Origin: Sugiyamaella lignohabitans
Taxonomy: Eukaryota > Ascomycota > Dipodascomycetes > Dipodascales > Trichomonascaceae
DNA length: 64,000 bases
Assembly (NCBI RefSeq): GCF_001640025.1
Contig: NC_031673.1
Span: 1,426,001 to 1,490,000, forward strand
Direction: 5' to 3'
Shown here: one piece after another, positions 1-64,000 of the stretch
How positions within the stretch are numbered: position 1 is the first letter of the stretch
Layout of the letters: the number at the start of each line of letters is the position of its first letter
The notes under the pieces: model-generated
What the model saw: the letters and a program-made list of their open reading frames with translations, nothing else
Told to the model about the DNA's origin: nothing
The model's database searches: none
Translations under genes and position numbers: made by a program

Positions 1-710
1 GTGAGCAAGTCACTTACTTTGATGATTCTCTTAGGTAATGCAGCAGACATGGTGCGATGATTCTGTGTTCAAGAAAAAGTACGGGCTCGGCAATTGGTTT
101 CGGTTTTTATAGTGTGCCAGGAAACAGAATACAGACAATGCTTCACTCGGTTGTTGCAATGACTTTATTTTTCAACCACTGCTGGAGATGTATACTGATT
201 GACAAACCCAACCTGATCTCCAGTTCTACAAATACCGATACGATAAGCCACTTTCCCGTGATGCATCCATCCTAGTCCCAACACCCACGCATGCGCTTAT
301 CCGCCCTAGACGAGATCCAGGGGGTGGTGCCTCCGGCGGCTGGGGCTCTGCCCCAGACCCCGTGGCTCCTCTCGCTGCGCTCGAGTCGTTACGTCCACGG
401 TCCCAGCCCGGCCATCTCCTGCGAAGCAGGAGCAACCAGGGTCTGGGGCGGAGCCCCAGCCGCCGGAGGCAGCACCGGCACCCCGAGTGTGTAGTGACCG
501 TTATGTGCATACCAGGTATAGTGAGTAAGAGATAAGGAGATCAGGCATGAATATTTTCTTGGTTTGGATCTTCAGAAAGAGCTCCTGCTACCCCTGAGTT
601 TCTGTGAACTCAATTCTGAACTGAAAATTAGTTTTCGTGGTTTTTTTTGCTAGGATATTTTCTTGGCTGCTTTGTTTTTTTGGTGATCTGAAGAGACGAA
701 AAAAAGAAGA
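1..710. other. Left-edge intergenic DNA
   Basis: Apart from one full GC-rich element (329-470), I see no supportable gene. The short open frames here have no recognisable content and run through the element. The T-rich stretch at about 640-690 probably belongs to the promoter or leader of the small gene starting at 711. Confidence 0.5.
329..470 (+). repeat. GC-rich foldback element, full copy
   Basis: It opens with GCCTCCGGCGGC and closes with GCCGCCGGAGGC. Inside are CTGGGGCTCTGCCCCAG, an XhoI-like CTCGAGTCG arm, a spacer containing ACGTCCACGGTCCC, and the second hairpin CTCCTGCGAAGCAGGAG. It is the leftmost copy in the window and has no resolved neighbour gene. Confidence 0.9.
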
Positions 711-1016
711 ATGCCTGCCGACCCGTCTGCCACGGGACGAGCCATCGCCATTCTCATGGGCTGTATTCTGGGAGGAGTTGGTTCTCTGTATATGTTCTCG
801 GACTACCAATTGATCCAGCGGCTGGACGACCCGAACGAGGTCGATGCGAATGGAAAACCCATAGAACGCAAGTTCAATGTCCGATTTCGACCTATCCAGC
901 CTCTCAAACTTAAACCAGAGGCCGAAGCCCGCCTTGCTCAGCTCCGCGAACGGTCTACTCTTGCCAGCGAAGATACGAAACAAGACAAGTCCACTACCAG
1001 CTCTAAGAATGAGTAA
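711..1016 (+). CDS. Small single-pass membrane protein, unassigned
   Basis: This is a 101-residue open frame starting at an ATG that follows an A-rich leader. A hydrophobic, glycine-rich segment at about residues 9-28 (AIAILMGCILGGVGSLYMF) could be one transmembrane helix or a non-cleaved anchor. The remaining two thirds is polar and charged, with a Lys/Ser/Thr-rich end. That layout suits a small mitochondrial or ER membrane protein with its tail in one compartment, but I do not recognise the family. It is probably real because it has clean ATG-to-stop structure and a GC-rich element 28 nt after its stop, as nearly all genes here have. It converges on PAB1. Confidence 0.6.
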   Translation: MPADPSATGRAIAILMGCILGGVGSLYMFSDYQLIQRLDDPNEVDANGKPIERKFNVRFRPIQPLKLKPEAEARLAQLRERSTLASEDTKQDKSTTSSKNE

Positions 1017-1043
1017 TCTGGGTTGATTTTCTGGTGGCAGATT

Positions 1044-1096
1044 GCCTCCGGCGGCTGGGGCGCTGCCCCAGACCCCGTTGTGCTCGCTTCGCGAGC
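1044..1096 (+). repeat. GC-rich element, half copy, GCTCGC-hairpin type
   Basis: It reads GCCTCCGGCGGC, then CTGGGGCGCTGCCCCAG, and ends in the hairpin GCTCGCTTCGCGAGC. It lies 28 nt after the stop of the small membrane-protein gene and is sense to it. Confidence 0.9.
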
Positions 1097-1500
1097 TTTA
1101 GAGGCCAGAGGAGCTGGAATATTCTGTTGCTGGTCCAACAGAATATTCTGAAAGAATTCAGAGGAGTCAGATGACATAAAAACAGTGTTTAAAAGGTGTT
1201 TGTGCGATTATTTTGTAGTTCTAGTCACTGGAGAACTGCAACTCACCGACTGCATCTATCACAATCACCAACATCCAAATCACAATATAATTTCGCATTT
1301 GTATATAAATTCAATTTTCTTGAAGAACTAGAAAAGAACTAAAAAAAATGAAGAAACTACAACACCTTCTGTTCACGCCTGGTCTCCCACGGCATTACTG
1401 ATCAAGGCTCTCCGAGGCTTAAATATGATTGATCGGACGGGAAATCTTGTTTTACTCGAGATGTGGTCGTAGCTGCCATTCTCCCCTCCAAGAACCATTT

Positions 1501-1636
1501 GCCTCCGGCGGCTGGGGCTCCGCCCCAGACCCCGTTGCTCGTGCTTCGCAGGAGATAGCTGGGACCGCGGATGTAACGACTCGAGCGGAGCGAGAGGAGC
1601 CACGGGGTCTGGGGCGGAGCCCCAGCCGCCGGAGGC
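1501..1636 (-). repeat. GC-rich foldback element, full copy
   Basis: The order of hairpins on the + strand is swapped relative to the copy at 329: the left arm ends with CTTCGCAGGAG and the right arm begins CGACTCGAG. It lies between the convergent small-membrane-protein and PAB1 genes. Confidence 0.9.
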
Positions 1637-1656
1637 AGAACCCCAGAAACCGTCCA

Positions 1657-1684
1657 CGGGGGCAGAGCCCCAGTCGCCGGAGGC
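1657..1684 (-). repeat. GC-rich element, degenerate fragment
   Basis: Only the GGGGCAGAGCCCC stem and the end GTCGCCGGAGGC remain. It lies 158 nt past the PAB1 stop, immediately beside the full copy. Confidence 0.7.
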
Positions 1685-1842
1685 AGTGCCCCAAAGAGGC
1701 AGCGAGTCGTTTCACAAATTGTATTATACAATAATACACGAACATTCAGCAGAAAGATGACCATACACGAAATACATACAAAGAAACATAAACAACGCAA
1801 CAAACTCAACTAAACATGTTTACCTCACCCGGGCCGACGCAT

Positions 1843-3981
1843 CTAAGCAGAGGCCTCCTCGGCAGCAGGGGCGGCGGCAGCAGGAGCCTCTTCGGCAGCA
1901 GCAGCACCCTCCTTTTGCGACTCGAGGTACTTCTTGTAGGCAGAAAGAGCCTCCTCGACACGCGACTTAAGAGCAGCATCGTCCTCAGCAAGGGCAATGA
2001 GCTCCGAGTTGTCCATATCTAAGAGCATACCAGTGATCTTACCGGCAAGCTCTTGGTCTTGGATACCTTCTTGAGCAATGATCTTGGGGTACAGAGCCTC
2101 ACCAATGATTTGCTTTTGAGCAGCTTCAGGAGCAGATGCCACAACAGCAGCAAGAGAAGGAGCCTCACCGTCCTTGGTAGGGATTCCTTGAGGAGGGATT
2201 CCTTGTGGGGGGATTCCTTGAGGAGGAACGGGACCGCCACGGTTGTTGTTTCTGGGGCCACGACCACCGGCATAGTAGGGTCTTCCAGCAGGAACAGGCT
2301 GAGATTGAGGACCGCCGGGGTAACCGCCATTATAAATAGGAGGAATGCCGTAACCAGGCACAATGGGTTGTCCATTAGGACCGGCACGGGCACCGGCAGC
2401 ACCAGCCCATTGCCCTTGAGGAGGAGGAATGACCTGGCCGTTAGCACCACGAGGACCGACCAACAAGTGTGGTGGAGTGTTGCCAGGGAAAACGCCACGA
2501 GGAACAGGGGGAATGAATCCACCGGGTTGTTGAGCACCGGGTCCGTAGAACATGGGGTTGGGAATGTATTGGCCAGGAAGACCGCCAGCAACAGCGGCTT
2601 GTTGTTGCAAACGCAATTGGTTCTTGGCGTGGATTTGTTGTTGCAATTGCGAACGACGAACGTCCTTTCTTTGAGCAAGAGCAACATAAAGAGGCTTACC
2701 AGCAAGCATAAACTGGTTCATCTCAGCAACAGCCTTAGTGGCCTCTTCAGTCGAAGAGAAACAAACAAATCCAAATCCCTTGGACTTGCCGCTGTCGTCA
2801 GTCATGACCTTAGCAGAAGTAATGGTACCGTGAACAGAGAAAACTTCACGCAACTTCTCATCGTCAACAGAGTCATCAAGGTTCTTGATGTACAAGTTAA
2901 CACCTTGGTACTTGTTGATCTTCTCAAGACGAGCAGCCTCGTATTGCTTCTTAAGCTCCTCTTCACGCTCGTACTTCTTTTGAGCACGGCCAACGTAAAG
3001 CTTCTTACCAGAAGGAGTCTCAGAGTCGTTAAGCTCCTCAACAGCCTTGGCAGCAGACTCGTGAGACTCGTAGTTGACAAAACCAAAGCCACGAGACTTG
3101 CCCTCACCATCAACAGCCAAAGAGGCAGAAGTGATGGTACCGAACTTCTTGAACATCTCCTCGAACTTCTCTTGGTTAGTCTCAAGGTCCAAGTTCTTAA
3201 CGTAGATGTTGGTGTAGTTAGCACGCAATTGCTCGGCCTTGGATTGACGGTCTTGCTTGGCAATGTGTCTGCCAACAAATACCTTCTTGTCGTTCAAAAG
3301 CATACCATCAACGTGCTTGATGGCCGACTCAGCAGACTCAACGTCCTCGTAGTGGACAAATCCGTAACCCTTGGAAATACCGTTGTCATCAGTAGCAATC
3401 TTACAAGACAAGATGTTACCGAAAGCAGAGAAAGTATCGTGAAGAGCCTTGTTATCAATAGCAGGGTCCAAGTTCTTGATGAAAATGTTACCAGCACCAG
3501 TACGACGAAGAGAAGGATCTCTTTGAGACCACATGATACGACAAGCACGACCCTTGATAGGAGCATAGTTCAACTCCTCAAGAGCACGTTGACCATCTTG
3601 AGTATTGTGGTAGTTGATATAAGCATAACCAAGAGAACGTCTGGTGACAGCGTCACGACAAACTCGGATCGAGGCAACGGGTCCGATCTGGTTGAAAACC
3701 TCGAAGAGCATGGCCTCAGTGATAGAGGGGTCAAGCTCGCCAACATACAAGGAAGCAGAGTTGGCAGCGGCAGCAGCATTGGCAGCAGCCTCATCAACAG
3801 GCTCCTCAGTAGCAGCAGCTCCCTCAGCAGCAGCGGGAGTAGCAGACTCGGAGGATTCAGTGGTGGATTCCTCCTTAGGAGTGGACTCAACAGGAGTCTC
3901 CTCCTTGACCTCAGTCTTGTTATCAAGAGTGAGCTTTTCAAGAGCCTTTTCGGCAGCAGTAACAGAAGCGTCAGCAGACAT
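1843..3981 (-). CDS. PAB1: Poly(A)-binding protein, cytoplasmic and nuclear
   Basis: The 712-residue product binds mRNA poly(A) tails, bridges them to eIF4G, and controls tail length and translation. Four RRMs lie at about residues 77-155, 164-241, 257-335 and 360-437, each with clear RNP2/RNP1 pairs (for example LYVGEL, IFIKNL, IYVKNL, LYIKNL). A Pro/Gly/Gln-rich linker follows, including a tandem PPQGI repeat near 2180-2240, then a C-terminal MLLE domain at about 605-685 carrying [14 protein letters not shown]. Length matches fungal Pab1, with a somewhat long acidic/Ala-rich N-terminus and an Ala/Glu-rich tail. The gene is intronless and uses the first ATG. Codon choice is very uniform (heavy CTC/AAG use), as expected for a highly expressed gene. 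The upstream region has strong A-tracts in the sense strand, described separately. Confidence 0.98.
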
Positions 3982-4542
3982 TTTTAAAATAGTTTTGTTG
4001 GTTGGGTTGGGTGGTTAAAGAGTTGTTGTTGGTTGAATAGAAAGAAGAGGATGAGAAACAAAGTTTAGGAGTGTGGTTGGAGGCTGGTGGCGGTTTCTTT
4101 GTAAGGAAGAGGGCTGTTGAATGTATGAAGTTCAAACGAAAAAGACCTTGAGTTCCTATTTACTGAAAAATAAAGAACTAATCAAAAAATTACAAAGAGA
4201 AAATAAAAAAATTATCTCACTGAAAAATCTTGATAAGGGTTTTAAAAAATTTTTTGAGTTTTTTTTTGGTTTTTTCTACGTGTTTTTAAAAATAAAAATA
4301 AAACTCGACAGAAAACTAAAAGATTTCTTTCAAGTCGTGTATATTTTTATTCTTTGAGAAAACGAAAAATATTTGCGGGTCGGTGGAAAAAAAAAAAGAG
4401 AAAAACTAAACTCGCGAACCCGCCGAACACCTTACATAGCACAAAAAAATTTAAATTATGTGCGGCGCTGCCAAAAACTTTTCACGCCACACCAGCCGCT
4501 CAGGGGTGCATTTTCAGGGGGTGGTCTCTAGGAGGGGGGTCT
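3982..4542 (-). promoter_or_regulatory. PAB1 upstream region with A-rich tracts
   Basis: In the PAB1 sense direction this region holds oligo(A) tracts, including A6-CC-A9 at 4275-4259 and A/T runs at 4200-4380. Poly(A)-binding protein genes of other eukaryotes autoregulate through A-rich 5' leaders, so an equivalent role is plausible. I cannot place the transcription start. The + strand frames here are AT-rich noise. Confidence 0.5.
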
Positions 4543-4603
4543 GCCTCCGGCGGCTGGGGCTCCGCCCCAGACCCTGGTTGCTCCTCTCGCTTCGCTCGAG
4601 TCG
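4543..4603 (+). repeat. GC-rich element, half copy
   Basis: This is a forward half copy with the CTCTCGCTTCGCTCGAG hairpin. It sits upstream of PAB1 and downstream of CHD1, facing the second half copy at 4878 across 274 bp of otherwise plain sequence. Confidence 0.9.
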
Positions 4604-4877
4604 GGCGTGGAGGGGACGTGTGGGTTGCGAAAGTGGGTACGGTTGTTGCTGAATGGGGTGTGTGGAGGTGGGGGTTGTTGATTTTTGGAGTTTGCTGTTG
4701 GACTGGCGGGGGCTCTTGGGAGTTGTTTATAAGGCGAGAATGGCGCTTTTGGACTGTGAGACTTTGTCAGAGTCCCAATTGCGTGGCGTGGAACCTGCCT
4801 GAACCCTGCAGCAAAAACCGTTGATCGACGATGCATCCCCCCGCCGAGCAGTTAACCAGGGACGGGACCCCCGCGCC

Positions 4878-4939
4878 CGACTCGAGCAAAGCGAGAGGAG
4901 CAACCAGGGTCTGGGGCGGAGCCCCAGCCGCCGGAGGCA
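4878..4939 (-). repeat. GC-rich element, half copy
   Basis: It lies 61 nt past the CHD1 stop, sense to CHD1. The second hairpin carries an AAA loop variant (CTCGAGCAAAGCGAG). Confidence 0.9.
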
Positions 4940-4999
4940 CACCGGGAAAAGCACAACGAAATATAAATATTAAGAAATTATCTGTGTACAGGGAGGGCG

Positions 5000-7900
5000 T
5001 CATGACGAGTCGCGTTTCTTCTCATACATGGCCATGATTTTAGCTGAGGGGACTCGTACGGGCCAGAAGTAGCTGGCAAATGCCCACAGGTGTTTTTTGC
5101 GCTTGAGCTGTTGTGGCGAGTTCTTTGGCAGTTTGGCGAGTTCGCTGTCGATGAGTCGACCAACTGTAAGAAGCTCTTTTTTCAGCTGGATGGCGAACGC
5201 TGCCCTTTCCTGGCCGAAACTGCCCTTTTTGAGCCAGCGGAGACTGTGACGTACGGGATGGAGTGCTTCTTTACACGCTTTTTCGTCCATGCTTGTGTAG
5301 TCACTGTATTCTTCTTCTTCTGGTGGTGGTGCTGGTGGTGACTGTGTTGCTGATGGCTGCGTTTTAGTCTGTTTCTTGATTTTTGGTTTGGTTGCTGATG
5401 ATGAAGATGCAGCAGATTTCCGAGCTGAATTACTGCTGTTAGGACCGGGTGATGACCCGTTAACAGCTGGTGATTCGGCTTTAATTCTACGTACAGGGGT
5501 TTCGGACTGCTTACGAGACTTCCGTTCGTGCGATGCACCACCGTAACTGGTGTTGTTACTGCCAGTAGTAGCTTCTTCAGGATCGTCTCTTAGGACTGAT
5601 ATCAGATAGTCAACTCTTCTGGCAAGATGAACAGCACCAGGAACTTTCGGTCCTACTTTTTCTACTGCCGGTACAGGAGTACCTGCTGGAGCAACTGCTG
5701 AACCAGCTGGTGTATTAGATGTATTGGCATCAGTAGTATTGGAAGTAGTGGTAGTGGTAGATCCTGCTGATGGGTTGGTAGAATTAGTTTCAGCATTGAC
5801 TGTGCTGTTATCAGTGGTGGTGGTATTTCCTTCAACCTGAGGAGATCCTACTCGAGGACTGCCAGCAGGTGTAGATTCCTGTTTAATGGCCAGAGCAGCT
5901 TGTCTTTCAAGCTTCTTTTCGACTCGGTGTTCTTCCAAGAACATCTTATCTTGCATTCCCAGAGTTGGATCATCTCTAATCAAAGTCCATGCACCATATC
6001 CGTACTTTCGTACCCCTACTAACAAGTTGATATCATCAATAATATCCCACTCGCAGTTCCAGCCGTGAACTGACTTGATAGGTTTGGGGAAGATAAAGTC
6101 TTCATTCTGTTTAGTAGGACCTGCTTCATTAATAAGTTTCATGTCTGCTGGTCGTTGAACAATCAGCTCGGCATTGATATTCTTGACCTTTTTGTATTCA
6201 AACAGAATGGCCTTTTTCTCTTTACGCTTGGGTGCATTTTCAGGGTTGGCAGCGGCTTGTGCGAGATCTTCAGCTCGTCTCTTGCTTTCTTCGTCGATAG
6301 CAGCTTTCGCCAGATCAGTAAGTTCTTGGAATGCCTGTTTCACCAATTCAGGTTTACGGTTCGACAATGAACCATCACTAAACAGTTTATCCCATAGTGA
6401 ACTGACATCTCCATATCGTAAAATAGATCTGTACAAACCACGGATTTCTCGCTCAGTGAGATTGTTAGGGTCCAGTCTTGAAACAGCGTCTTTCTTGGCC
6501 AGTCCTTTACTACCAAGCTTTTTACGACGTCCTCCAGCTGGCTCATCGTCATCATCTTCCGTGTTACTGACACCCTGATCTACCTTGAGAGCGGCTTTAC
6601 GACGACTGTAGAGACTAATCTGCTCTTGCAAATACTCTTCATTCTTGCGTTTCTCCTCCTCTTCTTTGATCTTGACAAGTTCTTCGGCAGGAATGATATC
6701 ATCCCAGCTGACATCGGCTTTATAATCAGTGACTTCGAATTGCTTCAAAAACTCTTCACCACCCAAATGCGATTCTCCTAGATCCGGCGTAGTAACGTGA
6801 TTTTCTGCGTGATCAAGCACGTCGTCTAGATTCATATCCTCTAGCTTCTTCTGGTTATTAGTAGCTTGGAACATATTTCCTGCGCCGAATTTCAGAATCT
6901 CACTCAGTTCCGAGGCTGACGGCTCGGTCTTTTTGCTGGCTCCCTTATCGGTTATACCCAGCGAGATAATAGCGTATTCCAAAATCATCTTTCTTCTTGC
7001 TCTCTCCAAAACCTGCTCTTCAACGGTATCCTTTGACACAAATCTGTACACCATCACATGATTCTTTTGTCCGATTCTATGGGCTCGGGCCATGGCTTGT
7101 AAATCAGCTTGTGGGTTCCAGTCAGAGTCGAAAATAATTACCGTATCTGCAGTCATGAGATTAATTCCGAGACCACCTGCTCTGGTACTGAGAAGAAAAA
7201 CAAAATCTGGACTATCTGGTGCATTGAAATGGTCAATAGCCACTCTACGCGTGGCTGCTGGTACAGTACCGTCCAATCGCTGAAACGGCAATCCCTTAAT
7301 AGACAAGTAGTCTCCCAAGATATCCAGCATCCGGACCATTTGACTAAAAATTAGCACCCGATGGCCATCTTTGCGTAATCTACCTAACAGTTTATCAAGA
7401 AGTACCATCTTTCCACTGTTCATAATCATACCACGCAACGTCAACTCACGGTTTCCAACGGTGTTGTTAGTACTAACAGATGCAAAATACTGGTTCTCAG
7501 CATTGGGAAACAGATATGGGTGGTTACTGGCCTTTTTCAGTTCAACCATGATATTCAAAAGACTCATTTGCATCGAGCTGGATGCTCCTGCATTCAATGC
7601 TGAATAGTTCTTTGAAATGATGTTCTTATAGTAATTTGTTTGCATGTCACTCAACTCGACTCGCAAAATACGCTCCGTCTTGGCTGGCAGTGACTTTTCG
7701 ACATCCTTTTTAAGACGTCGCAAAATGAATGGCTGTAATCGTTTATGCAGATCTCGAATGTATCCTTCCTGTACTTCGTCGGGCTGCTCAAAATCAATTT
7801 CCTGGTCAATCTCCATCTTACCAGGCATCAAGAAATCAATTAATGCTGCCAGCTCTTTAATATTGTTTTGTAATGGTGTACCAGTAATTAGTAATCGATT

Positions 7901-9650
7901 ACCCACTTTGAAATCTCGCAACGATTCATACAGAGCCGACTCACTGTTCTTCAATCTATGGGCCTCATCAACTGCCAGAAACTGCCATTTAATAGAACCA
8001 AGCTCACTTCTGTCTTTCAGAATGTATTCATAAGTCGTCAACAAAATATTGAACTTGGGTTTCTTGGACGTCGCATTGATATAAAACTCATAATCCTGAA
8101 TAGTCTTTCTCGCCTGGCTGTTACCAAGATACACAATATAATTAAGATCTGGAGCCCACAAATCAAGTGTTTCCTGCCAAGCAGGAATCGTGGACAATGG
8201 AACCACCACCAAAAATGGCCCGTTCTGTTTACGGGCATAGATCAACCACGACAAAAATGCCACTGTCTGAACTGTTTTACCGAGACCCATCTCATCTGCC
8301 AAAATACCGTTTTCATTTCGTGACCACAAAAACGCCATCCAGTTAAGACCAGTCAGCTGGAAGTCTCGAAGTTCCCCACCCTTGACAAACGACGGCTGTT
8401 CACTCAACTTCTCAAATTTAGGTCTCGTGCTGCCATAACTAACACTATACGAGGGACTGATCTTGGACGAACTCCTACTCTGGAACAAATCCACCTGTTT
8501 AGGTGCTATATCTGCAATCACTTCACCATCCTCCCACGTACAATCATCATAATACAGTCTTTTCCACTTCACTAAGTACTGTAATTTCGTTTTTCCGTCA
8601 TCGTCAACAATTCTTTCCGATAGCACAATACGCTCTACTGTCTTAAATTCCTCATACTCGTCTCTCCGACGCTCGCGTTCCAGGTCCATAGCCTCCAGAT
8701 CCTCTCGTGTAGTCAATGGATCCGACCGGATCTCTCTGTCTAAAAGCACATTCTGACGAATATAATTATCCACTCTTTTCAGACCCTTAAACTGTGTCAG
8801 GTTCCCATATGGCTCCCACGTGTTATGCAAATGTGAGTACCCTTTCCATTTAATCTGCCTCTGTTAGTCTCTGTTCGGGGCTCTGCCTCCGGCGGCTGGG
8901 GCTCCGCCCCAGACCCCGCTGCTCCTCTCGCTACGCTCAAGTCGGGCGTATACAGTCCCCCGCCAAATGCGTGTGTGGTTGACATACATAGTATTTGAGT
9001 CCCTTTTTGGGGTCATCGTCGTTGGCTGCCTCGTCCAAAAGAGCGTGATCAAGGACTTGGTCGATTGAATCAACTGGTTCCGCTTCAACACTCTCTTCAA
9101 TAGCATAGTCTTCGACTTCGTGAGGCTGGTATGTCACCTGCTCTTCGAAATCGTCGTCATCGTCGTCGATGTTATAGTTAACGGTTTTGTTATTTCGTGT
9201 CGAAAACCGTAACTCCGCTGACGAGAATCTGTCACTATCTTCTGCAAAGGCCTGCAGTTTGGCTCGCTTTCGTCGATGTTTACTGGATCCATGCTGATGC
9301 TTCTTTTTCGTCGACCCTCCAAAAGTGTCGTCGTCATCGTCATCCTCATCATCGTCGTCGATATCCTCATCTTCCTCATAGTATGCTGCTCGGGATGCAA
9401 CTGTGGCAGCAGATGGAGGTCGCCCACGTGTTCCTTTGGCCTTTTTCTTCTGACTTCGTTTTCGACTACTTCCACTATCCGAATCATCATTCTCCGAACC
9501 ACTGCTTTCAATATACCTTGACTTGACACGGCGCTTGGTCCCTTCGTCAATATGAAACGGTTCTGGTGGGATATGAGCCCGACGACTACGTCTCAGCCCA
9601 TAAAGCTCGGGATCATTCTCAAAATCTACCGACATGCTGTCTGAAGCCAA
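5000..9650 (-). CDS. CHD1: Chromodomain-helicase-DNA-binding protein 1
   Basis: This ATP-dependent nucleosome-spacing remodeller acts on transcribed chromatin. Exon 1 (9650-8988, 221 codons) joins exon 2 (8854-5000) in phase 0 across a 133-nt intron. The junction reads [18 protein letters not shown], restoring chromodomain 1 exactly, for a product of about 1,505 residues (S. cerevisiae Chd1 is 1,468). In order: an acidic and basic low-complexity N-terminus, chromodomains at about 190-260 and 275-345, an SNF2 ATPase (DEMGLGKT near 406, DEAH near 516), helicase C from about 700, a SANT-SLIDE DNA-binding region at about 1020-1190, a Ser/Thr-rich linker, and a C-terminal CHD1 helical domain at about 1405-1500. 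All ATPase motifs look intact. Confidence 0.96.
8855..8987 (-). other. CHD1 intron (133 nt) holding a half GC-rich element
   Basis: The 5' site is GTATGT at 8987-8982. The branch box GACTAAC (about 8869-8863) is followed by GCAG ending at 8855. The nearer AG just after the branch would bring in a stop codon, so the GCAG site is preferred. The element lies antisense to CHD1. Confidence 0.92.
8885..8944 (+). repeat. GC-rich element, half copy, intronic
   Basis: This forward copy ends in a slightly degraded CTCAAGTCG arm. It lies entirely within the CHD1 intron, 43 nt from the 5' site and 30 nt from the 3' site. Confidence 0.9.
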
Positions 9651-12628
9651 TTATATTCTGCTACCCAGCTTCAACAGCACTGTCACATGTTAGTTTACTC
9701 TTGACATCAACAAAAAATATCACCATCTCATCACCACCAATTCCAGCTGGCCAATCAAATCTCATAAAACAGTATTTCAATCCAGATCATTCACAAATGC
9801 CATTGAACTTCTCGATATTTACATTTTCAACTGACATGAACCAACTTCGGACACTAGGACAAAATCTAAGAATATGTGACAAGACCAGTAGAACCCACAC
9901 CAGAGCCCTAGTCACCAAAAACCAGTCTGAACTCATAAATGAAACCCAGTGAACCAAAAAAGCGAAACAAACAACTCCCAAACTTCTCAGCCCGTATCAA
10001 TAATCCATGAGAGATGGATCGAACCGTTCGTATACTACTTACATGAACAACTTTTGTGAGGCAGGAAAAACGAATGTACAATAGTTAAGTTAAAACAAAC
10101 AAAAAAACAAAAAAACGAATACCAAATACAACTCAACCGATTACGATCCTGTATTTATCTCTAATAAAAAAATCAAAAAGCGACTTCTTTAGCAAGAGAC
10201 CAAACCTGTTCAGACTGTTTGCAGATAATATACTTCACGAGACTGGCACTTCCGCGTGTCCCAGTTTTTTTTCACCGCCAATAATCAAAGGCAGCTATGC
10301 AATTTTTTTTATTTGTTTTCAAATTCAGCTGTTTCTCGGAATTTTGAATGCAAAATTGGCTGTGAACCGACCAAAATCTGTCTGTAGTCCGAATCCAGAG
10401 TTCAGCTGGTTTCTGGGTGATATTCGGATGAGGTTCAGGTGTGGTGATATGATTTTATTTGAAGTATGCACCTGCAATACTACTCCTGATATTTCTGACA
10501 GTACTTTCAGGCCGTAGCGGTGCTCATGCACTCACTTTTGGGCTGTAATGTTTACGCTTGTTCACTGCTGGTTCAACTGCCGTTCGCTGCTCGTTCGCTG
10601 CTAATTCCCTGAGAATTCAGCTGCTGGGTCTGATGCTTTTAAGCAGAATAAGCCTGTGGCCGTGCCGTAATCGTTATCCCCCACTCATTCAAGCCCAAAT
10701 CTGCAGCTGGGACTGCGAAATTTTACGTTGGGAACACATTTCAGCCAACCAACCGTTGGCCTCAACGAACAGCAGCAGCAGCGGCTAATATCTCAATACG
10801 TTTATGATCTGATAGGGAAATATATCCCCAAATCCGATTCTAGCTATAAAGCACTATATAAACTATATAAGATAGAAGAGAGTCATTGACAGATTGATTG
10901 GATCGATTCTTATAATCTAGTTTGAATCATTTTCTTGATCCCAAATTCTCTGAAAACAGGTAGGAACTAACTTAGTGCATGACTGACAATGCTCATACCA
11001 GCTTCCCGATCACATAGAGACACAGTGTACAGACAAAGGTATTAGATGTAATCACAACACTTATTTCGTGTTGATAAAAGAGCAACGGTATTTAGAAATG
11101 CTAGCGAGATGTAGTCACCAAGTCCACAATACAATAGGTATCAAGAGGGTATCAGATAGGACATGTATCAGCATGGGTATTGTAGCCAGTTCACACGATA
11201 ACAGCAATATGCCATAGGCCATCAGCAGGATTCACTTCTGTAACATAAGAACAAACCAGTGCAAGAATAGTAAAAACAAAAGAAAGAATCTTCAAACTTG
11301 GTAGAATAAAAGAAGCAACATGACAGTTACAAGACTAGGCACAACAAGAACAGAGCCAATACCACCAATAGCAGGCCGCAACAGAGAAACAGCAACATCA
11401 TTATCAAACAACAATAATCTCCAAATATCAACAGACAGGACAATACATTCAACAGCAACAGCATTAGCATCCTACCCACTACGAGATGCTAAATGTTAAC
11501 AACATATCCACATTAGTATCATACCAATGCCATCTCCGAATAAAGTCCGAAGATCAAGTCGCCATATAAAACCACCACTGACATAATTTCAAACAACAAG
11601 TAGGGGGTACATTTAATAACAGGGTATTAAAAAACAAAATCGATCAGTCAAGTCAACACTCCCAAGAAACAGACCTATTAGCAGTATCTTCAGTCATGAA
11701 GGCGAAAACAAGGTGAAGCAAAACTGTCAGTGTCGAATGGGTATTCTAGTAGTATAAGTCGTTTGTAAATCCAAATAGTTTGATAGTCTTAGGTGTGTAT
11801 CCACAAGCTTAATCCAGAAAACGAGACAGAGTCTCACCATAAACAAAATGATGATAGATGAACAACAAATATTTGTTTTAGTGTCATACTGAATTCCGTG
11901 ACGGTCACTATAATTGATATCCATGAGTGGTATTTTCGATCGAAAGGCTTGAGCACGTTTGTTAAACATAACGGATATACTGAATATTATCAGCAGCTCC
12001 AGACCAGCCTATCAGAGCACCGATATACTTGAGACAGCTAAAATATTCGGCAAAACACAACAATCCCCCAAATGAATCCATCATATAGGCTTGTAAGTCA
12101 TGATCAAATCATGAGAGCACTATTTGGAACTGAAAACCACTTTATCACAACCTATCAACGTGGTGGTTCGTATGGTAACGTGTACAAAACCAGTCAGAAC
12201 ACCAGATTCAAACAAAGACGACACCCTAATTAGAAACGAACCAAACAGCTGATAGAATCTATGTGACGAACTCAGCTACGTATTCGGGTTAGAGAATTCA
12301 GAGAACAGATCTTAACCAGGTTGCAAAAATATCAGTTAACAAAGAAAACCAAGTCACGCAACATGAATACACCAACGCAACAAGTGCTTGTTAGAAGGAA
12401 AAAATTTGCCATCCTACCCAACGGGGACTGCTTAGTATTTATAGTCTGCAGCCATCTGCTGCTTCTCTCTATCACCCTAAAGCAGCCGCGGCTGAAAGTG
12501 TGGCATTTCAAAGTCTCTGGGGAGCCCCAAAACATGCGGCTTCCCATACCCACCAGCTTCCCTCACCAGGAGTCCACAAACCATTATAGCTCGTGGTATT
12601 TGTAGGAGAGACTGAAAACCACAAGTAA
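9651..12628. other. Gene-free region upstream of CHD1, no GC-rich elements
   Basis: This is nearly 3 kb without a convincing reading frame, rRNA or tRNA. It holds a pair of TATA-like boxes on the + strand at 10845-10862. A markedly A+C-rich stretch on the + strand (about 11270-11480, many CAACA/AACAG words) suggests either a long transcript leader or a non-coding RNA. A 94-codon frame at 12321-12605 has no recognisable content. Confidence 0.5.
10845..10862 (+). promoter_or_regulatory. Candidate TATA boxes of an unannotated transcript
   Basis: TATAAA at 10845-10850 and TATATAAA at 10855-10862 precede about 1.7 kb of gene-free, A+C-rich DNA. No open frame follows. This is a weak call based only on motif and context. 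Confidence 0.3.
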
Positions 12629-12685
12629 CGACTCGAGCGAAGCGAGAGGAGCCACGGGGTCTGGGGCAAAGCCCCAGCAGGAGGC
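12629..12685 (-). repeat. GC-rich element, half copy, damaged end
   Basis: It lies 117 nt past the ULP2 stop, sense to ULP2. The terminal GCCGCCGGAGGC has shrunk to GCAGGAGGC and the stem reads CTGGGGCAAAGCCCCAG. Confidence 0.85.
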
Positions 12686-12801
12686 AGCGAGGGAGACAAT
12701 ACTAGAAGTGAAAATATATGTGTACATGTTTCAATAAATAAGTCGTAAATCATTAGTAGATGTGTATAAATCGCCTGGTCGGGGTGTATAAAAAGACGAG
12801 G

Positions 12802-15800
12802 TTAGATGAGGCGGGATGCGATGCGGTTAGATTTACGGGTCGCGTTTGGATGTTTAATTCTTTCGGCGCTGACGACCAGGATATCATCGTCGTCATCGTC
12901 GTCGTCGTCGTGGCTGTTATTTTTCTCGTCGCTGTTGTTGATGCTGTCTAGATGGGATCCACTGTCGTTGTTCTCATGACTTTTACCAGTATCTGAAGTG
13001 AATGGATCGGTTTCTTCTAGAGATAACGAGGCTAGGGCGCTCCTTGATTTCGTCTCAGATGCACCATTAGTTTTGGAAAAGTTAAGACTGGATTTCGGGA
13101 GAATGTCGACATCGTGTCCCGACACATCGATTAGAGTACTAGCGGATGAGGAACCTGCTTTTGTGGGTTTGGAATTGGTCACAGTGTCTTGAACGAGAGA
13201 AGATTTATGAGCTGGTGACGAAGAATTGTTTGTGTGACTTGGTGTGCCCGGTCGAGAACTCGCACGAGATACAGTGGCCGCTCGAGTTGGTGATGATGGT
13301 GTGGTCGTAGTCAGCTGTGGCTGAACGTCTTTTAAATCCGTTATCATATCTTCGTCCGAATCAGCTCCATCTTCATCACCTGCACCAGAGCCAACAGCAT
13401 TAGGAGAAGCTAATTCATCCGATTCTTTGGTCAACTCGAGAACTTTTGGCGGTACATGTTCTCCTCTGGTGATAGCCTCCAGATTCAGTGTTTTCAACTT
13501 GAGCTTGGCACGTTTGTTTTTGATTTTGTCGGCCTCCCACGCCACCTGGAGTTCTTTCTTAGCAGCATCGGTCGCACTGGCCATCAGACGTATAAACATT
13601 TGGGGGTTGCTCAAAAATTGTTCAATATAGTGAATGACGTATATTCCACAGTCACAGTAGTTATCTTGTTGGGGAACAGATGCTGACTTTGACCGAATAG
13701 TCTCCTTGTTTACTGTGATGTTGTAACGGGCTTTTGCTTCGGCAACAATATAGTCTTTAACTTTGCGGGATACTTGATTATTTCTGAATTGGCTCGTTTT
13801 CAAGGAGTCGAGAATGAAAATAACTGGCCCGTCATCGTCATCGATGTTGATAACCCTCGACCTGGTACGACTCGCAGGAGTTATAGTTCGGACTGATCGA
13901 TAACGCAACGACCGCACTTGTGTTGTAGAGTAATCGTCGCCAGACTGACCCGGTTCTGGGCTTGCTGAAACTGCCTTGCTATTGAGACTGCCACCAACAG
14001 ATCCAAGACTCGAATCTGGACTATCAACTGCTTCTCCCATTACCACATCACTACTTGGACTGGCTACAGCCTGTGAATCGGAATCTCCTGGTTTCTTCAG
14101 CAATGACGGGAGATTATAGATAATGGCCACATACCAGTGCATGGCCTCGTTTATAGGCAAAATCACGTACTTCTTAGAAAATAAATCAACCTTTGAAGTC
14201 CATCGCATAGCTACTTCATACGAAGGTCGTCCATATTCATCCTTCTTCTCCCCCAACTTATCGTAGAAAAAACTATTAAACAAATGCGTCGAGTTTGCAA
14301 TAGCTGGATCGCTCTTCATTGAATCAAAAAGTGCCATTCGCAGAAACAAATTGAGAATTGTATCGTTCAAGAACGAATTCGAATCCAGACTTCTATAATC
14401 AGCTTCTGTGACATCGACTGATTTCTTGTCAGGAAACTGATAACAAAATGTTCCACGCAATGAAAGTTTTGCAACGCGAGCTGCTAATGACAGCAGTTTG
14501 GGTGTACGAGAAGATTCAGGCGTATTCTCTGGGGTAGATTCACGGGCCCCGTCCCGACTGTTTCCAGGGGTTGATACAACTTGAGTAGATTCTGGAGTGG
14601 CAGTACGAGAAGAATTATGCTCTTCACCGTCGACAGCCAACTGTGGAGTAACAGATCGACTGGAGCCTCCCTGTCGCAAAGATCTAGGAGTATCAGCAGC
14701 AGAATAAATAGATTTGGTAGACGTCTTAACAGGGGTCTTAGCAGAGATTCCAGCAGAATCATCAGAAACTGATTCTCCAGGATTGTTTTCTGAAATAGTG
14801 AGCGGAGTGCGAGTTTCACTCCGGCCATGTACACTAGTATTAGGATTCCGGCTTGGACTGCTCGATGGTAAAACACCCATGCTCTGTCTGGACTCCCCAG
14901 AACCTCCTTTGCTGTTCTTTGACGCTGACCCAGAAACATCGAATACACTGCCGGATTTACGGTCTGATACAGCAGGCTTTAACAAGTCGTTAGCCCCTTC
15001 ACTTGTCGGTGTCGCAACCATTCGACCTCGACCATATTTCAGTCCCTCCAGTAAATCACGTCCAGGAAGATCAACTCTCATAGCTTTTAATGCGTTGTCA
15101 ATTTGAACCTTATTGCCCTGCACAACATGCGCTCTACGGGACTTTAATTCACTCATAAATGATATTGGTGCACAATTCCCCTCTTTCTTGGTCAATTGCA
15201 GAAAATAGCGATCAATGCTCAAATCGGACCCCTTGAAACGTAACACCAGAGGGTGCCTAAATTCTAGCAGCACATCGATTCTATCTTGAACAAGAATATC
15301 AGTTAAAACATGGTATTTGACCTGCTCAAAGTTCTTCTCATCAATAACCGATAGTGCATTAATATCAAGACCAGGATATTTTAATGCCCCACTAGGTGAA
15401 AGTTCCACAATCCATTGATAACCCACTTGACTGGAATTGCCATTTGCTTGCTGGCTCCTAGTGGTTCTTATGTGAAGAGTAGTGGCATCCAGTTCAAAAG
15501 GACCCAACTGACAGATTGCAATTCCAACTTTCTGGTCTTTTGCGCTAAGTCCTGCACCTAGTATAGGCATCGATGTGCGTGGCCGCGATGATGAGATTAA
15601 TGATGCTTGTGTCGGTAATGCTAAAGTTTGTGATGTTGCGGACGCTAATGATTTCTTACTGGGAACATCAGAGAGAAGACTCCTGTTCTTGGGCAGTAAA
15701 TCATTTTTCTGATGTTCGAGTATCCCAAACACTTGAGCACGTGTCCAGTCACGACCGTTGTTGATGTCACGGGTATTATTACGACCACCATCACGAGCTT

Positions 15801-16677
15801 TATCACGAGCGGTGTCATGAACTCCATTCCGCCGGTCCTGTTCATGATCACGACTCGTACTCTTAGAACCAAGTCTATCACTAAAACTCGAAGAAACAAG
15901 CTTACTTCCATGACCCCCACCGTTTGCAGAACTAGCACTTGAACTAGAACCACCTCCTACAGCCGATAATACACCCATCATTGAACGATCCGAATGATGA
16001 TTACTACCTTTTCTCTTTGGAACCAGCCTATCACGGCTGCTATTACTGCCCATAAGTAAACTTCCTTCAGACTCTTTTCGTTTTTTAGAAGGCAATCCAG
16101 CATCGCTGATATTTTTCTGCAGCATCTGGAGCTTTCTCTTACTATGATCAGCATCTTTAGAGTCAGTTACACTGGATCGTCGTTCACCAGGCCTTATGCT
16201 ACCACCACCCAATACAGTAGAACCTCTATTAACCCGAGAATCCAGATTGTTCTGAGGTACATGACTGCCTGTCCGCCATATACCGTTTCGAGCCGAAGAA
16301 GAAGACCCTCCCAGTCGGCCGTTCTGACTGGAATTAGACCCTAGAGATGGTAACAGATCCAAATCCAGCGTTGTTGGATTTCTATAACTAAGCGGTTCGC
16401 CTCGACTGACCGGCTGTACACCTTTCCTCAGCGAGCTGAACGACTCGCTGGCCCTGAGTTTCCTAGGCCGTGAGCCATTTATCAGCTAAAACTGTTAATA
16501 CCAACACCCAACACCCAAAAAAGCTACTATCGCACTACCCATGACCCCTCCAACAACGACTCGAGCGTAGCGAGAGGAGCCACGGGGTCTGGGGCAGAGC
16601 CCCAGCCGCCGGAGGCGCATCGTCCCCCTACTCGTATCACTTACCATGACATCACTCTCGTCCTTGCGAGAGCCCAT
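12802..16677 (-). CDS. ULP2: SUMO-specific cysteine protease Ulp2/Smt4 type
   Basis: This nuclear protease dismantles SUMO and poly-SUMO chains. An 11-codon first exon (16677-16645, ATG) joins exon 2 (16485-12802) in phase 0, giving about 1,238 residues. Exon 2 alone has no ATG near its start, so the tiny exon supplies the initiator. The C48 peptidase core spans about residues 690-985: LNDTILNLFLR substrate-side motif, catalytic His794 in HWY, Asp904 in FILDSLK and Cys957 in DCGIYV. Long Ser/Asn/Arg-rich N-terminal and acidic C-terminal arms, including a nine-Asp run, are typical of Ulp2 rather than Ulp1 and may carry nuclear targeting and SUMO-interaction sites. Confidence 0.93.
16486..16644 (-). 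other. ULP2 intron (159 nt) holding a half GC-rich element
   Basis: The 5' site is GTAAGT (16644-16639), the branch box is TATTAAC (16500-16494), and the 3' AG ends at 16486. An earlier AG immediately after the branch box would place a TAG in frame. The splice is phase 0. Confidence 0.85.
16557..16616 (-). repeat. GC-rich element, half copy, intronic
   Basis: It lies inside the ULP2 intron and reads GCCTCC-first in the ULP2 direction, unlike the antisense copies in the CHD1 and TAF2 introns. Confidence 0.9.
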
Positions 16678-17101
16678 TTTGCAGTAGCTAAGTTCGTGCC
16701 TGTGTTACTAGTACCCCGTGCCACCAAGACTCCATTAGATCAGGATGTCACACGGGTCGAAGTTTATAGTTTGGATGCTAACCGGGTGTTGAGACGGTCC
16801 TAATATTCCTGTATGAAGATTGACGTGATCCCTGAAAACCAGTGAGACGATTTCGTTTATTTTCAGACCGGAAGCACGGCCCTCGACTATGATTCTCTCT
16901 GCTCCTGAAACTGTCAAGTGTTAGACTGCCTATTGCACAACAAACTTTTCGTGGTTGGTAACGTATTTTCGGCTTTGGGTCAATATTATTATTTGTGATG
17001 AAGCCTATATTGAAACAAGCGCGCTTCTCACCCGCGCATGCTCGGACTCTTCAGTGCGTCATGCGTCATCCCTGCCGGTTTAATATCGAGGATCCCTGAT
17101 G

Positions 17102-17161
17102 GCCTCCGGCGGCTGGGGCTCCGCCCCAGACCCCGCTGCTCCTCTCGCTTCGCTCGAGTCG
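17102..17161 (+). repeat. GC-rich element, half copy
   Basis: This forward half copy has the CTCTCGCTTCGCTCGAG hairpin. It sits about 430 bp upstream of the ULP2 start. Confidence 0.9.
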
Positions 17162-18157
17162 GTGTTTGGCGGTCCCTTGTAATTTTTGTCGTTTTTTGGG
17201 ATGAGATACAATCTGGGAGTCCCGGTATATAGGTATTTTCACGTATGGTCTTCTAAATTATATTAATATCCATGCGTATGGCCAGGTGCAGTCATATTCC
17301 ATGGAAAAAAGAGAGACATTGGCGGGTGGTAGGTTGACATTTTGACTTTTATTTAGCTTTCTAGCATAGAAACTCAGCCTGGAACCCTTTAGATAGCTTG
17401 AGAAAGAATTTGCGGTAGGGTGATAGTATGTCTGGTAACAAGTTAATGTATCGTCTAGCTGTGGACTGTTATATTTTTGTCATAATTATTTTTTATTTAG
17501 GATAGTGTGTGGAAATAGTAGTTAAGTAGTTGGGTCATAGTCAAGAAGACTTTCTCAGAAGTATCGAGACTATGACGTTTGTTTCAGTGTCTTACATAAG
17601 GCGAAGTGAGTTTAATGCTATATTTATACACAGTAGGCAGTAGCTTGTTGTTAAATTACATATTTAATTACATTTTATATTGGGAAATGGAATCCGCCAG
17701 GTTTTTTAATGCGTCTCTGACACTTTATGTTCATCGGGCCCTTTTTTTACTAACCTCAGATGCGCTCTACCAAAATTAGATTTTGGCATAGCTATGACCA
17801 CCTTCTTCACTGTAGCCCTCTAAATTCCATTCAGGAATAATTCTTTATGCCAGTCTGTTTCAAGCTGAGCTTGTATGCGTATGAATCACTCTGAAGTGTT
17901 ATTTTGCCATATTTACTTGGACTGTTAATTCTAACAGCATTAGCTCCCTCCTACTAAGTTCCATATGAATTCAGCATTAAATTCTCTGATTGTACTCCAA
18001 CTGTGCTTTCTAAATATCACCGGAGGGGGTAACAGTGGTCATTGGATCTACTGTTTTGAAGGCAAGGGGGTTAATATATTTTCAGTACGCTTGAACCAAT
18101 TGCTGGGTCATTCATCGACCCTGTGTGTCCAATTCCTTTTGCTTACGGTACTAGAAA

Positions 18158-18212
18158 CTCCTGCGAAGCAGGAGCAACCAGGGTCTGGGGCGGAGCCCCA
18201 GCCGCCGGAGGC
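18158..18212 (-). repeat. GC-rich element, half copy, GCAGGAG-hairpin type
   Basis: It begins CTCCTGCGAAGCAGGAG and ends GCCGCCGGAGGC, in the middle of the desert. Confidence 0.9.
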
Positions 18213-19518
18213 ACCTGTTTCAAGTCCTGTAGGTTCACAGCCGACTAACTAAATTATTTAGCGTTCGTTCATATTCTAGAGACTAAATAATTCAACCCTG
18301 AGAGCCATAAATTGACTGCTGAAATGACTGACTTTGGCTTTCCAAGTAAATAAGAATGGCCATTTGGATATTGTAAAATATCCACTGTTAGCATATTCTT
18401 AAACGTTGCGCCCGTTTAGCTACTTTTGCCTCTATGCCGTATGGAATAGCAGTCTTAATACTTAGTAAAATTAATGAAAGCTGCTGTGTCATAGCTTGAG
18501 ACAATAAACTGCGGCATCTTGTAGCACAACAAATAGTATTTTGATTCAATCATGGTCAAGCATAAATAATCCTTGGAGAAGTATATTATAGTTAGAAGGA
18601 CATTTGAAATATTGAGATTATGGCACTGAAACGTACTTATCATAATATAAGCTATAAGTATATTGAAATATCGTGAGATCTTCTTTTAAAGTTGATCGGT
18701 AAATATCCCCTGAAAATGCCCAGGGGAGCATCCTTATCTTGCATATATGCATCCACCTCGCATCTCATATCTGTACGAAGATTATCGGTCAGGGGCCTAT
18801 GGTTCTTCGTCTCGAAGCATCATTGAAATTTGTAGATAAGGGTCATGATTGAGCTATTGAATTGGTATCTACAATTCTAAATACAATATGCTCATCTTCA
18901 CGTATTAAGAGAAATTTCAAGTAGCTGGGTTTAAATAGGGCTGATTCAGCTGCATCACTTCTTCTAGATCACTGTTAAGACTAAGGTTTGAGATAACTAG
19001 TCATACAATACAAATATCGGTTCATTTAGTGCCGTGAATTCTTCAGCTCGATATAAACAGCTTTTGTTTTGCAATAAATAGTCCCAGTCGTGATATTGAC
19101 TCAGACTGTTTTACCATCACTTAATTCCGCAAGATTGAATTTCTGTTAGGGTTGACATACAGAGGAATCACTGGTGGAATGAAATATAATAATAATATAT
19201 ACAATTGATAGTAAATTTCAAGTTCTCTCGAGTGAAATGAATCTGAGCACCACTCACGGGTATCAACTTGAAGAGGAGACTCTAACTATACCTTGAATCA
19301 GCTTAACTAACGATTCACTGCGGGGGTCTACTTGATGAATTGAGACGTTTCAGGTGCTATTTAGCTCTGAGTTTACTAGATCTGAGTTGGTAAGAGGGAA
19401 AGAATTGCTCAGAGCACCCCCTAGAATGACCTAAATAAGAGTCAAGAGCCCTGCCCTGCTACAGCCGTTCCTACCTCGATGTTTCATAAACCGTCAAGTG
19501 CTTTTAACCGCCAACGCC

Positions 19519-19579
19519 CGACTCGAGCGTAGCGAGAGGAGCAATGGGGTCTGGGGCTACGCCCCAGCCGCCGGAGGCA
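19519..19579 (-). repeat. GC-rich element, half copy
   Basis: A CGACTCGAGCGTAGCGAG hairpin is followed by CTGGGGCTACGCCCCAG, where the loop triplet varies but both stems are kept. It lies about 480 bp upstream of TIM44. Confidence 0.9.
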
Positions 19580-20062
19580 GACCCCAAACAGCGAACCCAG
19601 GACCCCATTCAAACAGGTAATTCAATTGAACCGGTGCCGAGAAGTGGCCGGCGGGTTTCCCTGCATGCCCTAACCGCTGAAATGTTCCAGGGTAAGGGTG
19701 AGCGGGCGAGATTAGATTTTTATTTTCCAGATGATCCAGAGTCAGAGAGCGGCAGAGAGGCGAACCTGAGTTTCCGGAGTGAACGAAAGCTGGGGTTTGA
19801 AAGAGACTTTCGACAGTGTTGCTGTAGATTTAGTACTGCGGAGGTTGAAGTGAAAATTAAGAGTAAAGAGGAGATCAAATAAGAAAAGTACAACCAGTAC
19901 AGATCTGATTATTATTATTATATCTTAATAATTGAAGAGTATCGGAAACTGTGGACTGAACGAGTCCAGAAGTGAAAATTTGAAAATTTTTGAAAAAAAT
20001 CGAAAGCGTTCTGAGTAACGAGTAACGAGAAACGACAAATAAAGAAAAGAAAGAATTATAAA

Positions 20063-21406
20063 ATGTTGAGCAACAAAAGTGCCAGATCATTGGCGGTTAT
20101 TAGCCGGGCTAGTCTCATGAGCCGAGCGAGTGGTCGAGCCATTGGCAACACTAATCAAATGATGAGAATGGCAGGTAGTACTGGATTTCACAGTTCTCGT
20201 GCTAGCAGAGCCGACCCACCTAGCGACAAATCGCCATTCCAGGTGTTTGTGGATACATTTAAGAATGAATGGAGCAAGAGCAAGGAGCTGCAGAACGATA
20301 TCAAGGCCCTTCAGGACGAGACCGGCCGTATGTCAGAGAGTGGAGCATATAAGAAAGCCAAAGAGGCTCTTGACAAAGCCAAGAGTGGTACTTCAGCAGC
20401 TTCTTCTGTCACAGGAAGGTCATTGAAGAAAGCCGGTCAGGTTGTAGGGTCAGCAGCAGCTACTGCTTGGGACTCGCCCATTGTCAAAACCACTCGTACT
20501 GCCGTGAACAAGACCGCCGAATCGGTGGATAAAGCCACTGAACCCATTCGTAAGACTAAGATGTATAAAAACCTGAAAGACGTGATTGACGACGGATCCA
20601 GTATGAGATATGGTGGATTCGAAGAGAAGGAGGCTCGTCGACTAAGACGAGAGTTGGAAGAGAAGAAACGATTAGAAGAAGAACTCCGAACCGGTGTTAA
20701 AAGATATGTCAAGGCTAATCCAGAAGCTGGTGACAGTGTTGTTGTTCATGAAACAGCCAAGCCCGATGGCAAGTCTTGGAAAGACGATTTCGAGAAGACT
20801 TCTGTTGGTAAAAAGGCTGCCGACTTGAAAATGATGTACGAAGAGTCTGAAAACGGGTTTGTGTCTACCATTAGATCCATTGGTGATACTATTGGCTCTT
20901 TCTTCGCTGAGACTGAGAGTGGTAAAGTTGTTCGTCTGTTCAAGCAAATGGACCCTTCATTCAGCCAAGACGAGTTCCTGAAGGACGTTCGTCAGTACAT
21001 TCTTCCCGAGGTGCTCGATGCCTATGTCAAGGGTGATAAAGAGACCCTTGGAATCTGGCTCTCTGAAGCACCTCTCAATATCTGGGCTGCTTCAGCCAAG
21101 CAATACCAAGAACAAGGTCTGTACTCTGCCGGCCGAGTTCTCGATATCCGAGGAGTTGACATTCTCAGCGCCAAACTCCTTCAACCGGCCGACATTCCTG
21201 TGTATGTCATTGGCTGTAGAGCCCAAGAAGTCCATCTCTACAAAAACATTAAGACCGACGAGATCGCTGCCGGTGTCGAAGACGCCATCCAGCTCACCAC
21301 GTACGCCATGGTCATGACCCGTATCCCCGAAGACATGGACAACCCCGAGACCAAGGGCTGGAAGCTCCTTGAGCTCGTGCGTGGCCAGTCGCGCCAATGG
21401 ACTTAA
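20063..21406 (+). CDS. TIM44: Mitochondrial import subunit TIM44
   Basis: This peripheral inner-membrane protein tethers mtHsp70 and its J-proteins to the TIM23 channel and so drives matrix import. The 447-residue frame starts with an Arg/Ser-rich, acid-free presequence of about 50 residues. A charged helical N-domain follows with ELQNDIKALQDE and coiled-coil segments, including EARRLRRELEEKKRLEEELR. The C-terminal Tim44 domain spans about residues 275-440 and contains KQMDPSFSQDEFLKDVRQYILPEVLDAY-type sequence and a closing EDMDNPETKGWKLLELVR. Length matches the yeast family (about 430). No intron. It converges on the zinc-finger gene. Confidence 0.97.
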   Translation: MLSNKSARSLAVISRASLMSRASGRAIGNTNQMMRMAGSTGFHSSRASRADPPSDKSPFQVFVDTFKNEWSKSKELQNDIKALQDETGRMSESGAYKKAKEALDKAKSGTSAASSVTGRSLKKAGQVVGSAAATAWDSPIVKTTRTAVNKTAESVDKATEPIRKTKMYKNLKDVIDDGSSMRYGGFEEKEARRLRRELEEKKRLEEELRTGVKRYVKANPEAGDSVVVHETAKPDGKSWKDDFEKTSVGKKAADLKMMYEESENGFVSTIRSIGDTIGSFFAETESGKVVRLFKQMDPSFSQDEFLKDVRQYILPEVLDAYVKGDKETLGIWLSEAPLNIWAASAKQYQEQGLYSAGRVLDIRGVDILSAKLLQPADIPVYVIGCRAQEVHLYKNIKTDEIAAGVEDAIQLTTYAMVMTRIPEDMDNPETKGWKLLELVRGQSRQWT

Positions 21407-21494
21407 ACTCGCACCCCTCTCGCATCTTTTATCCTGTATATTCTGCCTGTACATAGTAATAATTACCGCATAGACTGCTGACTGGGCCCGTGCT

Positions 21495-21636
21495 GCCTCC
21501 GGCGGCTGGGGCTGCGCCCCAGACCCCCCGGCTCCTCTCGCTGCGCTCGAGTCGGGCGTCGACGGGCCACTGTCTACGGAATCTCCTGCGAAGCAGGAGC
21601 AACGGGGTCTGGGGCGCAGCCCCAGCCGCCGGAGGC
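21495..21636 (+). repeat. GC-rich foldback element, full copy
   Basis: It occupies most of the 243 bp between the TIM44 stop (89 nt away) and the zinc-finger stop (14 nt away). Both arms carry matched loop changes (GGGGCTGCGCCCC and GGGGCGCAGCCCC), so the two arms remain mirror images. Confidence 0.92.
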
Positions 21637-21649
21637 AGGTAGGCCCCCC

Positions 21650-22274
21650 TTACGTTTTCGGTTTCCGTTTCTTGAAAAGCGGTTTTTTGGGCTCCGGTTT
21701 AGCGTCGCCCTCTTGTTTTAGGGGTTGTGGAGGTGATGTGAGTGTGAGGTCGTCGTCGGGGAGGAGGACTTTGTCTTGGATGCGCCAGGCGTCGGAGAAG
21801 CCTTTGGACGTTCGCAGTTGCACTTTCTTTTTGGGTTGGTCAGGTGTCGGGTCTTCGATGGCAAGTGAAGCCGGATGTGGATCTGGATCGCGCTCACGTT
21901 TACGAATGGCGTTGATTGTGGGGTCAGTGGGTTTGAGAACAGCCGGTCGAACTACCGTTGGCGAGTCAGTCGATGTGGATAGGCCATGGGATTTGATTTG
22001 TCCGTCTCCATTTTTTTGTTCTTCTTCTGCTGCCACTGATTGGTCTGGTTGTTGAACGGCAAGTCTGGCTTCTTTTTCTCGGATCTGGTTCTCCTTGTGA
22101 AGCTGTTGTAGCTGGCGTTGAATAGCGGACTTGTGTTTCCAGGTCGCTTCGTGCTGAGCACGGCTAATCTTAGAATCAACCACAAACTGTACCTTGTTAG
22201 TAATTTGTCAATTTCTAATAAAATTTCCATTTAAAACTTACTGTCTGGCATGGTTTACACCAGTATTTCGCCAT
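21650..22274 (-). CDS. U1-type/matrin zinc-finger protein (WBP4/FBP21-like)
   Basis: Exon 1 (22274-22242, 11 codons from ATG) joins exon 2 (22186-21650) in phase 0, giving 189 residues. Splicing assembles a single zinc finger: Cys6, Cys9, His23 and His29 (C-x2-C-x13-H-x5-H). The cysteines come from exon 1 and the histidines from exon 2, so the unspliced frame is meaningless. A Lys/Glu/Gln helix follows, then a low-complexity basic tail ending KKPLFKKRKPK that may act as a nuclear signal. Fungal proteins with this N-terminal U1-type finger are related to spliceosome-associated FBP21/WBP4. A role in pre-mRNA splicing is therefore likely, though no WW domain is visible here. Confidence 0.8.
22187..22241 (-). 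other. Intron (55 nt) of the zinc-finger gene
   Basis: It has GTAAGT at the 5' end, a perfect TACTAAC box (22202-22196), and AAGGTACAG at the 3' end. It is the shortest intron here and carries no GC-rich element. Confidence 0.93.
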
Positions 22275-22630
22275 GAGTGCTGGTTGAGAAGAAAGTCGTG
22301 AAGAGACCGACCAAATCAGGACTATCTAAAGCCTCACTGAAATATGCATGTGAGTTTAATTTTCTGCAGGGACTCGACCACTTGTGAACTACAAAATCGC
22401 TGCCAGTTGCAGTTTTCTTAGTACCGTGGATTGTTATTTCAGTCTATCACTATAATACTATCGAGATTTGAATGAAGAGTGACTTTCAGAAATAGTTTGA
22501 TTGCGTTTTTTATAGTTATAGATAGATTGAAGTGGATAGCAGGGCCGCATGGTAAGCGGCTTACATGTTGATCTGAAGAGATGGGTGAAAGATTCGCATT
22601 TCATGTTGATTGAATTATTTGTCAGTGACA
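22275..22630. promoter_or_regulatory. Divergent promoter, zinc-finger gene and CWF19
   Basis: These 356 bp separate two splicing-related genes transcribed away from each other. I see AT-rich patches but no distinctive operator. Confidence 0.4.
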
Positions 22631-24565
22631 ATGCCTGGAAATGGTGAAGATGAGTCTAGAGATGCCGGACAGAGGTCGCGGTCGGAGCTGTCAGATCATT
22701 CATACCGCAGTGAGCTGACCAAGAGGCACGAGAGTGGTCATCGTAGCGACCACAGCTGGAGATCACAAGACAGAAGAGAGAGTTCGAGTCGACATGACAG
22801 TTTGAGTGAAAATCGATCTCATAGAAGTGATAGAAGTGATAGGGAGTATCATCACAGTCACAAACATCATAATCAGGAATCAAGAGACCGTCATCGAGAG
22901 CACGGTCGCAGTCGTGATGAGGATCGCGAACGAGACCGCCGTCGTCACCGGCATAGTCGTGATGGAGAGTCTTCAAAACGTCACGAAAGGCATGAGAATG
23001 ACCGACGAGACAAGAATAAACGGACCCACGAACGTGAGAGTGGTGATCATGGAAAAGATACGAGTATAAAGTCGTCGCAATCTACGTCTTCTTTGAGTAA
23101 AAAGCCGAGAGTCGAAGAATCCACTGAAGATGGAGACTGGGTCGTGGCAGAAGACACTGGCAACTTTTATTCGAAGCCAGACTTTGTAACTAAGAATTCG
23201 TCTCATGACCCTGTTGATTCTATCACAAGTACGCCGATTACGGAAAATACAGAATCACCAGTGGCATTCACATCATCGCGAGAACAAACTCAAACCCCTA
23301 GAGCTACAACCACAGATGATATTGCTTCTGTCAGTCCTGACGACGGGGAAATATCTGATATGCCGGAACCTTCACAACCTCCTCCTGTTTCAATTGCTGC
23401 TGCTACATTACCAACTGTGAATGATCTCAACAAGTTAAAGGCTGCTATTTTGAAAGCAGAGTTACAGGGTAACACCAGTAAAGTCGAGGATCTCAAAAAG
23501 GAGTATGATGAGCTTTCCAAACGAGTTCTTCCTGCAACATCTGAAGTTGATAACATTTCTGATGGCATCGACAACAGCAATAAGCCAGCTGCTATCGACA
23601 TTCGGTTTAACAGAATTCCCGCTAGCAAACTCACCAACTCGGCAGACCCATCTGTTCAAGATATGCTACGAGAAGAGATTAATTCTCGAGACGACCGCTT
23701 GGATTTGAAGATGGCTGAGCAGATATCTCGAGATGGAGGGTACATAAACGATCTGGATTATATGGATGATAACGTGGAAAAACTAGCAACAATTGCACAA
23801 AAGTCTGAGCAAAACCTGCGTAACCAGATGATTGAAAAGACCCGTCGTCTGAACGAATCCATTTCCGAATGTCGGCTGTGTCTCGAAGAAGGTGGTAGTT
23901 CCGGCACCACAATCATCTCTATTGCAACACAAGTCTATCTCTGTGTTGCTCCAGAACCAGCTATTGTGAAAGGAACTGTAGCAATTGTGCCCATGGACCA
24001 TTATACAAACACTCTCGAATGCAGTGACGATGAGTGGGAAGAAATCCGTAATTTCATGAAAAGTCTGACCCAGATGTGGCACAAAAAGCGCAAAGGTGTT
24101 CTTTTCTACGAAAATGCCGTTAATCGGTCTGGTCGACTTCACGCCAGCATTTTTGCGGTTCCTGTACCATTCCACTTACTAGACTCTGCTCCTGGTTTCT
24201 TCCAGGAATCCATCATCGCACTTTCCGACGAATGGAGCAGTCATCGACACATCATCGACACCCGCAAACCCACCACTGCCACCCAAAACGTCGACCCCAA
24301 ATATCTTTTCCGGACCAGCATCGCCAAACAGGCGCCCTACTTCCACGTCTGGTTCAACATCAACGGCGGAATAGGCCACATCGTTGAAGACACGGCCCAT
24401 TGGCCCAAAGGCGACCGGTTCGCTCGCGACGTCATCGGCGGTATGCTCCGTCTCGACCCCGTCCTCATCCGCCAGTCCACTAAATGGATCAAAGGCTCGT
24501 CCGAACGCGACTTCATCGACGAGCTTTGGCACGATTTCGACTGGACCCTAGCAATCGCTCGCTAG
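22631..24565 (+). CDS. CWF19: Spliceosome-associated debranching cofactor CWF19
   Basis: The 644-residue product starts at the first true ATG; the frame is open a little further upstream but without ATG. The first 150 residues are Arg/Ser/His/Asp/Glu-rich (RS-like), followed by a glutamate helix containing LKAAILKAELQGN. The C-terminal third has the paired CwfJ domains: a HIT-like module with CRLCLEEG, IVPMDHYTNTLECSDDEWEE and FYENAV, then the second CwfJ module ending near DLDWTLA-like HDFDWTLAIAR. Family members (S. pombe Cwf19, human CWF19L2, yeast Drn1) associate with late spliceosomes and intron lariat turnover. It is head-to-head with another presumed splicing-factor gene and converges on the SDR gene. 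Confidence 0.92.
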   Translation: MPGNGEDESRDAGQRSRSELSDHSYRSELTKRHESGHRSDHSWRSQDRRESSSRHDSLSENRSHRSDRSDREYHHSHKHHNQESRDRHREHGRSRDEDRERDRRRHRHSRDGESSKRHERHENDRRDKNKRTHERESGDHGKDTSIKSSQSTSSLSKKPRVEESTEDGDWVVAEDTGNFYSKPDFVTKNSSHDPVDSITSTPITENTESPVAFTSSREQTQTPRATTTDDIASVSPDDGEISDMPEPSQPPPVSIAAATLPTVNDLNKLKAAILKAELQGNTSKVEDLKKEYDELSKRVLPATSEVDNISDGIDNSNKPAAIDIRFNRIPASKLTNSADPSVQDMLREEINSRDDRLDLKMAEQISRDGGYINDLDYMDDNVEKLATIAQKSEQNLRNQMIEKTRRLNESISECRLCLEEGGSSGTTIISIATQVYLCVAPEPAIVKGTVAIVPMDHYTNTLECSDDEWEEIRNFMKSLTQMWHKKRKGVLFYENAVNRSGRLHASIFAVPVPFHLLDSAPGFFQESIIALSDEWSSHRHIIDTRKPTTATQNVDPKYLFRTSIAKQAPYFHVWFNINGGIGHIVEDTAHWPKGDRFARDVIGGMLRLDPVLIRQSTKWIKGSSERDFIDELWHDFDWTLAIAR

Positions 24566-24574
24566 TAGCCCTGT

Positions 24575-24713
24575 GCCTCCGGCGGCTGGGGCTCCGCCCC
24601 AGACCCCACTGCTCCTCTCGCTCCGCTCGAGTCGTTTGCGTCAGGAACCCCCCGTCAACTCCTGCGAAGCAGGAGCAACCAGGGTCTGGGGCGGAGCCCC
24701 AGCCGCCGGAGGC
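24575..24713 (+). repeat. GC-rich foldback element, full copy
   Basis: It begins only 10 nt after the CWF19 stop and ends 65 nt before the stop codon of the oppositely oriented SDR gene. The spacer carries GGAACCCCCCGTCA rather than the more common GGTCCC word. Confidence 0.92.
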
Positions 24714-24778
24714 ATATCCCCGGTATCAGCAACTTATTTATTATAGCTATGAGTTATTTTTCTCATAAATTCGTTATT

Positions 24779-26449
24779 TCATGCCAGTTGTGCTTGCTGC
24801 TCGTGGTACAGAAAGCTCTCGAAGGTCGCTTCGATCGTGTCTTCGAGGGTGCGGTATTGGAGCCCGATGATCGAGTCCGAGTCTCCGATGTCGAACGAGC
24901 ACTGTTGCGCTATGGCTTCTTCGCCGTGGCCTGGCTCTCCTATGGGCAGTCGGTCGCGGATCGTGGGGAATTTTGTACGGGCAATATCTACAATCTGTTG
25001 GACTGAAATGTTGTTGGCAACTACGAACCATCGGTCCGTTTCTGGGGGCACGAGTTGGATCGCTCGCACATGGGCAGTGGCCGCATCTCGTACGTCAATA
25101 TAAAAGGGAAATGACAGCTCGGTCAGTCGGTTGGTCATCGGTGATGGAACTGTGATCGGTGACGGTGGGCTTTTGATAGTCGAGGGTGTTTTCACTGAAT
25201 CGGCTCGTGATAATTTAGCCGGTCTGTTATCTGTCGATAATGCATCGTTAGTCATTGTGGTAGTTGTAGAAGGTGCTGTAGTTGTGATGTTATTGTTAGG
25301 TAGGTCATATGTATTGTTTTCGGTTTCGGTGTCTTCGAAAGTTGAAGTGACTGGTGATGATGGAAGTACCGGCGGCAATGGTGTTGGTGGTGATGGTGGT
25401 AAGGATTGTGGTAAATGAAGTTGGGGCTCTGGACTGCGTAATATCGGTTGAGGTGTGTTTAGTGGTGGTTTGACTGTTGAGTGTTTGTCGTCATTTATAG
25501 AAACATGAGAAAACTCGTAGCACGGGCCCGAGTGACGGCGGATCTCGATAGACGACTCATTTAGTGGCGACTGTGGAGGGGTACCTGCTAGTAAACGATA
25601 TACTTGGTACAACGAAAAGTTCTTATTCATGCAATGACTGCTATTTAGAGTGTATGAACTCATGTACTCAGCTTCTGGGACGATAATCGGACCAAACACT
25701 AAAGGAGTCACAATAACCGTCAGCGTGAATCTTGGAAAAATATCAGAATACCGTTTCCAAAGAGCATCTTCTGCAAATGAACAAGACCCTATATATGCAT
25801 TGTAACAGCTGACTCGGGCCTGTTCACGAGTGATTCTGTTGACATCGCGCGCTGTGTACACCTTACGAGGATCATCAAACCGTGGTGAGTCAGAAATCAT
25901 AGTAGCAAAACATGAACTATACACTACACTTCGCACATTCAGCCCGTGCTTGTCTACTGCATTGATGATATTGTTCGAAATACGAATACCTGGTTCAAAC
26001 AGAATGCGATCTTTCTCACGGTCTTCTACAAACGGTGAATGATATGGACATGAGTTATGTGCGGTAGAACCTATTCCATCAGAAATGCCTTTCTCATCAG
26101 ACGCTCCATCAATATCGTGTCCTTGTCCGTTGCCGGTTTCAGATCCAGATCGAGCAACCGAAGCAGGAAAGCTCGTCCTGATATCACAAGGTGACTCAGG
26201 ACCGGCTGTATGAATTACATAACGGATATCAGGATTCAATTTGAAAATGAAATCTAGCGAGTTCTCTTGTGAGATATCCGGTACTTCGATGAATGCAATG
26301 TTGGCCTTGGGATACTTGCTTTTAAATGATAGACCCTGGTCGATATCTCTCACCACTGCAATAATCTGGTACTGGTACTTGACCAGAGTATCTAGAACAT
26401 GTGAGCCTATAAAGCCTGTAGCTCCTGTTAATAGAACTTGACCCGACAT
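24779..26449 (-). CDS. Extended SDR/GRE2-like protein with a catalytic-site change and large insert
   Basis: A 556-residue protein of the NAD(P)-dependent epimerase/dihydroflavonol-reductase-like family. The Rossmann motif TGATGFIGSH (about residues 8-17) is intact, as are a YVIHTAGP strand and a VRSVVYSSCFATM strand. At the active site GRE2-type enzymes have Y-x-x-x-K; here it reads YIGSC, with TGT encoding Cys where Lys is expected. A Pro/Ser/Thr/Asn-rich insert of roughly 110 residues (PQSLPPSPPTPLPPVLPSSP and beyond) separates the Rossmann core from a C-terminal segment with FYIDVRDAATAHVRAIQ, typical of substrate-binding regions. Normal relatives are about 340 residues. It could be a non-catalytic or redox-altered paralogue; the frame is intact, so not a pseudogene. 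Confidence 0.85.
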   Translation of the reverse strand: MSGQVLLTGATGFIGSHVLDTLVKYQYQIIAVVRDIDQGLSFKSKYPKANIAFIEVPDISQENSLDFIFKLNPDIRYVIHTAGPESPCDIRTSFPASVARSGSETGNGQGHDIDGASDEKGISDGIGSTAHNSCPYHSPFVEDREKDRILFEPGIRISNNIINAVDKHGLNVRSVVYSSCFATMISDSPRFDDPRKVYTARDVNRITREQARVSCYNAYIGSCSFAEDALWKRYSDIFPRFTLTVIVTPLVFGPIIVPEAEYMSSYTLNSSHCMNKNFSLYQVYRLLAGTPPQSPLNESSIEIRRHSGPCYEFSHVSINDDKHSTVKPPLNTPQPILRSPEPQLHLPQSLPPSPPTPLPPVLPSSPVTSTFEDTETENNTYDLPNNNITTTAPSTTTTMTNDALSTDNRPAKLSRADSVKTPSTIKSPPSPITVPSPMTNRLTELSFPFYIDVRDAATAHVRAIQLVPPETDRWFVVANNISVQQIVDIARTKFPTIRDRLPIGEPGHGEEAIAQQCSFDIGDSDSIIGLQYRTLEDTIEATFESFLYHEQQAQLA

Positions 26450-27748
26450 AGCAGCAACTGTTCCACGGGGTATAATTTATACCACCTAATAAAATATTTT
26501 ATAACACAGCTGGCTGGCTCACTCTTGGTTTACAATAGCAGTGCCACAAGAATATCAAATATCACAATAAAAGTGAACACAGGAATATCACGATAATATC
26601 ACAATAATGATACGATCTGATAGCTATAGAGCTGAAACACACCTGCTGTAGTCCATAAGATCAGAGATATGCTGAACAAGAACAGAGATAAGCTGAACTT
26701 GTCTCAGTGATTTATTTGATCCTTGGTTTAATGCCTTGTCTTAACTTCTTGATCTCGGTTTCTGGCCCGATCTATAACCTGGTAAGTAGCCTCTAAACCA
26801 AGACGAACAACACTCTGTTAAGATTATGCTCACGACCATGGGTCACTACAATTCCCAGATATATTCCTGCCAAAGATTAAAGTGTGACGTTTCTACAGGC
26901 GTTCTACAATTTTCTGAAGATAGCCCAATGATATTTCTGGATCCTATTTATGGCTGTGCCCCTGACGTGCGTTGAAGTGACGTGAGTGATGTCTCTGCGG
27001 ACGTAATTCGGCACTTTCCCCCTTCCGAGATATCACGACAACCGCTGTTTCTAAACCAGCAATTTTTGCTCCAAATACTTCAATCTCGATTACTCTTGAA
27101 TCCCTGTCAATATCGAACAGTCCAATAGGTATTCGCACATTCACACACACCACTCGTTTCGAGGCCAACCAAACCAACGATCCGGCTGTTCAAATAATAA
27201 ATAATAAATGCCAGCGAACTGTCTGCAGATCTGAGATGTGGTACTAAACAATCGATTGGATCTCACAAGCCACAAAAGCCACAAATCACTTGAATACCTC
27301 AGCCGACAAAAATTCTTTTCTGTCCAAGTTAAAAACTAGTTGCGATAATGAAGTTAAATCCAGTCGTTGCCGTAATCACCGGATCCGGCCCCTCACTTCG
27401 ACAGCAACTAAAGTAGTAAAAATATTAACGAGCCAGCAGCAACAATGGTAACGATTATGCTTGTACGGAATAGCACGCTATGTAGTATGTCAGGCAGCTT
27501 CGGCACAGTAGCGTCTCAATATAAAATATAAAGTGAAGAAAAAAAGTTATCGATATTTTGCGCCCGAAGTCAATTCTGAGAGGAAATACGTGGGTTGAGC
27601 AGAGTGAGGTTAATTCTATTAATATCGCACCACTCTGGCTCACACTAATAAATGACGCATGTACGCATTTCCATGGGGAATTCATGCACCCCGATAAGAC
27701 ATGCGTCACGTGCCCCGACACCCCTTAGCACCCCTGAATCACTGCCAT

Positions 27749-27802
27749 CTCCCGCGAAGCAGGAGCTACGGGGTCTGGGGCGGAGCCCCAGCCGCCGGAG
27801 GC
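27749..27802 (-). repeat. GC-rich element, half copy, GCAGGAG-hairpin type
   Basis: Its first hairpin is CTCCCGCGAAGCAGGAG, with one changed stem base. It lies tail-to-tail with the next copy, separated by 22 bp. Confidence 0.9.
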
Positions 27803-27824
27803 TGTGTGAGGGGATGGTGGGTAT

Positions 27825-27878
27825 GCCTCCGGCGGCTGGGGCTCCGCCCCAGACCCCGTGGCTCCTGCTTCGCAGGAG
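27825..27878 (+). repeat. GC-rich element, half copy, GCAGGAG-hairpin type
   Basis: A forward half copy. With its neighbour it forms an inside-out pair in which GCCGCCGGAGGC and GCCTCCGGCGGC face each other, opposite to the order in full copies. Confidence 0.9.
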
Positions 27879-28039
27879 GGGCGTGGACCGTCCAGCGGGG
27901 AACTGCGTCTGTGTTAGAGTGAGACATGTCGGCTGGCGGTGTTTTCTGGTTCTTTTCTCAGACATGGATTTGAAACAGGCGCTAATTGACTGGGATTTGG
28001 GGCGGGTGATCTTTAATACGAGCTGGGGGAGGGGGTTGT

Positions 28040-28099
28040 GCCTCCGGCGGCTGGGGCTCCGCCCCAGACCCCGTGGCTCCTCTCGCTGCGCTCGAGTCG
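28040..28099 (+). repeat. GC-rich element, half copy
   Basis: A forward copy with the CTCTCGCTGCGCTCGAG hairpin, 162 bp from the inside-out pair. Confidence 0.9.
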
Positions 28100-28447
28100 T
28101 TGCAAGGGGGTCGCCAGGGGTTTTGGGGGTTTGGATATTCGAGTTCGGAGGTTGTGAATGGCGGAAGAGGTTGATGGTGGTCTGTAGATTTGTATGTCCA
28201 AGCATTGAATCCGTTGGATTAGCTGCTGAAGTTGAAGAAGATCCCGTGTAGACTGCTGTTGCGAGTGGGTCGTCTTTCTCTGATGTTATATACTTATTGG
28301 GGAAGTGAATGATAAAGTCATGTAGAAACGTATAGTATAAGATCATATATCTTCCAGATGCTCGTGGATTTTCTCCTTTAATTGAGCTTCATAGGAGCAC
28401 ATCTGCTCTACCCACACTGGTTGTATTGGCAGGGACCGTAGACAGAA

Positions 28448-28507
28448 CGACTCGAGCGTAGCGAGAGGAGCAGCGGGGTCTGGGGCGGAGCCCCAGCCGC
28501 CGGGGGC
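28448..28507 (-). repeat. GC-rich element, half copy
   Basis: It lies 107 nt past the DEP1 stop and is sense to DEP1. Its terminal word is GCCGCCGGGGGC instead of GCCGCCGGAGGC. Confidence 0.9.
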
Positions 28508-28613
28508 AGCAGCCCCGATGCAAAAAGATATGATACATTGATATTACAAAGGATCGAGTCATTAATTAAAATTCATGGAGCGGTCGTAAGATGTCGTTAC
28601 AGATATGCAATGG

Positions 28614-30773
28614 TTAGATGGGGATGCCAAGTGCCTCGAGGTCTTCCTGGAGCTCTTCGTCGTTGACAGGCTTCATTTCGGGCGCGGCTGGGAATCCTAT
28701 GTATTTGCTGACTCCGTCGAGAATGGCGATTTCTTGGTTCGATGACATTCGCTGGCGGATCTGTGTACCCCGGCTGTCTGGCACGGTGAATGTGTACTCA
28801 GGCACAAGAGCGTCCATTGCTCGCCGTTCTCGGTTGACTTTATACCATTCTTCAGTAGTTCGAAGAAGCAGTTTGACGCGAGAGTCGGCTTGGTCTTTGA
28901 GAAACTGTTGGTGGGCCTGGGTTCGCATGGCTGTGCTCACTCTGAATATGCATTGCTTCTGATAACGGCGACGGTGTTGAGCCAGTCGGATCTTCTCATC
29001 CCGAATGTGCCCGATTTGTGCGTAGATGTGTTCCAGTTCAGGATGCGAGCCATCAGCACACATTTCTATTTCGGCAATGTACCGGCTCATTTTATCCTCG
29101 TGCAACTGGTCGCGGAGTTTGGCAAAATCAATTTCAATCTCCGTTAGCAGGGCTACTGCCTCTTGACGTCGTTTCTGTGCTAAGTCATCTGGCTCTTGCT
29201 CGTCTTCAGCATCAGCTTCGGCATCCACATCCGCATCTGCTTCGGCACCTCCATCGCCATCGCCGTCAGCATCGCCGTCAGCGTCAACGTCAGCATCAGC
29301 ATCAGCGTCGGCATCAGCGTCAGCATCTTCAACAGCAGGTTCGTCATCGACGCCGGTATACCCATCTTCTTCCTCTATATCTGCTTTGACATCTGAATCG
29401 ACCTTGCCATTAACTTTGGCAAGAGTCTTTGCTACTCCATCTACAACTTCGTCATTACCATTGGTTTGACTGACTGCCTGAATTTTCTTCTTGAGTCCAT
29501 CTTCACGCGATCCATTCACCGCAGTTGCGTCTGATCCGTGTACTTTGTTTCCACTCTTGTTCTCAGATTCGTCTCCGCTCAGTTTCGACTGACTCTCAGG
29601 GCTCTCTTTTATTAGTTGGTCTGTAGATTCCTTTTGATCAAACTCATTCTCTTGCCGTAAACTCGAATATGATCCATTTCTTGTGCTTGAGCTGTTGACA
29701 GGATCCTCCTGAGCAATATCCATTTCGTCTGCTTCTCCATCCTTAACGATATCACCACCATGTTCATCTTCGTTACCTATCACTTTTGTTCTTTTCTTTG
29801 TTTCTGGTGAATTCTGGTCTGAGAACCTCCTCTTTTTCGACTGCAGTTTCATCCTAGTATGTGTACTCTCATCATCATACTCGCCATCGGCTTCACCACT
29901 ATCATCATTTTCTTCACCATTATCACCATGAATCCCATCACTAAGAGCATCAGCCGAAATATCCATCTCAACGTCACCACTGCTCTCACGGTCTTCATGA
30001 CCAGTCTGGGTGTCTTGGTCTTCTCCATCTTCGTCGTCATCTTCGTCCTCTACTTCACGCAATGCAGGTGACGACGCAATTACCGACTTTTCTTCTTCTT
30101 CATCATCTCCGTGACGTCCTCGATCTTCGTCATTATCATCGCTGTTCAGACTATGCCTACGACCATTGATTTCCTCCTCTAACAGGTCTAAATCTAGTCG
30201 TTCCGTCTCTGCTTCCGAGTCATCTAACTCGCTGAGTTCTGAAGAGTCGTCCAAAAACTTGTGTGCCAGTATAGTCTTTTTCACATCGTTATCGTTGTTT
30301 TCGTTGTTTTCGTCGTTTTCGTAACTAATTTCACTGTTCTGTGTTGTTTTAGCTACTTTCTCAACATCGTTGTCTGTGTTTAGTGGATGTTCCAGTTCCT
30401 GCTCCAGTTGCTCTGGTGGCTCTAATTGCTCTGCTTCATCTGCTACTCGAGGATCCTCTTTTTCATCCTCATCTAAAGCCTCTTCTTTACTGTTTACCTC
30501 ATCTTCCTGTTTCAGTTCCGCGCTTTCTTCACCTGGCTCCACCACAGTCTCTTCACCAAGATCCAGTTCCTTCTTAGCAGCAACTGTCTTCTCGACTGTT
30601 TCCGTCACAATCTCCTTCTCCACTTTTTCAGCATCTCCATTAATCTTAACCTTTAGTTTCAGCTTTGTTTTTATACGTTCACCAGGAGGACCGTTTTCGA
30701 TCTCTGTCGAAGACCCATTGGTCTCGACACCGAGCCTGGCGTCAACTTTCTTAACCTTAGTACTCCCCGTCAT
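28614..30773 (-). CDS. DEP1: Rpd3L histone deacetylase subunit Dep1
   Basis: A 719-residue acidic protein with a Dep1/Sds3-type domain. The N-terminal 500 residues are dominated by Glu, Asp, Lys and Ser, ending in a striking Asp-Ala/Asp-Gly alternation. The conserved module at about residues 510-640 reads KRRQEAVALLTEIEIDFAKL, then RDQLHEDK, EIEMCADGSHPELEHIY and a basic helical stretch. This matches the Sds3/Dep1 helical pair that docks Sin3 in the large Rpd3 complex. Dep1 is favoured over Sds3 by the long acidic N-terminus and the EMCADGSHPEL wording; S. cerevisiae Dep1 is much shorter (405), so the acidic expansion is lineage-specific. The gene is intronless with a clean ATG. Confidence 0.85.
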   Translation of the reverse strand: MTGSTKVKKVDARLGVETNGSSTEIENGPPGERIKTKLKLKVKINGDAEKVEKEIVTETVEKTVAAKKELDLGEETVVEPGEESAELKQEDEVNSKEEALDEDEKEDPRVADEAEQLEPPEQLEQELEHPLNTDNDVEKVAKTTQNSEISYENDENNENNDNDVKKTILAHKFLDDSSELSELDDSEAETERLDLDLLEEEINGRRHSLNSDDNDEDRGRHGDDEEEEKSVIASSPALREVEDEDDDEDGEDQDTQTGHEDRESSGDVEMDISADALSDGIHGDNGEENDDSGEADGEYDDESTHTRMKLQSKKRRFSDQNSPETKKRTKVIGNEDEHGGDIVKDGEADEMDIAQEDPVNSSSTRNGSYSSLRQENEFDQKESTDQLIKESPESQSKLSGDESENKSGNKVHGSDATAVNGSREDGLKKKIQAVSQTNGNDEVVDGVAKTLAKVNGKVDSDVKADIEEEDGYTGVDDEPAVEDADADADADADADVDADGDADGDGDGGAEADADVDAEADAEDEQEPDDLAQKRRQEAVALLTEIEIDFAKLRDQLHEDKMSRYIAEIEMCADGSHPELEHIYAQIGHIRDEKIRLAQHRRRYQKQCIFRVSTAMRTQAHQQFLKDQADSRVKLLLRTTEEWYKVNRERRAMDALVPEYTFTVPDSRGTQIRQRMSSNQEIAILDGVSKYIGFPAAPEMKPVNDEELQEDLEALGIPI
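29225..29330 (-). repeat. Asp-Ala/Asp-Gly coding microsatellite in DEP1
   Basis: A GATGCT/GATGCC/GACGCT-type hexanucleotide array encodes alternating Asp-Ala and Asp-Gly within the acidic domain. Third-base variation between units shows it is not a fresh expansion. Confidence 0.8.
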
Positions 30774-31288
30774 CGGCCTGCTGTTCTCATTCCTGATTTC
30801 CGCGTTAGAAAATCTGACCTTTCACCAATCACCGTCTCTCTTTCTCAAAATGTATAAATCACTGTTTCACTAAAACAAGTCCATAAAACACACCACACCA
30901 GACTTCCCACCCCACGCTTGGCCCATCTCATCAACAGTCCAGCGATTTAGTCCTACTACTCACCAATCACCAGCTAGTACAAGGACCGTTCAACTTGTCA
31001 AAATGGCCAGTCGCTGTTCCACAGTCTTGTGCTGAAAATGCCTAAGGTATACCCGAAATCTGCTGAAAACTCACTTCTTGTTTCTACAAAATATTGTCAA
31101 CTTTTGGCATATGTACGGGTCCTTAACAGTAAACCACGAGCGGCTCGCTCCGTTGCTTCACTCACTCGCTTGGCGTTGTTTTCCCGGTCGGCGGGGGCAC
31201 GCGGAAGCGCGCCCGCGCCAACCCAACTCGCAGCCGACACGGCGGCTAGCTGCTCGTCCACTCCACGCTCTGCTACCGGCCCCAGCAC

Positions 31289-31348
31289 CGACTCGAGCGT
31301 AGCGAGAGGAGCCACGGGGTCTGGGGCGGAGCCCCAGCCGCCGGAGGC
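31289..31348 (-). repeat. GC-rich element, half copy
   Basis: An inverted half copy about 520 bp upstream of the DEP1 start. It forms an inside-out pair with the copy at 31378. Confidence 0.9.
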
Positions 31349-31377
31349 ATAGCGGGGGAGAATACTCGGGCAGCTGT

Positions 31378-31431
31378 GCCTCCGGCGGCTGGGGCTCTGC
31401 CCCAGACCCCATGGCTCCTGCTTCGCAGGAG
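31378..31431 (+). repeat. GC-rich element, half copy, GCAGGAG-hairpin type
   Basis: The stem reads CTGGGGCTCTGCCCCAG and the copy ends CTCCTGCTTCGCAGGAG. It is the last element before an element-free block of about 8.9 kb. Confidence 0.9.
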
Positions 31432-32066
31432 AATTCCGACCGGCTCAGACTGAAGTAGGAGCCAGTGTATGGTGACGTTCATGTTCCAGGAGTCTCGTAG
31501 AAGTTCGGATTATGTGGAACATGGCACGGGAGGTTCACGTGTGGAGCTATTGAGGAGCTGGTTAGTTCCGTTCGGCGAAGATAGTAGCAACGTGGACTCG
31601 GTGTTGGGAGGCAGTTCATTAGGGAAAGATTCGTGTTTTGTTGGGGCCAGGGAACTCTTGGTAGGTTCTTATCAACAGAGATAAGCTACGGATGCATAAG
31701 AAACCGTTAGATAGGTACGATTATTAGTCTGCATGCAGGCTTGGGATCTGCCACCGGGCATCGTCGATCAGGTACCAACCGTTCCAAGGTTCAGGGAGGA
31801 AATAGAGTACTTGCGAGTGTTATATTGCAATCTGGTATGATATCCCAGAATGATAAAAGATTAATTATCGGTCTAGGGGTATGAAATTCAAACAAGAGTT
31901 ACCCCAGTCACGGGACGAGCCCTCCTCGACGAGTTTGCCATGCATCAGCTACAAGCTTACGGGGATGGCCCTGCCGACTTTCAGGCTGTATGAGGTTGGA
32001 AGCTTGTACGGGCGGAGCTCAAGTAACATATGAAGGGATATTTAAGGAATATGTGGTAGCGATTTT

Positions 32067-32362
32067 TATGGAGGTGGAGGTGGTGGGGCATGTATGTAGT
32101 AAAGTGCAAGGAAGATGCGGTAAGTAACCTACTTGTATGTGGACATGGAGGGGTAAATATGCAGGCTTGGTCGGCAGCTGGTCAAGAGTTCGTCGCCTGT
32201 GTGGCAGGGAAGCTTATGGAGGTGGAGGTGGTGGGGCCAATATGCAGTGTTATGCAAGGAAGTTGTGATAGGGAGTTAATGGAGGTGGAGGTGGTGGGGC
32301 AGTTATGCAAGGATATGCAGGGAATATATCGATAAATGGCTTATGCTGGTGGGGTAGTGGGG
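32067..32362 (+). repeat. Tandem promoter-type repeats with G-rich boxes
   Basis: GGAGGTGGAGGTGGTGGGG occurs at about 32070, 32218 and 32281, and a worn version (GCTGGTGGGGTAGTGGGG) at 32345. The last three are 63 bp apart, and each is followed by paired TATGCA words. The array ends about 130 bp before a TATA box, so it looks like an upstream activating array for C2H2 zinc-finger-type regulators. The regulator is not identifiable from sequence. Confidence 0.7.
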
Positions 32363-32490
32363 TACATATGCAGTTAATATGCAATAGCGATCCAAAACAG
32401 TGGGGCTTCTCTTCGAAATTTATGCGGTGGGCGGCCAATGCACGAAGAGGGGTACCTGCTTCGTAGGTTATGGAGGATTGGCCAGACAAA

Positions 32491-32497
32491 TATATAA
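32491..32497 (+). promoter_or_regulatory. TATA box of the orphan membrane-protein gene
   Basis: TATATAA is followed by a CT-rich initiator-like tract and then an ATG 189 nt downstream. The arrangement resembles a strong, regulated yeast promoter. Confidence 0.65.
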
Positions 32498-32685
32498 GGA
32501 GCCTGTTCCCACTGCTTTATCTCTTTTTTTTCTCTCTCTTCTCTCTATCTTAACAAAGTCTGTCTGATTCTGTGAGCAATTCTCAAGTCAATTCAAGCCT
32601 TTCGAAGATCATTTACGCCTGCGACCACTACTCTATTACTGTTTTTTTTTATTATTGTTTGTTGTTGTTATTGACTTTCGTCGCC

Positions 32686-33537
32686 ATGTGTGTCTCATTT
32701 CAATCTCTTTTGGATAAGATTGTTATGTTTACCACTACAACAATGTGTCTCTTATCTCAATATTTTAAGGATAAGATTAGAATGTTCTTCACTACTCAGG
32801 TGGTTGTTGTGATTGTCTTTGTTATCTTTTTGGCTCTTTACGTTGAGCTTCACCCTGAACTTGATCCCAGTTACTCCAGAAAACCAATGGTCAGAGAAGA
32901 GATTGAAGAGGTTATTCACTCCCAGGAACCTGAGTCTGTCTCTATGAGGGTCAAGGTTGCTACCAAAGTTGTTGAAGGTATTTGTGCTGCCTCTCTGGCT
33001 TTTCCTCCCCCTAGTTTCGTGGCTTCCAAGTTCCAACAGGCCATCGATTCAGTTAAAGATGATATCAAGATGGCCAAGGAGCCTCTAGTTGTCTCAATGC
33101 CTGACTTGTCTGATGATTACATCAATATTCCAGTTATTCAAATTCAGAAACATGAATCAAGGATACACAAGAAATGGGTCAAATTTACAAAGGTTTTTGG
33201 AAAGTCTTCTACTAAACAGCCATCGACCTCTAATGTATTTCAAGAGGTATCAATCCAGAACTTGGACCCAGCCGGCATGTCGCCTTTACAGACACCGGTA
33301 ATTCCTAAGAAGAGAAATCCAGTCAAGAAGTTATTCCGAAAGTTCAAACACAGAGGACATCAGGACCACCAGGAACCTACTACCGATGGAACCATTACAC
33401 CTGCCCTCACACCAGAAAAGGAAGTCAAGCCATCATGGAACCCTTTCAAGAAGTCTAAAATCTCTTCTACTGGTAAAGAGAAATCAAAGAAACTTCGGCA
33501 CTTGTTTCGAAAACCATCATCCAAAGTTGAACACTAG
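32686..33537 (+). CDS. Orphan single-pass membrane protein with basic tail
   Basis: A 283-residue frame read from the first ATG in frame; the frame is open upstream to 32572 but has no ATG there. A hydrophobic helix (VVVVIVFVIFLALYVEL) lies at about residues 37-54, near the N-terminus. The rest is soluble, with a Pro/Ser-containing middle. The C-terminal third has three spaced basic-aromatic motifs: KKLFRKFK, WNPFKKSK and KKLRHLFRKP. These repeats could bind acidic lipids or nucleic acid. I do not recognise the family. Strong promoter signals precede it, but it has no GC-rich element after its stop, unlike most genes here. Confidence 0.65.
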   Translation: MCVSFQSLLDKIVMFTTTTMCLLSQYFKDKIRMFFTTQVVVVIVFVIFLALYVELHPELDPSYSRKPMVREEIEEVIHSQEPESVSMRVKVATKVVEGICAASLAFPPPSFVASKFQQAIDSVKDDIKMAKEPLVVSMPDLSDDYINIPVIQIQKHESRIHKKWVKFTKVFGKSSTKQPSTSNVFQEVSIQNLDPAGMSPLQTPVIPKKRNPVKKLFRKFKHRGHQDHQEPTTDGTITPALTPEKEVKPSWNPFKKSKISSTGKEKSKKLRHLFRKPSSKVEH

Positions 33538-35848
33538 TTCAACATCAACACTACATTGAATCAAGACAAGAACCAATCATCCAATTCAGACGGCATTACT
33601 ATTCTTCATTAATTTGGCATTTACCCAGGTCACTCTAGTTCGACTGTTGGGCAACCCCACCGCTGGCATCCTTACTGCTCATCCCTCTTGGCTTGCTGAG
33701 CAGTGGACGAACTCAGGACACCGACTTACACCTTACCCCCAAGACTAGGCCAGGCGCGACGTGGTATCCAGTCTGCGACAGCCTAGATCTAGTATGGCAC
33801 CCCGAGTCATACTCTGATGTTGAGTCCTCTTTCCGTCCAAAGTTCATCCCCATTTAGGATCACAGTGATCTCATTTCCCAATTGGAGTTTTTTCTACCAT
33901 GATTCCCATGTATCGGCTGTACCATCTCGACCTCTGACAGGCAATCCCCGCTACTCTTAGTTCTGAGGACTGATTTCAGTAACATTAGTAGCTTGGTATT
34001 GGCCCCCGGGCCATACCTAGAAGATTTATCCAATCTTCAAGTCCTGTCTATTTGAGTGGTACACGCTGGTCTTCCATTGGAATGGTAGTTATTCCTCACA
34101 GGACACTAATGGTTGCCTTTAACTTGCATGGACCTTTTCAGAACTAGAGTCACACTGGGCCCTTCCATCCTCCACCGTCATAACACTATTGGTTCTTCTA
34201 ATTAATTCTATATCTCTATTTGTAATAATCTTAACTTTACATGTCTTGAATTTTTCTTATCTCTATTACTACTTTGCCGACTCCTTGTTTAGATTTTGGA
34301 GATACTTTGTCCAGCCAGATTCTTTCTATATTCTCTTAATATCCTATACTACTATATATAATCATTTTCACAACAGACGAACATTTAGTAGAGATAATTT
34401 TTCACTTGATTTCTTTTAATTATAAGAGAAACCAGGTTGACATGTAGCGCATTACTGTGTATAGGATGGAGTACCTTCTGGCTAGGCATTGTATTTGTGA
34501 ATACATTGGTAAACCTAAAGTCTTAACAGAGAAACAGTAATCGTAAAACATCGGCATGATACTTCACTTAAATAAGTGTATCGCTCAAGAGCTACAGTCC
34601 CGTAGTCAATCTCTTAAAGTTCTAGACTATAGATGCTCATTTACTATAATCTTTTTTCCTCGAAGGTAGCTTTTTATTGTCCAATACGTCTGAGCCCAAT
34701 GTCATCCTGGTTTGGCAGATGCTAATAAGCTGGTAATGACGATTGGGGCCAGTTCTCGAAGTTTATGGTCCTGTATTTTGGTGGAGAATATTTTCACCAA
34801 TACCTCTATCGGTTCCGGAATATCTGAATGAAACTGTTTCGGCTTCTTTGCAAATTAGAAGCTCCCAGTACTACCTTTACATTCGTCATGTCTTAATGGG
34901 TCGACCAAGAGAGATTATGAGATTTCTGATCATTTAGTCTTGTCTAAGAGCTGATACTGGGGACAAACAGCCTTGGAGTACTCTTGATTGATTTTAATCT
35001 TTTCTAGGCTGTAACCTTTACTTTCGCGTAATTGAAGGTGTCGTTTCTTGGAATCCGAACTTGAGTAAATGTGGATTACTCCAGTTTATCAGTTGTCAAG
35101 TACGTTGAACCGAGAACCAATCTATCAGAGGCATTTGCCCCAAGTTTTGCTAAGTAGCTGACTGTTAGTGTCCTCTTGTAATATTATCGTTCACCTGCCG
35201 TCCAAGATCTCAATGACGGGGTCAGGACGGCAGTGAAGATAGTGGTGATGCGGTGATCTGTTAAGAATTCCAGTGTGGATAGTCACATATCTCAGATCAC
35301 ATCTCAGTATATTTTCCTATCTATCGTAGGACTGGTTGCCGTGTGGGTTGAGAAAGATGTATACCCAAGTGTGGGCATGATCAGGTACAGTCCTTGCATT
35401 GAGAGTGTCATGTGCCGTGAAGCGATGCATTGTTGAAGGCACTGTGGACATCAATTTCGAACCAAGAATGGAATCATTCAATGGTTTGTTTAATTCAGCT
35501 CAACCTCGTGACTTTCCGTACTGGATTTGGCTACAGCATGTGAACCGATTTACATGATGAAAATATACAACCGCTATACAGAGGAATCATTAGTAAACAA
35601 GCTTAAGTGAATGGTTGACTAAGATAGTTATTAAATCTGTAAACAAGGCATATACCGAGACTCCATTTCTGCTATGAAATGAAGAGGCTAATATAAAAGC
35701 TAGAGGAAATAAGAATATTCGAAATCTTGCACTTTCACTCAGTAATAAGTTGAGCCGCATGAGCCGCTTCACCACCCAAGAATCATTAACATATGGCGAA
35801 CAGTAGTGAATGAAATCCTGACCAAGATATATTTATTTATTTATTAGG
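33538..35848. other. Gene-free region before SSU72
   Basis: About 2.3 kb with no supportable gene and no GC-rich element. The first 650 bp are less AT-rich than the rest and may contain decayed sequence or a structured RNA; I could not match either. A small AT-rich frame at 34189-34419 lacks an ATG. Confidence 0.45.
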
Positions 35849-36498
35849 ATGCCTAGCGAGGTAGCATTTTGCACCGTGTGTGCATCGAATAACAATCGTT
35901 CTATGGAGGCTCATAAGCTCCTTAAAGAGAATGGATTCAAAGTCTCGTCGTTTGGCACGGGTTCAGCAGTCAGGTTGCCTGGTGCTAGTATAGATAGCCC
36001 AATTATTTATTCGTTTGGAACAGCATACAGTTTCATGTTGAAAGACCTGGAGGAGAGAGATCGCCGATTGTAAGTGCAAGCAGCCAAATTTCTGGCACAC
36101 TCTGACAATGCAAATGGGATGACTAACTTAATAGATACACTTCTAATGGAGTACTACAAATGCTCGACAGGAATACTAAAATCAAAGACCATCCAGAAAG
36201 ATGGCAAGAACATGATCAAGTATTTGACGTGGTTTTTACATGCGAAGAGCGTTGCTTTGATGCTGTGTGCTTAGACCTACTGAATCGAGGGGGGAAGCTG
36301 AACAGAATGGTCCATGTGATAAATGTGGATATCAAGGATAACCATGAACAAGCTAGGGTTGGCGGTCAGGGTATACTGACATTGGCTGGCTTGCTACAAA
36401 ATTGCTCTGATCTCGATACAGAGGCTATGGACATAATTGCTGATTGGCAAGAAAAGAATAAAAATCTGCCAATATTGTATCAAGTATGCTATTTTTAA
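35849..36498 (+). CDS. SSU72: RNA polymerase II CTD phosphatase SSU72
   Basis: This Ser5/Ser7 CTD phosphatase of the cleavage/polyadenylation factor couples 3'-end formation to termination. Exon 1 (35849-36069) joins exon 2 (36135-36498) in phase 2, giving 194 residues (S. cerevisiae Ssu72 is 206). The junction reads [17 protein letters not shown], a hallmark of the family. The catalytic CX5R loop is Cys11 to Arg17 (CASNNNR) right after the N-terminal strand. [20 protein letters not shown] and [13 protein letters not shown] are intact, the latter including the conserved Asp-loop. The C-terminus is short. Without splicing, the protein would stop at codon 76. It converges on PUS3 with only 197 bp between stops. 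Confidence 0.96.
36070..36134 (+). other. SSU72 intron (65 nt)
   Basis: It has GTAAGT (36070-36075), the branch box GACTAAC (36121-36127) and TTAATAG at the 3' end. It contains no GC-rich element. The first in-frame stop lies within the 5' splice site itself. Confidence 0.94.
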
Positions 36499-36695
36499 TG
36501 TATATTAAATAAAAACTAAATTAAACGACATTCTTAAGCCTCTCTAATCCACTGAGGCGTGTACTACATAAGTATCTTATTCACTTCCAACTGACAGTGC
36601 TAGGTGGCATGCTACGAATTAGATATCAGGACCATACCATGAGCAGAGAGATCGAATAGAGCTCTGACAACGAAACTCGAACTTCTAAGTTAGTT

Positions 36696-38204
36696 TCAAG
36701 TCTGTTTCTTTTTCTTTTCACGCCAGCGAGCATTGACTACCTCAGGAGTTTCAAGAAGCTCACGCTTGTGAACAGGGCGGTAGTTGGTAATGGGCTTGCC
36801 ATAGCCCTGGCCAGTATTTACACGGGTCTTTTTCTGCTGCCGGTACTCAGAGATAGCTGGGCCAAATGCGTCGGTATGGACGATATCTCGTAGAGTTTCT
36901 GCCATACATGATTTCATCCAGTACTCGTGCTTCAAGTTGAATGCTGAGTTGTACAGGTTTTCGAGAGACTCTTGGCTTTTGAGTGATACCCATTCCATAT
37001 TGTTGGGGAATCCACAATCATAAAGAACTAATGGATAGTCAGCTGCCATCTCATATACGGGACGGCGAGGCATCTTAGTAATGTCCAAAAGATCTGACAC
37101 AATGGAAGGAGCTTCTAATCCTTGGCCAACTAAGAACAAAACAGCCATCATAGATCGGACCTGGTGCCAGAGAAAAGCTGTACCCCGTAAATTGAAGTAG
37201 TACGCATTCTCATGGTTGTTGACATCTCGTTCGATAGACGACTGAATCATTTCTCTCTCAAAATTGGTAATTTGTTTCGATGCATCTACTTTACAAAAGT
37301 TTCTAAAGTCATGCTTGCCAAGGAATAGTTTGGCGGCTTCTTGCATTCTATCAATATTGAGATCTGGTCGAGGATAGAAGTAATATCGATAGTGACGATA
37401 AGTGCAACTGAATCTGGCATCAAAACCAGGAGGAGGACGTAAACATATCTCGTATGCTATGATATCATTAGGGAGATGGCTATTTAGCATTCGAAGATAA
37501 TCAAGCTCTCTAGAGTCATTAGCAGGGTCTTGCTGTTCTTCGACTGACAGAACAGATCTCACTCGTAGTGATATAACCTGTCGCATTGCACTAACACCTT
37601 TATCAGTTCTTCCACATCGACTGAAATCACAGTCTGCCGTGTCCAAAGAAGGCACAATTCGTGTTCTCTGGAAAGCTTTAAGAATTTCCAGTTCTACAGT
37701 GGGGACGTCTGGAGTAGCTTGGATAGCCAATCCGTTGTAGTTCCAACCGAGATATGCAAATCGAATAGCGACTTTTCTAGTAGTGAATTTGGAGAAATCC
37801 ATTTCTTTCTTCTTTTTCTGTTTAGGTGCTTTAGGGGATTCATTAGAGGTGGATGAAGATGCAATGATAGAGGGAGAGGAAGTAGCAGGAGGTAGATTAG
37901 TTGAAGACTCAGCTGACGGACTGAGTGAGGATTTTTGTACGCTGCCATTTGATTGAGTCAGATCTTCAGATGCAACATTATATTTTGTATCAGATGGAAT
38001 CAGACAGGACTCTAAACTCTGAATTCTCTTGATTAAATCATCTTTTGTCCAGTTTGAATAGTCGGGAGGCAGCTGCTGCACCATGTTAATCTGGCTGAAA
38101 TAGCGCTTGCGAATAAATTCTGGCCGCACTTTTGTCTTCACGTGAACTTTCAAGCTTAATCGCCAAGATATATCAAATCTAGAAATAGAACGAAAGTGTT
38201 TCAT
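36696..38204 (-). CDS. PUS3: tRNA pseudouridine synthase 3 (Deg1)
   Basis: A TruA-family enzyme that makes pseudouridine at tRNA positions 38 and 39. The 502-residue frame contains RKVAIRFAYLGWNYNGLAIQ, the catalytic Asp201 in SRCGRTDKGVSAM, the RHYRYYF strand, LFLGKHDFRNFCK and GTAFLWHQVRSMM. These are the full set of TruA landmarks, and the wording is Pus3-like rather than Pus1-like. The first 41 residues before a second in-frame ATG (38081) are Arg/Lys-rich without acids until late, resembling a mitochondrial presequence. Alternative starts could give mitochondrial and cytosolic/nuclear forms. It shares a 219-bp divergent promoter with SPB4. Confidence 0.95.
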   Translation of the reverse strand: MKHFRSISRFDISWRLSLKVHVKTKVRPEFIRKRYFSQINMVQQLPPDYSNWTKDDLIKRIQSLESCLIPSDTKYNVASEDLTQSNGSVQKSSLSPSAESSTNLPPATSSPSIIASSSTSNESPKAPKQKKKKEMDFSKFTTRKVAIRFAYLGWNYNGLAIQATPDVPTVELEILKAFQRTRIVPSLDTADCDFSRCGRTDKGVSAMRQVISLRVRSVLSVEEQQDPANDSRELDYLRMLNSHLPNDIIAYEICLRPPPGFDARFSCTYRHYRYYFYPRPDLNIDRMQEAAKLFLGKHDFRNFCKVDASKQITNFEREMIQSSIERDVNNHENAYYFNLRGTAFLWHQVRSMMAVLFLVGQGLEAPSIVSDLLDITKMPRRPVYEMAADYPLVLYDCGFPNNMEWVSLKSQESLENLYNSAFNLKHEYWMKSCMAETLRDIVHTDAFGPAISEYRQQKKTRVNTGQGYGKPITNYRPVHKRELLETPEVVNARWREKKKKQT

Positions 38205-38423
38205 TCATTCCAGACCAACCCAGTAGTCAACGAAACAGTAGAGATCAAGAGATAAGATAACAATTTTTCATGTGTCGATCTGTGCATTTTCTGATATCAA
38301 AAAATATTTCAGCCGTCTGAACATGAATTTGTTTGCGACAAATATTTAACCAATATTTGTAAGAGTAGACTTTGGATCTCGTAGAATATCTTATCCGGTG
38401 ATTTATCGGTCGACACAGAAGAT
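38205..38423. promoter_or_regulatory. Compact divergent promoter of PUS3 and SPB4
   Basis: These 219 bp separate the start codons of two RNA-modification/ribosome genes. The region is AT-rich; ATTTATCG- and ATTTAACC-type words occur but no clear TATA box stands out. Confidence 0.5.
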
Positions 38424-40280
38424 ATGTCTGATAAATCAACACTGTCTTCCAGAAAATGGGTCGATTTAGACCCACAGTTAACGCCGTGGGTGCTCGAAGC
38501 AGTTCATAATCTAGGTTTTACACAAATGACCCCAGTTCAAGCATCGGTCATCCCTTTATTCTCTGCTAATAAAGATGTTGTTGTCGAAGCAGTTACAGGT
38601 TCTGGCAAAACGCTGTCATTTATCATTCCTGTGATTGAAAGAGTTTTGAAATTGGACCCTCTCTTACAGGGAGAAACTAATGCCATTATTGTATCTCCGA
38701 CGAGAGAACTGGCTGAACAGATATACCGTGTTCTCGAGTCTATCTTGGATCTTTCTAATGGTTTAGACTCTGTTGAAGAGAAGAAACAGAAAAAAAAGAC
38801 TCGTCCTGTGAGATCTCAACTTTTGATCGGAGGAAGCACACCGACCCACGCTGATTTAAAGATATTTACTCAGAGAAGACCGCATATTTTGGTAGCTACC
38901 CCCGGTAGACTGGTGGAACTACTGAGCTCAAACTCGGTACGAACCAAGGCAGTTGACTGTTTGGTGTTTGATGAAGCTGATAGACTGTTGGATCTAGGAT
39001 TCGACACAGCTATCAGTCAAATACTCGGTTATCTACCTAAACAGAAGAGAGTGGGTCTATTCTCAGCTACCATTAGTGAAGCTGTTTCAGAAATGGTCCG
39101 AATTGGTATGAGGAATCCAGTAAAAATTGTGGTACGAGCTGGAAAGAATCAATCCAAGACTCCGACGTCTTTAGGCATTTCATACACAGTGGTTAAAAGT
39201 CCCAAGGACAAGATCCCACTGCTTCTCGACATTCTACGGAAATACCACTATAAAAAGGCTATCGTTTACTTCCCTACATGCACCAGTGTTACTTTTTTCT
39301 ACTCATTAATAACATTTCTAGAAGAAGAGCGACGGAAATCTGTCGGAAGTAGCAATGATGACCTCCCACTGCCAATGCTGTGTTCATTACACGGAAAACT
39401 TCCACCAGGACCACGTCATAAAACACTAGAGAAGTTTACAAATAGCATTGATCAAGCAATTCTGTTAACTACAGATGTAGCTGCCCGTGGTTTAGACATC
39501 CCTGGTGTGGACCTTGTTATTCAGTTAGATCCCCCTACTGATCCTAATGTGTTTTTGCATCGAGCTGGTAGAGCCGGACGTCTGGGCAGACAAGGCAGTG
39601 GTATTGTGTTTTTGAATGAAGGTCGTGAAGAGGACTATGTTGACTTCTTGAGCGTGCGAAAAGTACAAATGGTAGAAGAAGAGCATAACGAGATCCCCAC
39701 AGATTATGATATGTCCCTGGTGAGAACGTGGCTGCTTGAAGACCGTGCACGACATGACCTCGCATTAAGATCATACCTTTCGTACATCCGATTCTACACC
39801 AAGCATACAGCCACGTCCATATTTCGACTGGCCAATCTCGATTTAGTCGAATTGGCACGATCCCATCACCTTCTCAGGCTTCCCAAGATGCCAGAACTAA
39901 AAGCATTGCCCGAAGACCAGCTTCCCAAAGATGGCTGGTTGGGAGAGCAAATAGACATGAGCGAATACAAATACGCCAACCCTCAAAGAGAAAAGGCGAG
40001 ACTCGAGGAATTGCAAAAGCAGGAAACCAATAAACCGGCCAGAACTAAAGACATTGTGAAGAAGAGCAATAAAGCATGGTCCGGCAAGCTGGAGAGAAAG
40101 GAACTGGCGTCCGAGAGGCGCGAGAAACGCAAAAACAGGCAAATCGCCAAAAAAGCAGCCACCATCGGAGACGGCGACTCGGATTCGGACAGCGGAGCCG
40201 AGGTCGACTGGAAAGAAATGGTCCAACAGAAGAAAAAGCAGAAAACCAACAACGGCATCTCCGCCTTCGACGACCTGTAA
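38424..40280 (+). CDS. SPB4: ATP-dependent RNA helicase SPB4
   Basis: A nucleolar DEAD-box helicase of late 60S pre-ribosome maturation. The 618-residue frame (S. cerevisiae Spb4 is 606) shows the Q motif GFTQMTPVQASVIP, Walker A TGSGKT near residues 57-62, PTRELAEQ, TPGR, DEAD at 183-186, SAT near 214, and HRAGRAGRLGR from residue 379. The Spb4-type C-terminal extension includes DLALRSYLSYIRFYTKH and a Lys/Arg-rich tail ending in an acidic DSDSDSGAEVDWKEM stretch. CTG codons fall on the invariant Leu of GSGKTL and DEADRL, so CUG is Leu in this organism. No intron. It converges on ULA1. Confidence 0.97.
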   Translation: MSDKSTLSSRKWVDLDPQLTPWVLEAVHNLGFTQMTPVQASVIPLFSANKDVVVEAVTGSGKTLSFIIPVIERVLKLDPLLQGETNAIIVSPTRELAEQIYRVLESILDLSNGLDSVEEKKQKKKTRPVRSQLLIGGSTPTHADLKIFTQRRPHILVATPGRLVELLSSNSVRTKAVDCLVFDEADRLLDLGFDTAISQILGYLPKQKRVGLFSATISEAVSEMVRIGMRNPVKIVVRAGKNQSKTPTSLGISYTVVKSPKDKIPLLLDILRKYHYKKAIVYFPTCTSVTFFYSLITFLEEERRKSVGSSNDDLPLPMLCSLHGKLPPGPRHKTLEKFTNSIDQAILLTTDVAARGLDIPGVDLVIQLDPPTDPNVFLHRAGRAGRLGRQGSGIVFLNEGREEDYVDFLSVRKVQMVEEEHNEIPTDYDMSLVRTWLLEDRARHDLALRSYLSYIRFYTKHTATSIFRLANLDLVELARSHHLLRLPKMPELKALPEDQLPKDGWLGEQIDMSEYKYANPQREKARLEELQKQETNKPARTKDIVKKSNKAWSGKLERKELASERREKRKNRQIAKKAATIGDGDSDSDSGAEVDWKEMVQQKKKQKTNNGISAFDDL

Positions 40281-40306
40281 ACAATAAATTTTTCTTTGTC
40301 AGACCT

Positions 40307-40359
40307 GCCTCCGGCGGCTGGGGCGCTGCCCCAGACCCCGTTGTGCTCGCTTCGCGAGC
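40307..40359 (+). repeat. GC-rich element, half copy, GCTCGC-hairpin type
   Basis: It lies 27 nt past the SPB4 stop and is sense to SPB4. It is nearly identical to the copy at 1044, including the GTTGTGCTCGCTTCGCGAGC end. Confidence 0.9.
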
Positions 40360-40413
40360 ATCCTCCACACCCTTCGTGAACTTTCTGAAGAAAATGCCTT
40401 ACCCGCAGACGCC

Positions 40414-40473
40414 CGACTCGAGCGAAGCGAGAGGAGCAGCGGGGTCTGGGGCGGAGCCCCAGCCGCCGGAGGC
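40414..40473 (-). repeat. GC-rich element, half copy
   Basis: It lies 34 nt past the ULA1 stop and is sense to ULA1. With the SPB4 half copy it makes a composite inverted pair built from two different hairpin types. Confidence 0.9.
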
Positions 40474-40506
40474 GAGCGTGTCGTGAGAATAAATAAGATT
40501 AAACTA

Positions 40507-42246
40507 CTACAAGTAGAAGGTGCCGATGCGACTGGTGATGCCGTCGTAGACGAGGGTGTTGTTGAGGGGTACGTACTGGTGGGTGATGATTTTGATGGCT
40601 TCCTGGGCTCCGATACCGCCCATGAAGGACGCTGAGTTGTAGAGCTCGCCGGCTGCTCGAAGTATCTCGTTCAAGACGTCAGTGGACTTGGTGATGGCAT
40701 CGGTAGGTGTGTTAGAGAGCTGAGAAGTGACAGCGTTGAGTTGCTCAGTTAGGTCTTCGTCTCCAGAAGGTGGAGATGTGTTGCTCGTGCTTTCCAGGAA
40801 CAGTTTATAGGCACGGATCGCGAGGTAGATGTGCAGGTCGTCTGGGTCTATGGATTGGGTATCGATACCCGCTGTAGCGTATTCTAGAGGACTTCCTGAG
40901 ACGACGCGAATATATCGGGCGTTCTTACAGAATGTGGTAATGTACTCGTCGGACAGGTGTAGCAGGTTGTTTTCGTGCTCGGTGGGTGAACTAGTCCACA
41001 GATTAGTAATAATAGATCGGATCTCGGCAATATCTAATTCTGATTTGTCGCGATACACTTGTTGAAGGGCAACAAACCAGTCGGTGCTGGATTTCATGTC
41101 AGGAAGCACGCCTGTAAGTGGTAATTGTCGGCGTGGTTTGCCGTCGACATCAGGCTGTTCATAGAAAATGCGCACTGCCGCTGCTACAGTCCAGAATGGC
41201 GACTTGTTGAACTCTGACGTGGTCTTGGCGTCGTATAAGACTCTTTTGAGCTCAGAAGGCAGTGTTTGAGACGACTGGAAGAGTTTGTATACAGAAGCGA
41301 CGGCCTCTTCGAAATTTTCATAGTCAGGAGCAGTAGCTGTATCGGCTCTGTTTCGAGCAATGTCCATTATAAACTTTTTAAAGTTGCTTTTCTCTTCGTA
41401 TGATGAAGGGGGGGTGATGTGGATCTTGTTCCATTCGTCAAGGGCATTGATTAGTATGACGATGAACGGGATATGGTCAATTTCTACCGAAGTGAATTTG
41501 TCCAAGTCCTGATATTTCTTGGCATGCTCGACAAGTTCTGGCCATGGACTGTCCACTCTCAAATCAACGAGCGAGTCTGGATGTGTTTCGACGATTTCAT
41601 GGCTTGGAGCAAGACATAACCGCAAGTATCCGTAGAACCCAATTGAATCAACCACAATCAACGGGATGTTCAATTGACGCAACTCTGAATTCAATATCAT
41701 TAAATGGCTGGGACCCAGCCCAGAAGCAACTATAAGATTGAATTGTGAGAGATTCAAGTCTTTGATTTCTATACTGTTGCTGTTGTTGTTCGACACTGAT
41801 GTACATGTGATATCAGGGTTGAGCTCGTTCAATAATGGTACAACACAGTCAGATTTTCGTTTACCAACATCGCCATCTCCATTCAAAAAAAAGTTTGTCT
41901 GTACATCCTCGTCAGTCACCAAACTGTCATCGAGAACTGTCAATCGGCCGATACCAGCGAGGATCAGGTTCTTAGCCACCTCGCAACCCGTGGCAGAGGC
42001 ACCAATCAGCAGCACATGGCTATCTTGCAGAGCCTGCTGTCCAGAACTAGCCCATAAACGCAATTGCCGATCATACTTCTGTTCATTGTGAGTCGGAATC
42101 ACCGACGACGATGAAATATTTCCTTTAGATCCCACACCTGGCTCGACAACATGACCAGAGTTAGCGAGACTGCCCAAGGTCATCTCTGCTTTTGTATCAA
42201 GCACTTTTTGTTTCTTTGCTCTGTACGACTCAGAGTCCTCGTCCAT
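40507..42246 (-). CDS. ULA1: NEDD8-activating enzyme regulatory subunit ULA1
   Basis: The APP-BP1/NAE1 half of the E1 that activates Rub1/NEDD8; it pairs with Uba3. The 579-residue frame opens its ThiF/adenylation fold with EQKYDRQLRLWASSGQQAL, the nucleotide-fold GASATGCEVAKNLILAGIG and DDSLVTDEDVQTNFFL. It lacks a catalytic cysteine region of the UBA3/UBA2 type and closes with GGIGAQEAIKIITHQYVPLNNTLVYDGI. The closing segment and the long helical insert identify ULA1/NAE1 rather than the SUMO-E1 subunit Aos1, which is about 350 residues. It is longer than S. cerevisiae Ula1 (462) and closer to human NAE1 (534). Confidence 0.92.
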   Translation of the reverse strand: MDEDSESYRAKKQKVLDTKAEMTLGSLANSGHVVEPGVGSKGNISSSSVIPTHNEQKYDRQLRLWASSGQQALQDSHVLLIGASATGCEVAKNLILAGIGRLTVLDDSLVTDEDVQTNFFLNGDGDVGKRKSDCVVPLLNELNPDITCTSVSNNNSNSIEIKDLNLSQFNLIVASGLGPSHLMILNSELRQLNIPLIVVDSIGFYGYLRLCLAPSHEIVETHPDSLVDLRVDSPWPELVEHAKKYQDLDKFTSVEIDHIPFIVILINALDEWNKIHITPPSSYEEKSNFKKFIMDIARNRADTATAPDYENFEEAVASVYKLFQSSQTLPSELKRVLYDAKTTSEFNKSPFWTVAAAVRIFYEQPDVDGKPRRQLPLTGVLPDMKSSTDWFVALQQVYRDKSELDIAEIRSIITNLWTSSPTEHENNLLHLSDEYITTFCKNARYIRVVSGSPLEYATAGIDTQSIDPDDLHIYLAIRAYKLFLESTSNTSPPSGDEDLTEQLNAVTSQLSNTPTDAITKSTDVLNEILRAAGELYNSASFMGGIGAQEAIKIITHQYVPLNNTLVYDGITSRIGTFYL

Positions 42247-43447
42247 CCACGCTTCAATGGTTCTGCTCTCTTCTATAGACCTGTTGACCCAGTTGTGTTG
42301 TGTCTAGAAAAACAAACTATATCTCCCATTCACATCCACAGTCTGATTACCATCACCTCCATCATCTCCACCATCACCAGCTGCTCTCCGATAACCTGCA
42401 TTTTATGATAATGTACCCTAACCCTCATTAACCCCAGGTGGTTCTCCGAAGGTTCCAACCATCTTGAAACAGCTTTTCAAACATGTCACCCTACTCTCTT
42501 GAATGCTCTGAATCCATTAAACTAGTTTTTAACTCGACACCGCTCTCAATAGTACCAATAAAGGACCGTAAAGCAACTACCTGTCACGTGATAAAATATG
42601 CACTTTCCCCCCTGAGTTTCCTATATCGGAAACCTGACAATGTCACTCGAAACTCTCATTCTCTATCCTCTGGCAAGCCAAAACCCGCACAAAATCTCTA
42701 AAACCGTCCAAAAACTCAAACTTTTACGATATCCCATCCTACTTCTCATCCCGCAGAACCCATTAAAACTCTAATTAAAAACTCCTTGGGACCCCAACAT
42801 TAAATTTTCACCCAAAACATCCACTAACAGCCGTATATATACTATTTATACACCATCTTCATAGCCCCACAAACCAGCAATTCTCGAAACGACTGGGACC
42901 CGCAAGCCCGACTCGAGCGAAGCGAGAGGAGCAGCGGGGTCTGGGGCGGAGCCCCAGCCGCCGGAGGCAGCACCCAACCCTTTTTTATTTGACCCGCAAC
43001 CGCACCTCCACCTGGCAAAGGCACGTAGATTCACCCCCTGAGCAGCTGCATATATCACGTAGATCCACCATCACAGCCCTAACCCGGCTAAATATTCTAT
43101 TTTTATGTCACTGAGCCTCTCTGACATGCGAGAGACTGTTTACCACCTTTCATTGTACATGTACCGCAACAGCAGCGAGAATCAGGATTTTGCATTTGAC
43201 GTTTTTATTAATCCGGATTTGCACTTGTTTCAATAGAAGTCGACCATCACTCGCTTTTGTCCATTATTAACCCGGATTTTTTACGCAATCGGGTTCAATC
43301 ACCAGCTTAAAAAGTACTGGATCCGAGTTCACGTCAGCGAGACTATTCACTCGTCAGACCAGCCACAACCGACCTGAGCATTTTATCAAAAGAAAAAAAA
43401 AGACTCTTCAGAACACCAGGAAACCACAACTAAAGACCACAAAAGAA
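42247..43447. other. Divergent intergenic region, ULA1 and ROT1
   Basis: About 1.2 kb with one half GC-rich element (42909-42968) and no supportable gene. The CACGTG core in GTCACGTGAT near 42583 is a possible E-box for a Cbf1-like factor. Confidence 0.45.
42909..42968 (-). repeat. GC-rich element, half copy
   Basis: A clean inverted half copy about 480 bp upstream of ROT1, in a promoter rather than a 3' setting. Confidence 0.9.
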
Positions 43448-44355
43448 ATGAAGTCGTTTCTGTTGATATTCACATCGCTAGTAGCGGTGTGCTGCGGCCA
43501 GAGCATGAACGACTTGGAAGGCACCTGGTCGTCGAAATCCAACGCTGTCTTCACAGGCCCCGGTTTCTACGACCCAGTTGACGAGCTCCTCATCGAACCA
43601 GCCCTCCCTGGCCTCAGCTACTCGTTCACATCCGACGGGTTCTGGGAGCAGGCCATCTACCAAGTATCCGGAAACCGTAAGTTCGCCAACCTGTGCCTCC
43701 GGCGGCTGGGGCTCCGCCCCAGACCCTGGTTGCTCCTGCTTCGCAGGAGATAGGGACCGTAGACGCAACGACTCGAGCGAAGCGAGAGGAGCAGCGGGGT
43801 CTGGGGCGGAGCCCCAGCCGCCGGAGGCACCCCCCATCCCTCCTCGTGAACAATACTAACGACATGACAGCCCAAGACCCGAAATGCCCGTCTGGCGTGT
43901 TGTTGTTTCAACATGGCAAGTACGAGATCCTGAGTAACGGGTCTCTTTCATTGACTCCTTTCGTTGTTGACGGCCGACAGCTGGTGTCGGAACCCTGTAC
44001 CTCGGACACCGCTAATTACATGCGATACAACCAGTCGGAGTTTTTCAAGAGTTTCGATGTCCAAATCGACGAGTATCATGGCCGTTACCGCTTGGATCTC
44101 TTCCAGTTTGACGGCTCGCCTTTACCACCTCTTTACCTGGCATACAAACCTCCCATGATGCTGCCTACCGAGACCATGAACCCCACTGCTGCCGGTCAAG
44201 CCACGTCCACGAGCACGGTGCAAAAGGTCCGTCGAGCTCTGGAAAACAGAGGCAAAACCACTGCTGTTCGCAAGGACGTGCCCGATCTCCGTGGCCTCTG
44301 GTGGATCGGAGTGTCTCTCATCTTCGTCGGTGCCACTGGTTGGTACTGTTTGTAA
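43448..44355 (+). CDS. ROT1: ER protein ROT1
   Basis: An essential ER membrane chaperone-like protein needed for beta-1,6-glucan and cell-wall protein folding. Exon 1 (43448-43676) joins exon 2 (43871-44355) in phase 1, giving 237 residues (S. cerevisiae Rot1 is 256). The junction yields QVSGN-P-QDPKCP, matching the family. A signal peptide occupies about residues 1-18. Hallmarks follow: GTWSSKSNAVFTGPGFYDP, then VDELLIEPALPGLSYSFT, the paired cysteines, and PLYLAYKPPMMLPTETMNP. A C-terminal transmembrane anchor (LWWIGVSLIFVGATGWYCL) ends the protein. Its intron is filled by a complete GC-rich element. Confidence 0.96.
43677..43870 (+). other. ROT1 intron (194 nt) holding a full GC-rich element
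   Basis: It has GTAAGT at 43677-43682, the perfect box TACTAAC at 43854-43860 and GACATGACAG at the 3' end. The element starts 18 nt after the 5' site and stops 42 nt before the 3' site. Confidence 0.95.
43695..43828 (+). repeat. GC-rich foldback element, full copy, intronic
   Basis: Left arm with CTTCGCAGGAG, spacer GGGACCGTAGACG, right arm CGACTCGAGCGAAGCGAG. It is nearly identical to the copy just past the same gene's stop (44422-44555). Confidence 0.93.
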
Positions 44356-44421
44356 ACTTGTCTGCGAGACCGTATATCGAATATTTATAGAATTGTATGT
44401 TCACTTGGGGGTGGCCCGTTT

Positions 44422-44555
44422 GCCTCCGGCGGCTGGGGCTCCGCCCCAGACCCTGGTTGCTCCTGCTTCGCAGGAGATAGGGACCGTAGACCTAACGACT
44501 CGAGCGAAGCGAGAGGAGCAGCGGGGTCTGGGGCGGAGCCCCAGCCGCCGGAGGC
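44422..44555 (+). repeat. GC-rich foldback element, full copy
   Basis: It lies between convergent ROT1 and TAF2, 67 and 45 nt from their stops. It differs from the ROT1 intron copy by very few bases over about 134, so the two are recent relatives. Confidence 0.93.
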
Positions 44556-44599
44556 ACACGAGGGACATGAAATAGCGTGTTTTTTAATATACAGGGTCA

Positions 44600-47500
44600 T
44601 TACATTTTGAATTTGATAGTCACTTTTGGTTTCGTGGGTTTGCTGGCAGGTGGGTTGTGGCCGTTTTGGGTGGCCGGTTCGAGGTTCGTGATGGGCACGT
44701 ATGGCATGGCAGCAGACGCTGCTGCTGCTTGGAGTTGTGTGGCATGTGGCGGGATTTTGAACTTGAATATCACAGACTGGCCGTTTTTACTGGTTTTGGT
44801 TGATGATGTCACCGGTCGGCCGGGCTTACTGAGTCCGAGTTTGATGATTTCCGACTTCGGTTTCGTGATAACAGCTGGTGCAGTGGATGGAGTCGCGTCT
44901 GATGATGCTAATGGTCCTGTTGCTGAAACGGATGAGTCAGATGATGCGAGTGACTTCTTTTTGTACTGTCTTTTGACCACTGGAGGTGCTGTGGTCGTCG
45001 GCGTGGGTTTTATTGCGGTTACGGCTGGAACATGTGAGCTGGTGTTTCCACCTCCATTGACAGTGATAGCAGTACTGGGTGTGGTAATAGAGGGAGAAGA
45101 TGCGGCAGCAGAGGGTGTTGTGGATGCTTGAACGTGTGGAGTCGCACTTCCACTGCCAGTAGCAAGAACGATTTTCTTGGGTTTGTGTCGGTCTTCTCGC
45201 TTTATAACAATCTGGCTGTCGCCAACTCGTTTAGCCACTAATCTACTGGCTCGTGGAATGGGCAGTGACACAATGTAGCTGTTGAGTGATTCGTACAGAA
45301 CACTACAGATTTGCAGCAGTCGTTTCTTCTCGAGGATACTGGCAACATCTGTACTGAGTAGCAATTGCCAGATACCATTGGCAAACGCATTGGATTGCCC
45401 ATCCTGGTTGGCAGGTTTGGTGTTGGTGGTGGTATCTTTGCTAGGTTCAAACGTCTTACGTAGCATTTCAATTGCGCCAGTGAGTGTCGTTCTGGCAAGG
45501 GCATCTTTTCGTGCTGATAGTACGCCAGACTCGACAATGGTCAATCCACCAGCTTCTTCCTCGGCTTCTGTAGCAGATTCAATCTGTTTGCTAGAATCAG
45601 TGCCATCAATGGTATTCTTGGCCTCGCCATTCACAGCTATCTCGCTGATAACCTGGCCAATAAGATCGATTAGCCCGTTTTGAACTCGTGCTGACGGCTC
45701 GTGGATTATCACATATACAAGATACTCGACTATTGAACCCATTTTCAATCCCCCTAAACTCATGAGACTCTTGAATGCAGCAAGTCTCACGTCGGGATTG
45801 TTACCAGGTCGCGTATAATGTATTAGTTCGGCAGGGTTAACATTGATAAGTCCGTGCCATGCCAGTCGTCTTTTCTCGTTGATGACTTTGACAGTGATCA
45901 TGTTTTGAAATGAAGGGATCCATCTGTCCATTCGTTCACACCGTTCAATTTCTGCAACGGCTTGTTTGAGCAGCTGTTTAGATTCGGGATCCGATCTCGG
46001 TCGTCTCGAACCCACTCGGTTGTCTCCTCCTTTGATCGAATCCACAATAGCACCAATCAGTTCGGAGACATAGAAACAGTCTGAGAACGGATTGGTCGAG
46101 TTCTCGTTATATCGAAGCACGTCTAGTAAAAAGCGTTGTACATCGATTGGCGAGTTACCTCTGGAATCGGTTACTTGCGAAAGAGCTCGAAGTAGAGCCT
46201 TTTGTACAAAGTATGTGGGGAAGTCTGAAAAATTATTAGCAGCTGGAATGTTCGAACCTTCAAAACAGAACAGCTCTTGAAACGCCTTTAACAGGTGGTA
46301 TTTTCCGATATAATCGACTTCTTCCACTGCCATTTTGACGAGTGCCAACGCCGCTTGCACTCGAATGCCATAATAATATCTGCGATCCATCAACGTGCGA
46401 ACTAGAAACGTCGAGTATAGTTTACTGGGTTTGAGGTCCCGAAAAAAGCTCACTGCTTCACACTGCGCTATAACATCTCTGTCTTGTTGCAGCTGTGAAA
46501 CGTACATATAATCCGGCTGGTTGATGTAGATTTTACAAATCCATTCGAAATCAGAGTCCACTCTCATCCATTCGAATGCTTCATTATACATTCGCTCCTC
46601 CTCGTCTTTCCCCCAGTCGCTGAGCCTCCATTCTTGCATGTCTTTATCAGATTGCAGCACGTCCCCTAGACAGTGAAGCAACACTCCACTGCCAGGATTC
46701 TCGTCATCGTCCTGAATCGCGTTAAAGTCAATAACGTCGTGCTGTGACTTGGCGCTGGTATTCGTTGTACCACGCTGGTTCCGCCGTAGTCGTTTATACT
46801 TGGTATTGTACTGAATATCCAGTTTCGTGAAACTGTCTTTAAGATCCACCACATGCTCATACGGGGTTCCATCTGCCTCGTGAATTCGAATTGTCATTGG
46901 TCCAGTGAAAATAGGTTGAATCGGATATACTCCATTAGCTCCAGGACCACCCATACCACCACCACCAACACCACCAACGACACCAGTGTTTCCACCGAGA
47001 CCATTAGCAATGCCACCAATACCTCCGAACCCAGGAGCAACACCTCCTAATCCCGTTCCAATGTCGTTTCCAAATCCATTAGCACCATCTGCACCACTAC
47101 TAACATCTTTATCCCTATCTACACTTTTACTGGCATCATCCAGAAACGTCCCGGCATCGACTTTTTCACTGTCCAATTCAGTTGCTTGCACCTGTCGAAT
47201 ACCCATTTCCACAATCATTCTCTTTTTATTAAATCGTTGAGTAACTCGGAAAATAGGATATCCTGAACCAAACACCCACTGATCAAAAAACTGTTCTAGT
47301 CGGTTGTGACTCACTCTCTCACAAAGCTTTATGAAATGCACAGTGCTGAGACACGAATTCAAGTCTCCTGACATGGACTGCAAAAACAGTTTAGGAAGTA
47401 CTCGTGAAAGTCCCAGCGACCTGTCTGTCTTGGTCATTCGTCTGTCTAATATAAATAAAACCACTGGCGCTTTCAATTTAAGAAACGCCAGATCCTTCTC

Positions 47501-49146
47501 TGCAATGGGAAATGTGAAATTGGGGTTTCCAATTGGTGCTCTGCCAATATCTTGTCTACAGATCTCCTCAGCCCTTGTTTTCAGTCGGAATCTGTACTCA
47601 TTATTCCCGAGAAGTCGCCTCAGAAACATGTTGGACATATAGCTGGCAACTCCTATCGTCACCCATAGATCATTCCAGGTCCGGGGCACAATATTAATAC
47701 CACACCACTGGGTAGCTAGAGCAACTGTAAGCTGTTCTGTCACTGTGAATAGCGGTTCTATCAGCTCAGGAGGGAATAGCAGCGTGTCACTACAAATAGC
47801 CAGCGATGAAGCATTGCCAATGTCAATAGTAGCATCCGCTACAAAACACAGAGAAAACGCCGAGAACGGGTACGACCCAAACTCATGTGTGAAAAACTCC
47901 ATAGCTTTGTATAGGAAAATACACGTATTTGTCGCCTCTACCACCTTATCTGCAAACGTATACACAGAAATAGGAATCGCTTTACTCTGCTCCTCGCCCG
48001 TCTCGTCCTCCTCTGCTAGCTTCAAATCCACTATCGGCGTCTTAACAAACGGGCCCACCACAAATCCGACATGGTGTGCCGAGATCGGGTTGAACAACTG
48101 GAACGTCGTCACTTTTTTGCTCGCGTCGAACGGATGAATCTCCTGTGTTGTGTTAGTTTACTTGGTTTCGGGGTGGGCATGGCCTCCGGCGGCTGGGGCT
48201 CCGCCCCAGACCCCGCTGCTCCTCTCGCTGCGCTCGAGTCGGGTGTGGGGTGTCCAGCTGTTAGGGGAATGGGGGTTGCGGTGCTTACCTCTGATGGTGT
48301 GGCATTATTGCATACGACTATGATATCGAGTTCCGACTCCTCGGAGTCTCCGTCGTCGTCTTCGTTTTCGTTCTCATTCTCGTTCTCATTTTCTCTTTCT
48401 AAGTCGTTTGGGTTCTCGTTATTTGTACTGTCAACATCCATAGCATCTGTGGGCTTATTTTCAGGTGCATCTGATTTTTTATTTGTTTCTGGCGTGCCTA
48501 CAGTTCGCGGAACAGACACTTGTAGCTCCCAGGTGCTGAGCTCCCACAACCCGTCTACACAGGGCAGCCAGCTGCTGGTCGACTGGCCAAGTGGATCGTG
48601 TGTCGTGTACGCATGCCAGAATTGTCTTTTTAGATTGCTATCAGCACCACCGACAAATCTGAACCCGGAGGTGCTTCCATATGTACTGAAATCGATCTTG
48701 ACGGTCAACGGGTGACAGATCATCATATCTGGTGAAACCCATCGCGATAGAGATGCTAGTGACGAGCTCGCAAGCGAAGCGTCTTCTTGAGGTACCACTT
48801 TAAGCCCTTTTGGCAGCTGCATCACAAGCTCGCCAGGTAGAGTATCACGAAGTAGACCGTCGATTTGTTTGGCGTAGAAATGATGTTGGTGAACAGAGGT
48901 GGACGAAGGCATTTTGGCATTGCGAAGCGCGTCCACATGTTCAAAAGAGGCTTTTCTACCATTTATTAGCACATTCTCAATCCTACTATTGCGACAATCA
49001 AGAGTGATTTGCTTCAGACCAACATCAGTCGGAATGATGGTCAATTCAGTCCAACCTCGAATCCATTTGTTCGTTAGATCAACATCTATCGATATCTTCT
49101 GATGAGCGACTCGGAACCCGCGATCAATGCCGCCATAGCCATCCAT
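44600..49146 (-). CDS. TAF2: TFIID subunit TAF2
   Basis: The large TFIID subunit that contacts initiator DNA around the transcription start. Exon 1 (49146-48289, 286 codons from the first true ATG) joins exon 2 (48142-44600) in phase 0, giving about 1,466 residues (S. cerevisiae Taf2 is 1,407). It has the M1-aminopeptidase-like fold: FRVAHQKISIDVDL at the N-terminus, TSGFRFVG and SSWLPCVD. The junction leads into EIHPFDASKKVTTFQLFNPISAHHVGFVVGPF. The zinc-binding HEXXH of real aminopeptidases is absent, as in all TAF2. HEAT-like helices and a Pro/Ser/Thr-Lys-rich tail follow. A Glu-Asn repeat (NENENENENED) and an acidic run sit just before the splice site. Confidence 0.94.
48143..48288 (-). 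other. TAF2 intron (146 nt) holding a half GC-rich element
   Basis: The 5' site is GTAAGC, the branch box AAACTAAC (about 48159-48152), and the 3' end CAACACAG. The element is antisense to TAF2, 47 nt from the 5' site and 39 nt from the 3' site. Confidence 0.92.
48182..48241 (+). repeat. GC-rich element, half copy, intronic
   Basis: Forward on the + strand inside the TAF2 intron, with the CTCTCGCTGCGCTCGAG hairpin. Confidence 0.9.
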
Positions 49147-50138
49147 ACTGGTCAAGCAAGACGCCAAGTGCCGTCCTGGCCAAGAAAGCTAGTTTTTCGG
49201 GCCCTATGTTTATATGAATGGAAATCTATGTACACGGCTGGTGTTGCCGATGCTGTTTGCTGCTACTGCCAAAAGTTTAATAAATATCTTTCTCCAATGA
49301 CGAATTGAACTGTGGTCCTATAAACTTGGAGGCACACCTATTCTTTTTTTTCTTGTATTCAGGCCACACTCGTCCCGAATATTCGGTCTTCAGTTGATTT
49401 ACTACTTTCTCCATGTCGAGCATGTCGGTCGGTCGTGAAGTTCCAGCCGTGCCATTGAACCAGTCCAGGCCGGGTAATCTAGCTACCCAGGGTCACGTCA
49501 GGGTCTGATATTTATGGATAATTTCGAAGGTTGAATACAAATCTCGTGGTATGTTTGATGCTCTTCTGGTGGAGAGATTTCTGAAGTCAGAAATGAAGAA
49601 GGGTTTTGAGCTGGAAGACGGTTTTTAGCGCCAGCCCCTGTTGACTGGTCCACTGAGGTCAGTTATATTCTGGAATCGGGTTTTTATGGCTTTTTCTTCT
49701 TTAATGGCTCTTTTGGTATGAATTGAGTGGTTTTTGTGGTAATGGTAATAAAGAGAAATGTCCAGGCCAAGGCTTAAAATCGGTGAAAAAGTCTCAAATT
49801 TTCATACTGGGGTTTAAATTCCGAAGCCAACCCCCAGTATCAAAAACAGAGCACGTTACGAGACGCACGACTCGAGCGAAGCGAGAGGAGCAACCAGGGT
49901 CTGGGGCGGAGCCCCAACCGCCGGAGGCAGACCCACGACCCCTGAGTATGCAGGGACTCTCAGGGGAAGATGTATGCAGGAGGAACGGGAGAAGATAAGC
50001 GTCGCGATATCTGGAGCTGATAAGAAGTCAGTGCGGCTCGAGGAGATTGCGACAGTTGTGGTTTATTGACCAGGAGATTATTTTTATTTGGATTTGCGGA
50101 CTTTTTAAACGAGCTGTGACTACAGAGACAAGAGAGCG
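49147..50138. promoter_or_regulatory. Divergent intergenic region, TAF2 and BTN1
   Basis: About 1 kb with one half GC-rich element at 49868-49928 and no open frame of substance. I see no clear TATA box. Confidence 0.45.
49868..49928 (-). repeat. GC-rich element, half copy
   Basis: It sits about 210 bp upstream of the BTN1 start. One inner base differs (GCCCCAACCGCCGGAGGC). Confidence 0.9.
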
Positions 50139-51685
50139 ATGAAGCTGTCTGTTTCGTGGTCTGGAAGGACGTTTATTAGTTTTTGGATCTTTGGTCTCGT
50201 GAACAATGTTTTATATGTGGTGATCTTATCAGCAGCGATAGATCTGGTGGGCACCGAGACCCCTAAAGCCACAGTTTTGCTGGCAGATGTTTTACCTGCT
50301 CTGATAGTCAAGACAACAGCTCCTTTTTATATTCACATGGTTCCATACTGGTTCAGGATATACCTGTTGATTCTACTCAGTTTCACGGGCATGATCTCGA
50401 TCGCGTTCTGTGAAGGTCTTCCCCAACGTCTGTTTGGAATTGCCCTGGCATCAGCGTCTTCAGGTCTTGGAGAGATCTCGTTTCTGCAATTGACACATTT
50501 CTACGACTCATGGTCGCTTGGCGGGTTCAGTTCAGGAACAGGAGCAGCAGGTCTTGTTGGCAGTTTTGTGTTCATGATGCTCACTTCATGGATGGGCATC
50601 ACCACCAAAACTTCCCTGATCATGTTCAGTCTAGTACCCATTCTATTTGCTGTTGTATATAAATGGGTTCTCCCATCGTCCGAGGGCTCACGAGACCATT
50701 CTCGTGATTATACACCAGTCCAAGGAAACCTTCCTGACTACGACGAACCGCTTACTTCGAGTCACAATCACAGTCCAACGGCCCATCAATCAGCTGTTGA
50801 TGTTTCCGAACAACCTGATTTTTCTGCTGCTGCTGATGAAGAATCTGCTATTGATAAACCCGTTCACGGATCAATTGACGTGGCTCGAACCCTCCAACGA
50901 CTACGGCCACTAGTCGTTCCGTTCATGTAAGTCCTCCTCTCTTTCTTCCCTCATTCCCTTTCATCTCCCGCTGAAACACTAACCTCCAGGCTGCCACTGA
51001 TGCTTGTCTACATCGGCGAGTACGTCATCAACCAGGGCATCTCGCCCACTCTGCTTTTCCCGCTCGAAGACATGCCCTTCGACCGCTACCGCGACGCCTA
51101 CGTCGCCTACGGCACCCTCTACCAACGTGAGTCCTCGCCTCGTGCCTCCGGCGGCTGGGGCTCCGCTCCAGACCCTGGTAGCTCCTCTCGCTACGCTCGA
51201 GTCGTTTCTCCCGGGAATTCCCCTGTCAACTCCTGCGAAGCAGGAGCAACCAGGGTCTGGGGCGGAGCCCCAGCCGCCGGAGGCACACCGCCAACCCGTA
51301 AACTAACCGTTTTGCAGTGGGAGTGTTCATTTCGCGGTCGTCGTCGCGGTTCGTGAGGATCCGGAAGCTGTATTTGCCCGCGGTTCTTCAGACCGTGAAC
51401 GTGTTTGTGTGTGTGATCCAGTCGATGTACATGTTCATTCCGAACGTATATCTAGTGATGCTTCTTGTTTTCTACGAGGGACTATTAGGAGGTCTGGCGT
51501 ATGTCAACACGTTCATGCTCGTGTCGGAGACCGTGCCACTTCCCGACCGCGAGTTCGCAATGGGTGCAGTCGGAATCAGCGACACCACGGGCGTCACAAT
51601 CGCCGGCGTTATCAGCATGTTCCTGGAGAAATCTCTCTGTCGCTTCCAACAGAGCACAGGACGTCCATGGTGCGAACTGCCGTGA
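50139..51685 (+). CDS. BTN1: Vacuolar membrane protein BTN1 (CLN3/battenin)
   Basis: The yeast homologue of the Batten-disease protein, a multi-pass vacuolar/Golgi membrane protein linked to vacuolar pH and basic amino acid balance. Three exons (50139-50926, 50990-51126, 51318-51685) give 430 residues (S. cerevisiae 408, human 438). Family wording: [50 protein letters not shown], then [11 protein letters not shown]. After the junctions come [27 protein letters not shown] and [17 protein letters not shown]. About ten hydrophobic helices are visible, with a polar, His/Ser/Asp-rich cytosolic loop between residues 185 and 260. The unspliced frame stops just after exon 1. Confidence 0.95.
50927..50989 (+). 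other. BTN1 intron 1 (63 nt)
   Basis: It has GTAAGT at 50927-50932, the branch box CACTAAC (50977-50983) and CTCCAG at the 3' end. It splits the ATG of VPFM after two bases. No GC-rich element. Confidence 0.93.
51127..51317 (+). other. BTN1 intron 2 (191 nt) holding a full GC-rich element
   Basis: It has GTGAGT (51127-51132), AAACTAAC ending at 51307 and CGTTTTGCAG at the 3' end. The splice is phase 1 and gives YQ|LGVF. The element starts 17 nt after the 5' site and stops 33 nt before the 3' site. Confidence 0.94.
51144..51284 (+). repeat. GC-rich foldback element, full copy, intronic
   Basis: The left stem has one mismatch (CTGGGGCTCCGCTCCAG). The spacer carries CTCCCGGGAATTCCCC, unlike the ROT1 copies but shared in reverse with the copy at 51730. 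Confidence 0.92.
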
Positions 51686-51729
51686 TTTTTTGTACAACAG
51701 AGAGCATTTATTTCCGTGGTGGGCCTCGT

Positions 51730-51861
51730 GCCTCCGGCGGCTGGGGCTCCGCCCCAGACCCTGGTTGCTCCTGCTTCGCAGGAGTTGACGGGAGATTCCC
51801 GGGGAGAAACGACTCGAGAGGAGCAGCCAGGGTCTGGGGCGGAGCCCCAGCCGCTGGAGGC
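51730..51861 (+). repeat. GC-rich foldback element, full copy with internal deletion
   Basis: It lies 45 nt past the BTN1 stop. The right arm has lost the GCGAAGCGAG half of its second hairpin (CGACTCGAGAGGAGC), and its end reads GCCGCTGGAGGC. It is therefore a worn copy. Confidence 0.9.
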
Positions 51862-51874
51862 ACGAGAGGAAACC

Positions 51875-51935
51875 CGACTCGAGCGGAGCGAGAGGAGCTA
51901 CCAGGGTCTGGGGCGGAGCCCCAGCCGCCGGAGGC
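51875..51935 (-). repeat. GC-rich element, half copy
   Basis: It lies 58 nt past the KRR1 stop and sense to KRR1, directly beside the worn full copy. This suggests a second insertion supplied an intact arm. Confidence 0.9.
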
Positions 51936-51992
51936 AGAACGGCCGGTAGAGAGTCATGCGATAAATTATAAATTACAGGGTCGAGAACCGGG

Positions 51993-53398
<1,406 letters not shown>

Positions 53399-53722
53399 AT
53401 GGCCAACAAAACCGCCAAAAGGGCCACTGGCCCCTCGAAACCGGCTGCTGGCAGCGGTTCCAGCAGCCTGAAAAAGTCTAAAATCGCCAAAAACAGTCGA
53501 AAAGACGAGAAAAGGGCCCGACGAAACAAAACCAAAGACGCCGACCTGCGACAAAAACTCGACCTGACCGTCGAAGACGTGTTCGCGGCGGTGGCACCGC
53601 CCGACAAAAAACTCGCCGAAGCACGAGCCAAGGCCCAAAAAGCCGCTGTCGCCCAACAAACCAAACAAACCAACGACGCGCTCCTACAACAGCTCGAATT
53701 CATCGAACAGTTCGAGCTGTAG
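53399..53722 (+). CDS. Small basic protein, unassigned
   Basis: A 107-residue ATG-to-stop frame with a very basic, Lys/Arg/Ser-rich first half (KKSKIAKNSRKDEKRARRNK) that looks like a nucleolar targeting and RNA-contact region. The second half is an amphipathic helix with KLDLTVEDVF, a KKLAEARAKAQKAAVAQQ stretch and an acidic/aromatic end LQQLEFIEQFEL. The composition resembles small ribosome-assembly factors, and the divergent neighbour KRR1 supports that idea, but I do not recognise a family. A GC-rich element starts 13 nt after the stop, as for real genes in this window. Confidence 0.6.
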   Translation: MANKTAKRATGPSKPAAGSGSSSLKKSKIAKNSRKDEKRARRNKTKDADLRQKLDLTVEDVFAAVAPPDKKLAEARAKAQKAAVAQQTKQTNDALLQQLEFIEQFEL

Positions 53723-53734
53723 GGGTGCCCTCGT

Positions 53735-53794
53735 GCCTCCGGCGGCTGGGGCTGCGCCCCAGACCCCCCGGCTCCTCTCGCTGCGCTCGAGTCG
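53735..53794 (+). repeat. GC-rich element, half copy
   Basis: It lies 13 nt past the small basic gene's stop and is sense to it. It has the GGGGCTGCGCCCC loop and ACCCCCCGG variant also found at 21495. Confidence 0.9.
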
Positions 53795-53888
53795 GACGTG
53801 GGGAGTCCCTTTTTATGAGTTACGACCCAAGCATACATGAAATAAATAAGAGAAATAAATAGAAACTCGCCCCCTACGGTCCCAGCCA

Positions 53889-53943
53889 CTCCTGCGAAGC
53901 AGGAGCAACCAGGGTCTGGGGCGGAGCCCCAGCCGCCGGAGGC
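53889..53943 (-). repeat. GC-rich element, half copy, GCAGGAG-hairpin type
   Basis: It lies 10 nt past the BIT61 stop and sense to it. With the copy at 53735 it forms an inverted pair spread by 94 bp of unrelated spacer. Confidence 0.9.
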
Positions 53944-53952
53944 ACAACCCCC

Positions 53953-56139
53953 TCATCGGCGGCTCATGACCACGCCGCGACGGTCTTTGCCCGCTCGGGG
54001 TCTGCTGAGCCAGCTTTTGCGGACGACAAGGGCCAGGTGGTCGATTTGCGCCTGGTGAGAGTTGCTGGATTGGATGAGCGACAGGACGTTGATGCACTGG
54101 AGAATGCGGACAGCGAGGTCTGAGAGTGAAGACGAGGTCGAGCTGTTGAAGTCGAGCGAGTCGACGGTGATGGCTGATTCGAGACGTGAAGTTACGGGGA
54201 TGATGACGTGGTCGCGGAAACTCATGAGAATGAACCGACGGGTGTCGAGGGGGTCTTTGGCGGCAATGTCTTTCCAGAAAGGAGGTGCGTTGTCTGGTGA
54301 TAGAAGTTTGCCTGTTCCTTGAAATTCACATTGAAGAGGTAGAAAGATGGCTTCGAGGTATGGAAGTACGTCAGTGAAGAAGAATACCCACAGTTTGACG
54401 AGGTTTGGAAGAATAACGGTATTGTCGGATTTGACGAGATTCACTTCAAATGAGTACATGCCAGCACGAAGAAGTTCTTTGAACTCGTTCATGATCAGTC
54501 GGGCAGTGGCTGAACTGCCCTGTTGGATCAGAATGCTCATGTGCATGAGAATCAGGTTATTCAAATCCTCTACAGGCACTCTCAGTCCGTCCCCAGAAAA
54601 GAGTCCTATAACTCGTGATCGTAAAAGTGACCATGATCTGTCAAGCACCTGGTCTCGTTCTTCCTTCGTTCCCATGTTTTTCAATTCTACTACACCAGGG
54701 CTCGATGGGTTGAACGAGTAAATACTGCCTTGTTCAGAAATCAGTTTCGAGTTCGACGACGAAGAAGACAACCCATGCGAATCTTTTCGAGGTCGGAATG
54801 TCAAATGGTGCTTGATTTTCTCACTAGAAACTGAACTTCCTACCCCACTTCCTCCCGAACCAACTCCTCCACTTGCACCTGCTCCACTACTTCCACCAAC
54901 ACCTCCACCACTAACGCCATTTCCAATCACACTTCCAGATCCACCAGCACCACCACCAGTTCCACCAACAATGCCATTAATCGAACTCGACGAGCCAATC
55001 AATGTCGAATTCGACCCGTTATTCAATCCACTCAGTGCTCCATTGGATGCATTGTTCGAACCAGCTGCTGTTCCTGATGTAGTAGACGTCCGGTCACTGG
55101 CCATTATAGTACTCAACGATCCGATAGACGCTATTCTCTCGAGTTCACGAGACGGTCTGGCCAGTGGAGACCTTTCACTGATAGAAGGACGGCCCGATAT
55201 TGGCGGCAAGCTTGTTTGTATAGTCAAATCAACGACATTCTTTTTACGAGACGAGGAAGAAGACGACCCAGACCCGCCGCCTGAAGTATGTGAATGTGGT
55301 TTAGTGGCCTGTCTTGCGAACATTTTGGCTTTCGAAAGAGCACTTTCTTTTGGTTTGGATGCAAATACAGCTGCTGAAGCCGCTGCTGCTGCGGAAATCT
55401 TGTTTCTTGCGATACTGGACCTGCTACTTCCCGAGCTACTACCACTATTCCCACTGGCAGCACCTGGGGACGACAAAATCGATGCCGACGGAGTTATTGG
55501 CAGTCCGAGTCCTGATCCACCATCTGAATACACATATCCCGAGCTGTTTTCCATGCCGAGATTGACTGAAGTGTTCGGATACTGGCTCACGGTCCCGCCA
55601 GAGCCCATACCACCACTAGAACCACTAGTGCCATGAGCTCCGCTATTACCACCCGTGAAGTTGATGCTGTTGGCAGTAGCATTGAAATTGCCAGCACCGA
55701 GCCCATTTATACCACTGTTATTGCTATTGTAGTTGTTATTGTTATTGTAATGGTAGTTATTGTTATTGCTGCTGCTGCTGTTAGCGAACCCGGCTGATGT
55801 CTTGAGAGTAGCAGCCTTAGCAGCGGCCTCAGACGGACTGCTGTTATTCGGTGAATTGCCCGACTGAATACTTCCCAGCCGCGAAGACGAAGTCATCGAT
55901 CCCATTGACTGTCTTTTACCAATAACTCCGGGTGACGAAGTGTAACCACCCCCCTGAGGACCCTGAGACCCAAACTGAACGGCACCAGACTGTCCCGAGC
56001 CCGCAGTCCCGGTCACAGCTGGCGACGAAGTATCCGATCCAGTTCGCTGCATCCCGACCGGCGACAGCAGCGAGCTCGACGCCGATGACGACGACGAGTT
56101 TGTACGTGTCCTTGAATGAGAAAAGCTGTTCCTCTTCAT
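53953..56139 (-). CDS. BIT61: TORC2 subunit of the BIT61/PRR5 (HbrB) family
   Basis: HbrB-domain proteins (yeast Bit61/Bit2, human PRR5/Protor) are peripheral subunits of TOR complex 2 at the plasma membrane. I use the first true ATG in frame (56139), giving 728 residues; the frame stays open to 56196 without an ATG, so a short upstream exon is possible. About 470 N-terminal residues are low-complexity Ser/Gly/Asn, including Asn-Tyr and Gly-Gly-Ser runs. The HbrB region at about 490-690 contains LDRSWSLLRSRVIGLFSGDG, then LRVPVEDLNNLILMHMS, FEVNLVKSDNTVILPNLVKL and VFFFTDVLPYLEAIFLPLQ. The large Gly/Ser N-terminus is lineage-specific. Confidence 0.82.
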   Translation of the reverse strand: MKRNSFSHSRTRTNSSSSSASSSLLSPVGMQRTGSDTSSPAVTGTAGSGQSGAVQFGSQGPQGGGYTSSPGVIGKRQSMGSMTSSSRLGSIQSGNSPNNSSPSEAAAKAATLKTSAGFANSSSSNNNNYHYNNNNNYNSNNSGINGLGAGNFNATANSINFTGGNSGAHGTSGSSGGMGSGGTVSQYPNTSVNLGMENSSGYVYSDGGSGLGLPITPSASILSSPGAASGNSGSSSGSSRSSIARNKISAAAAASAAVFASKPKESALSKAKMFARQATKPHSHTSGGGSGSSSSSSRKKNVVDLTIQTSLPPISGRPSISERSPLARPSRELERIASIGSLSTIMASDRTSTTSGTAAGSNNASNGALSGLNNGSNSTLIGSSSSINGIVGGTGGGAGGSGSVIGNGVSGGGVGGSSGAGASGGVGSGGSGVGSSVSSEKIKHHLTFRPRKDSHGLSSSSSNSKLISEQGSIYSFNPSSPGVVELKNMGTKEERDQVLDRSWSLLRSRVIGLFSGDGLRVPVEDLNNLILMHMSILIQQGSSATARLIMNEFKELLRAGMYSFEVNLVKSDNTVILPNLVKLWVFFFTDVLPYLEAIFLPLQCEFQGTGKLLSPDNAPPFWKDIAAKDPLDTRRFILMSFRDHVIIPVTSRLESAITVDSLDFNSSTSSSLSDLAVRILQCINVLSLIQSSNSHQAQIDHLALVVRKSWLSRPRAGKDRRGVVMSRR

Positions 56140-56254
56140 CCTCGACCTGCCAAAATGACTGGCCAGCTCTTCGTGATCATCATACCGCTTCACCACCGAT
56201 TCAAAAACAGCCGGTTATTGGAACATGAGTCGGATATGCAGGGCGGTGGACCCT

Positions 56255-56270
56255 GCCTCCTGCGGCTGGG
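56255..56270 (+). repeat. GC-rich element, small remnant
   Basis: GCCTCCTGCGGCTGGG is the terminal word of the family with one change and nothing after it. It sits just upstream of BIT61. Confidence 0.5.
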
Positions 56271-56356
56271 TGTCAGGTATGTTTCCGAAATCATACGGGT
56301 AAATACATGTCCGAGGAATTTGAAATACTCGTCAGGGGGGACCTCGACGGACGAAC

Positions 56357-56417
56357 CGACTCGAGCGAAGCGAGAGGAGCAACCAGGGTCTGGGGCGGAG
56401 CCCCAGCCGCCGGAGGC
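56357..56417 (-). repeat. GC-rich element, half copy
   Basis: It lies 49 nt past the lipase stop, sense to the lipase gene and within the lipase-BIT61 spacer (327 bp). Confidence 0.9.
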
Positions 56418-56465
56418 AGACCCCCGTCCCGTGCGTATCTAGCGGATCTATAAAATACAGGTGGT

Positions 56466-58592
56466 TCAGGCAGAGTCCGAGTCCGAGGACTGCTCGAGGT
56501 CGAAGCGTGGTTCGGTGCCGCTCGTGGAGTGGTAATAGTCGTCGAGGTGTGATTGTTGGAAGATGGAGTGGGATGGTGGGAGTGTGTGGAGGAGTGAGGA
56601 TGACGAGGGAGATGACGAGGTGGTGTGAACGGTGCCATTGCCATTGAGGATGATGCCGTTGGCAGCGATGGTCCCGTTGAGTTTGCGATGTTTGAGAGGC
56701 GTGTGTGCTTGGTGTTGGTGGCGTGATGACACTTTCCGACGGGCCTGTTCAATGGCCCGCTCGATGTTGACGAAATGGCGGATAAATAATAGTCGGGGAT
56801 AGGTGGACCGTTCGCCCGACAGCATGAGTGTGGCCAGCTGCGACCGGTCAGGGTCGTCGAGAATGTGCCAGAAATCGACGAGCCGGATTTTTGGCCAGAC
56901 GGTGACGGTACCAGCAAACTTCTGAAGCCAGATATTGGACCAGTCTTGGTTGTTCAGTTTGGGAAGCAGGTTCAGGTTTCTCAATAGCTGCAGCCATTTC
57001 TTGATCTCCAGTTTGACAATGGTTTCAAGAGCACTTCCTAAAAACCCGCCTCGCCATCCTTTTCCTTTTCGTCTCGACACAGGTCGTCCAACAGTCCCTC
57101 GTGGTGCATAGAAAAACAGCGATATATGAGGATTCACTTGCGACACAACCGAAAAGTTCACGTTGAAGTATGTATTGAGTGCGTGAATAGGAATATCGGT
57201 TCGCAGTGACCCGTCTTTCCATTTGTTTCCAAAGCTATAGGGAACTATTTCACCGGTTCTTGTTTTCATCATTAATACCACTGGGTTGAGAATCCCCGGA
57301 ACTGCTGCTGAGGCTAGAAGTGCACTCCAGATAACAGCATGAGGTGAGGTGATATAATTACACAGAATAGCCGGCGAGCTGGGGTCGGCTGGTACCATTG
57401 AAATGTTGAGGATTCGTCCAGTTCGTTGGAACGCTTCGAGAAACGTCATACTGCCCATTGTAAACCAGCATGACCGTTGAGCCCAGTCCACGGCATCAAA
57501 CCTCGCTCCGGTTTTATACCATCGAAAAAACCACGCAGGAAACTTTTCCCAACAAGCAGTTATTTTATCCGCCAGTTCAGGCACTAACAGCTCGTCGAGT
57601 TCGGCATTGGTTCTAGTTCCTACAAGAGCAGCTACTAACCCACCTCCACTTGTTCCCGAGATAATTTTGGGTAGTAGTCCATTATCCAACAAAGTTCGAA
57701 CCACCCCGAAATGACGGTACGAGAAACATGCTCCACCGCTTAAACACAGTGCCGACTTGCCAAAATTCTTGGAAAAATGTTTAAATAGAGTCCGTTTGTT
57801 CTGCATGGGGATGAAGGGCGACTCGACAACCACATTTAACGCCGTCACCAGCTCCTTATTATATTCATTAACAGTGTCCTTAGTGCCATAATAGCACTGG
57901 CTGTACAAATCACGGCCCTGTGTGCCGGCAAAATTGAACTTTACACATCCTTGAAGTATTGTACACAGTTCCTCAATGTCCTGTAACGGTCCTTTGAGAT
58001 CATAGTCGGAATCGTCCGAATCTGTCTGTTGAAGACTCTTGAAATAGCTATCACTACTAGCCTGACATTTCTTATTATAGTCTTTCAACTGGCGAACTAC
58101 CGACATTATTGTTTTCTGGTCGTAATGACCTGATTTAGACTCAGTATGTTTCCATTCCGAGAACCCCAGATGGTCGTCTAATTTAGTCGCTGCCTCGGTC
58201 CATTCTTGATATGACCGAGCTTTCCGCAGCTCTTCTCGTAGTTTCCGTCTCTTGCCACGCCAAGTAAATAAATATTCATAACCTGCCACATATCCTCGTA
58301 CAATTGCATACACAATTGCCAGAAATGTGATCCAGATGCCCACTCCTATCACTATTGGCCATCTGAGAAGAACATGAGAAAGGCCCTGAGACAGTACTTC
58401 TGACTCGTCTACTAAAGTACTTGGTTTTGATTTCGGCCGCCGGCCTTTCTTGCGAGGATTCACCTCGCTGTGTACAGGAGCCCAATCGTTCTGAGACGTG
58501 ATATGAGGAGCTTCACCATCGCTCTGCAAAGCTTTGGAAAACGCTTCCATATGCCGTTGGTTGACGTAGTCTATCGAAAACTGTTCGGCCAT
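56466..58592 (-). CDS. Patatin-like lipase, membrane-anchored
   Basis: A 708-residue fungal patatin-like phospholipase/triacylglycerol-lipase family protein (TGL3/4/5-related group). A hydrophobic segment at about residues 76-100 (WPIVIGVGIWITFLAIVYAIV) anchors it. The patatin core starts at LCLSGGACFSYRHFG, the oxyanion glycines. The nucleophile is Ser315 in GTSGGG, matching GXSXG, and the dyad Asp460 is in KDGSLRTDIP. The ALLASAAVPGILNPV segment and RGGFLGSALETIVKLEIKKWL are typical of the fungal membrane group. A Ser/His-rich disordered C-terminal tail carries possible phosphorylation sites. Substrate (triacylglycerol or phospholipid) cannot be decided from sequence. No intron, first ATG used. 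Confidence 0.9.
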   Translation of the reverse strand: MAEQFSIDYVNQRHMEAFSKALQSDGEAPHITSQNDWAPVHSEVNPRKKGRRPKSKPSTLVDESEVLSQGLSHVLLRWPIVIGVGIWITFLAIVYAIVRGYVAGYEYLFTWRGKRRKLREELRKARSYQEWTEAATKLDDHLGFSEWKHTESKSGHYDQKTIMSVVRQLKDYNKKCQASSDSYFKSLQQTDSDDSDYDLKGPLQDIEELCTILQGCVKFNFAGTQGRDLYSQCYYGTKDTVNEYNKELVTALNVVVESPFIPMQNKRTLFKHFSKNFGKSALCLSGGACFSYRHFGVVRTLLDNGLLPKIISGTSGGGLVAALVGTRTNAELDELLVPELADKITACWEKFPAWFFRWYKTGARFDAVDWAQRSCWFTMGSMTFLEAFQRTGRILNISMVPADPSSPAILCNYITSPHAVIWSALLASAAVPGILNPVVLMMKTRTGEIVPYSFGNKWKDGSLRTDIPIHALNTYFNVNFSVVSQVNPHISLFFYAPRGTVGRPVSRRKGKGWRGGFLGSALETIVKLEIKKWLQLLRNLNLLPKLNNQDWSNIWLQKFAGTVTVWPKIRLVDFWHILDDPDRSQLATLMLSGERSTYPRLLFIRHFVNIERAIEQARRKVSSRHQHQAHTPLKHRKLNGTIAANGIILNGNGTVHTTSSSPSSSSLLHTLPPSHSIFQQSHLDDYYHSTSGTEPRFDLEQSSDSDSA

Positions 58593-59016
58593 GATCCATA
58601 AATGTCAGAACATACCCTTCTCGTTCTACAGTCTCCTATCGTTTTACCTCCTAACTCTTGTCTCTAAAATACCTTGTTCGGGTCCACGAAGCCGCTGCTG
58701 ACGCTGATGCCGATGCCGTACTTATGCTTATTATCTTATCGCACTTCACTTCACTTCACTTGCTGAACCAATCTTGTCTGCACCGTGCTATCCGTTCGTC
58801 GTCAAAATCAAAAACAAACTCTCTATTTCCCTTATTTCTGTCTCTTGCTAATATCACACCCTACCAATATCACAAGATCTCATCTTTAAACCTCGGCCAG
58901 CCCCCGTACTTCACCAGCAACTATACCCCTCCTTACCCTGAGCCGCGCACGCCACCCTGCACCTCCGCTGCGACCGTTAATGAGTACCTGCGTCTGAGAT
59001 GGCCGATCCGGGCCCT

Positions 59017-59066
59017 GCCTCCGGCGGCTGGGGCGCTGCCCCAGACCCCGTTGCTCGCTTCGCTCG
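59017..59066 (+). repeat. GC-rich element, half copy, shortened GCTCGC type
   Basis: It has CTGGGGCGCTGCCCCAG and then GTTGCTCGCTTCGCTCG; the closing half of its second hairpin is altered. Confidence 0.85.
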
Positions 59067-59181
59067 TTCCTCACGCCACCCAGCATCCTTTGCTTGCCCT
59101 ACATACTTCACTTTTTCTTTTTCCCTCTGCTTAAACTATACACGACCTAAACAGGGTACAATTATCTTTGGAGGGGGGACT

Positions 59182-59236
59182 GCCTCCGGCGGCTGGGGCT
59201 CCGCCCCAGACCCTGGTTGCTCCTGCTTCGCAGGAG
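59182..59236 (+). repeat. GC-rich element, half copy, GCAGGAG-hairpin type
   Basis: A forward copy ending CTCCTGCTTCGCAGGAG, 115 bp after the previous copy and in the same direction. Confidence 0.9.
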
Positions 59237-59289
59237 AATGCCGACCGTATTGACCCTTAAGAGGATGTTAAACCTTCGAAAGAGACCAC

Positions 59290-60110
59290 AGAGCCTACAA
59301 CCCGCTCATTCACCTGAATTAAGAATATCGTATTAACGGGGTCGCTTACCACTGGCACTTCTCCTGGTCTCCAATTCCTCCCAAAATTCAGGTTCGTAAA
59401 CTTCTAAAGGGCTCCGTCAAATTTGGATTGCTCAATTACCTATGCTACGGCGTAATAAATTCTGTAGGAGCTCTTCTTTGTCCATATACCAAGATTTCTG
59501 CCAGAGTCACGTGACAATCACAGTCGTGAGGATATTTCCGGCTACTAGAATCTCCCAGTGACTTGTTGACCAACTGCCATGCTTTATGACTCCGGAAAAT
59601 GATATAAACTATGAGAAAAGCTCGAAAAGGCCAGAATTCTCGTCATATTCTCTAAATAAGAATATCGCATTAACGGGGTCATTTACAATGGGTACTTCTC
59701 CTGGTCTCCAATTTCCTCCCCAAAACTCAAGTTTAGGCCTTAATAAGACCACAAATGAATCTAGATCACTAAATTATGCATAGTATGATACTTTTATTCT
59801 ACCAGAGCTTTACCAAGACAATGTACCGAATCCGCTGTCAGAGTTGCAAGACCCTAAAATCATCCTAGAAGGCTTCGTCCAAAGTGCAATTAGACCGTCA
59901 GATTTGCTAAGAGCTCAACGAATTTCGAGATTTCCGGTGATTTATAGATTATTTTCCAATTTTTTTTGGCTAAGAAAACGATATTAAACTATGAGAAGAT
60001 CTCACTGGGGTTACCGACCCCGCTCATCCGCAGTTAAATAAGAATATCGTATTAACGGGGTCACTTGCTATAGGCACTTCTCCTGGTCTCCAATTTCGCC
60101 CAAAATTTGA
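59290..60110 (+). repeat. Diverged tandem repeat, three copies of a conserved box
   Basis: A box of about 70 bp starting AAGAATATCG(T/C)ATTAACGG and containing CTTCTCCTGGTCTCCAAT occurs at 59321-59391, 59658-59730 and 60040-60110. Spacing is 337 and 382 bp. Flanks are also related: CCCGCTCATTCACC/CCCGCTCATCCGCA before copies 1 and 3, AAACTATGAGAA before copies 2 and 3, and GTCACGTGAC after copies 1 and 3. Confidence 0.85.
59506..59515. promoter_or_regulatory. GTCACGTGAC palindrome
   Basis: A perfect E-box palindrome of the Cbf1/CDEI type (RTCACRTG) inside the first repeat unit. A second copy lies at 60225-60234 in the last unit. Confidence 0.5.
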
Positions 60111-60224
60111 CGAGGCGTCTTCAAAAGAACTCCAATGAGTTTAAATTATGAGATTATGTATAATATATTGTTTTTTGTTTCTGTGAAAGCTTCGTCATAA
60201 CTATTTTCAAACTCAGTCTCCAAA

Positions 60225-60234
60225 GTCACGTGAC
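60225..60234. promoter_or_regulatory. GTCACGTGAC palindrome
   Basis: The same palindrome as at 59506, here after the third repeat box. Confidence 0.5.
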
Positions 60235-60571
60235 TTAATCAGATCAGAGTGTTATTTCCAGTACTAACTAGGTAGCAACTGGTAAGCTAGCGAGGAGAGT
60301 CGAATTATATGTGCTCGGAGGGTCAGCCAGCTCGTCTCAAGGACGCTCTCCAGTCCACAGTCTTTCACGGAAACAGACAATTCGGAAAAGAGACTCAGAA
60401 TTAAATCTACAGAATGCGACTCCAGGACTTAGAGAGCCCTCTCACATTGTATATAATATGTGATATCATTTTATTGTAGGCAATTTCAGGGGGTCAGCGG
60501 TAAAAAAATTGCCCCATCCTCCTTATATAACACACCCGCCGCACCCCCTGAGGCTGGGCTACTAGACGCAC

Positions 60572-60631
60572 CGACTCGAGCGAAGCGAGAGGAGCGGTGG
60601 GGTCTGGGGCGAAGCCCCAGCCGCCGGAGGC
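60572..60631 (-). repeat. GC-rich element, half copy
   Basis: An inverted copy whose stem carries GGGGCGAAGCCCC. It is about 460 bp past the tandem repeat. Confidence 0.9.
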
Positions 60632-61488
60632 AGCACCGCACCCGAACCGAGTCGGATTACTCGCATTTTTTAACCTGACAGGCGGTAGGAGCAAGTGGGT
60701 GATAAACTTTAAACTTAAAATAGCGCCATTGTTGGTGGGAAAGATAAGGCAGGTCACCGAAAAGACAACGATCAAGGTTTCAGGCCAGATCAGGCAGGCA
60801 GATAGGCGCATAGCGGCGGCGGTGGCAGCAGAGGTAGCAGCGGTGCGGCGGGGGTGGTCTGTTGGGAAGGAAGGGAGAGATAGCGTGGAACGGATGGGCA
60901 GGTATTTTTTAGTGGCAACTGGGCTGACGTCAGATTCATTCCACAGGAATTAGCCACCAGTCCTGATTAGGGGCTGGCAGGAGCTCTTTGTGTTAGTGAT
61001 GAGGTCGTGTGAGACCAGCAATTGGCGGATGGACACTAAAGTCTTGGCAAATCTTGGCACTGGCTTGGCATGCATCGATAGATGTGGATCTTCGTTCCAA
61101 TCCGGTACAAGCGGTGCATTCTGGGGAGCAGTCCGGACTAGCCCGAATTCCGACCGGTGGACTGACAGGGGCAGCACCCGGACCAGGCAGCCATCCAGCA
61201 CCACAGAACCTGTCTCGGAGAAACACTTCCACCATCGAACCAGCAGCCAGCAGAAGCAGAAGCAGAAGCATTAGCAGCAGCGGAGAAGAAAATCCTTCAC
61301 GACAATCTGATGATGATGGACGAAACAGGCAACCAGTCGTCTGCCAACCGCAACCCCCGGACTCCGAGCCTTCCCTCCCCCTCCCGCATCCACAGCTGCT
61401 GCTGTCCCGTCTCGTATCGCGACCGACAGATCAGTCAACCGCTTTACCACGTAAAAAAAGTTTATTTTTCGCCCCTCTTCCGCACCCT

Positions 61489-61541
61489 GCTCGCGAAGCG
61501 AGCACAACGGGGTCTGGGGCAGCGCCCCAGCCGCCGGAGGC
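61489..61541 (-). repeat. GC-rich element, half copy, GCTCGC-hairpin type
   Basis: It begins GCTCGCGAAGCGAGC and has GGGGCAGCGCCCC. It is the inverted counterpart of the copies at 1044 and 40307. Confidence 0.9.
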
Positions 61542-61562
61542 ATGGCGGGGGAGGGGGTGTGT

Positions 61563-61616
61563 GCCTCCGGCGGCTGGGGCTCCGCCCCAGACCCCGTAGC
61601 TCGAGCTTCGCTCGAG
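61563..61616 (+). repeat. GC-rich element, half copy, CTCGAG-palindrome type
   Basis: Its second hairpin is CTCGAGCTTCGCTCGAG, a perfect stem unlike any other copy here. It lies inside-out against the copy at 61489, 21 bp away. Confidence 0.9.
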
Positions 61617-61916
61617 AACCCCCTGTCAGGCTAGCGCCTGGTGGGAGAGAGATAATCAATCCAATCTCAATCTCAATCTCGATATTACCTAAACTGTATA
61701 AAAAAGATCTATGCCGATCGCAGACGATCAGATCGCAGCGCCTGCTGAATCTAGCAACCGGACCGTCATCACATGCGGTCTGGTTAATATCCTGCAGGCC
61801 CATTATCCCATTTGGGCACCGCTCAAAGGAGGAAACGGTCCAAACACGTATGTCGGTCGGAAAATGCTATGCACCACTGACCACCGCGCCAACGTAGCGG
61901 GGTTCCACCCCTCACT

Positions 61917-62059
61917 GGCCTCTGGCTGGCCTGAGACTCTGCCCCAGACCCCCGCAGCTCCTCTCGCTCCACTCAAGTCGTTCCGTCCACGATCCCAGTC
62001 CTCTCCTGCGAAGCAGGAGCCACGGGGTCTGGGGCAGAGCCCCAGCCCGGCCGGAGGCC
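61917..62059 (+). repeat. GC-rich foldback element, full copy, CCGG variant
   Basis: The right end reads GCCCGGCCGGAGGCC; the left end is scrambled (GGCCTCTGGCTGGCCTG). The spacer has TTCCGTCCACGATCCCAG. Confidence 0.85.
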
Positions 62060-62212
62060 AGGCCCCCTCCCCAGACATCTGCATATGTACACCGATCAGG
62101 GGGGACAGTGTCAGGCATGACGCAGGCCCAATGCGACCACACAAAAACACGCCAAGCGGACGACTGGTCCAGTTGCTGGAAACCTTAACAGTTGTATTCC
62201 GGGCGTGGGCAT

Positions 62213-62354
62213 GGCCTCCGGCCCGGCTGGGGCTCCGCCCCAGACCCCGTAGCTCCTCTCGCTTCGCTCGAGTCGTTCCGTCGACGGTCCCAGCCATCTC
62301 CTGCGAAGCAGGAGCAACGGGGTCTGGGGCGGAGCCCCAGCCCGGCCGGAGGCC
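62213..62354 (+). repeat. GC-rich foldback element, full copy, CCGG variant
   Basis: Both ends carry the variant (GGCCTCCGGCCCGGCTGGGG on the left and its mirror on the right). The spacer TTCCGTCGACGGTCCCAG and both hairpins are intact. Confidence 0.92.
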
Positions 62355-64000
62355 ATGCCACCCGGGCCAGGCCGGCCAGGGGCAGCAAATTTTTCGTTAG
62401 TTCCGATCCTAGCCCTACCCCGGCGTCGATAACAATAGCGGCATATGCAGTGCGATGCATGTTTGCTGCTGGATGTGGTAAGCGCAACTGCGTTGAAGGC
62501 GCATGGCCACCACAGCAGACCGAGCGACGTTGCGTTTGCCGCCGGCCGGGTTAGGCATGGCTCCGCCTCGTTTGTGGGCGGTGGTGCTGGTGACCCGAGG
62601 GGTAACATCCGAACGGCACTTCAGTGCCTGGCGTCCTCCCTGGCCGGTGGAGAATTTCGGAGTAACACCAGCCAGGATGAAATGCTACGTGGGTTTCGTG
62701 GTCCGTATTTTCCCTTTCGGTTTTTTTTTTTTGTCTGCTGGTGGGTGGAGGAGGAGCCCTATCGCGGGTGACGTCAGAAAATTAAAAAAATCCACGGCTG
62801 AAAAATTGGTGGTTGTGAAAATAGACAGCGCACCGGTATCGGAAAACCAGGAACAAAATAAAATCCGAGGGGTGGTTGCCCCTCTTAGCGGCACTAGCAG
62901 CAGCGGCAGAATCAGCGGCAGGGGTGGCAGCAGCAGAAGCAAGCAGCGGCGGCTGGGAGGGGGACAGACAGGGGAGCTCAGATGTCGGGCTGCATGCCAC
63001 GCGAGCATAGTCCAACTGAGAAAGTGATTATCAACAGACCTGCTATCGCGCCGTCCCAAAAGGGATCTAGTACCAGGAGATCTACAGTTTGGTGCAAAGA
63101 GGTGCAGACATGCACCTTTCTGTGATTGACACCACCAGACTAGGAGAGAAACAAAAAAAAATCCATTTTATAAAATCACCGTGGGCTGCTCGCTTTTTAT
63201 CTATTTTTAAATTAATATTTTTTTATTAATATTTTTGTTTCATTTGTTTTTGTATTGGTGTTTTTTTTTTTGGTTTACCATTACAAAAATACACCTTCCA
63301 AACTCCAACATTCCAACTTCCCATCACACCCGTATCTACTATTGCTATTTAGTGTTGCGCGCTGTGTTTATTTGATCATATTAGTAGTGGAAACCGCCTT
63401 AAAAACCGAGTTTTCCAGTGTGAGTTTTGAAATCTAGTTGAACATCGAATCGACCTTGATTAGTGCGAAATCCTAAACATTGGCGATTTAATTGTTAAGA
63501 ATCTGTTTTTTAAAGCTGTTTTTTCGAAGTTGTTGGTCTGAATCTGTTCTTATCATCGGCGGTTGATTCTGTTTAGAGTGGATTGTTTCTATTTCCAATA
63601 ATCACGAATTTCAGATTGTTTTCGAAATAACTTCGACAATTGGTCCATTTCATTATCGGTAATTGACAGAAATAGCAGTTCCAAGATATCAGGAATCGAT
63701 TAATATATACACGGCACCACACTTACATACGGCATAGCATACAGCATACAGTAGTAGAACTTACAGGTAGTTCTAGAGTGAGTCTCACAGCAAAAAGTGG
63801 TCCAGTTTATTATAAGAAGCCAAAACAAAGTTTAATCTAACTTGAATTTGCAAGATTAAATAGATAAACTGTCGACAAGATATCATTATCTATCGCATTT
63901 GTGGACTCATTATTATTACTTTATTGGGCACAGCAACAACCAAAAACAAAGTTCCTCATTATTTACTGCACCGGAACAGACTCCGTGAAAAAGCGCATAG

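Follow-up and report, generated by a model that had tools for sequence, protein, structure and literature searches.

The 64,000-nucleotide stretch of Sugiyamaella lignohabitans DNA analysed here, referred to below as the window, carries 21 ORFs by our own calls, and these are interspersed with full and half copies of a GC-rich hairpin element (Table 1). Our ORF list need not equal the 21 genes of an earlier note on the same DNA, which had described hairpin elements marking gene 3' ends in a fixed orientation. All ten half copies listed there as lying past stop codons are present, and each reads GCCTCC-first in the direction of the preceding gene. For minus-strand copies, the position numbers used there give the lower coordinate of the arm (thus, 4878 denotes the arm with core 4907-4938). 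The reported 18 of 21 genes with an element 10-160 nt past the stop is slightly high, as we count 16 of 21 within 160 nt and 18 of 21 within 213 nt. Likewise, the statement that every half copy past a stop is sense-oriented was too strong, given the antisense arm at 8885.

Table 1. Hairpin elements in the window, with strand and position relative to neighbouring ORFs.
Feature	Position	Strand	Context
Full copy, A arm then B arm	329..470	+	
Half copy	1044..1103	+	Sense, 27 nt past stop of ORF 711-1016 (+)
Full copy	1501..1636	-	206 nt past stop of ORF 1843-3981 (-)
Weak arm fragment (18.5 bits)	1659..1685	-	
Half copy, A type	4543..4602	+	No stop within 160 nt
Half copy, A type	4878..4938	-	Sense, 61 nt past stop of ORF 5000-8689 (-; CHD1-like)
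Half copy	8885..8944	+	20 nt past stop of ORF 8937-9635 (-); the window's one antisense case within 160 nt
Half copy, diverged	12629..12688	-	Sense, 113 nt past stop of ORF 12802-16125 (-)
Half copy	16557..16616	-	
Half copy	17102..17161	+	
Half copy, B type	18155..18212	-	
Half copy, loop variant	19519..19578	-	
Full copy, A arm proximal	21495..21636	+	88 nt past stop of ORF 20063-21406 (+; Tim44-like); 12 nt beyond lies the end of a second coding segment, 21650-22204 (-)
Full copy	24575..24713	+	Convergent ORFs 22631-24565 (+) and 24779-26449 (-) on either side; stops 9 and 65 nt away
Half copy, B type	27744..27802	-	
Half copy, B type	27825..27880	+	
Half copy, A type	28040..28099	+	
Half copy	28448..28507	-	Sense, 106 nt past stop of ORF 28614-30773 (-; Sds3-like)
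Half copy, A type	31289..31348	-	
Half copy, B type	31378..31432	+	
Inverted pair, C-type and A-type halves	40307..40473	.	Convergent ORFs 38424-40280 (+) and 40507-42246 (-) on either side; both halves sense to the gene they follow, 26 and 33 nt from stops
Half copy, A type	42909..42968	-	
Full copy	43695..43828	-	Between two 5' edges
Full copy	44422..44555	-	Between convergent ORFs 43864-44355 (+; Rot1-like) and 44600-47902 (-; TAF2-like); 66 and 44 nt past stops
Half copy	48182..48241	+	Overlaps 3' part of ORF 48109-49146 (-)
Half copy, A type	49868..49928	-	
Full copy, A arm proximal	51144..51284	+	213 nt past stop of ORF 50139-50930 (+; CLN3-like)
Full copy	51730..51861	-	A arm faces stop of ORF 51993-53015 (-)
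Half copy	51875..51935	-	Sense, 57 nt past stop of ORF 51993-53015 (-; KRR1-like)
Two facing halves, AT-rich spacer	53735..53943	.	Between ORFs 53399-53722 (+) and 53953-56139 (-; HbrB-like); 12 and 9 nt past stops
Half copy	56357..56417	-	Sense, 48 nt past stop of ORF 56466-58592 (-; patatin-like)
Half copy, C-like	59017..59065	+	
Half copy, B type	59182..59237	+	
Half copy, A type	60572..60631	-	
Half copy, C type	61489..61541	-	
Half copy	61563..61617	+	Hairpin-2 stem variant CTCGAGC/GCTCGAG
Full copy, diverged ends	61920..62056	+	
Full copy, diverged ends	62216..62351	+	

These elements are members of a high-copy family of GC-rich, non-coding hairpins in the nuclear genome of this budding yeast. 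The 15.9-Mb assembly of four contigs contains 6,463 matches to the GC-rich arm core with up to three mismatches, and 5,484 near-uniform copies in which hairpin 1 and its borders are intact while the loop is left free. An arm spans approximately 60 nt, running in the commonest type from GCCTCC to GAGTCG, and comprises two hairpins with three-base loops; on the sense strand, a G-rich run precedes the arm. Arms stand alone or form facing A-B pairs some 137 nt long; facing pairs account for 67 of 179 elements, and at core spacings of 60-130 nt there are 60 facing pairs versus four minus-minus, two plus-plus and no minus-plus arrangements. Full copies are short and non-coding, with the arms as terminal inverted repeats. 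The elements lie on nuclear contigs (C1, C3 and C4, of 5.9, 2.8 and 2.3 Mb) with nuclear genes as neighbours, and only two arms occur in C4:1569-1630 kb. The interiors of ORFs are almost free of elements (3/139 and 1/40 inside, or 4/179 in all). Rfam matches at gathering score in the window were to 5S rRNA only, with none to the element, and no description of these hairpins was found among the matches listed by our literature searches.

Enrichment past stop codons was assessed in an element-rich sample of 250 kb with 85 stop-ended coding segments, using a proximity cut-off of 160 nt and a null model of 500 runs of random placement in non-coding DNA. With an earlier hit set, 57 of the 85 segments have an element within 160 nt past the stop, versus 16.1 +/- 3.5 at random (maximum 32), and this number becomes 61 when arms are detected with an HMM. 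There is no such enrichment on the 5' side, where 16 of 89 edges have an element and 17.4 are expected at random. Chance is excluded as the source of the 3' enrichment.

Orientation is also non-random. In the earlier hit set, the nearest lone half within 160 nt past a stop is sense in 28 cases and antisense in two (p = 9e-7), and outside the window the counts are 22 and one (p = 6e-6); the corresponding HMM counts are 32:2 and 25:1. The 3' position and fixed orientation first noticed in the window thus hold well beyond it. Half copies elsewhere had been described as mixed in direction, which is only partly right: the nearest lone half tends to be antisense if it lies within 160 nt of a 5' edge (9:1, p = 0.02; HMM 11:3, p = 0.06) or within 250 nt of one (13:5, p = 0.10; HMM 15:5, p = 0.04). 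This weak lean places the GCCTCC end towards the coding sequence.

Given that a facing pair displays GCCTCC both ways, which necessarily makes the proximal arm of every full copy sense, one could propose that lone halves are gene-proximal survivors of such pairs and that their direction is uninformative. The abundance of facing pairs and the lean of 5'-side arms towards the gene are both in keeping with this proposal. However, full copies adjoining exactly one stop are oriented by arm type, with the A arm proximal in 13 of 13 and a typed B arm distal in 11, an order that cannot come from geometry and therefore contradicts the proposal. If the nearer stop of convergent cases is included, the order is AB in 13 and BA in two; in one further full copy, outside this count, the B arm lies 222 nt away from the 3' edge of a coding segment for which no stop was recognised. 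Moreover, a partner remnant (score of at least 30) lies within 250 nt on the tail side of only 20 of 111 lone halves, compared with 18 of 111 on the other side, and we rejected decayed pairs as their source on this basis. A G-type tail is present in 31 of the 62 typed lone A arms versus 8 of the 51 A arms found in canonical pairs. We consider the geometric account very improbable.

The same pattern is already evident among lone arms with an unmutated core, of which 26 are sense at 3' ends, two antisense at 3' ends and 61 elsewhere; the sense-3' share of 29% compares with 4.7% for random placement, although ‘unmutated’ need not mean young because gene conversion could also yield uniform copies. 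These numbers bear on the notion that elements insert anywhere in non-coding DNA and in either direction, and that copies disturbing promoters or facing the wrong way are subsequently purged. The near absence of elements inside ORFs and the rarity of antisense lone arms nearest stops (2 of 34 within 160 nt) would be expected from such purging, as would the higher sense-3' share of diverged lone arms (10/22) relative to unmutated ones (26/89). Yet this share does not rise with divergence when lone and paired arms are taken together (53/203 unmutated, 10/38 with at least two changes), the 5' side is not depleted relative to random placement, and strong enrichment and direction are already present among unmutated lone arms. 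Thus, purging as the sole cause appears improbable to us.

The sequence ahead of the 3'-end elements has a characteristic composition. Adenine is high from -40 to -30 and then drops, thymine stays near 0.4 until -10, and in the 31 of 61 genes having an A/T motif, the last one lies a median of 36 nt before the element. Arms away from sense 3' ends are without this signature. Composition and motifs fit a location after a poly(A)-like stretch, and the elements probably lie past real poly(A) sites.

Pausing or termination elements would be expected to act at roughly such a location, and for this reason a role in 3'-end formation, transcript stability or polymerase release is possible. One specific version holds that the arm is a co-opted terminator, namely a directional polymerase II pause or release element selected to stop read-through into close convergent genes. 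The fixed direction of arms at gene ends is compatible with this function, and the G-rich run before the arm, downstream of a poly(A)-like stretch, is similar to the G-rich (MAZ-type) pause sites that follow the poly(A) signals of human genes, as described in one report (PMC3145960). However, in several genes no A/T motif stands before the arm, whose start is 8-15 nt past the stop, and 119 of the 190 elements in the rich sample are not within 250 nt past a stop. An element-poor domain has otherwise ordinary gene ends, yet 23 of its 27 stops lack an element within 160 nt. A terminator role cannot be general because 24 of the 85 genes in the rich sample are also without an element at this distance (HMM detection). 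Coding score, used as a proxy for expression, does not differ between 55 genes with and 14 genes without an element (p = 0.90).

Patterns of mutation speak partly for and partly against the terminator proposal. A position profile of 54 lone A arms reveals conserved stems and variable loops, and transitions are somewhat rarer in stems than in the unpaired ACCC (14.6 versus 24 per site). A compensated variant of hairpin 1 is present in 47 copies spread over all four contigs, while hairpin 2 exhibits loop variants and alternative paired stems in a scan that required paired stems and so leans towards stem conservation. Stem mutations carry no G.U bias (62 versus 55), and RNA-level selection was rejected as far as it would be visible in such a bias. 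The unmutated share of paired arms is slightly higher near 3' ends than elsewhere (89% versus 79%, p = 0.18), but lone arms near 3' ends are not better conserved (67% versus 79%, p = 0.09), and overall the 3'-end copies are not clearly better conserved than the rest. On balance, we regard selection for termination as somewhat unlikely to account for the pattern.

We also searched for marks of mobility. No clear target-site duplication was recognised among 67 full copies when exact direct repeats of 2-8 nt at offsets 0-2 were considered; each class contains 0 to 6 copies, close to shuffled pairs, with the largest excesses being 3 versus 1.0 (2 nt, offset 0) and 2 versus 0.3 (4 nt, offset 2). 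Similarly, no empty site was recognised among the 150 of 159 flank matches examined, all of which fall on further arms. Searches of the genome for three protein families identified no mobilising enzyme. The Y1 transposase of RAYT systems (PF01797) gave no genome matches, with positive controls in 5 of 14 genomes, and RAYT-type mobilisation was set aside on this result; the Helitron Rep/helicase model (PF14214) also gave none, but its 14 controls were silent as well. Among the reverse-transcriptase elements of the genome, the one family of non-LTR retrotransposons (LINEs) examined has an ATT repeat as its 3' end, and no element core occurs in the 4,685 nt shared by its copies. Without a common 3' end, SINE-like use of this family was rejected. 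The outer flanks of individual copies have a small excess of complementarity at positions 2-4 beyond the ends (z 2.2-2.5) and in a single isolated column, 16 (z 3.1); their predicted duplex is slightly more stable than that of shuffled pairs (-16.1 versus -14.8 +/- 0.6 kcal/mol), a signal that we judged too weak to build on.

The sense placement of the hairpins past gene ends suggests either a mobile element aimed at transcription ends or a terminator part that is spreading. Our preferred reading, to which we assign a probability of roughly 0.47, is that this is a mobile family of two-arm hairpins installed directionally at polymerase II 3' ends. The family would spread by inserting itself, strongly favouring DNA immediately past polymerase II poly(A) sites, and transcription would set the direction of insertion, so that the A arm comes first with GCCTCC leading. 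Insertion may be coupled to 3'-end events, perhaps through the non-template strand left unpaired in a termination R-loop, or through a tether to the cleavage machinery. Between the two ideas of the earlier note, a function at 3' ends or insertion targeted to them, the latter fits better because lone copies with unmutated cores are already enriched and oriented and full copies are oriented too, and also because most stops of the element-poor domain have no nearby element and stem mutations have no G.U preference. Insertion by itself does not explain the C4 interval that has only two arms.

A broader proposal, which we offer tentatively, is that a REPIN-like hairpin element of a eukaryotic nucleus senses the direction of transcription and installs itself past poly(A) sites in a fixed direction, both as a single arm and as an A-B pair. 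One selfish repeat would thereby have given most genes in whole chromosome domains a common directional structure at their 3' ends, where it may now act as a terminator or insulator.

The family resembles several known systems. Miniature inverted-repeat elements (MITEs) are likewise short and non-coding, with inverted ends and very high copy numbers near genes, but the yeast family is without clear target-site duplication, its arms also occur alone, and it is directional at 3' ends. The G-rich run downstream of a poly(A)-like stretch recalls MAZ-type elements, which to our knowledge are not a dispersed repeat family. In their anatomy, the arms can be likened to mitochondrial double-hairpin elements. 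Mitochondrial GC clusters are also GC-rich, palindromic, mobile-looking intergenic units with conserved stems and variable loops; in one study, the four differences between GC42 of two species all fall in loops, and abundant clusters are flanked by AG or ACT direct repeats (PMC4478555). In contrast, the contigs that carry the yeast family are nuclear, its copies have no clear duplication and it keeps a fixed orientation at 3' ends.

Bacterial REPs provide a further parallel. According to two reports, these are short and numerous extragenic hairpin units (1,422 in one bacterium) that stand alone or pair up as inverted doublets and that facilitate Rho-dependent termination, and REPIN doublets are distributed randomly in extragenic space (PMC3116915, PMC2817692). 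The yeast family shares the REP, REPIN and BIME format of short, abundant extragenic hairpins as single units or inverted doublets, but is nuclear and eukaryotic, has two hairpins per arm, comes with no Y1 transposase that we could find, is more numerous by core matches than the REPs of that bacterium, and is strongly directional relative to gene ends where REPIN doublets are reported to be random. The family is similar to both bacterial REPINs and mitochondrial GC clusters, but belongs to neither.

The core CGGCTGGGGCNNNGCCCCAGACCC is also present in at least 80 stretches of bacterial genomes (Rhodobacteraceae, Desulfovibrionaceae and others), where it forms part of hairpins that look like intrinsic terminators. 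Among the matches listed, 62 distinct sites have sufficient flanking sequence. In 32 of them a predicted ORF stop occurs within 150 nt, with no direction bias (10 sense, 9 antisense, 13 both), whereas 25 are inside predicted ORFs and five are in neither position; in four stretches CCTCCGG stands just ahead of the core. A longer form, allowing up to three mismatches, is present in 5 of 12 genomes counted, at 0 to 7 copies per genome. Unlike the yeast elements, these look-alikes are few per genome and not oriented; we rejected common descent on these grounds and take the resemblance to be probably convergent. Plasmids yielded three short matches in Streptomyces, and the phages searched for look-alikes yielded none.

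Mobile elements that target promoters or polymerase III genes are well known, but we are not aware of any that marks the 3' ends of polymerase II genes in one direction, nor was any named among the matches listed in our literature searches. If insertion is coupled to termination, then the family would be a natural recorder of transcription end sites and their direction. If the element also acts where it resides, one repeat would be rewriting 3'-end architecture over much of a genome. Either way, the proposal is directly testable, given thousands of copies in one yeast and neighbouring element-free genes that serve as built-in controls.

The earlier note had claimed that the GC-rich hairpin elements of this DNA mark gene 3' ends in a fixed orientation. 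The ten half copies that it listed past stop codons (at 1044, 4878, 12629, 28448, 40307, 40414, 51875, 53735, 53889 and 56357) all exist as described and read GCCTCC-first in the direction of the gene they follow, which we call sense. Its assertion that every half copy so placed is sense is contradicted by one antisense half (see table), and its figure of 18 of 21 genes with an element at 10-160 nt becomes 16 of the 21 ORFs of the window within 160 nt, 18 being reached only within 213 nt. Beyond the window, the sample comprised 200 kb beside it and 50 kb of contig C1, with coding segments called by a 5-mer coding model and gene ends thereby predicted. In the element-rich part (250 kb or 1.6% of the genome, sampled along with one element-poor domain), 85 segments reach a stop, and 57 of these have an element at most 160 nt past it, compared with 16.1 ± 3.5 under random non-coding placement (at most 32 in any of 500 runs). 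On the 5' side of genes in this part there is no excess (16/89 vs 17.4 expected by random placement).

The nearest lone halves within 160 nt past stops are 28 sense to 2 antisense, and 22 to 1 beyond the window. When arms are instead taken from an arm HMM, which recovers 264 in 314 kb, 61 of the 85 stops are followed by an element at 160 nt or less, and lone halves are 32 to 2 (25 to 1 beyond the window). Of the 190 elements in the rich part, 71 are located within 250 nt past a stop (46 of the 120 lone ones and 25 of the 70 paired ones) and 119 elsewhere. The nearest lone halves within 160 nt on the 5' side point away from the gene by 9 to 1 (p = 0.02; 11 to 3 in the HMM set, p = 0.06), and at a guess divergent transcripts might end at these halves. 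Excluded from the counts were arms close to the ends of either block (200, 60 or 300 nt, depending on the analysis), gene ends at most 500-600 nt from a block end, coding segments lacking a stop (for counts on the 3' side) and, where two hits overlapped, the weaker one.

In 61 genes the first arm met after the stop is sense and no more than 200 nt away, at a median distance of 43 nt (quartiles 33 and 75). Upstream of these arms, the frequency of A falls from 0.34 at -40 to -30 to 0.16 at -20 to -10, and T is steady at 0.38-0.41. Hexamers of A and T that we take to be of the yeast poly(A) kind occur in 31 of the 61 stop-arm intervals, the last one a median of 36 nt ahead of the arm. Given that equal windows yield 24.4 after the stops of element-less genes, and 9.0 when begun 300 nt beyond those stops, the interval looks like a standard yeast 3' end, not an unusual one. 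An upstream hexamer is present near sense 3' ends for 18 of 35 paired and 19 of 48 lone arms. The signature is missing from arms away from such ends (a hexamer in 8 of 103 paired and 6 of 75 lone ones). In several genes the arm starts only 8-15 nt past the stop, so either some arms must be copied into mRNA or polyadenylation takes place within or beyond the element.

The core GCCTCCGGCGGCTGGGGCTCCGCCCCAGACCC has 3,205 plus 3,258 matches genome-wide at up to three mismatches, and its reversed control has none. The conserved arm spans some 60 nt, and its commonest type (A) terminates in GAGTCG. A T precedes 91% of 54 lone A arms, with a G-rich stretch ahead of it. Hairpin 1 has the form CTGGGGC-NNN-GCCCCAG. 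A scan that demanded paired stems gave 266 candidates, chance stems among them, with TCC (133), TCT (28), GCT (26), TGC (19), TTC (7) and others as loops. The compensated variant CCGGGC-TCT-GCCCGG has 47 copies on all four contigs; the spread of a rare loop variant (56 copies) over contigs looks uneven. Hairpin 2 is imperfect in type A, and in the paired-stem scan it varies by type yet remains paired: CTCCTGC/GCAGGAG (B), GCTCGC/GCGAGC (C), CTCCGC/GCGGAG and CTCGAGC/GCTCGAG.

Full copies are mostly an A arm facing a B arm with GCCTCC outward. Of 67 facing pairs, 45 measure 132-145 nt; pairs are defined by spacing, so some full copies are two independent halves at convergent ends. At 61 full copies, each of the three bases beyond the flanking T pairs with its counterpart across the element more often than in shuffled pairs (0.43-0.51 vs 0.30-0.39). 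Among 55 facing pairs of at most 156 nt, 13 have a single stop within 250 nt, and in all 13 the A arm is toward the gene, the distal arm being typed B in 11 and untyped in 2. Admitting coding segments with no recognised stop adds one copy, with the B arm nearer, at 222 nt. Six copies between two stops, judged by the nearer, are two AB, two BA and two others. The A-proximal bias cannot come from palindrome geometry.

Features in and around the element-bearing DNA
Feature	Location	Strand	Remarks
5S rRNA gene	window 1354-1474	-	adjoins full element 1501-1636
Antisense half	window 8885		20 nt past stop of ORF 8937-9635
Full copies	window 43694-43830, 44421-44557		99% identity over 137 nt; 727 nt apart
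Element in ORF	window 48182-48213		overlaps 3' part of ORF 48109-49146 (-); coding signal ends 48290, ORF end putative
Separate 72-nt repeat	window 59317-59388, 59654-59725, 60036-60107		spacing 337 and 382 nt; copies 2 and 3 are 79% and 89% identical to copy 1
Non-LTR retrotransposon	stretch L035 2104-5541; second copy in L036	- (L035)	99.1% identity over at least 4,685 nt (5' end beyond stretch); has an endonuclease domain, a reverse transcriptase domain and a tail of ATT repeats
Element-rich part	C4:1366001-1566000, C1:1000001-1050000		250 kb
Element-poor domain	C4:1569000-1630000 (L021-L028)		about 61 kb

The genome comprises 15,932,016 bases in four contigs, with the window at C4:1426001-1490000, and our coding estimate from the 5-mer model is 47-50%. 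A review credits Sugiyamaella lignohabitans, the probable source, with 16.0 Mb in four chromosomes, a coding share of 50% and 5S genes that are dispersed (PMC5499181). The window proteins are of budding-yeast kind (poly(A)-binding protein, CHD1-, TAF2-, KRR1-, Spb4-, Tim44- and Rot1-like, and others), and the named relatives of one include Trichomonascus vanleenenianus and Blastobotrys adeninivorans. The two nearly identical full copies of the window are a local duplication or conversion. Reverse-transcriptase matches number 13 genome-wide.

In the element-poor domain, the HMM finds only two arms, and 23 of 27 stops lack an element in the 160 nt that follow. In 12-kb windows, GC is 0.41-0.43 (rich part 0.44-0.52) and GC3 is 0.37-0.42 (rich part 0.41-0.58); coding density is on the whole above that of the neighbours, and the transition occurs within about 12 kb. 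Once elements are masked, element density tracks the GC content of non-coding DNA (Spearman 0.76 in the C4 block, 0.71 in its rich part). Our first guesses at the cause are a recombination-poor or an introgressed segment. According to the same review, Lachancea kluyveri has a known GC-rich segment suggesting several ancestries (PMC5499181).

The element works like bacterial REPINs, which comprise inverted hairpin doublets and singlets, and like mitochondrial GC clusters, whose loops vary while stems are constant. We found no Y1 transposase in this genome, the element is not in organelle DNA, and no clear target-site duplication, the mark of MITEs, was seen. Because a tested defining feature of each of the first two is absent and a clear MITE duplication is missing, we assign the element to none of the three. 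Bacterial genomes of Desulfovibrionaceae and one metagenome-assembled genome of Acetobacteraceae (stretches L050, L070, L113 and L076) have the same 32-nt form, including GCCTCCGGCGG, with a differing loop in three of the four and a TAA or TAG triplet 1-2 nt ahead in L070 and L050. The proteobacterial metagenome-assembled genome CANMLD (L038, L051-L053 and other loci) has the hairpin core within a longer repeat on many contigs.

The earlier note had left it between a role in 3'-end formation, transcript stability or polymerase release and insertion targeted to 3' ends. Against insertion, element ends have no clear duplication, no mobilising enzyme was found among three families searched (for the Helitron family, the controls were silent too), and no empty site was recognised. 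The somewhat lower rate of change per site in the stem (14.6) than in the unpaired ACCC (24) may point to some constraint. Conservation at 3' ends is not clearly higher, with 67% of lone arms unmutated vs 79% elsewhere (p = 0.09) and 89% of paired arms vs 79% (p = 0.18). Nor is there a preference for stem G.U pairs, since G.U-keeping C-to-T changes in the sense RNA number 62 vs 55 G.U-breaking G-to-A changes in mirrored contexts. The divergence trend is mixed: sense 3' positions are held by 10 of 22 lone arms with two or more edits, by 0 of 16 diverged vs 27 of 114 unmutated paired arms, and by 10 of 38 diverged vs 53 of 203 unmutated arms overall. Lone arms with an unmutated core are already directed, with 26 sense at 3' ends, 2 antisense there and 61 elsewhere (29% sense vs 4.7% under random placement). 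On four observations, namely the direction of unmutated-core arms, conservation, G.U pairs and the element-poor domain, we favour insertion.
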